DNA of 64,000 nucleotides from Amylostereum areolatum (Eukaryota; Basidiomycota; Agaricomycetes; Russulales; Stereaceae): positions 992,001 to 1,056,000 of the forward strand of contig SAXG01000008.1 in NCBI GenBank assembly GCA_012932865.1, in the 5' to 3' direction. The position numbers and the translations under genes are program-made. The notes beneath the pieces were generated by a model that had not been told where the DNA came from, made no database searches, and saw nothing but the letters and a program-made list of their open reading frames with translations. How positions within the stretch are numbered: position 1 is the stretch's first letter; the number at the start of each line of letters is the position of its first letter. Shown here one piece after another: positions 1-64,000 of the stretch.

Positions 1-1867
1 CTTGTACATGGTACGGAGCAAGGTGACGAAGTTGGGCTGGCTCATAGCACGCAGGTCCGTCATCCACCTGAGCAGCGCGTTCAGTACATCTGCATACAAA
101 AGAGGAAGGCGAACACGCACGGTGCATCCCTCTGAGCCTTGGGGTCGTCGCCGTCGAGTTCAAAGGAGGATATATGCTGAGGTACAGTGATGAGTTCCGC
201 GTTCCAAGGACACTAGAAAAGAAACGAGAGCGCACCCGCTTAACAACGCCCTTCACCTCGCCTAGCACGACCTCTCTCCACTCCTTCAGCGTATCGCGCA
301 CCGTCGCCGTCCGAACAAGGCCATGGACAAGAGGTCGTAACCTATCCCGCAACGCCACATCCCCTTCCTCCCGCGATCCGCTATCTTCAGAGTATATGCG
401 CTCGACGAGATCGACCTTGAGAACCGCCACGGCGTCCGTCGTAAGCGACGCCGCGATCTCCAGCGTCAACGTTTGCAGTTGGCTCGGCAACGCCGAGAAC
501 GCCTTCAGGGACGACAAAGCGACGGTGGACGTCCCGAGCTGGAATTGTGCGTTGTATGGTGTCGGTGTAGGCATGGCGTTCGCGCTTTCTGGCGGTTCTT
601 CGGCGAGAGAGGCTAGCGGTGTCCGTGGGGGATGGTTCGTCTGGTCGAAAGCGGGTGGTGGTGGGGCTGCGGATGGCCCTTCCCACATCTGGCGAAGGCC
701 GTCTACGACGTTGAGCGCCTCTCCCCACTGCCCCGCGCGCACTAAGCTCTTCACGAGCTCGACCATATCAAGCACCCCACCGACCATACGCACGCCCTCG
801 CGGACATGCGAAAGATGTTCGAGACGCGCCTCGCGATGCACGGCGTGAAGCCCGCGCAGGGCCCCTTGCTTGTCCACGTCCTGGAGTTGAGAGCGCAGAG
901 ACTGGATTTGGGATAGACATCGCGAGGACTCGGCTTGGAGGTCTTGGAGGTTCGTGAGCGCGGCGAAGAACGAGGTCGCGCGTCGTGCGATCTCGTCAAC
1001 GAGGTGTTGTTCGAGGGTGTCGGCGTGGTGGGAGAGTTTCTCTAGGAGGGGAAGGGAATGGGCAAGCGCCGAGGGATCGAGGGGAGGCAAAGGCATGGGT
1101 GTGGTCGAAGACATGGACGCGCGCGACGAAGACGAGGGCGGAGACACTTCAGCAACGGCATTGAATGTGCGCGGATCGCCGAGGTTGAAGTTCGGGTCGA
1201 AGAAGATGTCCGGGACGGAGGACAGCGGCGGGAGGACTCGAGTCGGCCTCGGTGTTCGCGGCGTGCTCGGTTGGAGATCGAGGTCGCCCTCGAGATACGG
1301 TGCGGGAGATGTGGAAGACTCCCCGACGCGCGCCGACCCCGACCGCCCAAGTTCCACGCTCCGTTGAAAGCGCTCCCATTCTGGGCCGACGGCGCGTAGG
1401 TAGGCGTCAAAGTCTTTCCTGCGCACGCGGGGAAGGTCGGCGAGGGGAACGGAGGGCACGGCGGCGTGCGCCTTTGGAGGGGCGGATTTCTTGTGAGGGT
1501 TGTTGACGACGGTGGATATTGCTGGAGGCGGGGGTGGTCAGCGCACTCGTCGGCGAAGCCGTGACACGCACGCGGCGGACAGAGACGTACCATGAAACCC
1601 ATGTTTTGCGCTGCTCCATTCGGCGGGGACGGTGTTGAGCGCGAGATGTGTGGACGACGCAGACCCGGCCGCGCCGTAGATTTCGACCTTGGGCGTCGTG
1701 CTGAAGTAGTCGCCGCGCCCCTCTGTGGTCTCGGACACGCTTCGGGGCCCAGGCCGCCGCGTCGATGAGTCCCAATTAAACCGGTAGGCCTGACGGGTGG
1801 TGGGCACGTCGCGTAGAGAGCCGACGGGGCTCCCTGGCCGCGACGGATTCGAAGTGTAGTCGGACAT
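1..1867 (-). CDS. VPS54: VPS54, GARP/EARP tethering-complex subunit (C-terminus beyond window)
   Basis: Tethering-complex subunit for endosome-to-trans-Golgi retrograde traffic. I read exons 1867-1591, 1521-236, 176-121 and 67-<1, with GT-AG introns that keep frame. The protein opens MSDYTSNPSRP. A DFDAYLRAVGPEWERFQRS block is followed by VPDIFFDPNFNLGDPRTF, which is the conserved VPS54 N-terminal signature. Next comes a long helical stretch (LEKLSHHADTLEQHLVDEI, then FFAALTNLQDLQAESSRC), the CATCHR-type coiled coil of VPS51/53/54 proteins. The C-terminal half lies beyond base 1. The start is the ATG at 1867. It is divergent from the SAM35-like gene. Identification rests on these family motifs and is strong for a window-edge fragment. 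Confidence 0.85.
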
Positions 1868-2148
1868 TTGGCTGATCGCGGGAGGTAGGGGGGCACTGCG
1901 GAGGGTTGTACGTGCGCTTCAGTTGGTGGTCGACGAGATGGAGAAGAAAGCCAGGAGTGTTTGCGGTCAAAGATGTGGACGCGATGGCATGCGGTGTGAT
2001 GAGTGCGGTAGTCGTCGAGGGATGTGGCGAGCAGGATGCTCTGGACGTCGTCGTGGACGATGAGAACGCGGCGCGGGAGTCCTGTACTGATTACATAATC
2101 TGCCCCGCCCCTTGACCGAAAACGGAAAGCGCTCGCTTGCCGTCCACG
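1868..2148. promoter_or_regulatory. shared upstream region of VPS54 and the SAM35-like gene
   Basis: This 281-bp gap separates the two divergent start codons, so it must hold both core promoters and 5' UTRs. I see no convincing TATA box, only CG-rich sequence; a TATA-less housekeeping promoter is an inference from the gene order. Confidence 0.35.
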
Positions 2149-3167
2149 ATGACGACCGCCGCCCCGACGCCGTCCTCCACCTACCTCTCCCTCCCCGAAA
2201 TCCCCTCCTTCCTGCGCAAAATAATTGCGCCCTTCCCTCTCATCGCATACCCCCCCGCGCTCCCTCCTCACAAGCAACGCGTAACAGAACCAACCCTCTG
2301 GATCCACCCCCCGCTCGACCAGAAGGACCTGCTCAGCAGCGACGTCGAGTGCCTCAAATGGCAAACACATCTCGCACTGCGCGGGCTGAAGAACATCGGG
2401 GTACGATGGGATATTGTGGCTGAAGGCGCGCTCGGCGGGCGTCTTCCGAACTTGCAAATACCGAGTCTGCTCGCCGGCGACGGGGACGGCGAGCTGTTGG
2501 CCGTTCATAATATTCCGACATGGATATTGGAGCGCGTTGGAGAACAAGGCGAGCTCGATGGGTACAAAGATGTGCTGCACCGCGACGAGAGCCTTGCCTG
2601 GGTCGCGCTGCTCGAGGGCGACGTTCACGCGGCGTTGGTACGCACTCCCCCTTCCCCGCCTTTTGACCATCCCAAAGTCCTGATTTTCTGTGTACTCGTA
2701 GATTCTTGCACAACCGCTCCCTTCATTCTTTCGCCAGACCATCCTCCAGCTTCCCCCCTCGCAAAACGCGCAATCCCTCGAATCGCTGCTCACTCCGCCG
2801 CCCGCCCCTTCCTCCGGGATGTCGTCTCTCATCCCGCCCTTCGGCTCGCGCATCCCCGTTCAAGCCATTCGCGCGCGCTATCGCGAGGCGATTGCCTCTC
2901 TCGGCGAACGGCTCGGGACCGACAAATGGTTCTTGGGCTCGCAGTGCGTACCTCCATCCACGGTCGCTTCCAATAGAGCTGACTGTTGACTGTAGGGAAC
3001 CGACGGCGCTCGACGCGCTCGCGTTCGCATACCTCCACATCCTCCTTAACTCATCCGACGATTTGCGCATCGAGGTCGCGCGCAGGGTGAACCTCGTGTC
3101 CTGGGAGAAGCGCGTCTACGAACTCGTCCGCGGGGCGTTCGTCTCTCACTACGAGCACGCATGGTAG
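2149..3167 (+). CDS. metaxin/SAM35-like mitochondrial outer-membrane sorting protein
   Basis: Likely subunit of the mitochondrial SAM complex, which inserts beta-barrel proteins into the outer membrane. Exons 2149-2637, 2738-2943 and 2996-3167 join in frame to a protein of about 288 residues. The N-terminal half carries LLSSDVECLKWQTHLALRG, then GRLPNLQIPSLL and HNIPTWILERVG, the thioredoxin-like part of metaxin/Sam35 proteins (family knowledge). The C-terminal half (GERLGTDKWFLGS, EPTALDALAFAYLHILL) fits a GST-C-like metaxin domain with the typical TALDALAFAYL helix. Start: the ATG at 2149; an in-frame ATG at 2137 is also possible. It could equally be classed as a MTX1/Sam37 relative; the superfamily is firmer than the subunit name. 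Confidence 0.65.
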
Positions 3168-3255
3168 CCTACCGCCGCAGACCGTCTTTCGTGTTTTGCA
3201 CATAATCCGGTTGGTGTTACAATTTCACCGTGTAAGCTAGGAGGCGACCCGGTAA

Positions 3256-6200
3256 TCAAATAAGTAAATTCAAGCAGGGAGTGTCCACCGTGTCCTTCGG
3301 TTGAGGCCTGAGGATCTGTAGCATATCCCGAGCTATGTCCACCAAGAGCTCGTCGCCTTTCCCTGCGGCAGTTAAAGTGATAGACTCAAGTGATGCAATC
3401 ATTATGGGGTCACATAAAACTGGATGTGGGCCAAAGGCTTGAGCGAGAGCAAGTAAACAATCCCCCGCATCAAGTCTGTCGTCCTTCCTATCAACGCGCT
3501 TGTCTTCATCGGCGAGCCAAGAGCCTAACCCTTCGAGGATCCAACGATGACCCAAAATCCTTCGCTTGTGCTCCACGGAACCGTAGGTTATGATGGTGTT
3601 CAACAGAATCAGCGGCTCGTACGCCTGTTTTTGAAACCATCAGCAAACATCGCTGAGAGTATACCGAGAAAAGCATACACCGTGTACAGGATCTGGAGGA
3701 AGCGTGGAAGCCAAAATATCGAGAAGATGCGTGGTTCCCAGCTCGGAACACAAAACGTCGATGGCGATCGTGGATTCGCATGCAAATCTATGAAGAGCGT
3801 AGAGAACCTTACGGCGAACTCCGCGAGGGCTTGCGTGGGACGCCCACCTGGCGATGCCCCTCCAGCCGATCTCCTTCATCACTCTAAGTCGCATGGTGAC
3901 GTCCTCTTCACTCTCAATAGCACGAGTCGCTAAGGATATCGCCGTGCTAGCAATCTCCTTGTCGCTCAAGAGGAGAAGCTGTCCGATACGGGTTGCGAGG
4001 CCTTGTGCGACATCGATCTGAAGAAAGTTGAGGAACTTCTACAATATGTATGATTATGACTGCTCCTCACCGAGGGGGACCAGATCAAACTTCGGTTCGT
4101 GACATTGGCGACAGCGTAGGTAACTTCCCAATGCTCGTTCTCATCCAGCAGTGCCCTGAAAGCTTTCCTAGCCAGCAGGGTCAAGGTGTCGTCAGAGCTT
4201 TGACTCGTCCACAGATCGCAGGTCTCGTAAATACAATTCCACGCCGCACGGCGTACACGTTCCGACCGATGGTTTGTCGCCGCGAGAAGACAGGGAACTA
4301 GACCGGCGCCGAACGGATTCCCAGAAGCCTTTCTGGAGCCGTGGTTGATGGTCATGATGGCAATCAAAGCTGCCTCCCGCATGAATAGGGTGCTCGGGCT
4401 GTCGTCTAGGCCCCATCTATCCGTGTTCTCTGGTACGGAGGGTGGCGTAGTTGAAGAAATGAGAGCACTGACGTCGTGACGTGTCGCAGCAAAGTCATCA
4501 ACATAAGTAAAACCCGTCAGCTCCAAGTCGCGCGGGGTGCAGACCTCGTGGGTGTATGTCTGCGCCAGGACCGTGTCAGGGCGGAGAAAGACCACCCCTG
4601 CTTGGTAGATGAGGTGGGGCGAACACTTGATGACACCTTCGAATCTCGAGGAGAATCGCACTCCATCGTGGAGAAGCTGGCACAAGCGTCTAGTACATCG
4701 GGACTCAACCTAGTACTTCAACATGTCAAGAAACGAAACGGACATAGGGGAGGAAAGCGACGTACAGCCCACTCGTAGATGTTATTCATAGCAGCACCGA
4801 TGTGCACGCACACTCCAACGAGACTTGCCGCCTCGAACCACCACAACAAACGACGACTCGCGAAGTCTTCCAACGCGTCCATCGTGAGGGGGTCTCCGCA
4901 AGGTGTAGACCCCAGATGTGAAGGCCAGTTTCTGCAACAGTACTCGAGTTCCGGGGTCAACACACGACCTACAAAGGCTTTCTCCCCGTCTTCCATCACA
5001 CCGAGAAAGGTATCCCAGATGAGCACATAATCAGGTATTCCAGCTAAGTTCCGCTTTAAGGACGGCTTCAAAAGGTCTAGGCACCGTAACGCCAGCCTTC
5101 GCTCGTGGTCTTTGGTGAGTATGAAGAAGCGTGGATCGTTGCACCGCTGTGGATTGCACAAAAAATCGACGAACGACGGGTGGTAGATTTGCGCAGGATC
5201 CTCGTTACTCAAAGGGGTCACGATGACAGAGTGGAGATGGTGCAATGCAGTCCTGATTTGACCGATATCATACCCGGTCAAACTGGCCAGGGAGCGTAGA
5301 GGGAGAGATGCCCGTAATCGTGCAATGCTGCCTACGACCACTTGATAACGCTCTACGTCCTCGGGTTCCGTGTCGTCCGGAATGGCGCTCGTAAGGATCT
5401 GGAGGTACAGCTGGTCCAGGCGGGCGTAGGGTTTGGCGTTCACCACAGTCTTCATCCCGAGGATAACCGACAGCTGTCTCTGCGGATCGCGCACCCTGTC
5501 GTTCCCGATGAACCGAACCACAGTGGCCGCGTACACGAACAGCGCCCCAGAATTGTCCACGAGCCTGTCGACGTCCTCCTGGATCGGCCAGCCCCCTGGA
5601 ACTGGGCAATCGAGCTCGGCTGGTATGCGGCAGAGCTCCGCGTGGATGTAGCGCCGGATGTCGTCCCGAACAACGGAACACTCGATGTCATGAAGGACGA
5701 ACTTGGAAAAGCCCTTCGCCTTGGCGAACACCGAGCGGAGGTGGTGCTCTGGCCGACTGGAGGAAGATGCGGAATCGGAAGGGAATGCGCGAGGCGTGGG
5801 TCAGGAGGAGCTGCAGGATGTTCGCAATACCACGTTCGGAGATGCACTCGTCTAGAGCGTCTAGGACGACTAGGACGATTTGGTCCGAAGGCCCTGCCTG
5901 GATGAGGGGATCGATGATCAGTTTGAAGAGCTGCTCTTCCGCCTCCTTGTGTCCCAGGTCCGCGTTGAGCTCCAATGCCTGGCCGATGGTCGAGTTAAAT
6001 TCGCCGCGAAACTGCGCGAGCTGGTGTGCTATCGTTGGGAAGACGAGGTTGGGATCGCTGAGGGGTCCGCCCATGAGCCTTGAAAAGAAGAAGCTGGCGC
6101 CGAGCCAGCCATTCAATCGCGCCGTTTCTGCAACGGACCGTGCGATGGTCGATTTGCCTGTTCCGGCGAGCCCGACCAACCAAAAGACGGGGGGAGTGTC

Positions 6201-7273
6201 CGGTTCGGTGCTTTGCACCCAACTCGTAATATCATCCAACACGGCAACGCGCGTCCCTTCAAAGCAGGAAGACAGTCCTCCGTCTCGAGCACAGTCGAAA
6301 GCAGCCTTCTCGGCACGAGGTAAAGAGTTGATGAGTCTTGTACGTTCTCGAAGGACATAATCAGCAGAACCCTCACACGTCGGGACGAAACGGCTTACCT
6401 ATCGCCGCCGCACTGTGGAAGGCATCCTACAGTTGGGGTCGTCAGTCACTGCAGGCAGCGAATGACGAAGGATACCGACCTTCAAACGAGTCTGTATCCC
6501 ATCCGTGGCCTCTTCGATCCGACTAGTGGTCCCACGAATTTCTGTTGTATCCGCCTTGACCTGCACGGTATTGTCTTCTATGATCGCAGCTTCTGCCTCC
6601 AAACGCGCGGTGGAGAGTTCCCCTCTCGCGAGAGCACCGACCTATTCAGCGTTGAACGACCGATCGTCGAGGGGTGAGAGGTTTTTCACTATGAGTTTAC
6701 CTGGTAGCGTTCCACCATGCCCTTGATATCGGCGAGCAGGGCTTGCAGGTCCCCGGCGGTCGTATCGCTCTCGATGAACCGTCGCAATTTCGAACGCTTC
6801 GCGTGACTTTTCCACGGCTTCAGCCTCTCCTCCATATCGCTGGGAGATCGATGTAAGCGCTCGAGGACGCCAGGGGGGCTCTACAACCATCGCTCACCTG
6901 CCGAGTCGTTCGAGCGCGTTTCTCGTCTCTGGGGTGATGTCCGGCGCGTCACGTACAGGCGTAAGGACGTCGGTTTGCATTATCTCCACATACGTTGTCA
7001 GCTTCTCCAAGTCTTCGACGTTTTGCGAAGATCTCTATCGAACGAGAGGTGAGTTGCTAGCTCTGAAGGGTGCGGGGAGATGGACCTGGATGGACAACTC
7101 ACCGCTATAGCACGCGCAATTTCCAAGAGGGCACCGACTCCTGCTTTGCCTCCGGGTACGGGGACGCCGTCGAGGGCCTTCTCGGCCACCTGAAGGGTCC
7201 GGAGCAAAGCTGCCTTGGCCGTCCGTGTGGCCTCTTTGCTCGGGCGCAGTTTCTGCTTCGCCTTGGATAACAT
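3256..7273 (-). pseudogene. NLR-type NACHT NTPase with armadillo/HEAT-like C-terminus, frameshifted
   Basis: Fungal NLRs are STAND NTPases linked to non-self recognition. The N-terminus starts at 7273 (MLSKAKQKLRPSKEAT) and holds the fungal NLR leader ALDGVPVPGGKAGVGALLEI. Several short exons encode a helical linker (SRIEEATDGIQTRLK). The NACHT domain (about 6240-4740) has Walker A GLAGTGKST and Walker B VLVVLDALDEC. The C-terminal 4.7-3.26 kb (IYETCDLWTSQ, LGTTHLLDILAST, TIITYGSVEHKRRILGHR) is helical and armadillo/HEAT-like, with no WD40 or ankyrin repeats. The frame breaks near 5755-5762: RIFLQ is in one frame while the expected SRPEHHLRSVFAKAKG follows in another, so two bases appear lost. 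Otherwise the gene looks intact. Converges on the SAM35-like gene, 88 bp apart. Confidence 0.75.
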
Positions 7274-7489
7274 ACGGAAGGGAATTGCTGGAAAATATGG
7301 ATGCCGGTGGAGAGGATGATGAGGGATGAAGAGTGCGATCGTCAACACCGTCGATGTCGATGGGGTGAAGGCTGTGAAACGCCGAGCCTGTACTGGCAAC
7401 TTGCAAGTACGGATGTACTACTTACAAAGGTACGACCATCTCGTCTGTACGAGATCAAGAACCACATTTTCATTTTCAAACGCGCCCGA

Positions 7490-7814
7490 CACAGCAAACA
7501 ACGGCGAGTTGGTCCCTTCGGGAATAGCCGGGGAATAGTGCCCCGGGAATACAAAAGTTTTTTAGGGTCTATTCCCACCAGGAATAGGTAAATCGATCCC
7601 AGACTATGCCGAGACTGGACCGGACGGGTCACTGTATCCTGCTCCGGCCGGGTAGAGGTCAAAGAGCCCTTACAAAGGCCTGCCGGGAAAAGGATACATG
7701 TTTCCGAGAATGGTAAAAAAAACTATTTCTTCCATTTTCCCATCCGAAAGCGGCATTCTTTTACCATGACGATCGCCCATACCGGTCCTGATCCGACTAA
7801 AAAAAACTTTTCCC
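7490..7814 (+). repeat. left terminal inverted repeat of the 7.5-8.5 kb element
   Basis: Pairs with 8192-8515 in inverted orientation. Shared landmarks, in order inward, are the GGGAATAGCCGGGGAATAG block, the GGGCTCTTTGACC complement, the CCGAAAGCGGCAT block and a poly-T/CTTTTCCC inner end. Confidence 0.85.
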
Positions 7815-8191
7815 GTCTTTTTTTCTGTCTGGAAGAGTTTAGCTAAGCGGGATTGACAAAGCAGCGGGATTTAGCTAACAAGCCAATAACAAGCTTACGG
7901 CTTACATAATCTGGGAGTCGGGCGGGCGTGACAACAAACAGAATCTCTCAACCCTTAGCTAAATACTAGCTATCCACATATCTACAGACTTTCCGTGATT
8001 AGCTAGCATATTCTTAGGCAGCTAAATCAGAGCTAGTGGGTTGATTGGTAAGAAATATACAAAATGCGGTGGTGAGCAGTTAGCTTTGAGTTAGCTAATA
8101 GTAAATTGCAACACATCTACTTATTAGCTAAACAGGGAGAGTGAGCTGATTGGATGGTGATAGGATCTCTCAGGAGTCTGATTGGGCAGAT

Positions 8192-8515
8192 GGGAAAAGT
8201 TTTTTTTGGTCGGATCAGTACCGGTATGGGCAATCGTCATGGTAAAAGGATGCCGCTTTCGGATGGGAAAATAAAAGAAATAGTTTTTTTTACTACCCTT
8301 GGGAATACATATCCTTTTCCCGCCAGGCCTTTGTAAGGGCTCTTTGACCTCTACCCGGTCGGAGTCGGATAAAGTAACCCATCCGGTCCAGTCTCGGCTT
8401 AGTCTGGGACTAATCTACCCGCTCCTGGCGGGAATAGACCCTAATTTTTTTTGTATTCCCGGGGCACTATTCCCCGGCTATTCCCGAAGGGACCAACTCG
8501 CCGTTGTTTGCTGTG
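8192..8515 (-). repeat. right terminal inverted repeat of the 7.5-8.5 kb element
   Basis: Inverted partner of 7490-7814. It differs by several substitutions and small indels (for example in the poly-A/T tracts), so the two arms have diverged since insertion. Confidence 0.85.
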
Positions 8516-8576
8516 CGAGGCCTACAATACATGCATACTAATAGATCTCGGACACCACACGCAATGGCAATACCCT

Positions 8577-8965
8577 TCAAGCCATCTTCTCCGGACCCCC
8601 TTTCAATCGTCCTTCCCTCCACATAAGCAGCCCCGCAACTGCAGCCCCAGGCCCGACCACAAGCGATGCGTCAACGCACCACAGGCACACCCACACCCCT
8701 TCCGCGACGTCGTCCACGAATTGAACCACAAAGACCCCAGCGTCCCGGCCCCGATGAGTCGTGAAATACAAGTCCCACTGCATCAATCCCAACACCGCCG
8801 CCTCGAGCAGCGCGTCCGCCGCGGGCGCGTGGAATGAAGAGGGAGGCGAGCGCCGACGGATCGGAGCGCAGAGACCAGACAATCTGGATGTGGGTGAGGG
8901 CGGAGAGGAGGAAGGTGAGGAGGAAGGTGGCTCGCCGAACTGTGCTCGACAGTAGTGTTCGGCCA
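8577..8965 (-). pseudogene. C-terminal relic of a polytopic membrane-protein paralogue
   Basis: Only the 3' part of a gene survives. One frame reads TFLLTFLLSALTHIQIVWSL and FIPRAR, matching TFALTFALSAVVHVHTAWSL and FIPRVA of the 58-kb gene. A second frame reads LGLMQWDLYFTTHRGRDAG, then PGAAVAGLLMWREGRLKGG, matching LGMLQWDMYATLGSG and PGAAISALLMWRESKLNGR. At least one frameshift lies near 8830 and the 5' two-thirds is missing. Function of the family is unknown to me. Confidence 0.75.
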
Positions 8966-8970
8966 ATGAT

Positions 8971-9029
8971 CCCCAGTGAAAACCGGCGTGAAGGATTTGG
9001 GACGCGGCCAAAGGATTTTGGATGCCAAG
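8971..9029. repeat. 59-bp sequence shared, inverted, with 57,237-57,295
   Basis: Core CCAGTGAAAACCGGCGTG followed by AAGGATTTGGGACGCGG is repeated as the reverse complement at 57.24-57.30 kb, with a few mismatches near the GATGCC end. It lies next to a membrane-gene relic here and downstream of a membrane-gene copy there. It is either a small dispersed repeat or a trace of the same segmental duplication. Confidence 0.8.
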
Positions 9030-9629
9030 AGGTGTGCCAAAATGCTTCGTTGCCGTCCTCTGTCTTCAAAAAAATGGCACACTTTTCTTGAACCTCATGA
9101 CAGGTTTTTGAACCTCACGGAAAACACATGGGACCATATATGATAACATTGGATGGCATTGGACTGGCATGTATCTACTTACTGCTCCCTTGCTTGAACC
9201 ATATTGAAGCATTCTGGATGGCACACAATCAGAGGATCAGGAAAATGGGTTTCATTGCATGATTAGGATATCTAAGTACATTGTCCTAAGTGCTACACTC
9301 GAGCCCACACGCCAATAGCCATCCCCTCTCCGGGAAATATGAAAGAACAGTGGAAACGGCGAGATACCATGGGCGTACTCCGCTGGATCTCGCGCTACAC
9401 TACCAAACATGCGCTCTCCGCGGGAACCGGGATATATGCCGCCACCGCGACACGGAACGTTGGTTCTGCGCTGTGGAATACGCCCGCGTCATTCCGGGAG
9501 ACTAAAAGCTAGGAAATGTAGGTTTTCCTATGAATAGGAGCTCAACATGAGTGAACCATTGCACACACCGTATGGTAGGGTACCTTAGATAGATATGTAG
9601 GACCGCAGGTGTACATATTTCGTCAGTAT
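9030..9629. other. no gene recognised
   Basis: About 600 bp outside the inferred KDZ element. Short open frames only, no splice-consistent coding, no repeat that I can name. It may include outer, weakly conserved terminal sequence of the KDZ element from about 9550 on. Confidence 0.5.
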
Positions 9630-9651
9630 CGGCTCGACCGCTTGCGGCCGC
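9630..9651 (+). repeat. left 22-bp terminal inverted repeat of the KDZ element
   Basis: Core CTCGACCGCTTGCGGCC; the same 22 bases occur inverted at 56550-56571. Outward of it, 14 of 22 bases still agree between the two sides. Confidence 0.6.
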
Positions 9652-9785
9652 TGCCCCCCCCCTCCAGGTACAACCCCACGTGATCTCTATTCTCTCCCGA
9701 CACTCGTTCGGGAGCGGCCAAATGATCGGGTAGGGAGAACTACCGAAGCCGATCATCCCTTCCCCTCGTTAGGATTCCCTTTCCC

Positions 9786-9893
9786 GTCGGTACGCACTCC
9801 CCTGTCGGTACGCACTCCCCCGTCGGTACGCACTCCCCTGTCGGTACGTGTTCCCCTGTCGGTATGTGTTCCCCCGTCGGTACGCTTTTGTAC
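9786..9893. repeat. 18-bp minisatellite, about six units
   Basis: Unit GTCGGTACGCACTCCCCT, with variants GTCGGTACGTGTTCCCCT and GTCGGTATGTGTTCCCCC, in direct tandem just inside the left end of the KDZ element. It translates as a TDRG repeat on the minus strand, but no gene structure supports coding. Confidence 0.85.
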
Positions 9894-9969
9894 CCTCGCC
9901 ACTCGGTACACTTTCACTTTTGTTACACTCGCCACACCGCAATAGAAACTACTCTGTCTTCCAAAGTAG

Positions 9970-11348
9970 CTATGAAACAATGGAGCTCGTACCGTCCTCC
10001 ATCTCCACATCCCCGTCCCCACCCAGTTTACCACCTGAGTTACCTGCCGTCGCCTTGACTTCAGCCATCGCACTCGCCACGACTTTCCACCTTAGTGTGA
10101 CTTTTTCCAAACGCTCGGCATAGTCCTTCCGTTGCTCAACAGCCCAGTCTCGCTGCTCTCTGTCAGCAACGGTCTACCTGCGATGCAGGTTCAGGACGTC
10201 GCGACGAGGTACAAGGCGAGGAGAGACGAGGATAGGATCGAGGGGGGCAAGTGATAAACGAAGGTGTGGACCTTCCCCTACAGTACTTAGGGAGGATCCC
10301 CCAGGTAGCCGGAGAATAGAAAAGGTCGAGATGACCCCTCCTCATAGATTAGTGAGCCCTTATATACATGAGGATAAGGACCCAAACGAAGACAAACAAA
10401 GCCGGAGTAGGAGTGGGTCAGGACGGACTACGAAGTGGGTACCACGGAGTACGAAGTGGGTCACAACACGAGGCGAGGTAAGTATGACTCCATGGTCTAG
10501 ATCATGACCGAGGAAGCCGAGAAGTCCGGTATGCCCGAGGGGCCGGACGCGAGGCGAAGCCGATGCGAAGTCCGATGCGAGGTCCGATGGTAAACTATGG
10601 TAAAGTAAGGTCCGATGTATATATTTAGGAGGCGTTCATGACAACGAGTCACCCGAGGCAAAGCAAATGTACCGAAAGCATCGCGTTCTCCAGGAACTCG
10701 ATGAAATCATCCACTGCATCGTATGTCTTCCCGGCCTCCGCAAAAAACCACCACCCAGGCAGAACAACCATCGCCTCCGGGGGCTCTCCCAGCTCAAGGG
10801 CAAGGCGAGGGATGTCACTCCACAAGCCCGGTTCCCCCCCGAAAGACAGGTATTGATGAGCATTCCGTACAATTTGATTTGGTTGAAGGGCCATTCCTCG
10901 CATGCGTGCTACCCCGATCACTGTCATGATCAGGTTCTAAGACAGGTAAGCCAACATTCCAGAAACACATAGAACGACCCACCAGCTCATGTTGTACACA
11001 AACTTTGACGTATGGATCATGATCCCATGCACTTTTGAAGTCACCACTCTCGGGATCCTCATCGGTACACCGTCAGGACGAGGTTTCAGATAACCACCGA
11101 GCTGCTTGCCCTATCCGAGAACCTAGGTATTCAACCATATCCGCTGCACACATTTCGATCAAGGAGGATTGGGACACAGAAGGCGGAATAGGGGATGCCA
11201 TGGAGGGAGGAAAGCAGAGGGGCGTGATGTGGCAGATGTGACAGAAATGCTCGGGACACAAGACAAACGCCCAGCCCTTCGGGACACCAGGCAATTCCCG
11301 AACACTTCTCATAATCGGATTGCAGACCTCTCTCTTGACCACTTGCAC
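9970..11348 (-). pseudogene. unrecognised KDZ-element gene, interrupted by an LTR
   Basis: Minus-strand exons read MQVVKREVCNPIMRSVRELP to EYLGSRIGQAAR, then SGDFKSAWDHDPYVKVCVQHEL, then GMALQPNQIVRNAHQYLSFG to DDFIEFLENAMLS. The last part, beyond the LTR, reads EQRDWAVEQRKDYAERLEK and ends DGDVEMEDGTSSIVS at the TAG 9972-9970. Early residues include CPEHFCHICHITPLC, a Cys/His-rich segment. LTR 10161-10643 separates the last coding parts. It may lie in an intron, since its end TTGCTGACAG could serve as a splice acceptor. No family recognised; it starts close to gene 11.3-12.4 kb on the other strand. Exon borders approximate. Confidence 0.5.
10161..10643 (-). repeat. LTR of the C family (minus orientation), no matching TSD
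   Basis: 483 bp; reads TGTCATGAACGCCTCC to GTTGCTGACA on the minus strand, like the LTRs at 28,202 and 30,660. The flanks are CTCTC and ACGAG, so the expected 5-bp duplication is absent. It shares a CTTGCCCCCCTCGATCC variant with the truncated LTR at 56,681-56,826 and not with the other copies. Loss of the TSD suggests recombination or deletion next to it. Confidence 0.85.
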
Positions 11349-12373
11349 TCATATCAACCGTTGCCACCATCGTTCTCGACCCCTCCTACGAAGAATTCAT
11401 TCATGTTGCCGAGATATATGCTGCCACATCTTGGCTACGCCGTATGCACCAAGACCTCGCCACGCCTGGGAACATCCCGGATTGTTTTCGCGAGAGTCTT
11501 CGTGCCGAGGCGGTAGGTTATGTCTTTCCCCACTTAAACACAAATCTCTCATGATCTCTCAGAGTGACATAATCAGACTGACCGGCCAGTTTTTGGTCGA
11601 GACACCCCAGCATTTGAGCCAGAATCCCTGGCTCGTGGATATATACAATCTCTGCAATGCTCCTCCGCCAAACGTAACTTTAGAAGACCTAGACGTACTT
11701 TTACCGAAGGGTCCGTTGACCCGTGCCGAGGTTCAGGGATGCCGAACAACCGTCAACAACTGGTGGACCGAGCATTTTGTCATCCAGAGTGGCAGAGGCC
11801 GGTCCGCCATTCGGGCGGTTGAAATGTGGCTCGAAAATCCAGTGAGTTCTTTCGAATTCAAGCCCATTGCCCATCTTCTAACAAAGGTAGCCTCTTCGAG
11901 CTCGTCAGTACTACAAAGAGATGCAGGAAAGACATGCAAGCGGAACCTCCCAGGAGCCCAGGATCCTGCCAGATGTGGCAGAAGTCTCATCGGGTGAGTT
12001 TGTCTTCTCCTGCTGGTTCTGTCCTAAACTCTTGGTAGGATTGGGACAAGCCCGTTGCAACATTGAAAGGGTCCTTCGCCAGCATGAAGACCTTGTCAAC
12101 AACTCTCTCGAACGACGAACCGACCTTGTTAACCACCTGAAGGACACCGTGGAGAAGGAGTCGCAAGTTCTCAAAGACATGCATAGAATGTGGGTGTTGA
12201 CAGGAGCAAACCACCTTGCTTGGCAGGGAATTGGCGAGGAGAATCCTGGCGAGGAGAATTCTGGCGAGGAGAATTCTGGCGAGGAGAATTCTGGCGAGGA
12301 GAATTCTGGCGAGGAGAATTCTGGCGAGGGGTCTTTGGCAGGTGATACCATTTCTCCCAAGATGGAGATGTAG
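11337..12373 (+). CDS. KDZ-element protein with C-terminal EENSG repeats
   Basis: Exons ~11337-11512, 11563-11841, 11909-11993 and 12039-12373 join in frame. The protein reads IVLDPSYEEFIHVAEIYAA, then IIRLTGQFLVETPQHL, LLPKGPLTRAEVQGCRTTVN, NIERVLRQHEDLVNNSL and a helix HLKDTVEKESQVLKDMH. It ends with about six EENSG pentapeptides. No ATG opens the frame before 11444, so the 5' end is uncertain and may need an upstream exon or be lost. I do not recognise a family. It lies directly upstream of, and on the same strand as, the dioxygenase and the transposase. Confidence 0.5.
12233..12330 (+). repeat. 15-bp in-frame tandem repeat encoding EENSG
   Basis: Unit GGCGAGGAGAATTCT, about 6.5 copies. 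The first carries CCT for TCT (EENP) and the last degrades into GGCGAGGGGTCT. Confidence 0.95.
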
Positions 12374-12551
12374 CGCCGGGTGTGCTGTACCGAACCCTCT
12401 TAAGTAGTAGAGTACCACAATGTGATGATTGACATTGGCAATCATTACCTCATGTCCGATTGTTATAAGATCTCAATCTTCAAACATCCACTTTCAGACC
12501 CCACCTACCCATTTGATCTCCAAATTCAATCACCCTCATTTTTATCTATTC

Positions 12552-13818
12552 ATGGGCTGGAAGCCAGCCGACGAGTGCACGTCGCCTATTCCTTCGGACT
12601 GGCAGCTGCTCCTTTCTGATTCGGCAGCAGAGTACCTCATTGGCTGCTTTCATGCAGAGCTTGCATCCCGTTCCCATCTCCCTATCCCTGAAGTACCCCA
12701 TCCCCCAGTCATCAGTCGGCAGCTTGCGCAAGAGCTTCGGACTATTGCTGTAGACCTTGCCGAAGCCCTCGGGAGAGAAAGTAAGTCCCCAGTCCTCAAT
12801 GTGCTGCCGAGGTACTCATACATCGCCAGTCGTCATCCCTTTTGATGCCGCACAGTACGTTGCCAGCATTGGAGCACAAGACGGAAGAAATCCACTTGCT
12901 GAGGCAGACTTCATCAAAGCATTTCCTCCCTTGGCAGAGTCCGTCAACTGGGCGTGTGTTGTCACTGACCGAACCAGCAAACTTCTCGCTTGGCTTCTCC
13001 CGGGCTTACTCTCTGAGAAAACCCAGGTATTCCCCCTTCTCATAATCTCCCCACATTGTCTCACATCCTTCAAGGCTCGATTACTAGCATTGGTACATCA
13101 TATACGCGATGCAATGGAGTCCCATGCGCCCCAGGTCAGGCCTAGCGACACGGCAAGTCACTGGCGAGACAACGAAGCCTATTACATGCCTGCCGAGCAA
13201 GCAAAGACTGTGCCGAGAGGGTCAGCAAACTTCACCCCCGCATGGCACCATCTTGCACAAAATGTAACACATTTATTCACATCCTTTTCCTTCTAGCTTA
13301 ATGTCTTGTAGGGCTTCTCATCCAAAATCCAACCCTCAAAAGATCTTCGCAAACACTGGACTAGTGTTGCCAGCTGGATGGAAGAAGTTGCCAAGGATGC
13401 TGCCCTGCTTTCAGCTATCCTGGCTGTTGTCCACCCTCAACTGTACGCGGTGACCAGAGAATGTCTCGTTAGGCTTGGACAACATCCAGAGTTTGCAGAC
13501 CATTTGCAACATTGGGCATTTGTTTTCAATGTAGTTGCAGTCATCGGCAACCGAGCCTCGCCAGCCCACCGAGACCATGCGAGTAGTCGTCCCGAGTGGT
13601 ATGACTTGGTTCTGTCACTCGGTGGCTCTCCGGACACAGTTCTTGAGCTTCACTCGTTCGGTGTCAGATGCTTATGGCCTTCGGGCTCAGTAGCCCTTTT
13701 CTCAGGTTATTTCGTCCTCCACGGTGTCTCGGCAAGTTTAGAAGAACAGCCATTACACACAGCTTGCTCTCTCCCCTATCCACAATGGTCTTATGTCGGA
13801 GATTTCTTACATCGATAG
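12552..13818 (+). CDS. TET/JBP-family 2-oxoglutarate/Fe(II) dioxygenase (KDZ-linked)
   Basis: Probable nucleic-acid-modifying oxygenase; the family oxidises 5-methylcytosine or thymine. Exons 12552-12780, 12830-13026, 13075-13263 and 13312-13818 give 373 residues from MGWKPADECTSPIP. Near the C-terminus NRASPAHRDHASSRPEWYDL holds the HxD iron ligands and the R-x-E/Q-W-Y/F-D-L pattern of fungal TET/JBP proteins. GSVALFSGYFVLHGVS supplies the distal His. The 2OG-binding Arg expected shortly after HGV is not in this frame; FRRTAITHSLL in the +1 frame would fit it, so a frameshift near 13735 is possible. The gene is followed 94 bp later by the KDZ transposase, the association reported for basidiomycete TET/JBP genes. 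Start ATG is the first in frame. Confidence 0.7.
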
Positions 13819-16800
13819 CAGATAGTATTGTGCCTTGGCCTGAAGTCTCTATATACCTTACCTTCCTAATTTCAGTTATTCCTTTCCCTTTCCCCCCTTC
13901 TTCTGTCAAACCATGCGTCGTAATCGAAGTCGCCGCGAGTCCCCCTCCTCTAGCGAATATAGCGAGAGAGAGTCGTACAATTCAAGAGGTGCTCGTATCA
14001 AAACCAGGGTTAAGTCCAAGAAAGCCGAGAAGTTGATACCCTGGGACGACAAGCCAAAAGCAAAGCGTGGACGATCCCAGAAGGCCTCTCCACAGCCGCA
14101 GGCAGGCCCGTCCCAGGCAGGCCCATCCCAGGCAGGACAGTCCGCCCCAGGCCCTACCCACCTGCCTCCCGTTGACTTGTATGGGATTCCACAGGAGTTT
14201 CTCGTTGACAACTACTGGGATGATGAGGAGGACTTTGGCGTTAGGGAGACGAGCACACAAGGAAAGGTGCGTAGCTTGGGCTGTATGCCTTAAGATTCAT
14301 CTGACAGGGATGCTCGGCAGACATCAGTCATGTATATGCGAGAGTGGCTGGACGTAGAGGCCTTGTACCTTCACAAGATTGTTGAAAGAGATGCCCCTCC
14401 CCCGGACAAGCTCTGCCGACGGTGCAAAAATCACGAGGCAACTTGGCGATGCAGCAACTGCTTTCGCGGTCGGCACATGTGCTCTTTCTGCCTTCGGGAA
14501 ACCCATGTGTACACGCCCTTCCACCGAGTACAAAGGTGGAATGGTAAGTTCTATGCTCCCGCCTGGCTCCGTGATGCTGGAGTATGCATCTGTGTGGGCC
14601 ACGACGGAGACGAATGTCCTATGAATCCAATTCCCGAGCTCTCCCGACAGGTTGAAGTTCAAATCCAGGGCTCTTGGGATACCTCGGCCACATCTTCGGC
14701 AGCATCCTCGTCAGCAGCGTTTAAGGATTTGTCAATGTGCGCCCTTGTTCCCGAAGAGGAGGGCCTCACTGTTGACGATGACGATGACCCTGATGACCCT
14801 CGCGTACCAGTCGAGCCCCCCGATTACGCCAAGGATCCTGCCGATGATACCGAGGATGCTGCCGAAGTCGAGGCTGAGGCGGATGCAAAGGAGGGAGATA
14901 CCACCGACGGTCCCATACCGAACAATGAAGCACCAACAACAGACCTTTTTCAAAATAGAGTCATGGTGCTTGTCGACCCTTCAGGCTTGCATCATATTGG
15001 TGTGCGCTTCTGTGTTTGCGGACCTCCTCGGGAGCCAGAGGATCGCCAACTTCTTTCCTGCGGACTGTACCCGGCAAGTCAAGACGTGCCGAAGACCGCA
15101 TTCACCTTTCGGTGTCTTGACGATGCACAGTTAGACAACCTCGAGTGCAAGACAGTTACAAATGCATACATGCGAAAGATTCGACGAGTGACGAAGCCTG
15201 AAGCCCCCAACACAACAAAGGTATTTTCTTTCTCTCCACGTCTCGGTAGCAGATTCTGACTCTCGGTAGACTCGGCTGATCGAGCTATTGAGGATCTGTC
15301 GGCAGTGGCTCGACCTCGGGAATCTGCAACAGTTTGGGTTTGCACACACTCTAATCTTCAAGCGACCTTCCAATGGCGAGCTGGCCTGGTTTTGTGTTAC
15401 CTGTCCTCAAGTAGGAGTGAACTTGTTCCCGGGGTGGGAGAAGGAGCCAGATTCGTAAGTTCCTCACCCACCTCCTGGAAGAGGAGCTCACATTGTCCTC
15501 TAGGTGGAAATTCATACGCTCAGTAGCCATGGATGCGAACATGAGTGCACAGCATGTCAAGTCCCGTGTGCCGGGCAATGATATCGACTGGACGGCTGGC
15601 AATGGCTTCATGGTGTCGCCAGGGCCGTACAAGGAGCACCTCGCTGTGGCAGTGGAAGATGACCCGGTAAGCTTTTAGTCGCTACGTGGAAACCTACTTC
15701 ATTGTCGGTAGACTTGGGAGAAAGCGGATTATCATGACCACACGGCGAGCAAGCACAAAGGGAAGTCGGACAAGAAACACCTGGATGTGACAGGTCTCGT
15801 GGCTGCTGCCTGTGGTCGGCACGGGTGCTTTGTGCCACACTGCGCTTGTGACCTGCAGAAAGGCGAAAAGTATGTGCCTTGTTCTCATCATTTTATCTCT
15901 CTCTGATAAAGTTTAGGCAAGCAAACATGGACTACACCCTAACGCATGCCTTGAACCACAAGATGGAGGGAATACTCCGGGCAATCTACCTCTATGATGT
16001 AGCCTGCCAGCACTACATCAACCTGTCCAAGCGCATCGGCAAGTCACCACATCTCAACCTGCCGAAGTTCGAAGTGTTTCTTCAAGGCGTCGGCATCTGG
16101 CACATATATGCCCACGTCAATGTCTGCCACCCTCGGTTCTATCCTCTATATATCCCAGGCATAGGACTGATTGATGGCGAAATCCTGGAAACCCTCTGGG
16201 CTTTGCTCAACTTGATTTCTACATGCTGCCGAATGATGTCGCTGGCGAACCGAGCGGAAACTCTCAACGCTCACATGAATGACAGCAATTGGAAGAAAAT
16301 GACCCAGATGAGTAGGTTATATTTCTCTGTCTTGATATCTAGGCTCACTGTCTCAGTCCCGACCCTCATCCGCAAATGGCGCAAGGCTCAGAAGGTACTT
16401 CGCCAGCGCACGAAGGCCCTCGCCAAGCTTGACAAAACAATTACCAAAGAGGAGATTGCCGACTGGACAGAAGAGATTCGGCAGGCGATGCAGGAGCGCT
16501 TGAAAGACCCCAAGTCCATGGACAAGTTTATGCCGATGAATATAAAATGTATGCTTCCCCCGAGCTCAGGACGTCCATTCAGTTTGCTAACATGTCGGCA
16601 GACGTATCTCAAAAGGAAGTTGAGATTGAGCTCATCTCTGAGGAGGTTCGCAACAGCGAGAACCCTGGCGATGTGAAATGCATCATTGAGGGGATTGCCC
16701 TCCAAGAAGAGCAGTGAGTCCATCATCAAACTATGTTCGGCAGACATTAATTCTTTGCCAGGCTCCAGCTCCAGGCTTATGTCAGTCAGATGCCCGATAC

Positions 16801-17260
16801 CGAGCGAGAGCATTCCAATGTAGCCCTCTGGTGTCATAAGCTGGCGACCAAGGTGCAAAAACATAACGAGATGGCCAGGGAGCGACTTGGACACCCGCCC
16901 AACCGTCTTCATACGGTTCGCCTTCAGAAGCTTCATACCGAGGACGAATGGGGCTCGGTATCAGCAACACTTTCTGCCGAGGGTCAGCAGCCAGAGTACA
17001 GAGCCGTTGATATTCCTTCGGCACGAGGCAAGACCTGGTGCGACAACCCTGATCACAGAAAGTTTGCTGACATGGAGCTCCGACTTCGGGAAACGAGTGC
17101 CGACCACCACCTGCAGCAAATCTGTCTTGGCTTGGTCGACAAAGCCAACCAGTATCGAGTGGCAATTCGCAAAGTGCAGAATGTTGCCAGAGGGGTCTCG
17201 TCACACACCCGGGGTATGAATGCTGTGCATTCCCTCAACAAGACGGTCCGGCTGCATACG

Positions 17261-17719
17261 TGTCATGAACGGTCTATAATTTTCTTTTTTACTTTACATC
17301 GGTTACACGCTTTAGGACTTATTGGCTTATCACCGGTCCGGCTCCACTTCGGCCCGGACCCGGTTCATCTATATCCCACCCGGGCCCACGTGACTCATCT
17401 CGGCCCGGGTCTGACTCCTTTCCCTTGACTCATGCTGTACAATACTGACTCATGCTGTGCTCTTTTACATACGACTGCTTACTTATACTAGGTCTGCTTA
17501 CTGATCGCCGTGTATCGGTTGCTTACCTAAGTCTCTCTCCTCTTGTGTATATAAGGCTCGCTCTCGCTGTACATATCCCTTATCTCGAGCTAGTCAATTC
17601 TACCGACTTTGCTTGCTTTCCCTCGTCTGTCGCCGTGTCTGATCGGCTCCCCTCTGTCGTCCTCATCTTCTAGTCAGCTGTGTCGTAACTTGGTGCTGTC
17701 GCACTAGTCGTTGCTGACA
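17261..17719 (+). repeat. 5' LTR of element A
   Basis: TGTCATGAAC to GTTGCTGACA, 459 bp. TATA-like GTATATAAGG at about 17547; about 30 nt later ATCTCGAGCT matches the complement of the PBS. Confidence 0.97.
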
Positions 17720-17733
17720 TAAGCTCGAGATCT
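17720..17733 (+). promoter_or_regulatory. primer-binding site of element A (self-priming type)
   Basis: TAAGCTCGAGATCT directly after the LTR. AGCTCGAGAT is the exact complement of ATCTCGAGCT in the LTR near the expected transcript 5' end, as in Tf1-type self-primed elements; no tRNA 3' end (TGG) is matched. Confidence 0.65.
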
Positions 17734-18540
17734 GTTTACTCTTGCACCACCCTACGACCGTCCCTACGTACTGTAGCGTAGTAGTAGTAGTACCCGTCTG
17801 GTACTGACCTTGTTCTTCCCCCGTGCCGCCCTAGACCGTTGCCCCCAGAGTACGCGACTCGTTACCCTGACATTGTGGTCGTGCGCACGTATACCGGTGC
17901 CGGCTTGACGTTTCCTCGAAACGTTACACCTACTCGAGACTCTCCAATACCAGGAGTTGAAAGCTCAGAGGTGACAGTAGAAGGTGCACCTTTGGTGTAG
18001 GAAACGAGTAAAAGCGGCGAAAGGAAAGCGGTTTAGGAAGTCTTTGGGCTCGTGTCCCCTAGACGAAGAGACAGCCAACAGGTCGAGAAGACTGAGGCAG
18101 ACCGTCTTGCGATCTCATAACAGAACCACCCTCCCTCGACAAAATCTTCCCTTGCCGCACAGAGTAACCATTTCGACTGGGGGCTCGTGCATGGAAGATT
18201 GGTGCTCGCAAGTACAAGAATTCATCCCCATCAGCCACGACGCTATCATCTCCCTCATCAACGAATCTAGAGACCCTTGGGCCTGGCACAATTGGAAGGT
18301 CGCCCTCGGCGTAGAAGAACTTGAAGACTCCATCATAGACGTCCACTTCTATCGCCTCAAAATAAGCGAACAAGGAAACGGAAACCTCTACGTCTACTCC
18401 TGCCCATACGTCACCTACCGCTACAAACTCGAGCAACCCCCAAAAACCTTCTACGCGCCCAACGAGAAAATACCAGTGGACACTCGACACACCCACCGCC
18501 TCCTTACACCAGGCAACACCCCCAGCCCCACACCAGAGCC

Positions 18541-18612
18541 AGAGGTCATCGACCTCACCCAGCCAGAGGTCATCGACCTCACCCAGCCAGAGGTCATCGA
18601 CCTCACCCACTT
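18541..18612 (+). repeat. 24-bp in-frame tandem repeat encoding EVIDLTQP
   Basis: Three units around GAGGTCATCGACCTCACCCA. VIDLT is a canonical SUMO-interacting motif (established knowledge); three sit in a row just before the Gag TAA. Confidence 0.9.
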
Positions 18613-20169
18613 ATAAACAATTCCCTCGTTCGGACTCAACGGCTCCGACTCCAGTTCTGACTCCGACACCGACGTTGAGGACGAAAACTGCTACATATAT
18701 CCCCTCCCTCTAGGCTTCACTGAACGAGGAAACGACTTCTTTGTCCAACTCGGAGACACCACTGTCGAAGTCGCCTTCGTAGCAACCCAAACAAGTGGCA
18801 TCAGTTGGTACTTCGCCAACGAAAGCCAAGACGACCTCACTGAAGCCGACTTCAACCTCATCGCCACCTCCGCCCTACCGCCTGTCACCGACGAAGACTT
18901 CTTCGACCTCGACGAACCAATCATGGCTGCCCAGTGGATCCGCACCGACCCCCAACCCCCTCTCCCCGCCGAACTTGCCAACTGCACCGAAATCGGTGGA
19001 ACATGGAACATCGTCATCGGCCAAACTGGCTCTCCCATCCAACACATGAATAACGGCACCGACGATGCCTGGCTCATGGAAGTAAATGGCCAATGGGTCG
19101 CCATCCCTGCCGTGCTTGTTGCTGCCCTCAACCTGCCACCCCCCACCGTCAACGTCACGGCCCCCCCCATCACCGTCAACCCCCCTGCGGTCACTGTTAG
19201 TGCCCCAGCCGCCGCCGCCGCCAGACCCCCCCGAAAGAAAGTCCACGCGAAAACTCCTGAAGGCTTCTCTGGGAAACGAGAGGACTTCAATGACTGGATG
19301 CGGTCGTGCGAGGAATACATGCGAGCCGCTGAGGATGACCTCGTGACGGACAAGGACAAAGTCCTCTTCATTCTCACCTACATGACGGGGGAGGCAGCAC
19401 GCACCTGGAAGGCCGAGTATGAGGATGCACACTTGGCCAATGGAGCCATGGTCGCCTGGGTGGACTTCCACAAAGCACTCAAAGGGGCCTTCACCGACGT
19501 CAATGAGCAGCACCGTGCCGCAGTCGAACTGGACGGGTTCAAACAGACGAAGGGTACCACTGCCCATGAATACTTCGCCAAGTTCGAGCAACTCGCAAGG
19601 AAGGCAGGATACTCCACGGCGCAGGACCCTATCCACCTCATGCAGCTGCTCAAACACAACGTCTACTATCGGACCATCGACTCCATCTACGACAGCGGTC
19701 ACGTTCCTCAGAGATATGAGGACCTCAAAGAGCGCATCATCCTGATCGACGGTCTACGACAGGAGCGGGAGGACCTTAAGACCCAGCGCAGTGGACCCGC
19801 GCAGAACCAAAAACCCAAAGGACAAGGATCGACCAATGGGCAACAAGGGGGGCAGGTCCCATGGCGCCGCGATGGAACCGGCACGGTGCACAGTGGCAAA
19901 GGTCAGCCAATGGACGTCAACCGTGTCGACATCAAGGGGCGATGCTTCCGCTGCGGACAGAATGGCCACCAGGTGCGGGACTGCAGGGTGGACGTGAAGA
20001 ACATCCGAGACATGTGGGGGAGGGACCGGTACACGGAACCACCAAAGCGGGAGGCTCGAGCACAGACGTTCGAGACGCCCACCGCCTGGGCTAGGAGCCT
20101 GTCGGCCGAAGATCGGAAAAGCGTGATGGACGCGCTTCAAGCTCAGCCGAAGGTGGAGGAGAAGAAGGA

Positions 20170-20179
20170 GGGTTTTTGA
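20170..20179 (+). promoter_or_regulatory. candidate -1 ribosomal frameshift site of element A
   Basis: Gag codons GAG GGT TTT TGA contain G GGT TTT, a canonical X XXY YYZ slippery heptamer, immediately before the Gag stop. The Pol frame is -1 and opens exactly here. Confidence 0.65.
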
Positions 20180-23100
20180 GGGGGCTGACGATGTACACGG
20201 CATCTGAAGCCCAAGTTTCTGTCTCTCGCTCATCTGATTTTGTGGCGCCTCGGTGGCCTGGTTCTCGTTTACATATGCGCATTGCTGATTCGGACTGTAC
20301 TACTACGGGGGATATCCCCATTATGACTTCTCTTACGGACTCTATCGGTACGGGCACGCGTCCCGTTGTTATTTTAGATACTCAGGCTTCGATTTGTGAG
20401 CCTTCGGCTTTGGATATGGCTTCGGTTTCGGCTTCAGTTTTGGATACGGCTTTGAATACAGACTCGGTTTTGGATATGGACCCTGTGAAGTCAGGGACAA
20501 CGCCGTGCGATGGAAGGGGCACGGTGCCCAAATCATGTTATATGGCACCTGGAACGGCTCAATGGACGCTTCGTCGCTTAAGGGAAGACACACCCGAAAG
20601 TGCGATTGCAATCCTTCGCATCTGGACACACCACCGACGCCGTGACGAGGCTACTTATGAAGCCATCAAGGAAATAACTGGCATGGGAGACGAGTTAGCA
20701 TGTCAAGCTCTACTAGAGCTCGCCACTCCTATGCAGTTCATACGCTCCTCCAGCACCAAGGAACAAACGGTCATTCCCACACAACTGGTGGTAAATTCCA
20801 AGCGCATTGTCAAAGCTCTCGCACTCCTGGACAGTGGTTGCACTGGCTCGTGTATCAACACGAAGTTTGTGCAGGAAAATCACATCCCCACGCGACGGAC
20901 CGCTCGCCCAATCCCAGTACGAAATGCAGACGGCACTCTCAACACAGGAGGTCCCATCACGGAATATGTCACACTTCGCCTAAATATTCAAGACCATGAA
21001 GAAAACATTGACCTGGCGGTCTCCAATCTAGGAGATACGGACCTTTTCATTGGACATGAGTGGCTAAAGAAGCACAACCCTCACATCGACTGGAAATCCG
21101 GGTCAATTGAATTCAACCGATGCCCTATCAGCTGCTCTCGTCCCCCTCCCCTCCTCAATATCGATGATGATGAAGAGGAGGAGGAAGAGCCAGTCCACAT
21201 GGAAAAAGACGAGCAGCTGTTTGCCTTCGACTGGGATGGCTACAAAGCGACATACCACATCCGGACCCATGCATCGGACATTGCAATTGAAGAGCACGCT
21301 AAGAAAAAGGAACAGACCTTCTCTGAGCGAGTCCCAACGGCGTACCACGAATTCAAGGACATCTTTGACAAAGATGACTTCGACAAGCTCCCTGAGCGAC
21401 GCCCATGGGACCACGCCATTGAGCTCACTCCTAACTTCAAACCGGTCGATTGCAAAGTTTACCCCCTCACATTGGACGAGCAGAAGCAACTGGACGCCTT
21501 TTTGGAAGAGAACCTGAGATCTGGCCGGATCCAACCATCCAAATCACCCATGGCCTCCCCATTCTTCTTCATCAAGAAAAAAGATGGCTCGCTACGTCCT
21601 GTGCAGGACTATCGAAAGCTCAATGAGATGACAATAAAGAACCGTTACCCGCTCCCGCTCATCCAAGAGTTGGTTGACAAACTTAAAGGAGCACGGCACT
21701 TTACCAAGCTCGATGTCCGATGGGGGTACAACAATGTTCGGATTAAAGAAGGGGACGAGTGGAAAGCTGCATTCCGCACGAACAAAGGTCTCTACGAGCC
21801 TACGGTCATGTTCTTCGGACTCACCAACTCCCCGTCTACGTTCCAAGCCATGATGAATGACCTGTTCAAAGACTTGATCCATCAAGGAGTCGTGGTCGTC
21901 TATTTGGACGACATCCTCATCTTCACACATACGCTAGAAGAACATCGTCGGATAGTCAAGGAGGTCCTTCGGATCCTGCGAGAAAACAAACTCTATCTGA
22001 AGCCAGAAAAGTGCGAGTTTGAGAAGGCAGAAATCGAATACCTGGGCATGATTGTCGGCGGAGGAAGGGTTCGCATGGATCCAGCAAAGGTCGCGGCAAT
22101 CACCAATTGGCCAGCCCCCAAAACGAAGAAACAACTTCAATCGTTTTTGGGCTTTTGCAACTTCTACCGTCGCTTTATCAAGGACTTCAGCGGCATTGCT
22201 CACCCAATGACTAAACTCACTGGGAAGACGGAATGGGTCTGGGACACCCCACAGCAGGAGGCTTTTGAGGAACTCAAGCGACGTATAACATCACAGCCAG
22301 TTCTAGCAATCCCTACAGACAATGGGCAGTTCCGTGTCGAGGCGGACTCCTCTGACTATGCCACAGGCGCGGTACTTTCGCAACAACAGGACAATGGCAA
22401 ATGGCACCCAGTCGCCTTCCTCTCAAAGTCCCTCAGCGAAGCTGAAAGGAACTATGAGATTTATGACAAGGAATTACTGGCCATCATGACGGCACTAGAG
22501 GAATGGAGACAATACCTCATGGGGGCACGAATGGAGTTTGAAATCTGGTCGGATCATCGCAACCTCACGTACTTCCGCAAGGCGCAGAAGCTAAATCGGA
22601 GACAAGCACGATGGTTAACGGAGCTACAAGAGTATCATTGTACGCTACTCCACAAACCTGGCAAAACAATGGGCAAACCCGATGCTATTTCCCGACTAGC
22701 GGGCCTTGAGAAGGGGGAGAAAGACAATGAAAACATCGTCCTCCTGAAACCGGAACTCTTTCGCGCCCTCAACCATGCAGGAATTATAACCAATGGACCT
22801 GACAATGTCTTCATTGAGCGAATTCAAGAGGCTACCCTACTCCGAGACCATGCAGTAGAACGCGCCTTAGCACTCAAAGTAAAGGGATGGCTGGAACATG
22901 CAGATGGAACGGTCACCTGGCAACACAGACTCTATGTCCCAAGAGACAAAGGACTCCGTGCAGACATCATCCAGGCTCACCATGACGGCCCGCTTGTCGG
23001 TCATCCAGGACGATACAAGACCCACGAGCTCATCACGCGCAACTACTGGTGGCCTGCCATTAGAGATGACGTCCGAAAATATGTCGAAGGATGTGAGACC

Positions 23101-24351
23101 TGCCAACGTACCAAGATTAGACACGATCGTATTGCCGCTCCACTCCACCCACATGACCCGCCACAAGCACCTTGGGAGCACGTATCCATTGACTTCGTCA
23201 TGCCACTCCCGGTCTCGGATGGAAAAGACGCCATCTGCAATGTGAACTGCATGGGTACCAAGCAGGTTGTATTCTGGGCCACGACCAAAGACCTAACAGA
23301 GGACGAACTCGCCTTCGAGTACCTACGCGAGGTGGTCCCCCATCATGGAATTCCTAGAAAGATCGTCAGTGACCGCGGCAGCGTCTTTGTCTCCAAGTTC
23401 ACCACGGCATTGTTCCAATTGCTAGGCATTGAAGGGAACCCGTCCACGGCGTATCACCCTCAGACGGATGGACAGACCGAACGCTCCAACATGACCATGG
23501 AAAACTACCTTCGCATCTTCGTCAATCAGCGACAAGACAATTGGACACGTTACCTCCCACTTGCCATGACTGCGCTCAACAACATGGTCCATAGTTCGAT
23601 TGGGATGTCTCCCAACTTTGCCAACTATGGTCGGGAACTCTACCTGGGGACAAACCCTCGACGTGAAACAGACAACCCATCGGCGAACAAGTTTGCACAA
23701 CGCATGCGAGACATCTATGAGGAAGCCCGCTCGGCGCTAAAGGCAGCACAGGACGATCAAAAGCGCTTTTACGATCGCAAGAAGGACGAACCAATAGATT
23801 ACAAAATTGGCGACTTCGTCTGGCTGGAAGCCAAGACTAGAGATGGCCAAACTGTAATCAAAACGGCACGTCCTATGCAAAAGCTAGATGACAAGCGCTT
23901 TGGTCCTTTCGAAATCCTGGAGAAAGTTGGAGCATCGGCTTACAAGCTTCGCCTCCCTACATCCTGGTCACGAAAACATCCGGTCTTCAACGAGTCCCTC
24001 CTATCTCCACACAACGGTCCCGCCTTTGACAACCAGAAAACACCTGCACCTCCACCCCCAGAGTTAGTCCAAGGAGAGGAAGTCTATGAGGTTGAAAAGA
24101 TTATAGACTCCAAGAAAGTTGGTCGCGGCTTCAAGTACCTTGTCAAATGGAAAGGCTACCCAGACAATGACAATACTTGGGAACCTCTTGCCAATCTCCA
24201 GAATGCCAAGAAACGTATTGACGACTTCCACCGCGAGCACCCAGGTGCCCCGAAACCTGCACGCCTTAATCGTTGGGAACTCCTGGCGGAAGAGGAAGCT
24301 GGATCTGATTGCGACGAGGACGTCGAATCTAAGGAAGGGGTGATGTCATGA
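20176..24351 (+). CDS. Pol of element A: protease, RT, RNase H, integrase, chromodomain
   Basis: Single uninterrupted frame of about 1,391 codons. Aspartic protease LLDSGCTGSCINTKFV near residue 217. RT with SPFFFIKKKDGSLRPVQDYR and the catalytic YLDDILIF near 575. RNase H with EADSSDYATGAVLSQ and YDKELLAIMTAL near 715-765. Integrase zinc domain GHPGRYKTHELITRNYWWP with CETC near 940-980. Core DDE: IDFVMPLP, VSDRGSVF, TDGQTERSN (near 1020-1100). Chromodomain VEKIIDSKKVGRGFKYLVKW with GYPDNDNTWEP near 1302-1355. All catalytic residues are present, so the enzyme may be active if expressed. No ATG at the frame start, consistent with frameshift expression from Gag. Confidence 0.95.
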   Translation: MRGLTMYTASEAQVSVSRSSDFVAPRWPGSRLHMRIADSDCTTTGDIPIMTSLTDSIGTGTRPVVILDTQASICEPSALDMASVSASVLDTALNTDSVLDMDPVKSGTTPCDGRGTVPKSCYMAPGTAQWTLRRLREDTPESAIAILRIWTHHRRRDEATYEAIKEITGMGDELACQALLELATPMQFIRSSSTKEQTVIPTQLVVNSKRIVKALALLDSGCTGSCINTKFVQENHIPTRRTARPIPVRNADGTLNTGGPITEYVTLRLNIQDHEENIDLAVSNLGDTDLFIGHEWLKKHNPHIDWKSGSIEFNRCPISCSRPPPLLNIDDDEEEEEEPVHMEKDEQLFAFDWDGYKATYHIRTHASDIAIEEHAKKKEQTFSERVPTAYHEFKDIFDKDDFDKLPERRPWDHAIELTPNFKPVDCKVYPLTLDEQKQLDAFLEENLRSGRIQPSKSPMASPFFFIKKKDGSLRPVQDYRKLNEMTIKNRYPLPLIQELVDKLKGARHFTKLDVRWGYNNVRIKEGDEWKAAFRTNKGLYEPTVMFFGLTNSPSTFQAMMNDLFKDLIHQGVVVVYLDDILIFTHTLEEHRRIVKEVLRILRENKLYLKPEKCEFEKAEIEYLGMIVGGGRVRMDPAKVAAITNWPAPKTKKQLQSFLGFCNFYRRFIKDFSGIAHPMTKLTGKTEWVWDTPQQEAFEELKRRITSQPVLAIPTDNGQFRVEADSSDYATGAVLSQQQDNGKWHPVAFLSKSLSEAERNYEIYDKELLAIMTALEEWRQYLMGARMEFEIWSDHRNLTYFRKAQKLNRRQARWLTELQEYHCTLLHKPGKTMGKPDAISRLAGLEKGEKDNENIVLLKPELFRALNHAGIITNGPDNVFIERIQEATLLRDHAVERALALKVKGWLEHADGTVTWQHRLYVPRDKGLRADIIQAHHDGPLVGHPGRYKTHELITRNYWWPAIRDDVRKYVEGCETCQRTKIRHDRIAAPLHPHDPPQAPWEHVSIDFVMPLPVSDGKDAICNVNCMGTKQVVFWATTKDLTEDELAFEYLREVVPHHGIPRKIVSDRGSVFVSKFTTALFQLLGIEGNPSTAYHPQTDGQTERSNMTMENYLRIFVNQRQDNWTRYLPLAMTALNNMVHSSIGMSPNFANYGRELYLGTNPRRETDNPSANKFAQRMRDIYEEARSALKAAQDDQKRFYDRKKDEPIDYKIGDFVWLEAKTRDGQTVIKTARPMQKLDDKRFGPFEILEKVGASAYKLRLPTSWSRKHPVFNESLLSPHNGPAFDNQKTPAPPPPELVQGEEVYEVEKIIDSKKVGRGFKYLVKWKGYPDNDNTWEPLANLQNAKKRIDDFHREHPGAPKPARLNRWELLAEEEAGSDCDEDVESKEGVMS
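24331..24343 (+). promoter_or_regulatory. polypurine tract of element A
   Basis: AAGGAAGGGGTGA directly before the 3' LTR, overlapping the last Pol codons; it is the plus-strand primer position of LTR elements. Confidence 0.75.
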
Positions 24352-24802
24352 ACGGTCTATAATTTTCTTTTTTACTTTACATCGGTTACACGCTTTAGGA
24401 CTTATTGGCTTATCACCGGTCCGGCTCCACTTCGGCCCGGACCCGGTTCATCTATATCCCACCCGGGCCCACGTGACTCATCTCGGCCCGGGTCTGACTC
24501 CTTTCCCTTGACTCATGCTGTACAATACTGACTCATGCTGTGCTCTTTTACATACGACTGCTTACTTATACTAGGTCTGCTTACTGATCGCCGTGTATCG
24601 GTTGCTTACCTAAGTCTCTCTCCTCTTGTGTATATAAGGCTCGCTCTCGCTGTACATATCCCTTATCTCGAGCTAGTCAATTCTACCGACTTTGCTTGCT
24701 TTCCCTCGTCTGTCGCCGTGTCTGATCGGCTCCCCTCTGTCGTCCTCATCTTCTAGTCAGCTGTGTCGTAACTTGGTGCTGTCGCACTAGTCGTTGCTGA
24801 CA
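24344..24802 (+). repeat. 3' LTR of element A
   Basis: 459 bp, same sequence as the 5' LTR by line-by-line comparison. Confidence 0.97.
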
Positions 24803-25374
24803 ATACGCAGCAGTATGCATGCTGCCGAGAAGACATGGAGTGATTGGGTTGGACCTCGGCACAGAAAGAACGTTTCCAGACAATGAAAAAAGAAGATATG
24901 CTCATCTCAACCAGGAGTATCGATCCAAATGATCCCATGAGCTGGAAAATGAATCTCGCCTGGTTTTGGACGATGGATATACCTAGCGATTCAGATGAGA
25001 GTCAGTACCTTGGCGAATGTTGGTACCTCTTTTTGTCTCATGGATGCGCTTGACGAATTCTCTAGTCTTCAAGAAAAAGTGGCTGGAGACTAGAATGTCT
25101 CTAGACCGAGTGGAGGAGGAGATTATCATCTTGAAGGCAGAGATGGGTATGACCTACTCCAGCTTCCGATTTCTGGCGAAGGAGTGGGAAGGCCGTCGAG
25201 ACACAATGCTGTCAGCTGGCCCAAAAGCCCCGGGACACATCTGCACTGCCGAGAGGATGATGGTGAATTGGACTGAGTATGCCGAGAGGGCCCGTACCAC
25301 ATTTGATGGCGAGCTTGGCCCCGGGGTTACTCGGTACTGGGATCCTCACGATGTAGATTAAATCTCTCGAATGT

Positions 25375-25821
25375 TTAGCTCGTTCCCATGCCTCGGTACG
25401 AGATGAACGTGCTGCCAGGGGGTGAATGTTGTTGAGGTAGATTTGATTGCAACATCCCTTGCTCTAACACAGCCTGCCTTGGTTCCAGCAGCTCTGAAGA
25501 CCGAAGAGCTCGAAATTCCAAAGTTGTCTCACATTCATTCTGTCGAAGGGCAAGGCGCACAAAGTCGCCCTACCCCCAATCAACCTTTGGTACGAGAATT
25601 AGGCACCATATCTACAAACGACTCCTGCCCTTCATTACCCCATTCCGCAGATTTGGACATTTGAAAAACCTGCAAGACGCACAATTAGAGACGTGTTCGG
25701 CTCGGCAGGACTTTCTCGGTAGGAATCACAAACATTGCACCGTTGGAGTTGTTCTCCCCTGAGTTTGAGGCACCAGCGAGACTTGAGCTTCTTGGACTTT
25801 GGGGTTGGTGGGGGTGGTCAT
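25375..25821 (-). CDS. small unrecognised KDZ-element gene
   Basis: Minus-strand start MTTPTNPKVQEAQVSLVPQT at 25821. Later exons read FQMSKSAEWGNEGQESFVDM and ECETTLEFRALRSSELLEPR to HSPPGSTFISYRGMGTS, with a 45-bp GT-AG intron between the last two. Exon borders in the middle are uncertain and the frame may be broken. It converges on the transposase stop (14 bp apart) and is divergent from the large gene at 26,027. No domain recognised. Confidence 0.35.
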
Positions 25822-28201
25822 GATGGTTTGAGATAAGTTGGTTATCGATGAGTGCACCTGCTCCCTGTATAAGTGATACCGGCTGTACCTACTACCAAGA
25901 TTTCATGTCTAGACCCCTAGGGACACCTCGTGGTCCCAACGTGTTATTCTGTTTATATGGAGGCTCTGAATAGACCGGGATCTGTTTTCCTCTTCCGCTC
26001 TTCCCAACAACGCTACCACAGTGTCCATGTCAGGTGCCCAGAATCCTCCCCCTGGACCTCCCAACGCTGCCGAGACCTCCCTCACTCCCAATGGCCCTCA
26101 TGGACCTGCCCCACTTCTCACAGTGGCCATGCTCGACCTCATGGATAAAAACATCACTGCATACATCGACACCCCAGCTGCCGGCCGACCAACCTGGATC
26201 AAGTCATTTTTCCCCCGAGTGTGGGAGGTTAGTCACCCGGGATGGGACTGGGATGCCGACGATGAGGATCTGAGTGAAGCGGAGGAAGAATTGCTCGGTA
26301 GAACTAAGGATGTGAGTGATGACTGGTCTTTCATTGACCTTCGCGTATATTGACAGCTTGGCAGGCAGTCAATCGGTGGTTCTCGCAGCACGGTCGTGTG
26401 GCAAAGATCCGAACCTTTCTTCGGTCGACTCGAAGGTGGACAGTGAGAACGGCTTATGGCGCTCTGTTCAAGCAGCATCTCGATGAGGTCATCAAAGCCA
26501 TTGACGAGGATGCTATCCCCCCATCGGGAGCGTATCTCCGACTCTATCAAACAGGCATCACTCGGGGCTTAGGACTGCTGCCGGACGGGGAGTATGAAGC
26601 CTTGGTTGCGCTGGCGAAGACTTGGAACAGAGTTGGGCCACCTCGCAAGGTAAAACAAAGGTTCGCAGTGTTCGTCCCTCGCACCGTACCAAGCAACATA
26701 TTTACCTGCTTGGTAGGCGACTGCGACGATTTTTCCGTGATGCATGCCGTGAATTCATCACTTGGTGCGCACGTGAGATCGATGTATGGGCGTTTGTGCT
26801 GTACGGTGTTGATCCCGAGTTGGAGGGGAAAGCAGACATGTGAGCATTAACTTTCTGTGCCCTAGTTTCTAACTCAAGCGCCTGTCCGGTAGCATGGACT
26901 TTTCAGTCCAGCTTGGCCTCTCAAAAAAGCCGTTCAAGAAAATATTCTCTCTGAAACCCCTATTCAAAAAGGTTGACGACTTCATCGAGGACACGACCAG
27001 TGAGCCCCCCTTATGGTCATGGTACTAAGCGAGGCTGACCGAGATATCAGACGAACTAGACGGCAAACTCCCCAAGCCCCAGCTGGGTCCGCAAGAGTCC
27101 CCCATCCCTATAACACATGACGGAAAGAAAATCACAATTCCTGCCGAGGTGGACTTCGCCAAGGTGAAGAAAAACAAAGGGTTGAATTGGTGGTTGAGGC
27201 ATGCAATCCAGAAGGGCGTCGGTACGTTTTCATCTATCTCAGTGTGCAAATTACGCTCTAACCCCCCTCGGTAGCCGTCCTTTGCGATAACGAACATATA
27301 CAACCCCCATGGAAATTGCTCCGTGATCAGACCTTCACCTTCTTCGATGAACAAGACATTCCCTACTGGATCTGCAAGGGGGTGCGTAAGCGGGTCGTCA
27401 TACAGGACCCCGAGAAGATGTGGATTGCGGAGAAGACCGCTCTCTTCTGGCACTTCCATTCTCGGGGTGGTTTTACGATGAAGGCGTACTACGACAAGGA
27501 CCAAATTTACGAACCTCTCCCCGACCATCAGTGATTTTGGCACTCTCAGTTCATGCCGACACCAAAACAAGTCTCGAAGAAGACCCCTGCCGATAGCGAT
27601 GAGTGGGAGGATGTCAAAGATGACGAGGAAGTCCATGACCCTGGCGATCCCGAGCTTGCACCTGGCCTTGCCGAGGCTCCCGACCTTCTCCCTCTCGCTA
27701 GGATGCCTGTCAACCCAGACTGGCCGGGTGTCCCCCCCGTATCCGTGCCGGCCACTCCGAATGCATACCTCACTTGGGTGAGAGACACATTGCAGGGTGA
27801 AGTGCCCGAGCTTGAGCGTGCTGCCGAAACACTCGCATGTCTACCTGTGAGTGTTTTTCTACTAGGGGAAGATGTCAGAATCTAACATGTACTAGCTGTC
27901 GAGTGTAGACACGCCCCATGGTGCGCTGGATCCAAACATCCAGGCACCTTTAACTTGGACATGGGTGAAAGCATGGCTACCGCCAATGTATCTGGAAGAG
28001 AATGGCGAACATTTACAGAGACTGGAGGAATGGCTGGACAAAGATCCGTGGAAGCGTGAGGCTGGTGAGAGACATATCTTCCTTGGCTTTCGCCAGGCTT
28101 GGGATGTTATCCTTGTCGGCATGCTGTATGCGCGTTGCTACCAGGCCAAGGCAGAGCTTATGAACGATCCACCTGGCACGCTGTACCCCGCTCACCCTGT
28201 T

Positions 28202-28683
28202 TGTCATGAACGCCTCCAAATTATATACATCGGACCTTACTTTACTATAGTTTACCATCGGACCTCGCATCGGACTTCGCCTCGCTTCGCATCGCGTCCG
28301 GCCCTTCGGGCATACCGGTCTTCTCGGCTGCCTCGGTCATGATCTAGACCTTGGAGTCATACTTACCTCGCCTCGTGCTGTGACCCACTTCGTACTCCGT
28401 GGTACCCACTTCGTAGTCCGTCCTGACCCACTCCTACTCCGGCTTTGTTTGTCTTCATTTGGGTCCTTATCCTCATGTATATAAGGGCTCACCAATCTAT
28501 GAGGAGGGGTCATCTCGACCTTTTCTATTCTCCGGCTACCTGGGGGATCCTCCCTAAGTACTGTAGGGGTCGATCCACACCTTCGTTTTACCTAGTTCAT
28601 ACCTCGTCCTATCCTCGTCTCTCCTCGCCTTGTACCTCGTCGCGACGTCCTGAACCTGCATCGCAGGTAGACCGTTGCTGACA
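28202..28683 (+). repeat. 5' LTR of element C
   Basis: 482 bp; TGTATATAAGGGC at about 28476, then ATCTCGACCTT about 30 nt downstream, complementary to the PBS. Confidence 0.95.
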
Positions 28684-28698
28684 TAAGGTCGAGATCCT
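28684..28698 (+). promoter_or_regulatory. primer-binding site of element C (self-priming type)
   Basis: TAAGGTCGAGATCCT after the LTR; AAGGTCGAGAT pairs with ATCTCGACCTT in the LTR over 11 nt. The bases differ from element A but pairing is kept. Confidence 0.65.
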
Positions 28699-30647
28699 CC
28701 TCATCGTTCACCGCGTCGCTTCGTCGTACTTTACGTTTGCATTGCCATATCCCTTTGGGGAGCGCCGACCGACGTACTGGTCACCCTCGGATCTAAGTCG
28801 AACTCTCGCACTGTACATCGAGTTGGCACGGGCCCTATGCCCTAATGCCTTAATCGGAACTGTTGCAGCACTGTGGCCTTATGCCTGTGCTGTAGGGGTC
28901 TATAACAGGTTAGCTGGTAATTCCCAGCGCCTGGGCCTTGATGCCTTTCCCTTCGGGGATTGGTCAACTGCCGAACGCTTCGCCTCGGACTACTGTACTT
29001 CGCCTCGCATCGTCACGTCCGAGATGACGTAAAACTACCCCGCGTCTACGCCAAAGACGATAAACTTATGGTAGTCGCCGTATCACCGACGCACCGCTGG
29101 AATGGAGATCACTGCCCTTCGGGGTTAGGCCATCACCGGATCCTTTCATAGGAGCGCTGACCGACGAAATGGTCACCTGAATCGCAATCATCGGGTCGGA
29201 GAACTACCTCCGTTATCAAAGGGCAACTGCGTTCGCTTCGCATAGAAAAGCACGGGTCCGCAATGACACGAGGCTCCTGTTGGAGTTAACCTCATTAAAC
29301 TATGATGTTCAGGTCCTGGAACGACCGCCACCGGGCTAGACCACGTATAACGGGTCTGGAATGCTTTAAACTTACCCTGCGTTTCGCTTCGCATTGAAAA
29401 GAAAGGTCCGCGATGACCATAAACTAAGGGTCCGCAATGACCGAAAACTACCATTGCCTAGTTTTGTGTCGGCGAAAGATGCGCCACACCATCGTACGGC
29501 TTAATGAAAGCTCTGGTCCCCGTCCCCTTGGTTCCCCTTCGCCTCCCCATGCTAGAAGGTATGGTCCGCAATGACACATTAAACTACGGCAGACATATAG
29601 GGAAAGTTTCGGATAATATCCGGACATCTTGGAAAGTTTGTGCGTCTGGAATGACGCTTGAAGACAAGGAAATAGGTCGTTAGGATAAACACGTGACGAG
29701 CATCCCGTCCCCCCCGGTCTTTAGGGGTATCCTTCCATGTGACTTCGCTATCCCCTTCGTTAAACTAGCACCACATCGGATTCCTATGGGAAGTGCTTGC
29801 CGACGTACTGGCTACCCCATCGGGTCCGTAATGACCCTGAGCAGGCTGGCTCTAGAAATAAACTAAAGATTACACTCAAGCATCGCCTCGGTATCCTCGG
29901 GGTCTTAGGCCTAATGTGGAAGCGACCCACAGATCAAAGTATTGGCCAAGACATTTACGCCATCGCACCGCCTTCGTAGTCATTTTATTGGTTCCGCTTC
30001 GCCTCCCTCGCTAGAAGCCCTCGCTCATCGTTCGGGCTGAAAGGCCACATCGTTCCTGTCTGCGCCGAAGACATTAAACTCAGGCCGCTCCGCGTTCGCT
30101 TCGCCTTGAAAAGCATATTGATCATCGTTCAAGCGCTGGCCGACGAATTGGCCACTTCGAATCCTTGAGACGAGGAGCGCTAGCCGATGGATTGGCTATT
30201 CTTCGCATCGTTTTCGGCCTTAAATTGGCCATTCTTCGCATCGGTTTCGCCTTCGGGCAATTTTTTTTCGCAGACGGCCATTGTACACGCTCTGTACGCT
30301 CACTTCATTCGCTTCTGTCGCGCAACTTTGCTACCAAAACTACCTAGTTTCGCAAAGTCGTTTTTGGTCGAAGGTACTAGAGGCAGTAAATGGAGCGAGC
30401 TCTTGGAGAGAGCTCCCACGGTATTCGGGATACCTTCGGGTAAAGGGTCGCAGGGCGATCGTAGGCTAGCGAGCCCCGACGAAGTGCTGAAGAGAGCCTC
30501 GCCCAAAGCGAGAGCGCAGTCGAGCGTCGAGGCGACGCGATACCAGCGCCAGACCCTTTAGGTAAAAATGTCCCATTTTTTTCGGTTTTTGGAACCAGCC
30601 TTAATTCGTTCATGTTTTTTGGCTGATCATTGAGGACAATGAATGTG

Positions 30648-30659
30648 AAAAGGGGGTAA
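30648..30659 (+). promoter_or_regulatory. polypurine tract of element C
   Basis: AAAAGGGGGTAA immediately before the 3' LTR. Confidence 0.7.
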
Positions 30660-31141
30660 TGTCATGAACGCCTCCAAATTATATACATCGGACCTTACTT
30701 TACTATAGTTTACCATCGGACCTCGCATCGGACTTCGCCTCGCTTCGCATCGCGTCCGGCCCTTCGGGCATACCGGTCTTCTCGGCTGCCTCAGTCATGA
30801 TCTAGACCTTGGAGTCATACTTACCTCGCCTCGTGCTGTGACCCACTTCGTACTCCGTGGTACCCACTTCGTAGTCCATCCTGACCCACTCCTACTCCGG
30901 CTTTGTTTGTCTTCATTTGGGTCCTTATCCTCATGTATATAAGGGCTCACCAATCTATGAGGAGGGGTCATCTCGACCTTTTCTATTCTCCGGCTACCTG
31001 GGGGATCCTCCCTAAGTGCTGTAAGGGTAGATCCACACCTTCATTTTACCTAGTTCATACCTCGTCCTATCCTCGTCTCTCCTCGCCTTGTACCTCGTCG
31101 CGACGTCCTGAACCTGCATCGCAGGTAGACCGTTGCTGACA
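30660..31141 (+). repeat. 3' LTR of element C
   Basis: 482 bp. Differs from the 5' LTR at about six positions, three of them CG versus CA; the solo LTR at 37.9 kb resembles this copy more closely. Confidence 0.95.
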
Positions 31142-32287
31142 CTGTTTGGAAGGGGGCCATTGGCAGCTCAACATTCAACCCTACCGAGCGACAAGAAACC
31201 TGGCTTAACGCGGTCTTCGGTGCCATGGCAGATGACATTCAGGTGGTGGTGGATTATTACGCCTGGCCCGGCATCTCCATCACCGAGCGTTCACCGAGCG
31301 AGTCCAGAATCAAGTTCATGCGATGTTTGTGGGACAATCAAAACTACCAAGAACTGATTACCATAATCTGCCGACAGCTAGTAAGTGTCCAGCGCCTTAT
31401 GTTCTGCAACCACGTCTAACATCCGGCAGGTTCACAATCCGCACCAGAGAGATTCTCTACCTATGCCGAGAGCGTGGGGATCATTCTCATGGCCAAGAAG
31501 AGGTTTACCTGACCTGCTGCATAAAGACATGTACAAGCTCCGGCAGTTTCTCAATGACATGGACACTCAACAAGTCGTCCAACATAATAAGCCGGTGTCT
31601 CGGGAGGTGGCTCTCTCCTTTGCCCTCAAGCTCGGGCTTGCTGCTGCCGACTTCCAACTTGTGAAGGACTACCAAGAGCATCCCCACACGTTTGTCCCGA
31701 TTAGCGATCACGCAAAGAAGATCCTCTCGTCTTTGGTGCTATTGCAGACCGACACACTGCAGGACTTGGAGGCGGCAGCAGGGACGGTGCTTGCCGACCT
31801 TCAGCAAATTCTCCCCCCCCTGCCGAAGGACCCAGTACATTGTCGTCGCATTCGAGTCCTGGCGAACATCAATGTCTCTGCACCCACTACAAGCGTGGAG
31901 GACGCTGCAGCAGCATTAAATGAGGGTGAGACAACGGGGGACCGAGCTAGAGCCATTGCCTTGGAGCGGCAGGCTCAGGTTGCCGACAGGGTAAATATCA
32001 ACCATGCCGAGAAGGCAAAGAGACGGAAGGGGACGGTTGTCGACCTGGACCTTGGGGAGGAGGGGGACAATGATGAGGAGGAGCCAGATAATCCTGAAAA
32101 TGACGATCACATTCCCCAGGTAGGGATGTCTGCATTCTTAGGAGACGAAGAAATCAATAAAAGGAGGCCTCAGGCGGCAGCGAAAAAGCCAAGGCCAAAA
32201 CCAAAACCCGTGCCGAAGAAAGTGGCAGTTCCTGCCGAGGGTGTGGAAGGAGAGCCGCAAAAGAAGAGGAAGAGGAAGAGGACTTAA

Positions 32288-32550
32288 GAGACTAAGCCCA
32301 CTCCATTAAAACTTGTAAAGGCCATTTTTATTTGTGTATATGTACGGGCCTATAAATAATACACCTCGGTAGCACAATGCTACCGAGTAACACGCGCACG
32401 CGCAAGCAAAACCGGAAGTACAAGTATGGAAACCAAACACCCCAACCGGCAGGCGATACAAGACGGGTAGCCAGACACTACCGAGAAAAACAGATGAAAG
32501 CATACAAGATCCCAACGCCAAAGCGTAACCTACCGAAGCCAACATACCAT
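32288..32550. terminator. convergent 3' region between two KDZ-element genes
   Basis: 263 bp between the facing stop codons at 32287 and 32551. It holds AATAAT- and ATTAAA-like A-rich signals (AATAATACACC near 32355, CATTAAAAC near 32304) and a CCTCGGTAGCA/TGCTACCGAG inverted repeat at about 32365-32388. Confidence 0.4.
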
Positions 32551-33370
32551 CTAATTTCCTCCCCGGCCCTTGCCACTCTTTGGCTTATTCTGCCTGCGTG
32601 CAGTGACAGATGCCGACGGCTCTGCAGAGCCAGATGGTCCTGCGACGGGGTCTTCTCCCCTCTTCTGAGCTTGTTGCCGAGTTAGTGCAGGCTCTGCATT
32701 GCTGGGGGTATTTTTTCCCTTGCCCTTGCCTCTCCCCCCCCTCCCTGTGCTGCCTCCCCTCTTTGCCTTCTTGGGAAGCTCAGGCATGTCCGCCTCGGGG
32801 TCTTCTTCAATGATCATGCGCTCCTCAGGACTCAAGGTGGCCCAAGATGCGGGGGATAATCCGCCATGCTTGTCCTCGGCAGCGTCCTCGCCCACACGCT
32901 TGCGCTTTGCAGGCACCCACGCACCGCCTTCGTCCTCGGTAGACATAGTGAGCGCCGACACGTGAGACGCGACCGAGCGATGCTCGGAGCCCTGGCGAGA
33001 ACCACCTTCACGGGACGGGCGAATCGAGCCTTCTCGGGATGGACGAAGGGATCCTTCTCGGGACGGGCGAGTTGCCGGTGCCAAGTTGGGTCCGTCATCG
33101 CCGTCTGAAAAGCCCTCGGCCTGGGGTCCCCAGGTAGCCTTGCTGAGTGAGGGGGCAGCTGGAGAGGGAGCCAATGGAGAGGATGAGGAGTCAAAAAACA
33201 AGGGTTGCTTGGGTTGCAAGCCAAGGAGAGGGGCGGTGGTCGAGGGACCGGACTGGGGAGGCGTGAAGGCATCGTCCCGAGGGGAAATCGGCAGGAAATT
33301 AGGGTCAAACTCGAAGTCCATAAGGTTGAAGTTGCCCTGGGCAGCGGGTTCGGGAGGAGGCGCGGGGTGC

Positions 33371-33416
33371 TTCTGGTGCTGCTGTTGCTGCTGGTGCTGC
33401 TGCTGGTGCTGCTGCT

Positions 33417-33447
<31 letters not shown>

Positions 33448-33470
33448 TTGGTGCTGCTGTATGGCCTGCC
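33371..33470 (-). repeat. CAG/CAA repeat encoding polyglutamine
   Basis: Mostly CAG codons with CAA and CAC interruptions (QQHQQQ pattern) in the 33-kb exon; poly-Cys or poly-Leu readings on the other strand are shadows. Confidence 0.95.
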
Positions 33471-34728
33471 ACATGGGGTCGTCCACCCCAAACGCCCCTA
33501 CCTGATTCCCGACCTGATTGGGGATGTTGCCGAGGAAGATCTGGACGAGCTGCTGGGTGATTCCTGTCAAGGATGCAACGAGAGTTGCTTGGCGCTGCTG
33601 TGCCGACGTCTCTAACATGTTCCCCTGGCTTGAGATCCGGCCTGTGATAGCTTGGGAGACCTTCTGCCAGTCGTCAGCAGCCGAGAGGAATGACTTCCTC
33701 ATTGAAGTCGCCAGCGCGTCTGTGGCCTGGGTCACGTCTGTGAGCTTCGTTGATGTAGCGGTGTGGAAGTCGATGAGGTCCTGGGAGAGGGAAGTCCGGA
33801 ACGCCTTGACCTGGTCGGCAGTGGCAAATCTCTCGGCGGTGCTGCCGAGGGCTGCGAGACTCTCTAGTGCCGTGTCAAGCTGCCTGTCGAGGCTCTCCAA
33901 GGCTTCCTTCGACGTGTCGTCCCGGTCGACCTGCTCGTGGGATTTGTCGACAACGAGGACGTGGAGATTCTTGACGTTTTCGTGGATCGCCTCCACGATC
34001 TCGAAGATTTCCTGAACCTTGCTGCTGTCGGGAGCCTGACCTTGGGATGCTGCCATCTCGGGGGGTACGGACTGGCGCAAGAGAGAAGGGAGGCCGTTTT
34101 GCAACTCGGCCATGGTTGCTTGTAGCTCGGCAAACTTTGTGTTTGTGCCCTCGACCTGCCGACGAACGTCCCGGACGCCATCTTCCACAATCTTGACGAT
34201 GCGAGCCTCGTGTGCCGACAACAATGGCGACAGCATCTGGGCGAGGGCGGTTGTGTCGAGAACGACTCCTGGTGCGGGAGCGGGGACGGAGGTGCTGGCT
34301 CGGGGGAAGGAGATGGAGGAAACACGGGCAGGGGTCGGTACGTCTGATGCTGGGGGAGGACTTTGCAAGGGGGGGCCATAGCTGGAGGCGTGCAGCTGGT
34401 CCACCATGTCGATGTCCTGATCATCTTCGTCTTGAACTACTGGTTTCGCTAGAATAATCTATCATTAGCAAGTGACTGGGGAGATGTGCATGGAATACTA
34501 ACAGTGAGGGGGTCGGGGAAGAAACTCACCGGGACGCGCAGGCTGGACGATAGCACGAGGGGGGTCTGCCTGGTGAGATGACGACACTGCCGATCTTGCC
34601 CCTTTGGCAGGAGTCCTATCGGGCATCTCAATGGTCGGCACAGGGCGAGGCTTTGGAGGTTTGGAGGCTGCCCGGCTCGGCGGTTTGTCCTTCTTGCTAG
34701 CCTTAGCGGCCGCTTTCTTAGCGGGAGC

Positions 34729-35278
34729 TGTTACAACTCGTTCAAGGTACTTCATTTCCTGTTGCCTTATTAGGAAGGACGTCGCTAAACAACGAATTAC
34801 GACTGTGCCCCAGCTCGTAACCGTTCCAACGACATAGCCGTGACTGTGCCACAGTTCGTCGGCATCTCAACAACACAGCTACGACAGTGCCACTGTTCGT
34901 CGGCATCTCGACAACGCAGCCTTGACTGTGCCCCAGTCACGTCCCCGTAGATACTCGATGCGATCGTTGCTCAATGTACATATATTTACTCGACCTCCTC
35001 TCTTATAAAAGGAGGCTCAACGAACGAGCCATTCCCCAGCTCGTTCTCTTTGTAAATACAGGACTGTTCTGAATAAGAACCTCCTCTTAAGCACTAAAGA
35101 GAATCCTAAGCCTACTAAGTCGATAGACTCGCCTAAGTCTTCCGCGAAGACTTACTGCTTCGTCTGTCGACCTTCACCTTCGTATAACCGAGACGTCTGG
35201 ATCACCTGATCCCACCTCTCACGTGTAAGAGTACTGTAGCCTGAGCCGCTTGTCACGTGATAAGGACCGTCCTTAACA
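34729..35278 (+). repeat. 5' LTR of element B
   Basis: TGTTACAACTCG to CCTTAACA, 550 bp. TATA-like CTTATAAAAGG near 35002, then AGCTCGTTCT about 30 nt later, complementary to the PBS. Confidence 0.97.
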
Positions 35279-35292
35279 CTAGAACGAGCTCT
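35279..35292 (+). promoter_or_regulatory. primer-binding site of element B (self-priming type)
   Basis: CTAGAACGAGCTCT; AGAACGAGCT is the exact complement of AGCTCGTTCT in the LTR. Confidence 0.65.
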
Positions 35293-35316
35293 CCTCTACA
35301 CTAGCTCACCCTACAG

Positions 35317-37410
35317 TTTGGCGCAGAGCGTCAAACGAAAACACCCACCACGGAGCCAGCGGAACAACCCGCTGAGAAAAGACCATCAGACTTCGAAGTC
35401 CCTTATCTCCAATCAGATTGTAGTCGAGAATTTCCCAACGGAAAAGAAAATCATCACTGGACATTTGATCCCTATAATCTCATCTTTTATCACGACGGAG
35501 CCTTCACCGCAAAAGAAAGCAAAGGGACATACGCATACCAGTGGAACCCACCCATATACAGATACAACCTTCCCCCAGCAGCAGAATACTACAAAGACAG
35601 ATCCAAAAGAGAAAAAGAAGACAGAACCTACAACAACTCACACTGGAAGCGCCCAGATTATTCAAGACCTCATATCGGGCCCCTCTCATCAGAAGAACTC
35701 TGGAAACACCCGGACGCACAAAAGGTCGAAGAGAAACGTTACACCGGGAATATTAAGGACTACTGGGAATTTGATCCCGATACCGACACAGCCAATACGA
35801 CAACCGAACCACAGAACCCTCAGACCGAACCCCAGCATCCTCAAGAAGCCGCAACAACCGCACCGCATCCAGAAGAAACCGCGCCAGAACCTGAGAAAGC
35901 AGTATCAGACACCCAAACAAAGTCTGATTCCAGAGGAAGTCGAGAAAGCAGCCCATCAAGCGCAGCAGAAGCGGAAGGACATACAGAGAAATCAACAAGA
36001 TCTCCATCAATCAAATCAGACGAAGATATCTTCGGAACCAGAAGAGGAAGACAAGGAAATCTATTCGGAAGACCCGAGAACTTCACAACAATGGGAGACG
36101 CCGCCGCCTCGGTACCCAACCCCGCCACCGCACCTGACAATGTCCCCCCTGGAGAGACTAATGTACCGCGCCAGACGCCTGCAACTCCAACACCAGCCGA
36201 TCCCGCAAAACCGAGACATGAGACTCGATTCCCCATAGGATTCGGTTTAGGCGAACCAATAGGATGGAAAATGCCATCACCGTGGTCACCATCGCCTTCC
36301 GACCGATCGGCCGATAATAAGAAAGGAAAAGAAGTTCAGGACTACGTATTTGGAAGAGGAGCGACCGCGGATCTGCCGAAAGGATCGAAATACCCACCAT
36401 AGAATTCCCCACCGAGAGGAACAGGGACAACCGGATCAAAGCCCGACGACAAGGATAAAGGATTCAAGCTAAACGCATTAGGAGTATACGACGGAAGGGA
36501 TCGAGCAAAAGCAGCCAAGTTCGTAGAACAGTGCGTACTTCGCTTCATAGCATTCCCCAACGCATATGCTGCCAACATGCGTAAGATAACCTTCGTACTC
36601 TCGCATCTCACCGATGGACCTGCCCTTCACTGGGCGTCCCTTTTAATAAGCAAAATCGATAAGATACGAGATCGCGGCCTAGATCCAGAAGTATACCTTC
36701 CATGGACAGCGTTCCGCAACTACTTCTTAGAAACCTTTGGAGAAATAGACCCCGGAAGAGACGCTAGATTCAACATACAGCGCCTGGAACAAGGCACTAT
36801 GGAAACCAAAGATTACATCACGATCTTCAGAGACTATGCCATGGAAGCCGAATACGATCATAAAGCATTGATCAACCAATTCAAGAGAGGACTACGCAAC
36901 GATATCGTGGTCGAGATCCTCAAGAGAGATCACATCTCGAACGATATCGACGAATGGTATGAACTCGCATTGCGCATCGATAATAACTGGCGAGAAGCTC
37001 AAGCATTCCAACGGCATTATACGAGACCAATGAACCCAACTAGCGACCTCACCCTCCTATACAAGAAACCACAGGCGTACGTTCCATTCCGAAGAGGAAA
37101 CGGGAATAAAGGGAACGTTACCACCGCCAGGGCCACTCAGACCGGAAACAACGGCCGAAACTTCAGACGCCTTACCCCGCAAGAACATACCGAACTCCAG
37201 AAATCAGGATCATGCTTCTATTGCCGGAAGCCAGGACACATCTCCAGGAACTGCCCAGAGAAACGTACACAAACGACGATCAATGCACGAACGACGAATC
37301 TAACAGAAGAAGAATCCCCGATTGATCAGATCACCAAGCTTGTGAACAAGATGGACAGTGAAACGTTCGCACGCACTGCCAACATGTTCAAAGACAATCA
37401 GGGTTTTTGA
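35317..37410 (+). pseudogene. Gag of element B, with one in-frame TAG
   Basis: The coding frame starts near FGAERQTKTPTTEPAEQ (no ATG visible until 36091) and reads EFPNGKENHHWTFDPYN, HWKRPDYSRPHIGPLSSEEL and an acidic middle to KGSKYPP, then TAG 36400-36402. It resumes in the same frame with DKGFKLNALGVYDGRDRAKA, capsid-like LPWTAFRNYFLETFGEIDPG and the knuckle CFYCRKPGHISRNC, ending NQGF at 37410. The other open frame over 35318-36238 is a shadow. TAG is one C-to-T step from CAG. Pol follows at -1. Confidence 0.8.
37401..37410 (+). promoter_or_regulatory. candidate -1 ribosomal frameshift site of element B
   Basis: CAG GGT TTT TGA: the same G GGT TTT heptamer and stop as in element A, although the flanking sequence differs. 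Confidence 0.65.
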
Positions 37411-37923
37411 ATCGTCCTTCAACCGCGGCTGTTGAAAGGACACAGACAATGAACTTTTCAAATCAATCTCCTGTGCAGGAAACAGGAGATGACGTAAACA
37501 GAACAGTGTATATAAGGTCATACCAAGACGGAGCAACGCACGCTCCATCAATTCATATACCTGTTATGTTTCATGGAAAGTTCCGTAAAGCCGCAGCAAA
37601 AGTGCTATTGGATAGCGGAGCAAGCAGCACTCTGATCCATCCAGATTTCGTACGAAAACACAAGATGAATCTGATCCAGCTTAAGAAACCGATACCGATA
37701 TACAACGTCGACGGATCTCGAAACACTCTGGGAGAGATCAAACAGAAGGTATACCTTCCGATGACGATAGAAGGAATCAACGGAGAAATTCACCGCGAAA
37801 GCCTAGGACTATTCGTCACAGCCCTAGGAAGAGACGAAGTAATCTTAGGAACCCCTTGGCTTAAAAAACACAACCCTAGCATTGATTGGAGAAAGAGACA
37901 GATTACACTACAGACATGTCCAG

Positions 37924-38406
37924 TGTCAGCAACGGTCTACCTGCGATGCAGGTTCAGGATGTCGCGACGAGGTACAAGGCGAGGAGAGACGAGGATAGGA
38001 CGAGGTATGAACTAGGTAAAATGAAGGTGTGGATCTACCCTTACAGCACTTAGGGAGGATCCCCCAGGTAGCCGGAGAATAGAAAAGGTCGAGATGACCC
38101 CTCCTCATAGATTGGTGAGCCCTTATATACATGAGGATAAGGACCCAAACGAAGACAAACAAAGCCGGAGTAGGAGTGGGTCAGGACGGACTACGAAGTG
38201 GGTACCACGGAGTACGAAGTGGGTCACAACACGAGGCGAGGTAAGTATGACTCCATGGTCTAGATCATGACCGAGGAAGCCGAGAAGTCCGGTATGCCCG
38301 AGGGGCCGGACGCGAGGCGAAGCCGATGCGAAGTCCGATGCGAGGTCCGATGGTAAACTATGGTAAAGTAAGGTCCGATGTATATATTTAGGAGGCGTTC
38401 ATGACA
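37924..38406 (-). repeat. solo LTR of family C in element B Pol
   Basis: 483 bp in minus orientation, TSD TCCAG at 37919-37923 and 38407-38411. It lies just after the protease region (TLQTCP). The intact TSD shows LTR-LTR recombination after a complete insertion. Confidence 0.97.
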
Positions 38407-40036
38407 TCCAGATACGTGCTCCACTACGAGTAAAACAATGACCGTCCAAGGAAAGGACGAACCCTTTCTACCATCATTCGAAGAACAGAAGGCAAACCAT
38501 CACGCAATGATAGAGGAACAAGAAGATTCCGAAATCGATTCTGATCTCATCGAGATCAAGACGATCAGAACGTTCTATGGGAAAACTAACATAGAAGCAA
38601 TACCAGTTGCAGAAGAAACGAACGAAACCAGTACCTGGATAACCGCGAGAGCAACTAAAGCACAAGAACTCGCAGAAAGGGCAGCCATGGGAGAGAAGAA
38701 GAAGACACTCGATGAGATGATTCCACCCAGCTACAAACAGTATCAAAAGGTATTTGAAAAGAAAGCTTCGGAACGCTTCCCAATCAGTAGACCTTGGGAT
38801 CATGCGATAGACCTGACCGAAGGATGGAAACCTCGAAATTGCAAATTGTATCCGATGACGGTGCCAGAACGAAAGGAATTAGACACGTTTGTAGATGAAC
38901 ATCTACGAAAAGGATACATCCGAGAATCAAAATCAGAGATATCGTCGCCCTTCTTTTTCATCAAGAAGAAAGATGGATCTCTTCGACCAGTACAGGACTA
39001 TCATTATCTCAACTCCATCACGGTAAAAAACGAATACCCGATCCCACTCATCTCAGATCTCATCGACAAACTCAAAGATGCTAAGATCTTCTCAAAGCTC
39101 GATCTCCGATGGGGATACAACAATGTTCGAATCAAAGAAGGAGATCAATGGAAAGCCGCGTTCAAAACGAACAGAGGCCTGTTCGAACCAATGGTGATGT
39201 TCTTCGGACTAACCAACTCGCCTGCAACGTTCCAAGCAATGATGAACGCACTATTCAAGGGATTAATAGACACGGGAAAGGTAGTGGTATACATGGACGA
39301 TATATTGATATTCACAGAAACACTCGACGAACATAGAAGACTGATGAGAGAAGCCCTTCAGATTCTGGAACGGAACGATCTGTTCCTGAAACCAGAAAAG
39401 TGCTTCTTCGAACAATCATCGATCGAGTACCTAGGAGTGATAATCACGCATAACAAGGTACAGATGGACCCGATCAAGGTTCAAGGACTATCGGAATGGC
39501 CTACACTGAGGAAAGTAAAAGAAGTCCAATCATTCCTCGGATTTGGAAACTTCTATCGACGTTTCATCAAAGATTATTCTAAGATCGCAAGACCACTATT
39601 CCAACTCACGAAGAAGGACCATGACTGGAACTGGACGACCGAGTGTGAAAACACCTTCAACAGACTGAAACACGAGTTCACGTCGTCCCCAGTCTTAATT
39701 ATGCCTGACGAGAACAAACCGTTTCGTATAGAAAGCGATGCCTCAGACTTCGCGTACGGAGCTATCCTATCGCAACCGGATGAAACCGAAAGATGGCATC
39801 CGGTCGCGTATCTGTCCAAATCACTGTCGCCGGCGGAACAGAACTACGAGATATACGACAAAGAACTTCTAGGAGTGGTGAAAGCCCTCGAACACTGGCG
39901 ACACTATCTAGAAGGAGCGAACTACAAGATTGAAATCTGGACAGACCACAAAAATCTAGAATATTTTACAACAGCTCAAAAACTCAATCGACGACAGGCA
40001 CAATGGAGCTTGTACCTATCCCGCTTCGACTACACC

Positions 40037-40456
40037 TGTCAGAAACGCAGTTTATGAGACCGATGAACCACCTAAGTCGCGACGATGGGAGGAGCGAGAA
40101 GAAAATAGATCCGAGAGTGCCGGGGTCTAGGGTAGTGCAACGTGCGCTACAGTACCGTATGACGAGATGGACAGTCTAGGGAAAAGGGAAGAGAAACACT
40201 GTCCTTATATACAAGTGGGTACGATGGTGCGATGTGATGCAATAGTGGTGCGAGCGGGGGGAACAATAAGAAAGGAGTCATGGGGCGGAGGACAAAGGTC
40301 CGGAGCAATGATGTCATAGATAAGGATGCGGAACCCCGCTCGGAAGTCCGGGCAATGACGTCGTTGAAGCATGTGATGCAAGGGAAAGTCATGTGCCGTG
40401 ACGCGTCGCGTGTACGAGGTCTGCAAACGAAGAGAGAAATGGAGCGATCCGTGACA
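40037..40456 (-). repeat. 3' LTR of element D
   Basis: 420 bp, TGTCACGGATCG to GTTTCTGACA on the minus strand. The adjacent minus-strand TTAAAGGGGGGGTAA at 40457-40471 is the polypurine tract. Confidence 0.97.
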
Positions 40457-43400
40457 TTACCCCCCCTTTAAGACGCGCTTTCGCCTGGAGCGCGATGTCA
40501 TCTGCAAGGGTAGATGCGAGAAAATCGTCAAAGGAGATGCCGAGGGAACGCACAGGGCGGGGCGCGTTTGGATGGCGTTTGTGGAAGGCGTCGATCATGT
40601 CGGTGACCTTTGAGAGCAAGGAGCGAGGGAGCCAGGTATTCTCGGAGTCAGGATAGCCTGCCCACTTGACGAGGTATTGTATGCCTTTCTTGTTGCGGGT
40701 CGGCTTCGAGTCGATGATGTCTTCAACGTCATATTCTTCTTCGTCATCAACGAGGTCAGGCGGCGGTTGTTCATAGTTTGGACCATGTGCCGTTGTCTCC
40801 TTGTACGCGGTGAGCAGCGAAGCATGGAAGACTGGGTGGATTCTCCACGTCTTCGGCAGCTTCAGGCGGTAGTTCACTGGGCTAATGACGTCAACGATCT
40901 CGAAGGGTCCAAATCGTTTGGCAGCAAGCTTAGCTTTCGGCCTCGTCGTCTTCAGGTTTTTGCCTTCGAGCCAGACCTTGTCTCCAATGGCGAACAGTGT
41001 CGATTTGCTGATCGTGTCACCATTGTAGTGCTTCATTAAGTCCGATGCGAGGGCAAGGCTGGCTTTGATCTCTTGTCGGACTTCTTCAAGTTGACGGAGG
41101 CGTTCTTCAACTGCAGGGACCTTTGAGGACGGGTTTACGGATGGGTACATCTTGGGGAGGAAGCCGTAGAGGACTTCAAAGGGAGCCTTTCCAGTAGCTG
41201 TATGGGTGCGAGAGTTGTGAGAAAACTCGAAGAAGGGCAACCACTTCACCCAGTCGTCTTGACGGTAGTTGCAGAATACTCGCAGAAACTGCTCAAGGTT
41301 CTGGTTCTCGCGTTCGGTTTGGCCGTCTGTCTGTGGGTGATACGCTGTGCTGAGGGCGGACTTGATCCCGAGCTTCTCGTTGAGTGTACGCATCACCTGT
41401 CCAGCAAATTGGGGTCCATGATCCGAGATGATCTTGTCTGCTAAGCCGTAGTGTCGGTATACCTTGTCGAAGAGAATGTCGGCCGTGCCATCACTGGTGA
41501 TCTTCGTTGTACATGGGGTGGTAACCACCATCTTGGTGAGGCGATCGACCACGACATTGACGGCGTTATAGCCTTCGCAGTCAGGGAGTTCGACAATGAA
41601 GTCGGTGGAGATGACGCCAAATGGTCGATCGGGTACTTCGTTTGGGATCATGTCGACGTGGGGTCGGCTGCTCTGTGTCTTCGTCGACTGGCAGGTTGCG
41701 CATCCTGCTACAAAGTCGCGGACAAAGACAGACATGCCAGGCCACCAATATTCACGACTCACAAGTTCGTAAGTCTTGAAGCGACCAGGGTGTCCAGCCA
41801 GGGGCGATTCATGGTACATTTTGACAATGTCGCGTCGCAACCCGTCGTCTGCAGGGACATATACCTTTCCTCTAAACAGGACCAGGCCTTCTTCGTAGTT
41901 CCACTCTTGAAGGTTCTTGACGAGTGTACGTGGTCCATTCCGTAAGATGGCATCCAGAGCTTGAACGACCTCAATGTCCTTGGTCTTGCAGTCGCGGATA
42001 CGTCGTCGGAGTTCGACATCGCCGAGGGAGGTTACTGCTCCTGGCCTTGTTGCACGTATCTGGAAGTACTTGGGGTCGAGCAAGATACGCTCCTTGTTGT
42101 CGTTCTCAACGCCCTGCTTGTGATCAGGTCGTCGGGACATTGGGTCTGGGCGGTGGGATACTCCTGGTTTGTGAACGAGCGCGAAGTCAAATCAAGTGAG
42201 GAATAGAGCCCAACGTGCCTGTCGGCGGCTCAGCTTCTGTGCCGTCTTGAAGTGCTCCAGGTTCTTGTGGTCTGTCCAGATTTCGACGGTGTCGGGGGCG
42301 CCTTCGAGGTATTGGCGCCAGGCTTCGAGCGCACGGATGATCGCGAGTAGCTCCTTGTCGTAGATGTCGTAGTTGCGTTCCGGTTCCGATAGGGCTTTGG
42401 ACAGATACGCCACTGGATGCCAGTGACCGTCGTCACCTTTCTGCGAGAGTATACCTCCAGTAGCAAAGTCCGAGGCGTCAACTTCGACAAGGTAGGGTTT
42501 CCTTGGATCAGGCATAACTAAGACAGGGGAGGAGGTGAACGCAGCTTTAAGTGCGTTAAACGCCGTCTGGCATTCCGTCGACCAATTCCATGTGCAGTCC
42601 TTCTTTGTCAGGTCGAATAGAGGTCGTGCAATCTTGGAGAAATCCTTGATGAAGCGTCGGTAGAAATTACCAAATCCGAGGAAGGATTGTACATCCTTGA
42701 CCGTCCGGAGTGTCGGCCAGTCCTGGATACCAGCTACCTTGACGGGGTCCATGGCGATCTTGTCGTGTGAGATAATGAGTCCGAGGTATTCAACAGAGTC
42801 CTGCTCGAAGACACATTTCTCTGGCTTAAGGAACAGGTCATTGTCTTGTAGGCGTTGGAGAACCTGTCGCACTATGGCACGATGTTCCTCCGTAGTTCGA
42901 GTGAATACGAGGATGTCGTCCATGTAGATGATGACTTTGCCCGAGTCGATAAGATCCTTGAAAAGTTCGTTCATCATTGCCTGGAATGTCGCGGGGGAGT
43001 TCATAAGGCCGAAGAACATCACCGTAGGTTCAAAGAGGCCACGATTCGTCTTGAACGCAGCCTTCCACTCGTCGCCTTCCTTGATGCGGACATTGTTGTA
43101 CCCCCAGCGGACGTCCATCTTGGAGAAGATCTTTGCACCTTTGAGGCGGTCAACAATTTCTGAGATCAGCGGCAAGGGGTACTCGTTTTTGATGGTACCC
43201 TTGTTCAGCTCTCGATAGTCCTGTACAGGCCGCAGCTTCCCATCTTTCTTTTTGACGAAGAAGAACGGACTTGCCTGCGGTGATTTCGATGGGCGAATGT
43301 AGCCCTTCTTCAGGTGGTCGTCGAGGAAGGTATCGAGCTCGATCTGCTCGGAGGGGGAGAGCGGGTAGATCTTGCAGGGCTTGGGTTCGAAGCCGTCCTT

Positions 43401-44483
43401 CATGTCGATGGCATGATCCCATGGTCGCCGGTCGGGTAGTCGTTCAGAGGTTTTCTTGTCGAATACAGGTGCAAAGTCGCGGTATGGAGGGGGAACCAAG
43501 TCTTCAAAGGTTTGCGGGCGTGCATTTTCCCTTGAGTGCTCTGCAAGCTCTTGCGCCTTGGTGAAGCCCGCCCGGATTGGTACTGCCTCCGGGTTGGGGC
43601 CGTCAACTTCAGGAAGAATCCCAGCACGACGCAGGCCATTGATCTCCCAGTCGCGGAAGACCCTGGGTCGTTCGTCGTCGTCTTCAGTGAAAAGGCAGGC
43701 AGGTAAGGGTGAGAGATGGAATGTGCGGGTGCGAACTCCTTTGACCCTGCGCGCGGGGATGACATATGTAGGGATAGGGGCCCAGGAGACATACACTGGT
43801 TCTGGGAATGGGTCGTCCGGGGCTAGAGGTACCTTAGGGGCCGCATCAGCTCGAACGTTTTGCTGTGATCGGGTCGACAATGGTGTTCGCGGCTTTGTTG
43901 CAAGGTTTGTCACGGTCGGTTCAGAGAGGGTGCAAGAGGGAGGGCAGCGGAGCATGTCAACACGATCTTGCTGCCAGTCTATGGTGGGGTTATGCTCATC
44001 GAGCCAGTCTGTTCCAAGGATCATATTGTGATCACCGATGTCGGTGATGAAGAACTCAGCTTCTTCCTCATGGTATGCCTTCGAGTCTTGTGAGTATATC
44101 CGGATCCGTTGGGTCGTCGTATCACGCACCCAGCCCATGATGTTCTCGGTGCCGTCCACGTTACGCACGGGGAACGGGTTTTCTAGTTTTCTTGTAGTCA
44201 GCCTCTTGCGTTCAGCGAAGCTTCGGTTGATGATGATTCCTTCTGCACCGCTGTCAAGCAGTGCCTCTGCGTCGATTTGTCGGCCTGTCGCTCGTCCAAT
44301 CATTTTGACCTTGAGCGTTATCGAGGGTGTCTGCCTGTTCTTCGTGACAGTAGAGAGGTGCACACACGATGGATACGATTGCTCACATGAGGTCATAGAT
44401 GATAGTACAGAGAAGCGATTGTAAGATGCCGATGATATAAGTCCTTTGCCTCCGCCAGACGACGTGACTGGGGGGCGTTTCAA
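40389..44483 (-). pseudogene. Pol of element D, with one in-frame TGA
   Basis: Frame 44483-40389 on the minus strand. Protease ALLDSGAEGIIINRSF; RT with SPFFFVKKKDGKLRPVQDYR and IIYMDDILVF; RNase H EVDASDFATGGILSQ. A TGA at 42194-42192 follows RWALFLT, where the family has Arg, that is CGA to TGA. The frame then continues FDFALVHKPG, integrase zinc domain GHPGRFKTYELVSREYWWPG, STDFIVELP, ISDHGPQF, TDGQTEREN. The chromodomain is VEDIIDSKPTRNKKGIQYLV with GYPDSENTWLP. One base change separates it from an open Pol. Confidence 0.93.
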
Positions 44484-46700
44484 AAATCCTGCGACTCTAG
44501 GATATCCTTCAACAGTGCCACTGCCTGCTCCTTACCTTCCGCATCCAGATCCTTCAGCTGGCGAGTAATCGCCGCGATGGTTTTGGATGGGTCGGGAGCT
44601 GCTTTCGCAGTGGACGGAACCGTGTTCGTCGGCAGGGGAGGGGCCTTGGACCCAGTCTCTACTGCGCCCACCCGTCGCGCGCTCGAGTCGCGGTTGGGGC
44701 AGTCGCGAGAGACGTGACCGGCTTGTCGACACATGAAGCACTTGCCTTCGCGCATCATCTTTGCGCGCTCGTCGTCCGTCAGCTTTGCAGGGCGGGTCGA
44801 GGTGTTGGTGAAGGCGCCGACTCGGCGCGACGAGGAGTCGTTGGTCGAACCGTTCGAGGTGAGCGCGACAGCCCCCTTGGACTGACTGCTCTTCCTCTCC
44901 GGGTTCTCTTCGAGCCACTGGTGGTTGATGCGGCGGGTGCGCTCCTTCCACTCCGCGAGCTTGGTGGGGAACGGGTATGACCGGGCCACCTGCTTGCCGA
45001 GGTCACGCTGAAGTCCCTTCTTGAAAAAGTGGATTAGCGCCTTGTCGTCGTATGCTGACATGGTTGCCAGCATCTCAAACTCGGTGATAAAGTCAGTGAC
45101 GTCCCGGGTGGTCATTGCGAGCTCGTTGATCTTACGCTGAGCCTCTATCTTCGGATCGACGGGCACGAAGTCTTTGCCAAACCTCTCGAAGAGCTCTTTG
45201 TAGGAGTTATAGTGGAGTGTTGGGGGCGTGGGGTCGAGGGTGTCGGCGTCTTCCTTCTCGTCTTCGTCGGCGAAGAGTTCCATGCGGCGATGCGTGGCCC
45301 AGGCTTTCGCCGTGTCATCCTCCATCAGGCTGAGGAGGAGCATCATCTTGGCGTCATCTGTGGCATAAACATCTTTGTTAACGCGCAGGAACATGCGGAG
45401 CTCGAGGGAGAACCGGAGGGTGTCGCGTCTATCGCCTTTGAATGGCTTTGGCTTGGGGCCGATCTCCCGCTTGGAGACGGCAGGTTTGGATTCGGCATCG
45501 GGCATCTTGTCGAAGGGGAGGGGGACGGTGAGGGATTGGGCGAGTTCTTGATCAAGGCGGCGTAGGGTTTCTCGTCGGCGTTCTTCTGCTTCTTCAACTT
45601 CGTCCTCAACTTGTTTTGCGACAAGGAAGTCGGCGGGGGTGAGGAATTGCTGGTTATGATGCCACGACCAGTGATCTTGGATGGGACTGAACGAAGTGGG
45701 CTGCCACTCAACTACTGATCGTCCTGGGGTTCCGTTCTTGTTCCGTCTATAGGCGTACCACTTCCCAGTTGTGTCGTTGTGGTTGATCCCTTCTGGGACT
45801 TCGATTACAGTACGTCGACGGGGTGGGGGCGAGTTGGTCGGAGGGGGGTTCAGGAAGCGCTGTAGAACGTCCGCAGCGGTGGCAAAATCCTATTCTTCAA
45901 CGTAGGGTTGTTCGTCACGGTCGTCGAAGTACCAGTCTCGACGTTGCCGGTTTGGTTCGTCGTGCAGCCAACGTACGGATTCCTTAGTCTGCTGCGAGGT
46001 GAGGATATAGTATTCTTCAGGACAGTAGTCTCGAAAAACGCCTGGGGGGAGGTTCGGAGTGGGGGGACGAGGGGCTGTGGAGGACGTGATGATGATCTAG
46101 AAGAAGTCCGCCGCGATGGGGCGACGGCCGAGGAGTTTCTTGGTGAGGTAGCCGGCTTTTACTGCCTGGCGGATCTTATGTTCGTGGTGGCGGCGACGAA
46201 GGGTCTTACCCTTGATGGTGGGACGGAGGACTGGTGGCGGGGTGGATTCGGGGGTCCGGCGGTTAAACTGGGAGACGGAGGTGAAACTGGTTTGGAGGAT
46301 CGGGTTGGGGGCGTCCTGGATGAGGTACATGTGGTAGGTGGGGGCGTGGAGGGTGAATTCAAGGCGTTCGAGATCTACGTTGATGCACGTGGTGATCCGG
46401 ACGTATAGGGCAAGGACGACAGTACCGTGATCCTTGTGCCACCTCCACTCGAAGATGCGGAAGTTGAGGCCGTGCGCGGTCCAGGGATCTTTCTTGCAGA
46501 GGTTCTGTACGGGGACGAGGCAGTTGACGGTGACGGCGTCGGACCAAGGGTAGGGGAGTGGTGCGTCGTCGCGGGGGGTGATCGGCTTTCCGTTGAACGG
46601 GAGGAAAACCGGTGGATTCGGGAGGTCCGTGGTGGGGGTTTTTAACGTCGTGGAGACGGCAGAGGTAGATGGAGAGAGGGGTGCGAGGTAGGCGTAGGGG
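44480..46700 (-). pseudogene. Gag of element D, with two in-frame TAG codons
   Basis: The uninterrupted C-terminal part runs 45505-44480 (MPDAESKPAVSKREIGPKPK; capsid-like LHYNSYKELFERFGKDFVPV; knuckle CFMCRQAGHVSRDC; ends LESQDF). The same frame stays open upstream through LRRLDQELAQSLTVPLPFDK and WHHNQQFLTPADFLVAK to TAG 45892-45890. Beyond that, CPEEYYILTSQQTKESVRW reaches TAG 46099-46097, then LHAPTYHMYLIQDAPNP and upstream coding to about 46.7 kb with no clear ATG. Both TAGs are one C-to-T step from CAG. The Gag-Pol junction is GAT TTT TGA with Pol at -1. Confidence 0.8.
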
Positions 46701-46713
46701 TAGACTGTCCAGG

Positions 46714-47133
46714 TGTCAGAAACGCAGTTTATGAGACCGATGAACCGCCTAAGTCGCGACGATGGGAGGAGTGAGAAGAAAATAGATCCGAGAGTGCCGG
46801 GGTCTAGGGTAGTGCAACGTGCGCTACAGTACCGTATGACGAGATGGACAGTCTAGGGAAAAGGGAAGAGAAACACTGTCCTTATATACAAGTGGGTACG
46901 ATGGTGCGATGCGATGCAATAGTGGTGCGAGCGGGGGGAACAATAAGAAAGGAGTCATGGGGCGGAGGACAAAGGTCCGGAGCAATGATGTCATAGATAA
47001 GGATGCGGAACCCCGCTCGGAAGTCCGGGCAATGACGTCGTTGAAGCATGTGATGCAAGGGAAAGTCATGTGCCGTGACGCGTCGCGTGTACGAGGTCTG
47101 CAAACGAAGAGAGAAATGGAGCGATCCGTGACA
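46714..47133 (-). repeat. 5' LTR of element D
   Basis: 420 bp. Minus-strand TGTATATAAGG is followed about 30 nt later by TAGACTGTCCA, which is compl.ementary to the PBS at 46701-46713 (CCTGGACAGTCTA on the minus strand), so this family also looks self-primed. Confidence 0.95.
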
Positions 47134-48887
47134 ACACCCTGGTGCACAAACCAGGAAGTACAAATAAAGCGGACGGACTTTCTAGAAGATCAGATCATAA
47201 AGAAGATATCCCAGACAACGATGAACGAATTCTACTCCACCCCTCTATATTCAAGGCTAGAGCCACTGGAAGGGGAGCAGTAGAAGCGATCGGAGACAAA
47301 GAACTTCTCAGAGAACTAAGGAACTTCTCACACCTAGATGATGAAGTTTGGACAGCGCTCGATACGATCAAAAGATCGGGACCACGTACCCTCGCAAAAG
47401 GAATCGAAGATTGGAACTTCGAGAACGATCTGATCATCAGAAAAGGAAAGATCTATGTACCACAGAACCTCGAACTGCGACGCATGATCCTAAAATCGCA
47501 TCATGATCTCCAGACGATTGGACATCCAGGAGAAATGAAAACTCTAGAACTGGTACAAAGAAACTTCTGGTGGCCAAAGATGATTTCCTTCGTAAAAAGC
47601 TATGTCCAAGGATGTCCCGTATGCCAGTCAACAAAGAATGTCACGCATCCGGCAAAACATCCACTACAACCTACGGAAATACCAGAACGACCATGGGAAA
47701 CAATCACATCAGATTTTATTACAGATCTTCCGATCTCCAACGGATTCGATTCGATCAACGTAGTCGTCGACAGGTTCACCAAAACCGCAGTATTCACGCC
47801 GTGCCTAAAGACGATCAACGCAGAAGAAACAGCTGATCTTCTGATCGACAATGTTTACAGACGATTTGGACTATGGAAAAGAATGATATCGGACAGAGGC
47901 CCTCAATTCGCATCCAAAGTATTCCAATCCATCTGCGAAAGTCTCAGAGTTATCTCGTCGCTCAGTACAGCGTATCATCCCCAAACGGATGGCGAAACAG
48001 AAAGAGTGAATCAAGAGTTAGAACAATATCTTCGAGCATTCTGCAACGGAGATCAAACGAATTGGGCAAAACTTCTACCAAAAGCAGAATTCGCACACAA
48101 TATAAGACAACATTCAGCTACGAAAGCTTCCCCATTTGAACTCCTACACGGGTATCAACCGGTTTTTAACCCGGCAATACCAACCGATCCGCGAATACCG
48201 ACAGCCGAAGAAAGAATAAAGAACTTTAAGGACGCATGGGACAACGCAGAAGCAAGTCTGGAAATAGCTGCCAAATTAATGAAAATGCAGCATGATCAAA
48301 CGTCCACACTGCGAGATCAACTCAAACAGGGTGACCAAGTATGGTTAGACGGGAAAAATCTTAACACGGTATACCCGAAAACTAAACTAGCACCAAAGCG
48401 ATTTGGCCCATTCAAAATCGAAAAAGTAATAGGACCAGTAACCTATCGCTTAGAACTACCGGCGAAGTGGAAAATACATCCGGTATTTCACGCGGCACTA
48501 TTAATTCCGTTCAAAGAAACAGAACAATATGGAGAAGCTTACGAAAAACCGCCTCCGGAACTAGTAAACGATGAAGAACTCTATGAACTAGAAACAATAA
48601 TAGCCTCGAAACTAGACAAACGATATTCTGAACCATTACATTATTTCGTAAAATGGAAAGGCTACCCAGACTCCGGTAACACATGGGAACCAGCATCTAA
48701 TCTCAAAGGATCAAAAGATGCGATCACAGAGTTCCACCGGAATAACCCGAAGGCACCGAGATTGCCACCACAGCCAATCAAAGAGACCAACGAAGAATCT
48801 ACTGATCTCGACGAGATCACGGTAACGCAACAAGAACGAATGCCAACACGACGAAAGAAACGCAAGACGAAAATAAAACACTGGTGA

Positions 48888-49235
48888 AACTCATTCAGGT
48901 GAATGCACTGCCAACAGAGAGGGGATAAAAACCCTATGGGTTCAACGAGACAGAACACCAATGTCCACCACCCCACACGCAGCCGACACCTCTTCCACCA
49001 ATCCAATCGTCACTCCCAGCAATGTCGACCACCTCCGTTTCATTTGCAACAAAGTACACCACACCCAGCAGGAACGAACCCTCTGCGGAGACTGCTTCAT
49101 CGCTCGATCCGCAACTATCCTCGCAATTAAGTCGGCATCTCCTCCGTCTAGGTCAGGACCAGACGGAAGAACAAGGGGTAAGCCGCTTAGAAGCACACAG
49201 AAGAACCCCAACTGAAGCGCCTGGATTCCTCACAG
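48888..49235 (+). other. spacer between Pol of B and the extra 3' frames
   Basis: About 350 bp with overlapping short open frames (one starts MSTTPHAADTSSTNP at 48961); none shows a domain. It may contain an alternative start for the downstream frame. Confidence 0.4.
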
Positions 49236-50921
49236 GTGCTAATGCAATCCCCGTTGCCAGGAGCAACAGAAGTACAAACGCCCGATTCCCCGATGCTAGA
49301 AAGTCAGATAGCCCACATGATAGCCGGAGTAGCTCTCGAGCAGGCCAGGGAGCGGATCAGCGAACTCAGGCAGGAGTCGGCCGACGTCCAGAGCATCTTG
49401 GGGAATCACATCAAGATGCTCGACAAGGAGTTTCTTCAGCTAGACTCGAGGTACCTAACGCTCTCGACCGAGATGGAGGAGAGGGAGGTCAAACTCCTTT
49501 GACGACTCCGGAAGCTAGCGCAGCAGCTATACTCAACGTCGCAGAGCTCCGAAAATTCCTTACTGAAGTCGGACTCAGAGTTAACTGGCTTAACTGGGAA
49601 AGACACACCTTCCGTGCCGCCTACGAAGGAGAAATCCTCCGAAGACGAATGGAAACTACTGGAGTTCCCCATATGTCTCCACGAGACGGCCCTGACATCG
49701 ACCTTATCTTCCATGGACATCACATCTCCCCGGGCTATACTGTTCGATCTGATCCCATCACGACCACCCTCACCAGATCCCCGTACCCTCCTAACGCCCC
49801 TCCGCGGCCCGTCACCGCTCATACTCTGCCAAGATCCATACCCATCCCCGGCCTCAACCACATTAACCCCATCCAGCCTCCCGTCATTGGAAACGACATA
49901 CCCGGAAAGTACACCGGACAGCCCCGTACTCCCCCAGACCCCAGACAGCCAACCAGAAGATTCCCAACGGAAAATCCGCGACGAGTACCTTGGGCACCTT
50001 CTTCACTGCCAGCGGTGCCTAGACCGCCAACTCCTTTCCCAACTTCTATTGACGACGCTCCCATGCCTTGGAACGGAAATCCCCCTGCTTATCCCTCCTT
50101 CCTACGCCCACACCCCGACCACACTAGTGATCCCATCGCCCAAGATCCCCGAGTCACCCCACAGCGACGTAAACATGAATCTGTCAACTCCGACGGAAGA
50201 TCGCTCAAGCGGATCAGAGACGTCGACTTCCCCGATAAGTTGGGCGATGAGGAACTGCGACAAGATCCAGGAGATAATCCAACAAATGAGGGAAATCCAA
50301 GCTCGCGGGAGACAGGAGCGCGAGTCAACGGACGAATCGGACAGTTCGGCGGAGGAATCGGACGATCCGACGGACGACCAAGCGAAGGAAGTAACCGAGA
50401 ATCCCTCGGACTGGAAGAACGACGAGCCGACCACATGGACGCAGGAACAGTGGGACGCGATTCCTGTGAAGCCGCGGAAACGCTGCTGGAAATGCGGCGA
50501 GCGAGGCCATCTCCGCCGAGACTGTCCCCGTCGCAAGAACGCTCCCCCTCACTTCCCCCGATCACGGTCATGCTACCCTCTCCGACCACGGACTCCTCTT
50601 CCTCGCCCGAGCCATCCGGATACCAGCTACGGTCCAGGAACACTGATGTCCCACCCCCACCTCCAACGTACCGACGCTACCGCCCGCGCCCACAGACAGC
50701 TTCTGGGCTTCCTCACGCGACATGAGAGCCTGACTCACGAAGCCGCCCAACACGCCACCGAACAGTGGCTGTACTGGGAGGACGCGGCACTCCGCACTCA
50801 GCGGGAACCTCCCTCGCGATTCAACCACTCTTGGCGCGTCGACGATCTCTTCTGGAAAGAAGAGGACTGGGACTTGCAAGAAGTGGAAGAGTCGAAGGTT
50901 CACTGGCCGGAGACTTGGTAA
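49236..50921 (+). pseudogene. extra Gag-like ORF of element B (coiled coil plus zinc knuckle), one in-frame TGA
   Basis: Frame starts near MLMQSPLPGATEVQT with a strong coiled coil (MIAGVALEQARERISELRQE, IKMLDKEFLQLDSRYLTLST). It has a TGA at 49500-49502, then continues in the same frame: RLRKLAQQLYSTSQSSENSL, a Pro/Ser-rich middle, acidic STDESDSSAEESDDPTDDQ, a CCHC knuckle CWKCGERGHLRRDC and a C-terminus ending KVHWPETW. It lies downstream of a complete Gag-Pol, where Ty3/Gypsy elements normally end or carry env. The overlapping 567-codon frame is less protein-like. Function unknown; nucleic-acid binding is suggested by the knuckle. Confidence 0.6.
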
Positions 50922-51348
50922 GCACACGGACGATCTTTCATCCATCACACGCACTCGGACTATCTTTCTCATCATCACCGTCATCATCATCATTTACGTC
51001 TCCGTCTCGTTCCCATCATCCCGCATTTACGATTTCTCCTTACGATACTCCTCGGACTGATCACGGACTGCGCCCTCACTCGCACGCATATTTTCCTCGG
51101 ACTTCTCTACTGTACGGGTTCCTATCGCTATGAGGAAGGCGAAACGTTTGGCATCTTTCACTGCGACGCGCTGGACGCATCGCTTACTTACGACTCATGT
51201 CTGATTATGTACGAGCTTTCACTTACGATTGACGGCAATGATTACATCATTGCCCCTCCACATCGCAAGCATAAAAGGAAAGCCACAAAGGTGATAACAT
51301 CCTCAGACATCGTCTAACCAACCCACTCGCACCAACCAAACCAACAAA

Positions 51349-51732
51349 ATGTCTTCTACTCTTACTTCCTCATCGTGCAACCTCTCTACCACCGACTGCA
51401 CTCCTCCTACCACCCCTCCTCCCTCGCCAGTCCCATCGCGCACTCCCACGCCCGACCCACGCGACGAAGAACTCCTTCGTCATCTCAAGCGAGTCACGGA
51501 ACTCCTAAGCCGTCCAGACGTTGCTCGCGCCATGAAGAGGCCGAGAAGCCTCGACGAAGAAGCTATGCAAGAATCGAAGCGAAGATGCGGCATCCGCGGA
51601 CTCTTCCAAAAGCATGGACCCCGGTTCAAGAGCCCGGATCACGCGACGACGGCGAGGATAGGGCATCGGTTAGGGGCTACTACGATAGATAAGGAGGACC
51701 TGAAAGTAGTAGAGGCGTTGTTAAAGCGATAG
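51349..51732 (+). CDS. extra small ORF of element B
   Basis: 127 codons from MSSTLTSSSCNLSTTDC: Pro/Ser-rich start, then a helical basic part (DEELLRHLKRVTELLSRPDV, ARAMKRPRSLDEEAMQESKR) and DKEDLKVVEALLKR. No family recognised. It lies between the knuckle ORF and the membrane ORF on the same strand. Confidence 0.45.
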   Translation: MSSTLTSSSCNLSTTDCTPPTTPPPSPVPSRTPTPDPRDEELLRHLKRVTELLSRPDVARAMKRPRSLDEEAMQESKRRCGIRGLFQKHGPRFKSPDHATTARIGHRLGATTIDKEDLKVVEALLKR

Positions 51733-51805
51733 AATAGAATTCTATCATTGAGGTCCGGGCAAGGATATAAAGAGTGAACATCAGAAAAACGACAAACCCA
51801 GAAGC

Positions 51806-52147
51806 ATGATGCAATCAGCGCAATCACCCGATCTATCGATTTTCAATACGCCCACTCCTCGATGGCTCATCGCCGTAGTCAGCATCATCGTAGGACTTAC
51901 GGTCCTCACCTTCCTCGCATCAACCATATTCCTTCTCCAATGGCGAAGAGCGAACGACCGACAACACGTTCAAGACATCCCTCTAGAACCACTTCGATTC
52001 AGGAATCTACGAGACGTAGATTCTAGAGAGGGGGATAGTGTTACAACTCGTTCAAGGTACTTCATTTCCTGTTGCCTTATTAGGAAGGACGTCGCTAAAC
52101 AACGAATTACGACTGTGCCCCAGCTCGTAACCGTTCCAACGACATAG
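51806..52147 (+). CDS. extra ORF of element B with one transmembrane segment (env-like position)
   Basis: 113 codons from MMQSAQSPDLSIFNTPTP. A hydrophobic stretch WLIAVVSIIVGLTVLTFLAS then TIFLLQW is followed by basic RRANDR, the look of a single-pass membrane anchor with a cytosolic basic flank. The frame runs through the PPT into the 3' LTR. The place between Pol and 3' LTR is where env-like genes sit, but there is no signal peptide or fusion motif, so env homology is not claimed. Confidence 0.5.
   Translation: MMQSAQSPDLSIFNTPTPRWLIAVVSIIVGLTVLTFLASTIFLLQWRRANDRQHVQDIPLEPLRFRNLRDVDSREGDSVTTRSRYFISCCLIRKDVAKQRITTVPQLVTVPTT
52025..52038 (+). promoter_or_regulatory. polypurine tract of element B
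   Basis: AGAGAGGGGGATAG immediately before the 3' LTR. Confidence 0.8.
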
Positions 52148-52588
52148 CCGCGACTGTGCCACAGTTCGTCGGCATCTCAACAACACAGCTACGACAGTGC
52201 CACTGTTCGTCGGCATCTCGACAACGCAGCCTTGACTGTGCCCCAGTCACGTCCCCGTAGATACTCGATGCGATCGTTGCTCAATGTACATATATTTACT
52301 CGACCTCCTCTCTTATAAAAGGAGGCTCAACGAACGAGCCATTCCCCAGCTCGTTCTCTTTGTAAATACAGGACTGTTCTGAATAAGAACCTCCTCTTAA
52401 GCACTAAAGAGAATCCTAAGCCTACTAAGTCGATAGACTCGCCTAAGTCTTCCGCGAAGACTTACTGCTTCGTCTATCGACCTTCACCTTCGTATAACCG
52501 AGACGTCTGGATCACCTGATCCCACCTCTCACACGTAAGAGTACTGTAGCCTGAGCCGCTTGTCACGTGATAAGGACCGTCCTTAACA
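52039..52588 (+). repeat. 3' LTR of element B
   Basis: 550 bp; four transitions relative to the 5' LTR, three in CpG context. Confidence 0.97.
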
Positions 52589-54085
52589 GGAGCTTTCTTC
52601 GCCTCCTCGGCAGTCGTCTTCTCCTCGGCAGCCTTCTTCGATGTGGTCTTCTCCTCGGCAGCCTTCTTCGACGTGGTCTTCTTCGCCTTGCTCATTGCCT
52701 GGCCTTGGCCTTGCCATTCGGCAACGGTGGGCATCGGTTGCTCGGAAAACTCTGAGGTAATGTTAGTTGAATTCGTACCGAGCATGCAAAGAGTTCTTAC
52801 CCGGGTACTGGAGCACCGGCTGAGTCAACCTTGCCGAGAGCGCCTTCAGGCTTTCCTCGGTCAGCCTGCCAGTCTCGGTGAGCCTGCGGACAAAGGCTCC
52901 TCCAATGCCATCCTCGGTGGAGGGCTGCGTACGTTGCGGCACTGTTGTGGCTGCACTTGATATTGCGCAGGCTGCAGGGGCTGCAAGAACCAGAGACACC
53001 CCAGTAGCAGGGGTAGTTGCCTGCTTCACAGTTCGTGCAAGGTTCCTGTAAGTCGGTAAGTCGACAGAAATGGAGCGGAGGAGATCGGTACGGGACGTAC
53101 CTCATGTGCCGGGTGGTCTGGGTGCAAGCCCCAGCATTCGGGATGCTGCCGAACGTCGTTGTAGACGTAGTTTTCGCCCTGCGGGGTATTCCACATCCTG
53201 TTTTTGCGCTCGACAAGATCGGCAAGGTGCTCAGCAGACTGGTCATCGGGAGGGTCGATGGGTCCGGTGACCTGCGCCCGGTGCCTCTTGCCTTTGGCCT
53301 TCCCGGAACCTTTGCCTTTCTCGCCAGCTGCCTCGGTGTCCTCGTCTGCGTCCTCGTTCGGCAGATCTTGTGCCTGTTGTTGAGTGTTGTCCTCTTCATC
53401 GGAATCTTCCACTGTCGCCTTGCTGATGTTGCGCCTAGGCATGGTTGACCTTTGGCAGGAAGGGCGAGACGGGGTAGCGGGGGTGCGAGAGACAGACTTG
53501 TCCCAAGTCTGGCGACGGCCGCGTGTTGGGGGGTCGGTAGATGGTGAAGTCGTGGAGGCGGCATCGATGGCCCGCGGGGCACGGGAATGTGAACCCGTTG
53601 GCTGGGGTGCCAGATCGGTGGACTCTTCTGCAGTAAACATGAGACGAATGAGATAAGATCAGTTGGCGGCGACATACAGAGTGCTATCCACCACTGATCT
53701 GGGCCCGGGTCCGCAATCTCCTCTAGTGGCTGATCGAGGAAAGGGGGGGGCGGTGGCAAATCGGTTCGCCATGACATCTGCCGTGATAGTATCCCCCTCT
53801 CCAGGGTTGCAGATTTGGTTGTAGACGTAGCGAACGAACTTGTGCCAGTTTTGCGGTTCCGCTGCACGATGCTGTGGATATAATGAGGATCTGAAAATGG
53901 GAGACAATCGGCAGACGCACCCATTCCTCCACAAACTTCCCAATCCACTTAAAATGAACCTCTGGCGAAGCGTGCTTGAGTGCGAGCCACGCTCGGTACG
54001 TTTGGTAGGCCGTTACACGGTTGATGATAAGGGAGCCCCGGTTGGCGAAGGCTTCCCATGCTCTGCTCGTGGCGGCGGCGGACAT

Positions 54086-54449
54086 GGTGAGGAAAATGAT
54101 GCGATGGGGGCAGAACAGAGAGGGTTCAAAACTGTAAAGTATAAGGCAGAGACATTTGCACTCCGCTCGGCAGATGGGTCCGGTGCGGGCCCGGACTGAT
54201 AACAATCGGGCAAGCAAACACACTTTTGACAACTTCACCGTACTCGGCAGCCTTGACAGATTGTTGCCGAACTCAGGCACACGTTGCTTACTTCGACGCG
54301 TTGTCGCTTACGGTGCCAGAAAAGGGAATGATTTAGGCTCGGATCGGCATATGTTATGTCACGTGGCAAAGTCTTGCCTCTGCATCTTCACACGACTTAT
54401 TTTCCGTCCACCACCTGCCACGTCGACCACCGAAAGCCTCACCCCAAAC
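54086..54449. promoter_or_regulatory. shared upstream region of two divergent KDZ-element genes
   Basis: 364 bp between the ATG at 54085 (minus) and the ATG at 54450 (plus). No clear TATA. A bidirectional promoter is inferred from the arrangement. Confidence 0.35.
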
Positions 54450-56051
54450 ATGCCCACCTCAACCCCCTTCACCATTCGTCGGCCTCCTAATCATGAAGTT
54501 CCTTCACCTGGTGTCCCTCCCCCTCGGTACGTGATTCGGCGCCCACCGCCTGAAACCGAAGAACTGGCGAGAGGTATGAACACCTCTCCGGTACCTTCCC
54601 CAAACCCTACCCCCGCGCAGTTCACCATCCGGCGACCCGCTCCCTCTCAGCCATCCCCTCACCCCGTCCAATACACAATGCAGTGTCAAGAACGACCGAC
54701 TAAGGAATGCATCCAATAGCCTTCTAAGTCGCGACACAGGCAGTGGCTCAGAGGAAGGGGGAATCAGGGAATAAAGGGAGAACAGTACATTGCACTCTAA
54801 GCCGGTAAAGACTAGGAGGAAAGACTAAGGAACTAGATACATGCAGGCCAGCTATATATACTAGGGAGGGGATGTGCACAGACCAAGGGGCACATCAGCG
54901 ATGCCATCAAAGGGGATTGATCCACAGGTGTAAGATCAGATAGCGCGAGAAAGCAAGGAAAAAGCGGAGCAAAAGGGAGAACCGTGACATGCAGGGGCCT
55001 CACAAACAGGTCGAACCTGAGGGAATGCCAGCTGCCGAGGAGGCCTCGGCATGGCCCATACGTCATCCCGCCTTCACAATTCGCCGGCCACCTCAACATG
55101 TTCCCCCCTCTTCCCTTTCTACCTCCCCTCCCACTGTGTTTACCTTTCGGCGGCCCCCACCAGATGCAAGAGACGAAGATGCTTCTGGGCAGCTAGACCC
55201 CGCTTCCTCGGCAGCAGCTGGTATGCCTGGGCCTTCTGTGGGATGCTACGTCATCCGGCGTCCGCCTGAAACAAATGCCTCGGCAGGATCAAGGCCTGGG
55301 GCCGGGGGCTGGACTTTCCCCTCTGCCCCGTCCTCACCGCCCAAGTCTCTTGTGCCGCCCATGTCCCCTACTCGACCGCGGATTCGCAACCAACAAGCGA
55401 CCCCGTCCCGGGGGATCCTGACGAGGTCTGACCCCGACCTGTCTCCCGAGCACGCTGCTCTGATGAAGGCTTCAAAGCCATGCGCGTCCTGGGACAACTC
55501 GGTGACAGGGGTCAGCGGTCGGCCGTCCTTCAGGGTGGGTCGGCAGGAGCGTGCCGATGGGCTTGCAAACGGTGAGTGGACCCTGCGTATTTCACCTGTT
55601 GATCTAACAACTCTCAGAATCCTGGCCTACCGCCGCCGAACCCTCCAACGGCACCCTGGACGCGGCATTGGAGGGATCCAACTTGCCAGGTGAGTTTTTT
55701 TTTGATTGTGCTGCCGACGGGTATGGATTTGACCATCCGGCAGAGCACAAATCGTATCAAGAGTGGCTGAATTTCCTGGATCGCTCTCCCGAGGCTCCAG
55801 CCCTACCGGACGATGTCATGGACGCTGCCGGTCCTCAGCTTACCTTGGCGTGGATGAGCATCTACCGAGACGCTCGGCGGATTGCTCAGAACCTGAAGAC
55901 GTACGACCACATGCTGAGTGTCCTCACCCAAGATGAGAATACCCTGCATCGTATGAAGGAGGAGCTGGTGGCTCTGATGCGTGCCCGGTATGTTAGTGGA
56001 GTGGAGGATATCAGGGAAGAGGGTCGAGACAGAAAGCGGTCCCGAACGTAA
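54450..56051 (+). pseudogene. IRRPP-repeat protein, KDZ-element gene split by a solo LTR
   Basis: Starts MPTSTPFTIRRPPNHEV. Six copies of a short motif, (F/Y)(T/V)(I/F)RRP(P/A), are spread through a Pro-rich N-terminal half: FTIRRPP, YVIRRPP, FTIRRPA, then beyond the LTR FTIRRPP, FTFRRPP and YVIRRPP. A GT-AG intron near 55573-55618 precedes a folded-looking C-terminus (EHKSYQEWLNFLDRSPEAP, WMSIYRDARRIAQNLKTYDH, RMKEELVALMRARY) ending RDRKRSRT, a likely nuclear signal. The only break seen is the solo LTR at 54684-54989. No family recognised. It faces away from the coiled-coil gene. Confidence 0.6.
54684..54989 (-). repeat. solo LTR, 306 bp, separate family
   Basis: TGTCAAGAAC to ACCGTGACA as written (minus orientation judged by the TATATATAGC on that strand), TSD TGCAG at 54679-54683 and 54990-54994. 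It resembles the element D LTR at the ends only (AAGTCGCGAC and CGTGACA). Confidence 0.93.
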
Positions 56052-56146
56052 GATTCCTCGGTACAGTGTTGTTTTCGCTTGTAGTTTCCTGGGGGAGGTT
56101 TTAGCGTGGCGGGAGGACAAAGTCATCTGTTTGGGATGATTGGCTA

Positions 56147-56218
56147 CCCTCGGTAGGTGGAGCGGTCTGCCGACTGCGAGGAACAAGTGGTTCGGCAGAC
56201 CACTCCGCCTACCGAGGG
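56147..56218. terminator. 27-bp stem hairpin after the IRRPP-repeat gene
   Basis: Arms 56147-56173 and 56192-56218 (CCCTCGGTAGGTGGAG against CTCCGCCTACCGAGGG, continuing through GGTCTGCCGA) pair almost perfectly around an 18-nt loop, about 100 bp beyond the stop codon. It could be a transcript end structure or a subterminal repeat of the KDZ element. Confidence 0.6.
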
Positions 56219-56549
56219 TTCATCTCGAACGGACGATTTCGTATTGCCTGCCGCCGAGTGTAGGGGTTCATTATTGGTCATAGTATATTTGTTGTAGCCT
56301 ATTCAAATCTTGGTAGCATGTTTGTAACACGGATGTATTGGAAATAAAACATGGGATACATGGTACCGACACAGTAATTCTAGCGAGCGGTGGCTAGGGG
56401 ATGTGTAGCGAAGACATCCTGGCGAATGGTAAATTAGACCGAGGTCCTGGCGAAGCGGATACCGGCAGAGGGGGTGCTGGGAGACAACCGAGGGGGCGGC
56501 CGCGCCATTTGGATCGAAACACGCTGGGGGGTGGAAAATCCTCTCATAT
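56219..56549. other. right subterminal region of the KDZ element, no gene
   Basis: About 330 bp after the hairpin. It contains A/T-rich 3'-UTR-like sequence with AATAAAAC near 56344 and no coding. The last part (GGGGGCGGCCGCGCC, then GCGGCCGC) is CpG-rich up to the terminal repeat. Confidence 0.45.
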
Positions 56550-56571
56550 GCGGCCGCAAGCGGTCGAGCCG
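56550..56571 (-). repeat. right 22-bp terminal inverted repeat of the KDZ element
   Basis: Exact inverted copy of 9630-9651. Confidence 0.6.
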
Positions 56572-56680
56572 TTACTCACACAGGATGTAAAGCGCGAGTG
56601 ACCTGTATAGTATGGAGATCACTGCCATATATGGTCCATTGCAGGTAGATGAAAGGCGACGCACTGGCTCGCTAGCCCAC

Positions 56681-56826
56681 GGGGGATCCTCCCTCCCTAA
56701 GTACTGTAGGGGAAGGTCCACACCTTCGTTTATCACTTGCCCCCCTCGATCCTATCCTCGTCTCTCCTCGCCTTGTACCTCGTCGCGACGTCCTGAACCT
56801 GCATCGCAGGTAGACCGTTGCTGACA
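56681..56826 (+). repeat. 5'-truncated C-family LTR
   Basis: Last 146 bp of the LTR, from GGGGGATCCTCCC to GTTGCTGACA, with a TCCC duplication. Same sequence variant as the LTR at 10,161-10,643. No TSD. It lies just outside the right end of the KDZ element. Confidence 0.85.
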
Positions 56827-57697
56827 CATAGAAGATAAGGGTGAATGTAGAAAGTGATCAGAAGGACGGTGCCAATGAGAGGGATGGGGTGGTAGAGCTG
56901 GGGGAACTTCACACAAAAACGCTAAGTCAAAGTTTGGTCGCAAGACGCAAGTTGCAACTCGCGACTCCGAGCGTCGCTGGAGAACTTATGTAAGCCTACA
57001 AGTTGACAATGTTTCGTTCTCACGAAGTTGTTTGCAAGGAAGACCTCGTTGTGTTGAGAAAAGCGGAATCTTGAGAGCTTCAATGAACTTCAGTCTCCTT
57101 ATATCGCGATTGACTTGAGTAACTTCTGACGTGGTTTCCGAAGTGCTTCCCATTGCGAGAAAGTAGGCGACGTATAACGTAATCTACAACGACTTCGAAG
57201 ACAGTCAAAATCCTTCACTTTTTAGCACTCCTCGGTCTTGGCATCCAAAAAGCTCCCGCCGCGTCCCAAATCCTTCACGCCGGTTTTCACTGGGAATGAT
57301 CAATAATCGGCGATATCTTGTTCATTACGCACGGAGAATGCCTCGGTGAGCGTAATCGCTATAGAAGCCCTCCCGTCACCGGAAGGCGCGAGGGCGTATT
57401 CCATACTGAGAAGGGGGGGTGGGGTCTGCGGACATGGGGAGCAGCGACGAGAAGCATGAGTGGGCACGATGCCGGTGAAGTTGTGAACATGCGAAGGCTA
57501 AAGTAAGAGGGTGCGGCGGCCAAGCTTCACAGGTTTCAGAAACTTGTGACCTATACCAGTGGCCTATGAAATATGAAGTTTGATGAAGGTGTCGGTATCG
57601 GACGGTAGGGGGAAATGCACATACTACTACATCGCAGGCTATCAACTCTACAGATGCTACGGCCCTACACGTCTTCGACATACCGCTCACCGGCTCA
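56827..57697. other. no gene recognised
   Basis: About 870 bp. It holds the 59-bp sequence shared with 8,971-9,029 (here 57237-57295) and short G-rich open frames without support; the 3' UTR of the membrane-protein gene probably reaches into its right end. Confidence 0.5.
57237..57295. repeat. 59-bp sequence shared, inverted, with 8,971-9,029
   Basis: CTTGGCATCCAAAA, then CGCGTCCCAAATCCTTCACG and CCGGTTTTCACTGGG; the partner is the reverse complement. Confidence 0.8.
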
Positions 57698-58787
57698 TCA
57701 ACTCCTCTTCAACCCGTTCTTCTTCGCCCGTCCGTTCAGCTTGCTCTCCCTCCACATAAGCAGCGCCGAGATCGCCGCCCCAGGCCCAAGCCCAAGCGAC
57801 GCGCCCACGCTCCAGAGCAGCACGCCGACCCCCTGCCCAATGCTGTCCGCGAACCACAGCGCACCGAGGATCCCCGATCCAAGGGTAGCGTACATGTCCC
57901 ACTGCAGCATGCCGAGCGCAGCCATCGGGAGCGAAAGCAGCGTGTCCTCGCCTACGGGCGGCGCGACGCGCGGAATGAATGCCAGGGCAAGCGCGGATAG
58001 ATCTTGGCGGAGCGACCACGCGGTGTGGACGTGCACGACGGCGGAGAGCGCGAAGGTGAGCGCGAAGGTGGCCTGGACGGTGAAGTACCCGCTCGAGCGC
58101 GCGCGGGGACGTAGGAGGAGGTAGAGCGCGCGCGCGAGGGCGATCCAGACGGGGAACGGCTGCCACAGCGCGGTCATCTTCGGGTCTTCGAGCACGCACA
58201 TCGCGACGGACGGCGCGAGGTAGCCGACCACGAGCGCGAACAGGTTCGCTTCGGCGTGCGCCTGGTCGATGGACGATCCGCGGGCGGCGGCGGGTCTAAC
58301 GTGCATGCGCGCGTGTCCGGACAGGACCATCGCGAGCCAGAAGAGGGGGAAGAGCGCGCCTGCGCCCTTGAGCTGATACGCGAGGCCGAACGCGACGGTG
58401 ACGAGGGGGGTGAAGATGAGCGAGCGGGATGCGCGTGAGCCCTCGATGGTGGGGAGGAGGACGAGGGGAGCTAGGAGCGCGCCGAAGGTGGTGACGAGGG
58501 GGAAGACGGGTGCGGTGAAGGAGGCATGGAAAAAGGCGACGAGGAAGCAGAGGATGCCGTCCACCGCGGGTCGGCCGGTGTAGTGCTGGTTGAACGGACT
58601 TAGGGTTGGGCCCGCAGTGGGTTCTGCCTGTGACGCGGGTGTGGGCGATGAATTGGCCCATGAGGATGTAGGCCGGCACGGGAGCAGGCGGGGAAGACCG
58701 CTAGGGCGGCTGGGGGACGTGTCAGTGGGGGTACACTTGCCGCGATTTCGGGAGGAGGAACTTACGGACGATAGAGAAAAACGCCAT
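57698..58787 (-). CDS. polytopic membrane protein of unknown function (paralogue 1), 5' frame uncertain
   Basis: First exon of 22 nt at 58787-58766 (MAFFSIV), intron to 58710, main exon 58709-57698. At least seven hydrophobic segments, e.g. GILCFLVAFFHASFTAPVF, TFGALLAPLVLLP, VTVAFGLAYQL, LFPLFWLAMVL, LFALVVGYLAPSVAM, FALTFALSAVVHVH, LGMLQWDMYA. Shares GHARMH and the IDQAHAEANLF block with the 63-kb copy. Between the first exon and GILCFLV the frame seems to shift twice (the PAYILMGQFIAHTR and SPFNQHYTGRP segments are in different frames). It is either a decaying gene or an indel error. The shape recalls fungal membrane enzymes of secondary metabolism, but I cannot assign it. Confidence 0.65.
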
Positions 58788-59310
58788 CACGAGTTGGCGC
58801 TACGGTTCGACGTCCACCGGGTGGTACTGTTGTCCTCCGAAAGCCCGAGTTTGTATAAGTACCATGGGGTTGTTTGGCGGTGTTAAACGTTGTAGGCGGC
58901 TCGTCGTGATGTGGATGTTAAGAAAATATGTAAAGCGGCGGGGGACAACCGACCATCCTCGCTTGACCACTGGCCAAGGTTGGGGAATGGTAAGCGTTTC
59001 CTTGTAAGAGTCCTCCGTGACTCCGTCCGAGTCGGCGTACAAGTATGCGATACGAAATACTTGGGGCGGGTGACCGTGACCGTCATGGCATCACCGACCA
59101 TCGCTGTGGAGTTGAGTACTCGAGTGTCTGAATCTGGCCCAGAGACAAGGGTCTTGCAGACTTGTAGCTAGTAGGAGATCCATGAGTGCATGTTTAGACA
59201 GTCGAGGGAGAAGGTTGTCAGTGTCAGAGGGCACGACATCCGAGCCCAGCCTATCCAGAATTTATCAAAAACTTACAAAAAGAATCCGACGACGCTGACA
59301 ACTGCCCACC
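58788..59310. promoter_or_regulatory. divergent upstream region, membrane-protein gene / MYND gene
   Basis: About 520 bp between two divergent starts. No coding recognised; no clear TATA box. Confidence 0.35.
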
Positions 59311-60654
59311 ATGTCGCCCACTCCCTCCCGCCCCGCCTCTCCCGCCCCCGACCTCTCCAGCCTCTCCATCTCACCCAACCCCGACCCCGACACAGAGCCT
59401 GCCCCCACCGAAGAGCCCGCCCGCGAGCCCTCCCCGCCTCCACGCGCCCCCGGCCCCGGCGAGGTCCAAATCCGCATCCAATCCAACGGCCCCTCCGCCC
59501 CCTCCCAAATCACCTTCGTCGACCCCGCCATCGTCCAAAGCCACGCCAAATGGCTGCCCACCTCCACCGAACGCCGCAAGAACCTCAACTCGATCCAGAT
59601 CGCGTGCGAGCGGTGCCAGACGCTGCACCGGCGCGACGACCTCAAGGTGTGCTCGCGGTGCAAAGACGGTGCGTGTTTCATCCCTTCCCTTCTTCCTCGT
59701 TTCTGACGCGCGCTTGACGCGTGCAAACAGGCGCGCTACTGCTCCGTCGCGTGCCAAAAGGCGCACTGGTCAGTCTCCGCGGCTATCTCCCGATCCGTCT
59801 CCGACGCTCACCTCTCCCCCCAGGAAATCCGGCCACAAACAAGCCTGCCGTCCCTTCGGCTCCGGCTCGCCCGCCGCGCTCGCGCTCAAGCTCGCCGAAC
59901 GCGTCCTCGCCGTCCCCACCCTCATCGACCACATCACCTTCCTCGCCATCTACCTCTTCGACCTGCTCGCCGACCCCACCTACGCCCGCGCCGACAGCCA
60001 CTACCTCGAGATCGTCTGCGGCACCCGCCACGCGGACATGCAGGCGTACATGACGCGAATGTTCGCCGGGTTGGGCAGGGACGAGGAGGCCCAGGTGTGC
60101 TTGGCCGTCATCGACGTCCGCACGGTGCACAAGGACGACCCGCGCGTGCCCGCGCGCGTGAGGACCGCCGCGGGCGAGGCCCGCGCGAAGTTGGCGCCCG
60201 TGCGCGCGACGGGGGTCCCGATCGCGACGTTCTGGTTCACGGCGGAGGGCGAGGGCCGGGAGGGAGGGCGCGGAGGCGGACGAAGGCGAGGGGAAGGCGG
60301 ACGAGACGGAGGAGGAGGCGAAGGAGCGGGCGGAGCGGGTGCGCAAGGCGCAAGGAGGTCGCCGCCATCAACGCCGAGCTCTCCTTCCAGAGCACGCTCG
60401 ACGTCCCCCACCGCCAGATGCGCTACGCGCGCGAGCACCCCACCGACACCCTGCGCTCGTCCATAGCTGACCCGCAGGTCGTGCAGCGCTCTCCCGGCAT
60501 GCTTCAAGAGTGGGTGTCTTTTCGTTTTTCTCCCCCCGAGCAATGCTCACGCGTGTGCGCGAACAGTAACATGAACCAGCTCATCCGGATGGACAAGGCG
60601 AACAAACTGAGGCTGCGTGCCGTGCGTCTTTTCATTCTTACACTCGAGGCTTGA
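59311..60654 (+). CDS. MYND zinc-finger protein
   Basis: MSPTPSRPASPAPDLSSLSI and a Pro-rich leader precede an intact MYND finger, CERCQTLHRRDD, CSRC, YCSVACQKAHW, HKQAC, encoded across two short introns (about 59.67-59.73 and 59.77-59.82 kb). MYND fingers bind Pro-rich partners (family knowledge). The rest (LAERVLAVPTLIDHITFLAI, HYLEIVCGTRHADMQAYMTR) is helical; C-terminal VAAINAELSFQSTLDVP and MNQLIRMDKANKLRLRAV follow an acidic GA-rich stretch. Frame problems: the first donor is off by one base, and the GA-rich stretch 60.25-60.36 kb changes frame twice. This suggests indels in low-complexity GC-rich sequence. Function beyond MYND unknown. Confidence 0.7.
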
Positions 60655-61945
60655 CGTTGACCCGTCGACCGCATCTATAGTACCCTTCCGCCAACAAATA
60701 GAAAAGCATAAAGCATAGTGTCCCCCAACTAATTATCGTCAAATAGAGTATCTACCCTACACACCTCGCCCATTGGTTTACCGTAACGCACTTAGTCCAT
60801 ACTTTGCTCCTCCACCGAGGCGTCGTCCTCGCCCGAATATGAATTGTTCTTCCAGGCTACAGCCCTATGTATTGTCTATCGATATCACTACATAGCCGGT
60901 TGCCTACGCATGCCCTTGCAGCCTACAAATATGGCATGTCACTTCATCCTCCGAAACCGAAGGGCGCAAGAGTCGGAAGGCTGCATCCTGTCGTCTTGCA
61001 ATTGCACGGTGGGCGCTTGTTGGGGCCCGCCAGACGCCCACGTGGCGGTCCCACGGGCATCCTCATAACTTGAGAACGCTCCTGCTCTACCTTGAGTGAC
61101 TGTAGAGACGAGACGTTGGCGATCCTACCCAGCGGCCTGCGGCCAGCCACCAAGTCGCAACGGGACCCTTCGATTCCCCAGCGTCCCGTCTTCATACAGC
61201 ACCTTATCGTGCGCGGGCGCGTACGAATACGAATCACCCCGTCGGGTACAGGACGATCAAACCGCACCGGCCTGCGCGTCAACGACCAGGAGAAACCGCA
61301 CGCGATGCATTTGGTAATCTGTGAGAACCTCGTACGTAGAATTTCGAGCGAGAGGGAAGCGTGGGGCGGGGGGGGATCCGGGGAGGTACGGGTGCGAGTT
61401 CGGGTTCGAGGGTGGGACAGGCAGAAAAACAAGGAGATGGAGACAGGAGACAGAGAGGGAGTATGGGTGAACACGGGTCGAGTCGGGGCCGGAGAGAATC
61501 AAACAAGGAGCGGGTATATACATGATATGAACATGATATAATAACAAGGGGATGGGGGTGGGTCCAGGGAGAAAGGGATGAAGGGAGGGGTAACGATGGA
61601 TGCAAGAGGGGCGACGCGATCGGCAACTTACGTGCGTGTACGACAAGAGTGAAACCAAGTCCGTCCTACCGCCCGTCTAACCACCCAGCCTCGACGCCCT
61701 GCTCAAGGACCATCCCCACCCGGGCACCCATCGCGCCTTCCCATCCCAACGCGCGGACCAGCAACGGCAGAACCCACCCAGGACGAGAACCGTGGACGAT
61801 AGATAACGGATAGATGACTTGATATATGCGTACGAATATGGGAAGCGGAGGGGTGGCAAAGTCGGAGCGAGAACAGGGGGGCTGCGCGGGAGAGAGGGGT
61901 GGGGAGAGGATGATGCGGGGGAATGGGGAAAGGGACGAGGGGCGC
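60655..61945. other. no supportable gene
   Basis: About 1.3 kb between the MYND gene and the G gamma gene. The right part is presumably its 3' UTR. Open frames exist on the minus strand at 61.47-60.94 kb but show no domain, codon regularity or splice logic that I trust. Confidence 0.45.
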
Positions 61946-62338
61946 TCATTGGACGAGACAGCATCCTCCGGATTGTTGTGGTGCGTACGGGTCCTCGTTC
62001 TTGCCGACCGGCCCCCATACTGACGGCACCTGCGAAAACGAAGCCCATCTGTCAGCCATGCGCGGGCAGCGGGAATGGAGAAAAATGGAGAGCACAGCGA
62101 TAACGGGGAGAACAAACTGCCGGGGGGAAAGGGAGGAGAAGACTGGGAAAGGAGAGGAAAATAGAATGGGTGGACGTACGAGGTGGTCTTTGGTGGTCTT
62201 GCAGTATCGAATGAGGCTCGCGCTCGCCTCGCTGACGCGTATGCGGGGCCGACTGAGGTCCTCTCGCAAACGCTGGTTGTGCTCGAGGAGCCGGCGGAGC
62301 TTGAGCTCGGACATGGACTGTTTCGGACGAGAAGACAT
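61946..62338 (-). CDS. heterotrimeric G-protein gamma subunit
   Basis: Partner of G beta in pheromone and nutrient signalling, held at the plasma membrane. Exon 62338-62180 gives 53 codons, [20 protein letters not shown] then [20 protein letters not shown] and [10 protein letters not shown]. After a 150-bp intron, exon 62029-61946 gives [17 protein letters not shown] and [10 protein letters not shown]. Total 80 residues, normal for fungal G gamma. The N-terminal helix is the G beta-binding coiled coil. The C-terminus CCLVQ is a CaaX-type prenylation signal (CLVQ) with an adjacent Cys for palmitoylation. Start is the first ATG in frame. Equivalent to yeast Ste18 and fission yeast Git11. Very confident family assignment. 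Confidence 0.93.
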
Positions 62339-62892
62339 GGTGGTGGGATGGTGTTGCAGACGGGGGGTTTTGAACGGAGGTGGGTGGGTGGGAAAGGAGC
62401 GGGCGGCGGTGGCGAGTGGGCGTCGGTGGGCGCTGAAGTTGTGCAGAACAGATCGGTCAGCAATTGAGCCACAGCACGACGGCGTTGGCGAGGATGGGAG
62501 ACGAGGAATGGGGAGGAGTGGGTGGGTCGGGCAAGGAGAGGTGTGTACGCTGTACAGGGTGGGCAAATGGGTGAGAGACGCACCTGATGGATGACCAAGC
62601 GCTCGGACGACCTCGATTTGCGTACTGTCAGTGTTTTCGGCAGATAAAATCCTGAGCTTTTCCCTTTCGGAAGAAGGAGTCGAGGAGGAGGGGGAGAGGG
62701 GGAGAAGGGAAAGGGGAGTTGATGAGGAGAAAGAGACGGTGAACTGAGATCGAGAAGCGCAAGGGGCACCGTGCGCTGATGCAGGGTCCATGGGTCACGT
62801 GCATTTTTGGTCCGTGGACCTGTGGACTTGTATATCCCCCCCGTCGCCGGCGAGCGCACTTTACCTTCTCCTTCTTCTCCTTTGGCACTCCG

Positions 62893-63174
62893 ATGGCGAG
62901 CAACAACGCACCCACGGTCTACGAAACAATATACCCAGCTCAATTAGGCTACAATGGACACGGCGATCTCAACACGGTCCTACTTTCCACCAGGCAACAT
63001 GACCGCCACCGACGATTCACTGATGCTTCAGAAACGTTCGTAGGCGTAGCAGCTCAAAGCCCTGAGATGAATATGCAAACCGGAGCGCTCGGAGACCGTT
63101 TAATGGAGCGCTTGCCTCGGGCGTGCTCTTATCATACGGTGCTTCTCGCACGTCGAATGAGCGACGGTGCTTAA
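62893..63174 (+). CDS. doubtful small ORF
   Basis: 93 codons from MASNNAPTVYETIYPAQLGY, with a TTGTATATCC upstream. No domain, no homologue that comes to mind; it lies in the 5' region of the divergent G gamma gene and may be chance. Confidence 0.2.
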   Translation: MASNNAPTVYETIYPAQLGYNGHGDLNTVLLSTRQHDRHRRFTDASETFVGVAAQSPEMNMQTGALGDRLMERLPRACSYHTVLLARRMSDGA

Positions 63175-63270
63175 CACTGTCAAATAGAGCCTTCGTATTT
63201 AGATCGCTGGCTGTGCGCGATTTCCCTGGCGCCCGTCGTGCAAGTCGTTCGATCTCTGGCCTTCAAACTC

Positions 63271-64000
63271 ATGGCGTTGTCCACACTGTCTTGTAAGGAA
63301 ACATAGCACCAGGTCGACTTGCTCACCGACCTTGCCACCAGCCACGCTGCTCTTCCCCGCCTTCGCCGCCCTCGCCGCGCGCACCCTCCTCAACGCCTTC
63401 CTAACCTCCGATGTCCGCCCCAAGATCGAAGCCCAATGTCCCCCGAATTCAGGCCCTTACAACCTCCCCTACACCGCGCTCCCCCAGCTCAACGCCCCCC
63501 TCTGCTTTTTCGCCACATTCTTCCACACCGCCCTGGCCTCGCCCGCCGTATTCCCCCTCCTAGCCACCTTCGGCGCGTCCTGGGCCCCGCTCGTCATTCT
63601 CCCCACCGTCGAGGCTTCGCGCAAGGGCCGCGCGCGCGTCTTCGGCCCCTTCTTCCCCGTGGTGTTTGGGCTCGTGTACCAGCTCGCAGGCGTGGGCGTG
63701 CTCTTCCCCCTCTTCTTCCTCGCCATGGTCGCGTCCGGACACGCCCGCATGCACACGCGTGCCGGGGCCCACGCATCGGTCGACCAGGCGCACGCGGAGG
63801 CGAACCTGTTCGCCCTCGTTGTAGGCTACATCGCGCCCTCCGTCGCGATGTGCGTGCTCGAGCACCCGACGATGACCCTGCTCTGGCTGCCGTTCCCCGT
63901 GTGGATCGCCCTCTCCCGCGCCCTCTACCTCCTCCTCCGGCCCCTTTCCCCTTCCCCCACCTCCTCCAACGGACACAACACGGTCCAAGCCACCTTCCTC
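63271..64000 (+). CDS. polytopic membrane protein of unknown function (paralogue 2, runs off the window)
   Basis: A 22-nt first exon (63271-63292, MALSTLS) and a 49-bp intron match the structure of the 58-kb paralogue. Exon 63342 onward is a clean open frame: TLLFPAFAALAARTLLNAFL, APLCFFATFFHTALASPAVF, FGASWAPLVILPTVEASRKG, FGLVYQLAGVGVLFPLFFLA, GHARMH, VDQAHAEANLFALVVGYIAP, then QATFL at the edge. This is the best-preserved of three copies in the window and shows the true 5' sequence of the family. Function unassigned. Confidence 0.8.

Follow-up and report, generated by a model that had tools for sequence, protein, structure and literature searches.

Most cut-and-paste transposons of eukaryotes carry one or two genes. 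The 64,000-nucleotide stretch of the Amylostereum areolatum genome analysed here (the window) contains a KDZ transposase gene and a TET/JBP dioxygenase gene in the company of several further genes, the whole interrupted by younger insertions. It was investigated whether these neighbours belong to the same mobile element and, if so, whether they are passengers or parts of its machinery.

Boundaries of the element and later insertions

The first-pass annotation of the window had proposed an element of about 17.8 kb beneath 29 kb of later insertions. This estimate was borne out by a copy on contig C1, which lacks the window's insertions and measures 18,055 bp. Relative to C1, the window copy (47,073 bp) contains five insertions of 483 + 7,538 + 2,932 + 17,852 + 305 bp, which together account for 29.1 kb of its length (Table 1). 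Each LTR insertion had been described as having a target site duplication; 5-bp duplications were found at the junctions of four of the five insertions, and insertion 1 was without one. The earlier statement that exons split by insertions rejoin in frame receives indirect support from the C1 copy, in which these insertions are absent.

The same annotation had placed the ends of the element at a 22-bp inverted repeat. The repeat is perfect between both arms of the window copy, and its role as terminus was ruled out: because homology between copies reaches approximately 65 bp beyond it and stops at 7-bp duplications, the repeat is subterminal. All five complete copies have the termini CACACC...GGTC in common, and each is flanked by a perfect 7-bp duplication, all five of which differ. 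The element thus begins with CA and finishes with TC, and its two ends are only loosely alike. A target duplication of 8 bp, also considered, matched the window and C14 copies and not the remaining ones.

A search of the 57.1-Mb genome for the 22-bp repeat, with up to three mismatches allowed, returned 14 occurrences (13 exact and one with a single mismatch); a reversed-pattern control at the same tolerance returned none genome-wide. The repeat is a candidate transposase-binding site. With the left-end pattern, again at up to three mismatches, 14 matches were obtained, comprising nine true ends (0-1 mismatch) and five matches with three mismatches; the latter did not surpass the background given by the reversed pattern (26 matches). 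This genome search recovered no end belonging to the more distant KDZ families.

Table 1. Features of the element in the window (positions counted from the first nucleotide of the window).
Feature	Position	Strand	Remarks
Whole element (CACACC...GGTC)	9564..56636	+	Homology limit among five copies and 7-bp duplications
Target site duplication CATTGCA, left	9557..9563		Flank of window copy
Target site duplication CATTGCA, right	56637..56643		Flank of window copy
22-bp subterminal inverted repeat, left arm	9630..9651	+	66 bp inside element end
22-bp subterminal inverted repeat, right arm	56550..56571	-	65 bp inside element end
Subterminal tandem array	9786..9885		18-bp unit, 5.6 copies
Gene alpha, orphan	9973..11350	-	Matches at 9973-10161 and 10640-10936; outer limit approximate
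Insertion 1, solo-LTR-like	10161..10643		Replaces ~100 bp of element
Gene beta, orphan	11351..12487	+	Bears EENSG repeats; limits from C1 model
TET/JBP dioxygenase gene	12524..13806	+	Tet_JBP match 13351-13734; limits approximate
CxC2-like KDZ transposase gene	13913..25360	+	KDZ domain 15520-16289; insertion 2 inside; limits approximate
Insertion 2, LTR retrotransposon	17258..24795		LTRs 100% identical over 459 bp
Gene basic, orphan	26025..32290	+	~930-950 aa in models; Lys/Arg-rich C-terminus; insertion 3 inside
Insertion 3, LTR element	28204..31135		LTRs 98.8% identical
Coiled-coil/polyQ gene	32554..54098	-	Zn2Cys6-like cluster at 52953-53039; insertion 4 inside
Insertion 4, nested LTR retrotransposons	34730..52581		Outer LTRs 99.3%, inner LTRs 99.3% identical
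Gene IRRPP, proline-rich repeats	54463..56156	+	Conserved C-terminal part 55617-56045; insertion 5 inside
Insertion 5, 305 bp	54684..54988		TGTCA start, TGACA end; 5-bp duplication TGCAG

Gene content

Gene models were obtained with a simple home-made predictor, and gene limits in the window were transferred from the C1 models and are approximate. Seven genes were counted: alpha, beta, TET/JBP, a CxC2-like KDZ transposase, basic, a Zn2Cys6-like coiled-coil/polyQ gene (polyQ) and IRRPP. The eight genes of the first-pass annotation were not retained as such, as its Cys/His-rich gene is best read as the CxC2-like part of the transposase and its 'small' gene found no match. Its list also has no recognisable entry for alpha, which lies on the minus strand close to the left end.

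The presence of KDZ (PF18758) and Tet_JBP (PF12851) domains between the 22-bp repeats was confirmed. The KDZ domain scored 121.3 bits in the C1 model (cut-off 26.6), and 85.3 and 47.5 bits in window exons. The CxC2 match in the C1 transposase model (E 1.4e-4, 22.4 bits) lay under the cut-off of 27; among relatives of the transposase of a second family (see below), all 14 proteins listed carry PF18803 and 11 of them also PF18758. For Tet_JBP, the C14 model scored 33.5 bits, just below the cut-off of 34.9, and a genome search gave 46 bits for C14 and 39.8 bits for the window; the match to C1 ends at position 106 of the 164 of the profile. The best PDB matches of the TET/JBP protein were CcTet chains (E 7e-11), with HRD aligned to HRD in the HxD motif. 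On its relation to CcTet and on the motif, the protein was assigned to the AG type.

Among the extra genes, alpha is broken in the window copy by insertion 1 and the loss of approximately 100 bp. Its upstream exons follow from the model and from similarity, judged by eye, to its relative P0015, whose predicted fold had a pLDDT of 37.7. An alpha profile search found one unnamed protein, and none in the PDB. Alpha and beta are transcribed divergently. Zn2Cys6 (GAL4-type) clusters have the spacing CX2CX6CX5-12CX2CX6-8C. This spacing was present in the polyQ protein of all five complete copies and of the second family, and the pattern had two stop-free matches in the six frames of the whole window; the C1 frame of the polyQ gene gave no match, up to E 1, to the corresponding Pfam family (PF00172). 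No Pfam family scored above its cut-off in the extra-gene pieces scanned, and an HMG domain was likewise without a match in the pieces scanned. For the basic protein, no homologue was found in a set of 5.8 billion proteins (7,996 candidates scored). A KDZ control search of this set recovered 14 proteins, 12 of them with fungal names; since fungal proteins were matched, the set includes fungi, and it may miss fast-evolving or unannotated genes.

Copies, unoccupied sites and a second family

Comparison with unoccupied sites covered two copies, those of C1 and the window, and such sites were found for both. The C1 copy splits a gene that runs without interruption at C115, where 600 of 600 joined bases align (99%). 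At the window's insertion site, five counterparts are continuous across the junction (joined bases 1-338, 97-99%), two of which were inspected base by base. Left flanks differ among eight copies, save for one common to C69 and C128, whose copies represent one shared insertion.

A second element (C128:646405-671861) has identical termini and its own 7-bp duplication, ATACCCC. It carries relatives of all seven genes (TET, KDZ, basic, polyQ, IRRPP, alpha and beta), of which the proteins compared (all but beta) are 37-69% identical to those of the window's family over aligned codons, and its gene arrangement differs only by inversion of the TET-KDZ block. Within this genome, the results support the view that the further genes belong to the mobile element, as the first-pass annotation had supposed of its six: they recur between the same ends at five sites (with beta and TET each largely missing from the C45 copy), with differing 7-bp duplications and with unoccupied sites for the two copies compared, again in a diverged second element and, in the case of three of them, beside KDZ in more distant families. 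The joint recurrence between repeats and the empty sites elsewhere that it had suggested looking for were thereby both encountered in this genome.

Outside the window's family, and among the KDZ matches listed, 14 of 15 alpha loci have the gene downstream of KDZ and in the same orientation. Beta follows KDZ on the opposite strand at six of seven loci, and basic lies upstream on the opposite strand at five of seven. These counts were read by eye from genome search tables and each includes the second element; C75 and C102 have identical coordinates, so that the value for alpha may equal 13 of 14 independent loci. Alpha, beta and basic were approximately 20-66% identical to their counterparts in other families over the matched stretches, and alpha and beta form a divergent pair in three families. 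Searches with polyQ and IRRPP gave relatives in the two close families only. TET-KDZ copies without these neighbours in other genomes had been named in advance as evidence against a common element. In this genome, six TET-KDZ loci (C164, C158, C134, C95, C107 and C137:186-190 kb) gave no extra-gene match at the search sensitivity used, so the extra-gene set may not be universal among such loci.

Selective constraint and alternative explanations

Ratios of non-synonymous to synonymous change (N/S) were summed over the copies covering each gene, with C69 excluded and TET taken from three copies (C14, window and C94). Normalised N/S relative to the C1 copy was 0.34 for alpha, 0.45 for beta, 0.44 for basic and 0.38 for polyQ, as compared to 0.41 for KDZ and 0.35 for TET; with C1 as the single reference, these are small, non-independent counts. 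IRRPP, at 0.95 within the family, was nearly unconstrained, and beta in the window copy alone gave an N/S of 1.18. By this measure of sequence change within the family, constraint on four of the five extra genes is similar to that on the transposase; IRRPP is the exception. Between the two families, pS was 0.75-0.84 and pN 0.20-0.44 over the alignable codons of six genes (tblastn-alignable stretches only, with the main exon standing for alpha, and beta excluded), with pS at 0.75-0.77 for basic (836 codons), polyQ (512), alpha (157) and IRRPP (132).

These values bear on the explanation that the extra genes are passengers, that is, genes captured from the host on a single occasion by an ancestral element and playing no part in its transposition, like the cargo of giant transposons. 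Such an origin would agree with the nearly free evolution of IRRPP, with the restriction of polyQ and IRRPP to two families, with the existence of the C45 copy, which is largely devoid of beta and TET, and with the lack of a recognised transposition-linked domain in the extra-gene pieces scanned. It does not, however, account for transposase-like constraint on alpha, beta, basic and polyQ, for the position relative to KDZ that alpha, beta and basic keep across diverged families, or for the scarcity of unlinked copies of alpha and beta among the KDZ matches listed, and we consider it unlikely. At least three of the extra genes adjoin related transposases at other loci of the genome, and do so in a recurring layout, so that they probably belong to the machinery of the element instead of riding along with it.

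If the element were an ordinary member of the TET-carrying Kyakuja published in 2025, its extra frames being mispredicted or decayed non-coding DNA, it would share the 7-bp duplications, the CA start and the CcTet-like TET of the published description, as far as its available passages go (PMC12730594), and the simplicity of the gene predictor could be held in favour of this explanation. Yet similarity at the protein level of basic, polyQ, alpha and IRRPP at the pS values given above is unexpected for non-coding DNA, as is a within-family N/S near 0.4 for four of the five extra genes, which makes this explanation very improbable. Least credible of all is that segmental duplication or recombination spread a cluster of host genes in which a small TET-KDZ transposon happened to lie. 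The inversion of the TET-KDZ block as a unit resembles a separate module and would fit this explanation. Taken as a whole, however, the family argues against it through exact common ends, a separate 7-bp duplication at each site (five differing ones and that of the second family), unoccupied sites and left flanks that differ in all but the pair noted above.

Proposed mechanism

The element is thus very likely a complex KDZ-superfamily DNA transposon that moves by cut-and-paste and carries seven genes, the extra ones being integral helpers. In the proposed mechanism, the CxC2-like KDZ transposase would recognise the terminal CACACC and GGTC as well as the 22-bp subterminal repeat, excise the element and insert it via a 7-bp staggered cut. 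The TET/JBP protein may oxidise 5-methylcytosine in the element's DNA, thereby opposing methylation-dependent silencing. Alpha, beta, basic, the Zn2Cys6-like coiled-coil/polyQ protein and IRRPP would be helpers retained by element-level selection. For basic and the Zn2Cys6-like protein, composition suggests, as a best guess, DNA binding or an effect on the element's transcription and chromatin; alpha and beta, as a divergent pair, might work together.

A bolder proposal, which we put forward tentatively, is that the seven genes form one co-adapted machine, in which the transposase and the demethylase-like enzyme cooperate with an obligate set of at least three orphan proteins (alpha, beta and basic, with two more in this branch) that assembles a transposition complex or reverses silencing. 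The set would be old enough to have been handed down through several transposon families of one genome, with some block-wise rearrangement. If true, such a machine would parallel, in a eukaryote, the multi-gene transposons of bacteria. The combination of TET/JBP with five extra genes in one KDZ element, at least three of these genes in fixed arrangement and four under selection, suggests that mushroom transposons built up a toolkit of several proteins that serves both movement and escape from DNA methylation. The orphan proteins provide a concrete list of candidates for testing, and the exact ends enable complete elements to be found.

Comparison with known systems

KDZ elements and their linkage to TET/JBP are said to have been first defined by Iyer et al. 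in 2014 (PNAS), several of these elements reportedly encoding further proteins, among them one with a divergent HMG domain. The TET/JBP-KDZ linkage is shared with the window element; the HMG domain had no match in the pieces scanned.

TET+ Kyakuja DNA transposons of Agaricomycetes, in the passages available (PMC12730594), likewise link a KDZ transposase to a TET/JBP related to CcTet, the latter being described there as oxidising 5mC (Kojima 2025). Shared features are 7-bp target duplications (here at all five complete copies of the family and at the second element), the CA start and the absence of long terminal inverted repeats; TET+ Kyakuja of L. bicolor have 5'-CA..TG-3' termini and no terminal inverted repeats (PMC12730594). 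In contrast, the window element ends in GGTC instead of TG, has a perfect 22-bp subterminal inverted repeat and contains five further genes, none of which the main-text passages on Kyakuja mention (PMC12730594). On these features the element is labelled Kyakuja-like only.

KDZ1-3 of Cryptococcus neoformans, of ~9-11 kb, with 4-8 bp duplications and experimentally demonstrated mobility, also have a Zn-chelating CxC domain in the transposase, which is CxC1 there and CxC2-like here. According to the passages available, they differ from the window element by terminal inverted repeats of 139-241 bp and by naming of only the transposase, as against seven genes (PMC12810828). In Pleurotus ostreatus, a CxC2 region precedes all intact KDZ copies, comparable to the CxC2-like part of the transposase in the window element; the KDZ passages of that study describe no further element genes (PMC7641404). 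IS3EU elements with TET and an alpha-kinase are likewise fungal DNA transposons of conserved gene order, but, in the passages available, belong to another superfamily and have 6-bp duplications and three genes (PMC12730594).

Starships, the giant cargo transposons of Pezizomycotina, are also multi-gene mobile units. No Pfam match to a tyrosine-recombinase captain was obtained among 20 pieces of the C1 copy; in what was available on Starships, these combine a tyrosine recombinase with many accessory genes, whereas the window element combines a KDZ transposase with a small recurring gene set. The titles, abstract beginnings and passages of the literature on KDZ elements yielded no description of the five extra genes. 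While KDZ-TET linkage was already known, what is new in the window element is the order-conserved gene set that accompanies it.

Ends of the element and unoccupied sites

A search of the 57.1-Mb genome (182 contigs, designated by C-numbers) identified 14 occurrences of the 22-bp repeat, 13 exact and one with a single mismatch, and none of a reversed-pattern control. The first-pass annotation had correctly described this repeat as a perfect inverted repeat in the window (9630-9651 and 56550-56571). Ten of the occurrences formed five pairs and four were unpaired. Although the same annotation had placed the limits of the element at this repeat, comparison of copies showed homology for a further ~65 bp outward at both ends, where it stopped. 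All five complete copies started with CACACC, ended with GGTC and were flanked by perfect 7-bp duplications, all five different. The limits of the window element were therefore based on these common ends and duplications.

Complete copies of the first family and the second-family element
Element	Location	Spacing of paired 22-bp repeats	Basis or termini	7-bp duplication
Window copy	window 9564-56636	46.9 kb	common ends and 7-bp duplications	CATTGCA
C1 copy	C1:2739413-2757467	17.9 kb		AGCCGCC
C14 copy		25.4 kb		GTTCGAT
C45 copy		15.7 kb		GTCCGGG
C128 copy (first family)		42.7 kb		GAGGTCT
Second-family element	C128:646405-671861		CACACCTTAT...ATATAGGGTC	ATACCCC

A left-end scan with 0 or 1 mismatch yielded eight first-family loci and one locus of a second, diverged family; at 3 mismatches, five more matches were obtained, not better than the control. 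Since C69 and C128 have one flank in common, these two represent one insertion and seven of the eight left ends are independent. A right end at C1:2645109 was part of another, truncated copy. Duplicate or allelic contigs are apparently present in the assembly: KDZ, TET and alpha have the same coordinates on C75 as on C102, and the flank of the C128 copy recurs on C69.

Unoccupied sites, for which the first-pass annotation had suggested a search, were found for the C1 copy (on C115) and the window copy (five loci). When the flanks of the C1 copy were joined minus one duplication, 600 bases matched C115:16623-17222 unbroken (99%), and an open frame reads around the junction. The gene interrupted in an exon by this copy presumably belongs to the YggS/PROSC family. 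Further versions, whole or related, occur at C1:2772766 (84%) and on C122 (73%); because versions are present there and on C115, either several copies of the gene exist or the assembly contains both haplotypes. Flanks of the window copy matched the five other loci unbroken over the junction (joined bases 1-338, 97-99%), indicating insertion into a repeat. All three unoccupied sites that were read base by base across the junction, out of six in total, carried a single copy of the 7-bp word. The defined ends, the 7-bp duplications and the sites without an insertion mark the element as a mobile unit.

Gene content

Conserved frames served to train a simple gene predictor, whose calls were combined with Pfam and with comparison to the second family. 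This confirmed a multi-gene element with KDZ and TET, with seven genes instead of the eight proposed initially: alpha(-), beta(+), TET(+), KDZ(+), basic(+), polyQ/Zn2Cys6-like(-) and IRRPP(+). The KDZ domain of the C1 model scored 121 bits (Pfam cut-off 26.6), and CxC2 in the same transposase model scored under the cut-off. The supposed separate Cys/His-rich gene is most simply read, from protein architecture, as the N-terminal part of the KDZ transposase, as CxC2 and KDZ were combined in a single protein in 11 of the 14 proteins found with the transposase of the second family. Tet_JBP was present too in two of these 14, from Sparassis crispa and Bondarzewia mesenterica. The occurrence of all three domains in one annotated protein (P0001 and P0006, relatives of this transposase) may mean that the block is sometimes one transcript, or is merely predicted so.

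In the C14 copy, the modelled TET scored 33.5 bits, slightly below the Pfam cut-off of 34.9; among solved structures its best relatives were chains of CcTet (E 7e-11), the HRD of each being aligned with the other. In the genome search, matches to the Tet_JBP profile (length 164) ended at 163 in C14 and C94, at 145 in the window and at 106 in C1, and these early ends indicated that some copies have decayed. The C45 copy, which has both ends and its own 7-bp duplication, lacks ~2.3 kb spanning the larger part of both beta and TET, and is a natural TET-less derivative. The polyQ protein of all five complete copies contained C-X2-C-X6-C-X7-C-X2-C-X6-C, which we take to be the spacing of Zn2Cys6 clusters, as did that of the second family; Pfam gave no Zn2Cys6-type match in this protein. 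The scanned pieces of the extra genes yielded no match to any Pfam family above cut-off.

Selection was assessed as the normalised replacement/silent ratio (N/S) relative to the C1 copy, summed over whichever of six copies (C14, C45, C128, window, C94 and C171) covered the gene. Summed values, which share C1 as reference and rest on small counts (13-90 silent changes per gene), were 0.34 (alpha), 0.45 (beta), 0.35 (TET), 0.41 (KDZ), 0.44 (basic), 0.38 (polyQ) and 0.95 (IRRPP); single-copy values scattered (e.g., beta 1.18 in the window copy). On these sums, alpha, beta, basic and polyQ look constrained about like the transposase. IRRPP as a whole looks less constrained than the transposase, although its C-terminal part is conserved between the two families.

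Later insertions in the window copy

Relative to the C1 copy, which at 18,055 bp is free of them, the window copy contains five insertions (483, 7,538, 2,932, 17,852 and 305 bp; sum 29.1 kb). The initial size estimate of ~17.8 kb was therefore correct to ~1.5%. Four of the five insertions have 5-bp duplications; the first (483 bp) stands in place of ~100 bp of the element, with no duplication seen. LTR identity was 98.8-100% in four measured pairs. One LTR family has copies at window positions 28202-31141, 10161-10643, 37921-38411 and 56692-56834, within and just beyond the element and in both orientations, and ~140-160 bp of it matches at least 31 further genome places.

Recurrence of the gene set

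The gene set recurs in the second family, and part of it in more distant families. Relatives of all seven genes occur together between the same termini, which both families share; their DNA is alignable in short stretches only, and no shared inverted repeat of at least 10 bp was found in the compared end pieces. The second-family order, alpha(-), beta(+), KDZ(-), TET(-), basic(+), polyQ(-), IRRPP(+), differs solely by inversion of the TET-KDZ block. Amino-acid identity over aligned codons was 69% for KDZ and TET, 53% for basic, 52% for IRRPP, 42% for alpha and 37% for polyQ (pS 0.75-0.84, pN 0.20-0.44), and beta showed 52% identity over 63 residues. A gene adjoining the second-family element presumably encodes glucose-6-phosphate isomerase, and a frame between alpha/beta and KDZ is, we assume, a retrotransposon gag.

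Alpha gave 27 genome matches. Outside the window's family, with the second family included in each count, it occurred at 15 loci, at 14 of them downstream of KDZ on the same strand within ~13 kb; ten of these 14 also had a TET match. With 155 KDZ matches taken as separate loci and 30 kb allotted to each, KDZ neighbourhoods would cover ~8% of the genome, so that 14/15 is far from chance. Beta had KDZ within ~10 kb at six of seven such loci, downstream and opposite in all six, and basic was upstream of and opposite to KDZ at five of seven. Relatives without a listed KDZ in the expected place were those of alpha and beta on C56 (C56:587999, C56:412858) and of basic at C148:256547 and C108:423040; they are remnants or unlinked genes. 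Judged by these positions, the order alpha, beta, KDZ, TET, basic looks ancestral, and the window's family would have acquired the inversion later. In the genome searched, relatives of polyQ and IRRPP were found in the two closer families only. TET-KDZ loci on C164, C158, C134, C95, C107 and C137:186-190 kb had no match to any extra gene, these being either absent or diverged past detection.

In a set of 5.8 billion proteins, basic had zero relatives and alpha one, P0015 (232 aa; E 5.5e-27), which lies on a contig of 1,258 bases; a KDZ control returned 14 proteins, 12 with fungal names. The KDZ and TET genes and their relatives indicate a basidiomycete fungus as the source of the genome.

Proposed mechanism and relation to known elements

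From knowledge of these protein families, the KDZ transposase would cut and join the element, possibly binding at the 22-bp repeat, and TET would oxidise 5mC and counter silencing. Composition suggests that the basic and Zn2Cys6-like proteins may act on DNA or chromatin and that alpha and beta might function as a pair.

A 2014 study of KDZ elements reportedly mentioned additional encoded proteins. No description of the five-gene set was found in the titles, abstract starts and passages searched, drawn partly from first-ranked papers. KDZ-TET linkage is already known, and TET in such elements has been argued to oxidise 5mC and counter silencing (Kojima, 2025; PMC12730594). In Pleurotus, a CxC2 region precedes intact KDZ copies (PMC7641404), an arrangement that the window element probably shares.
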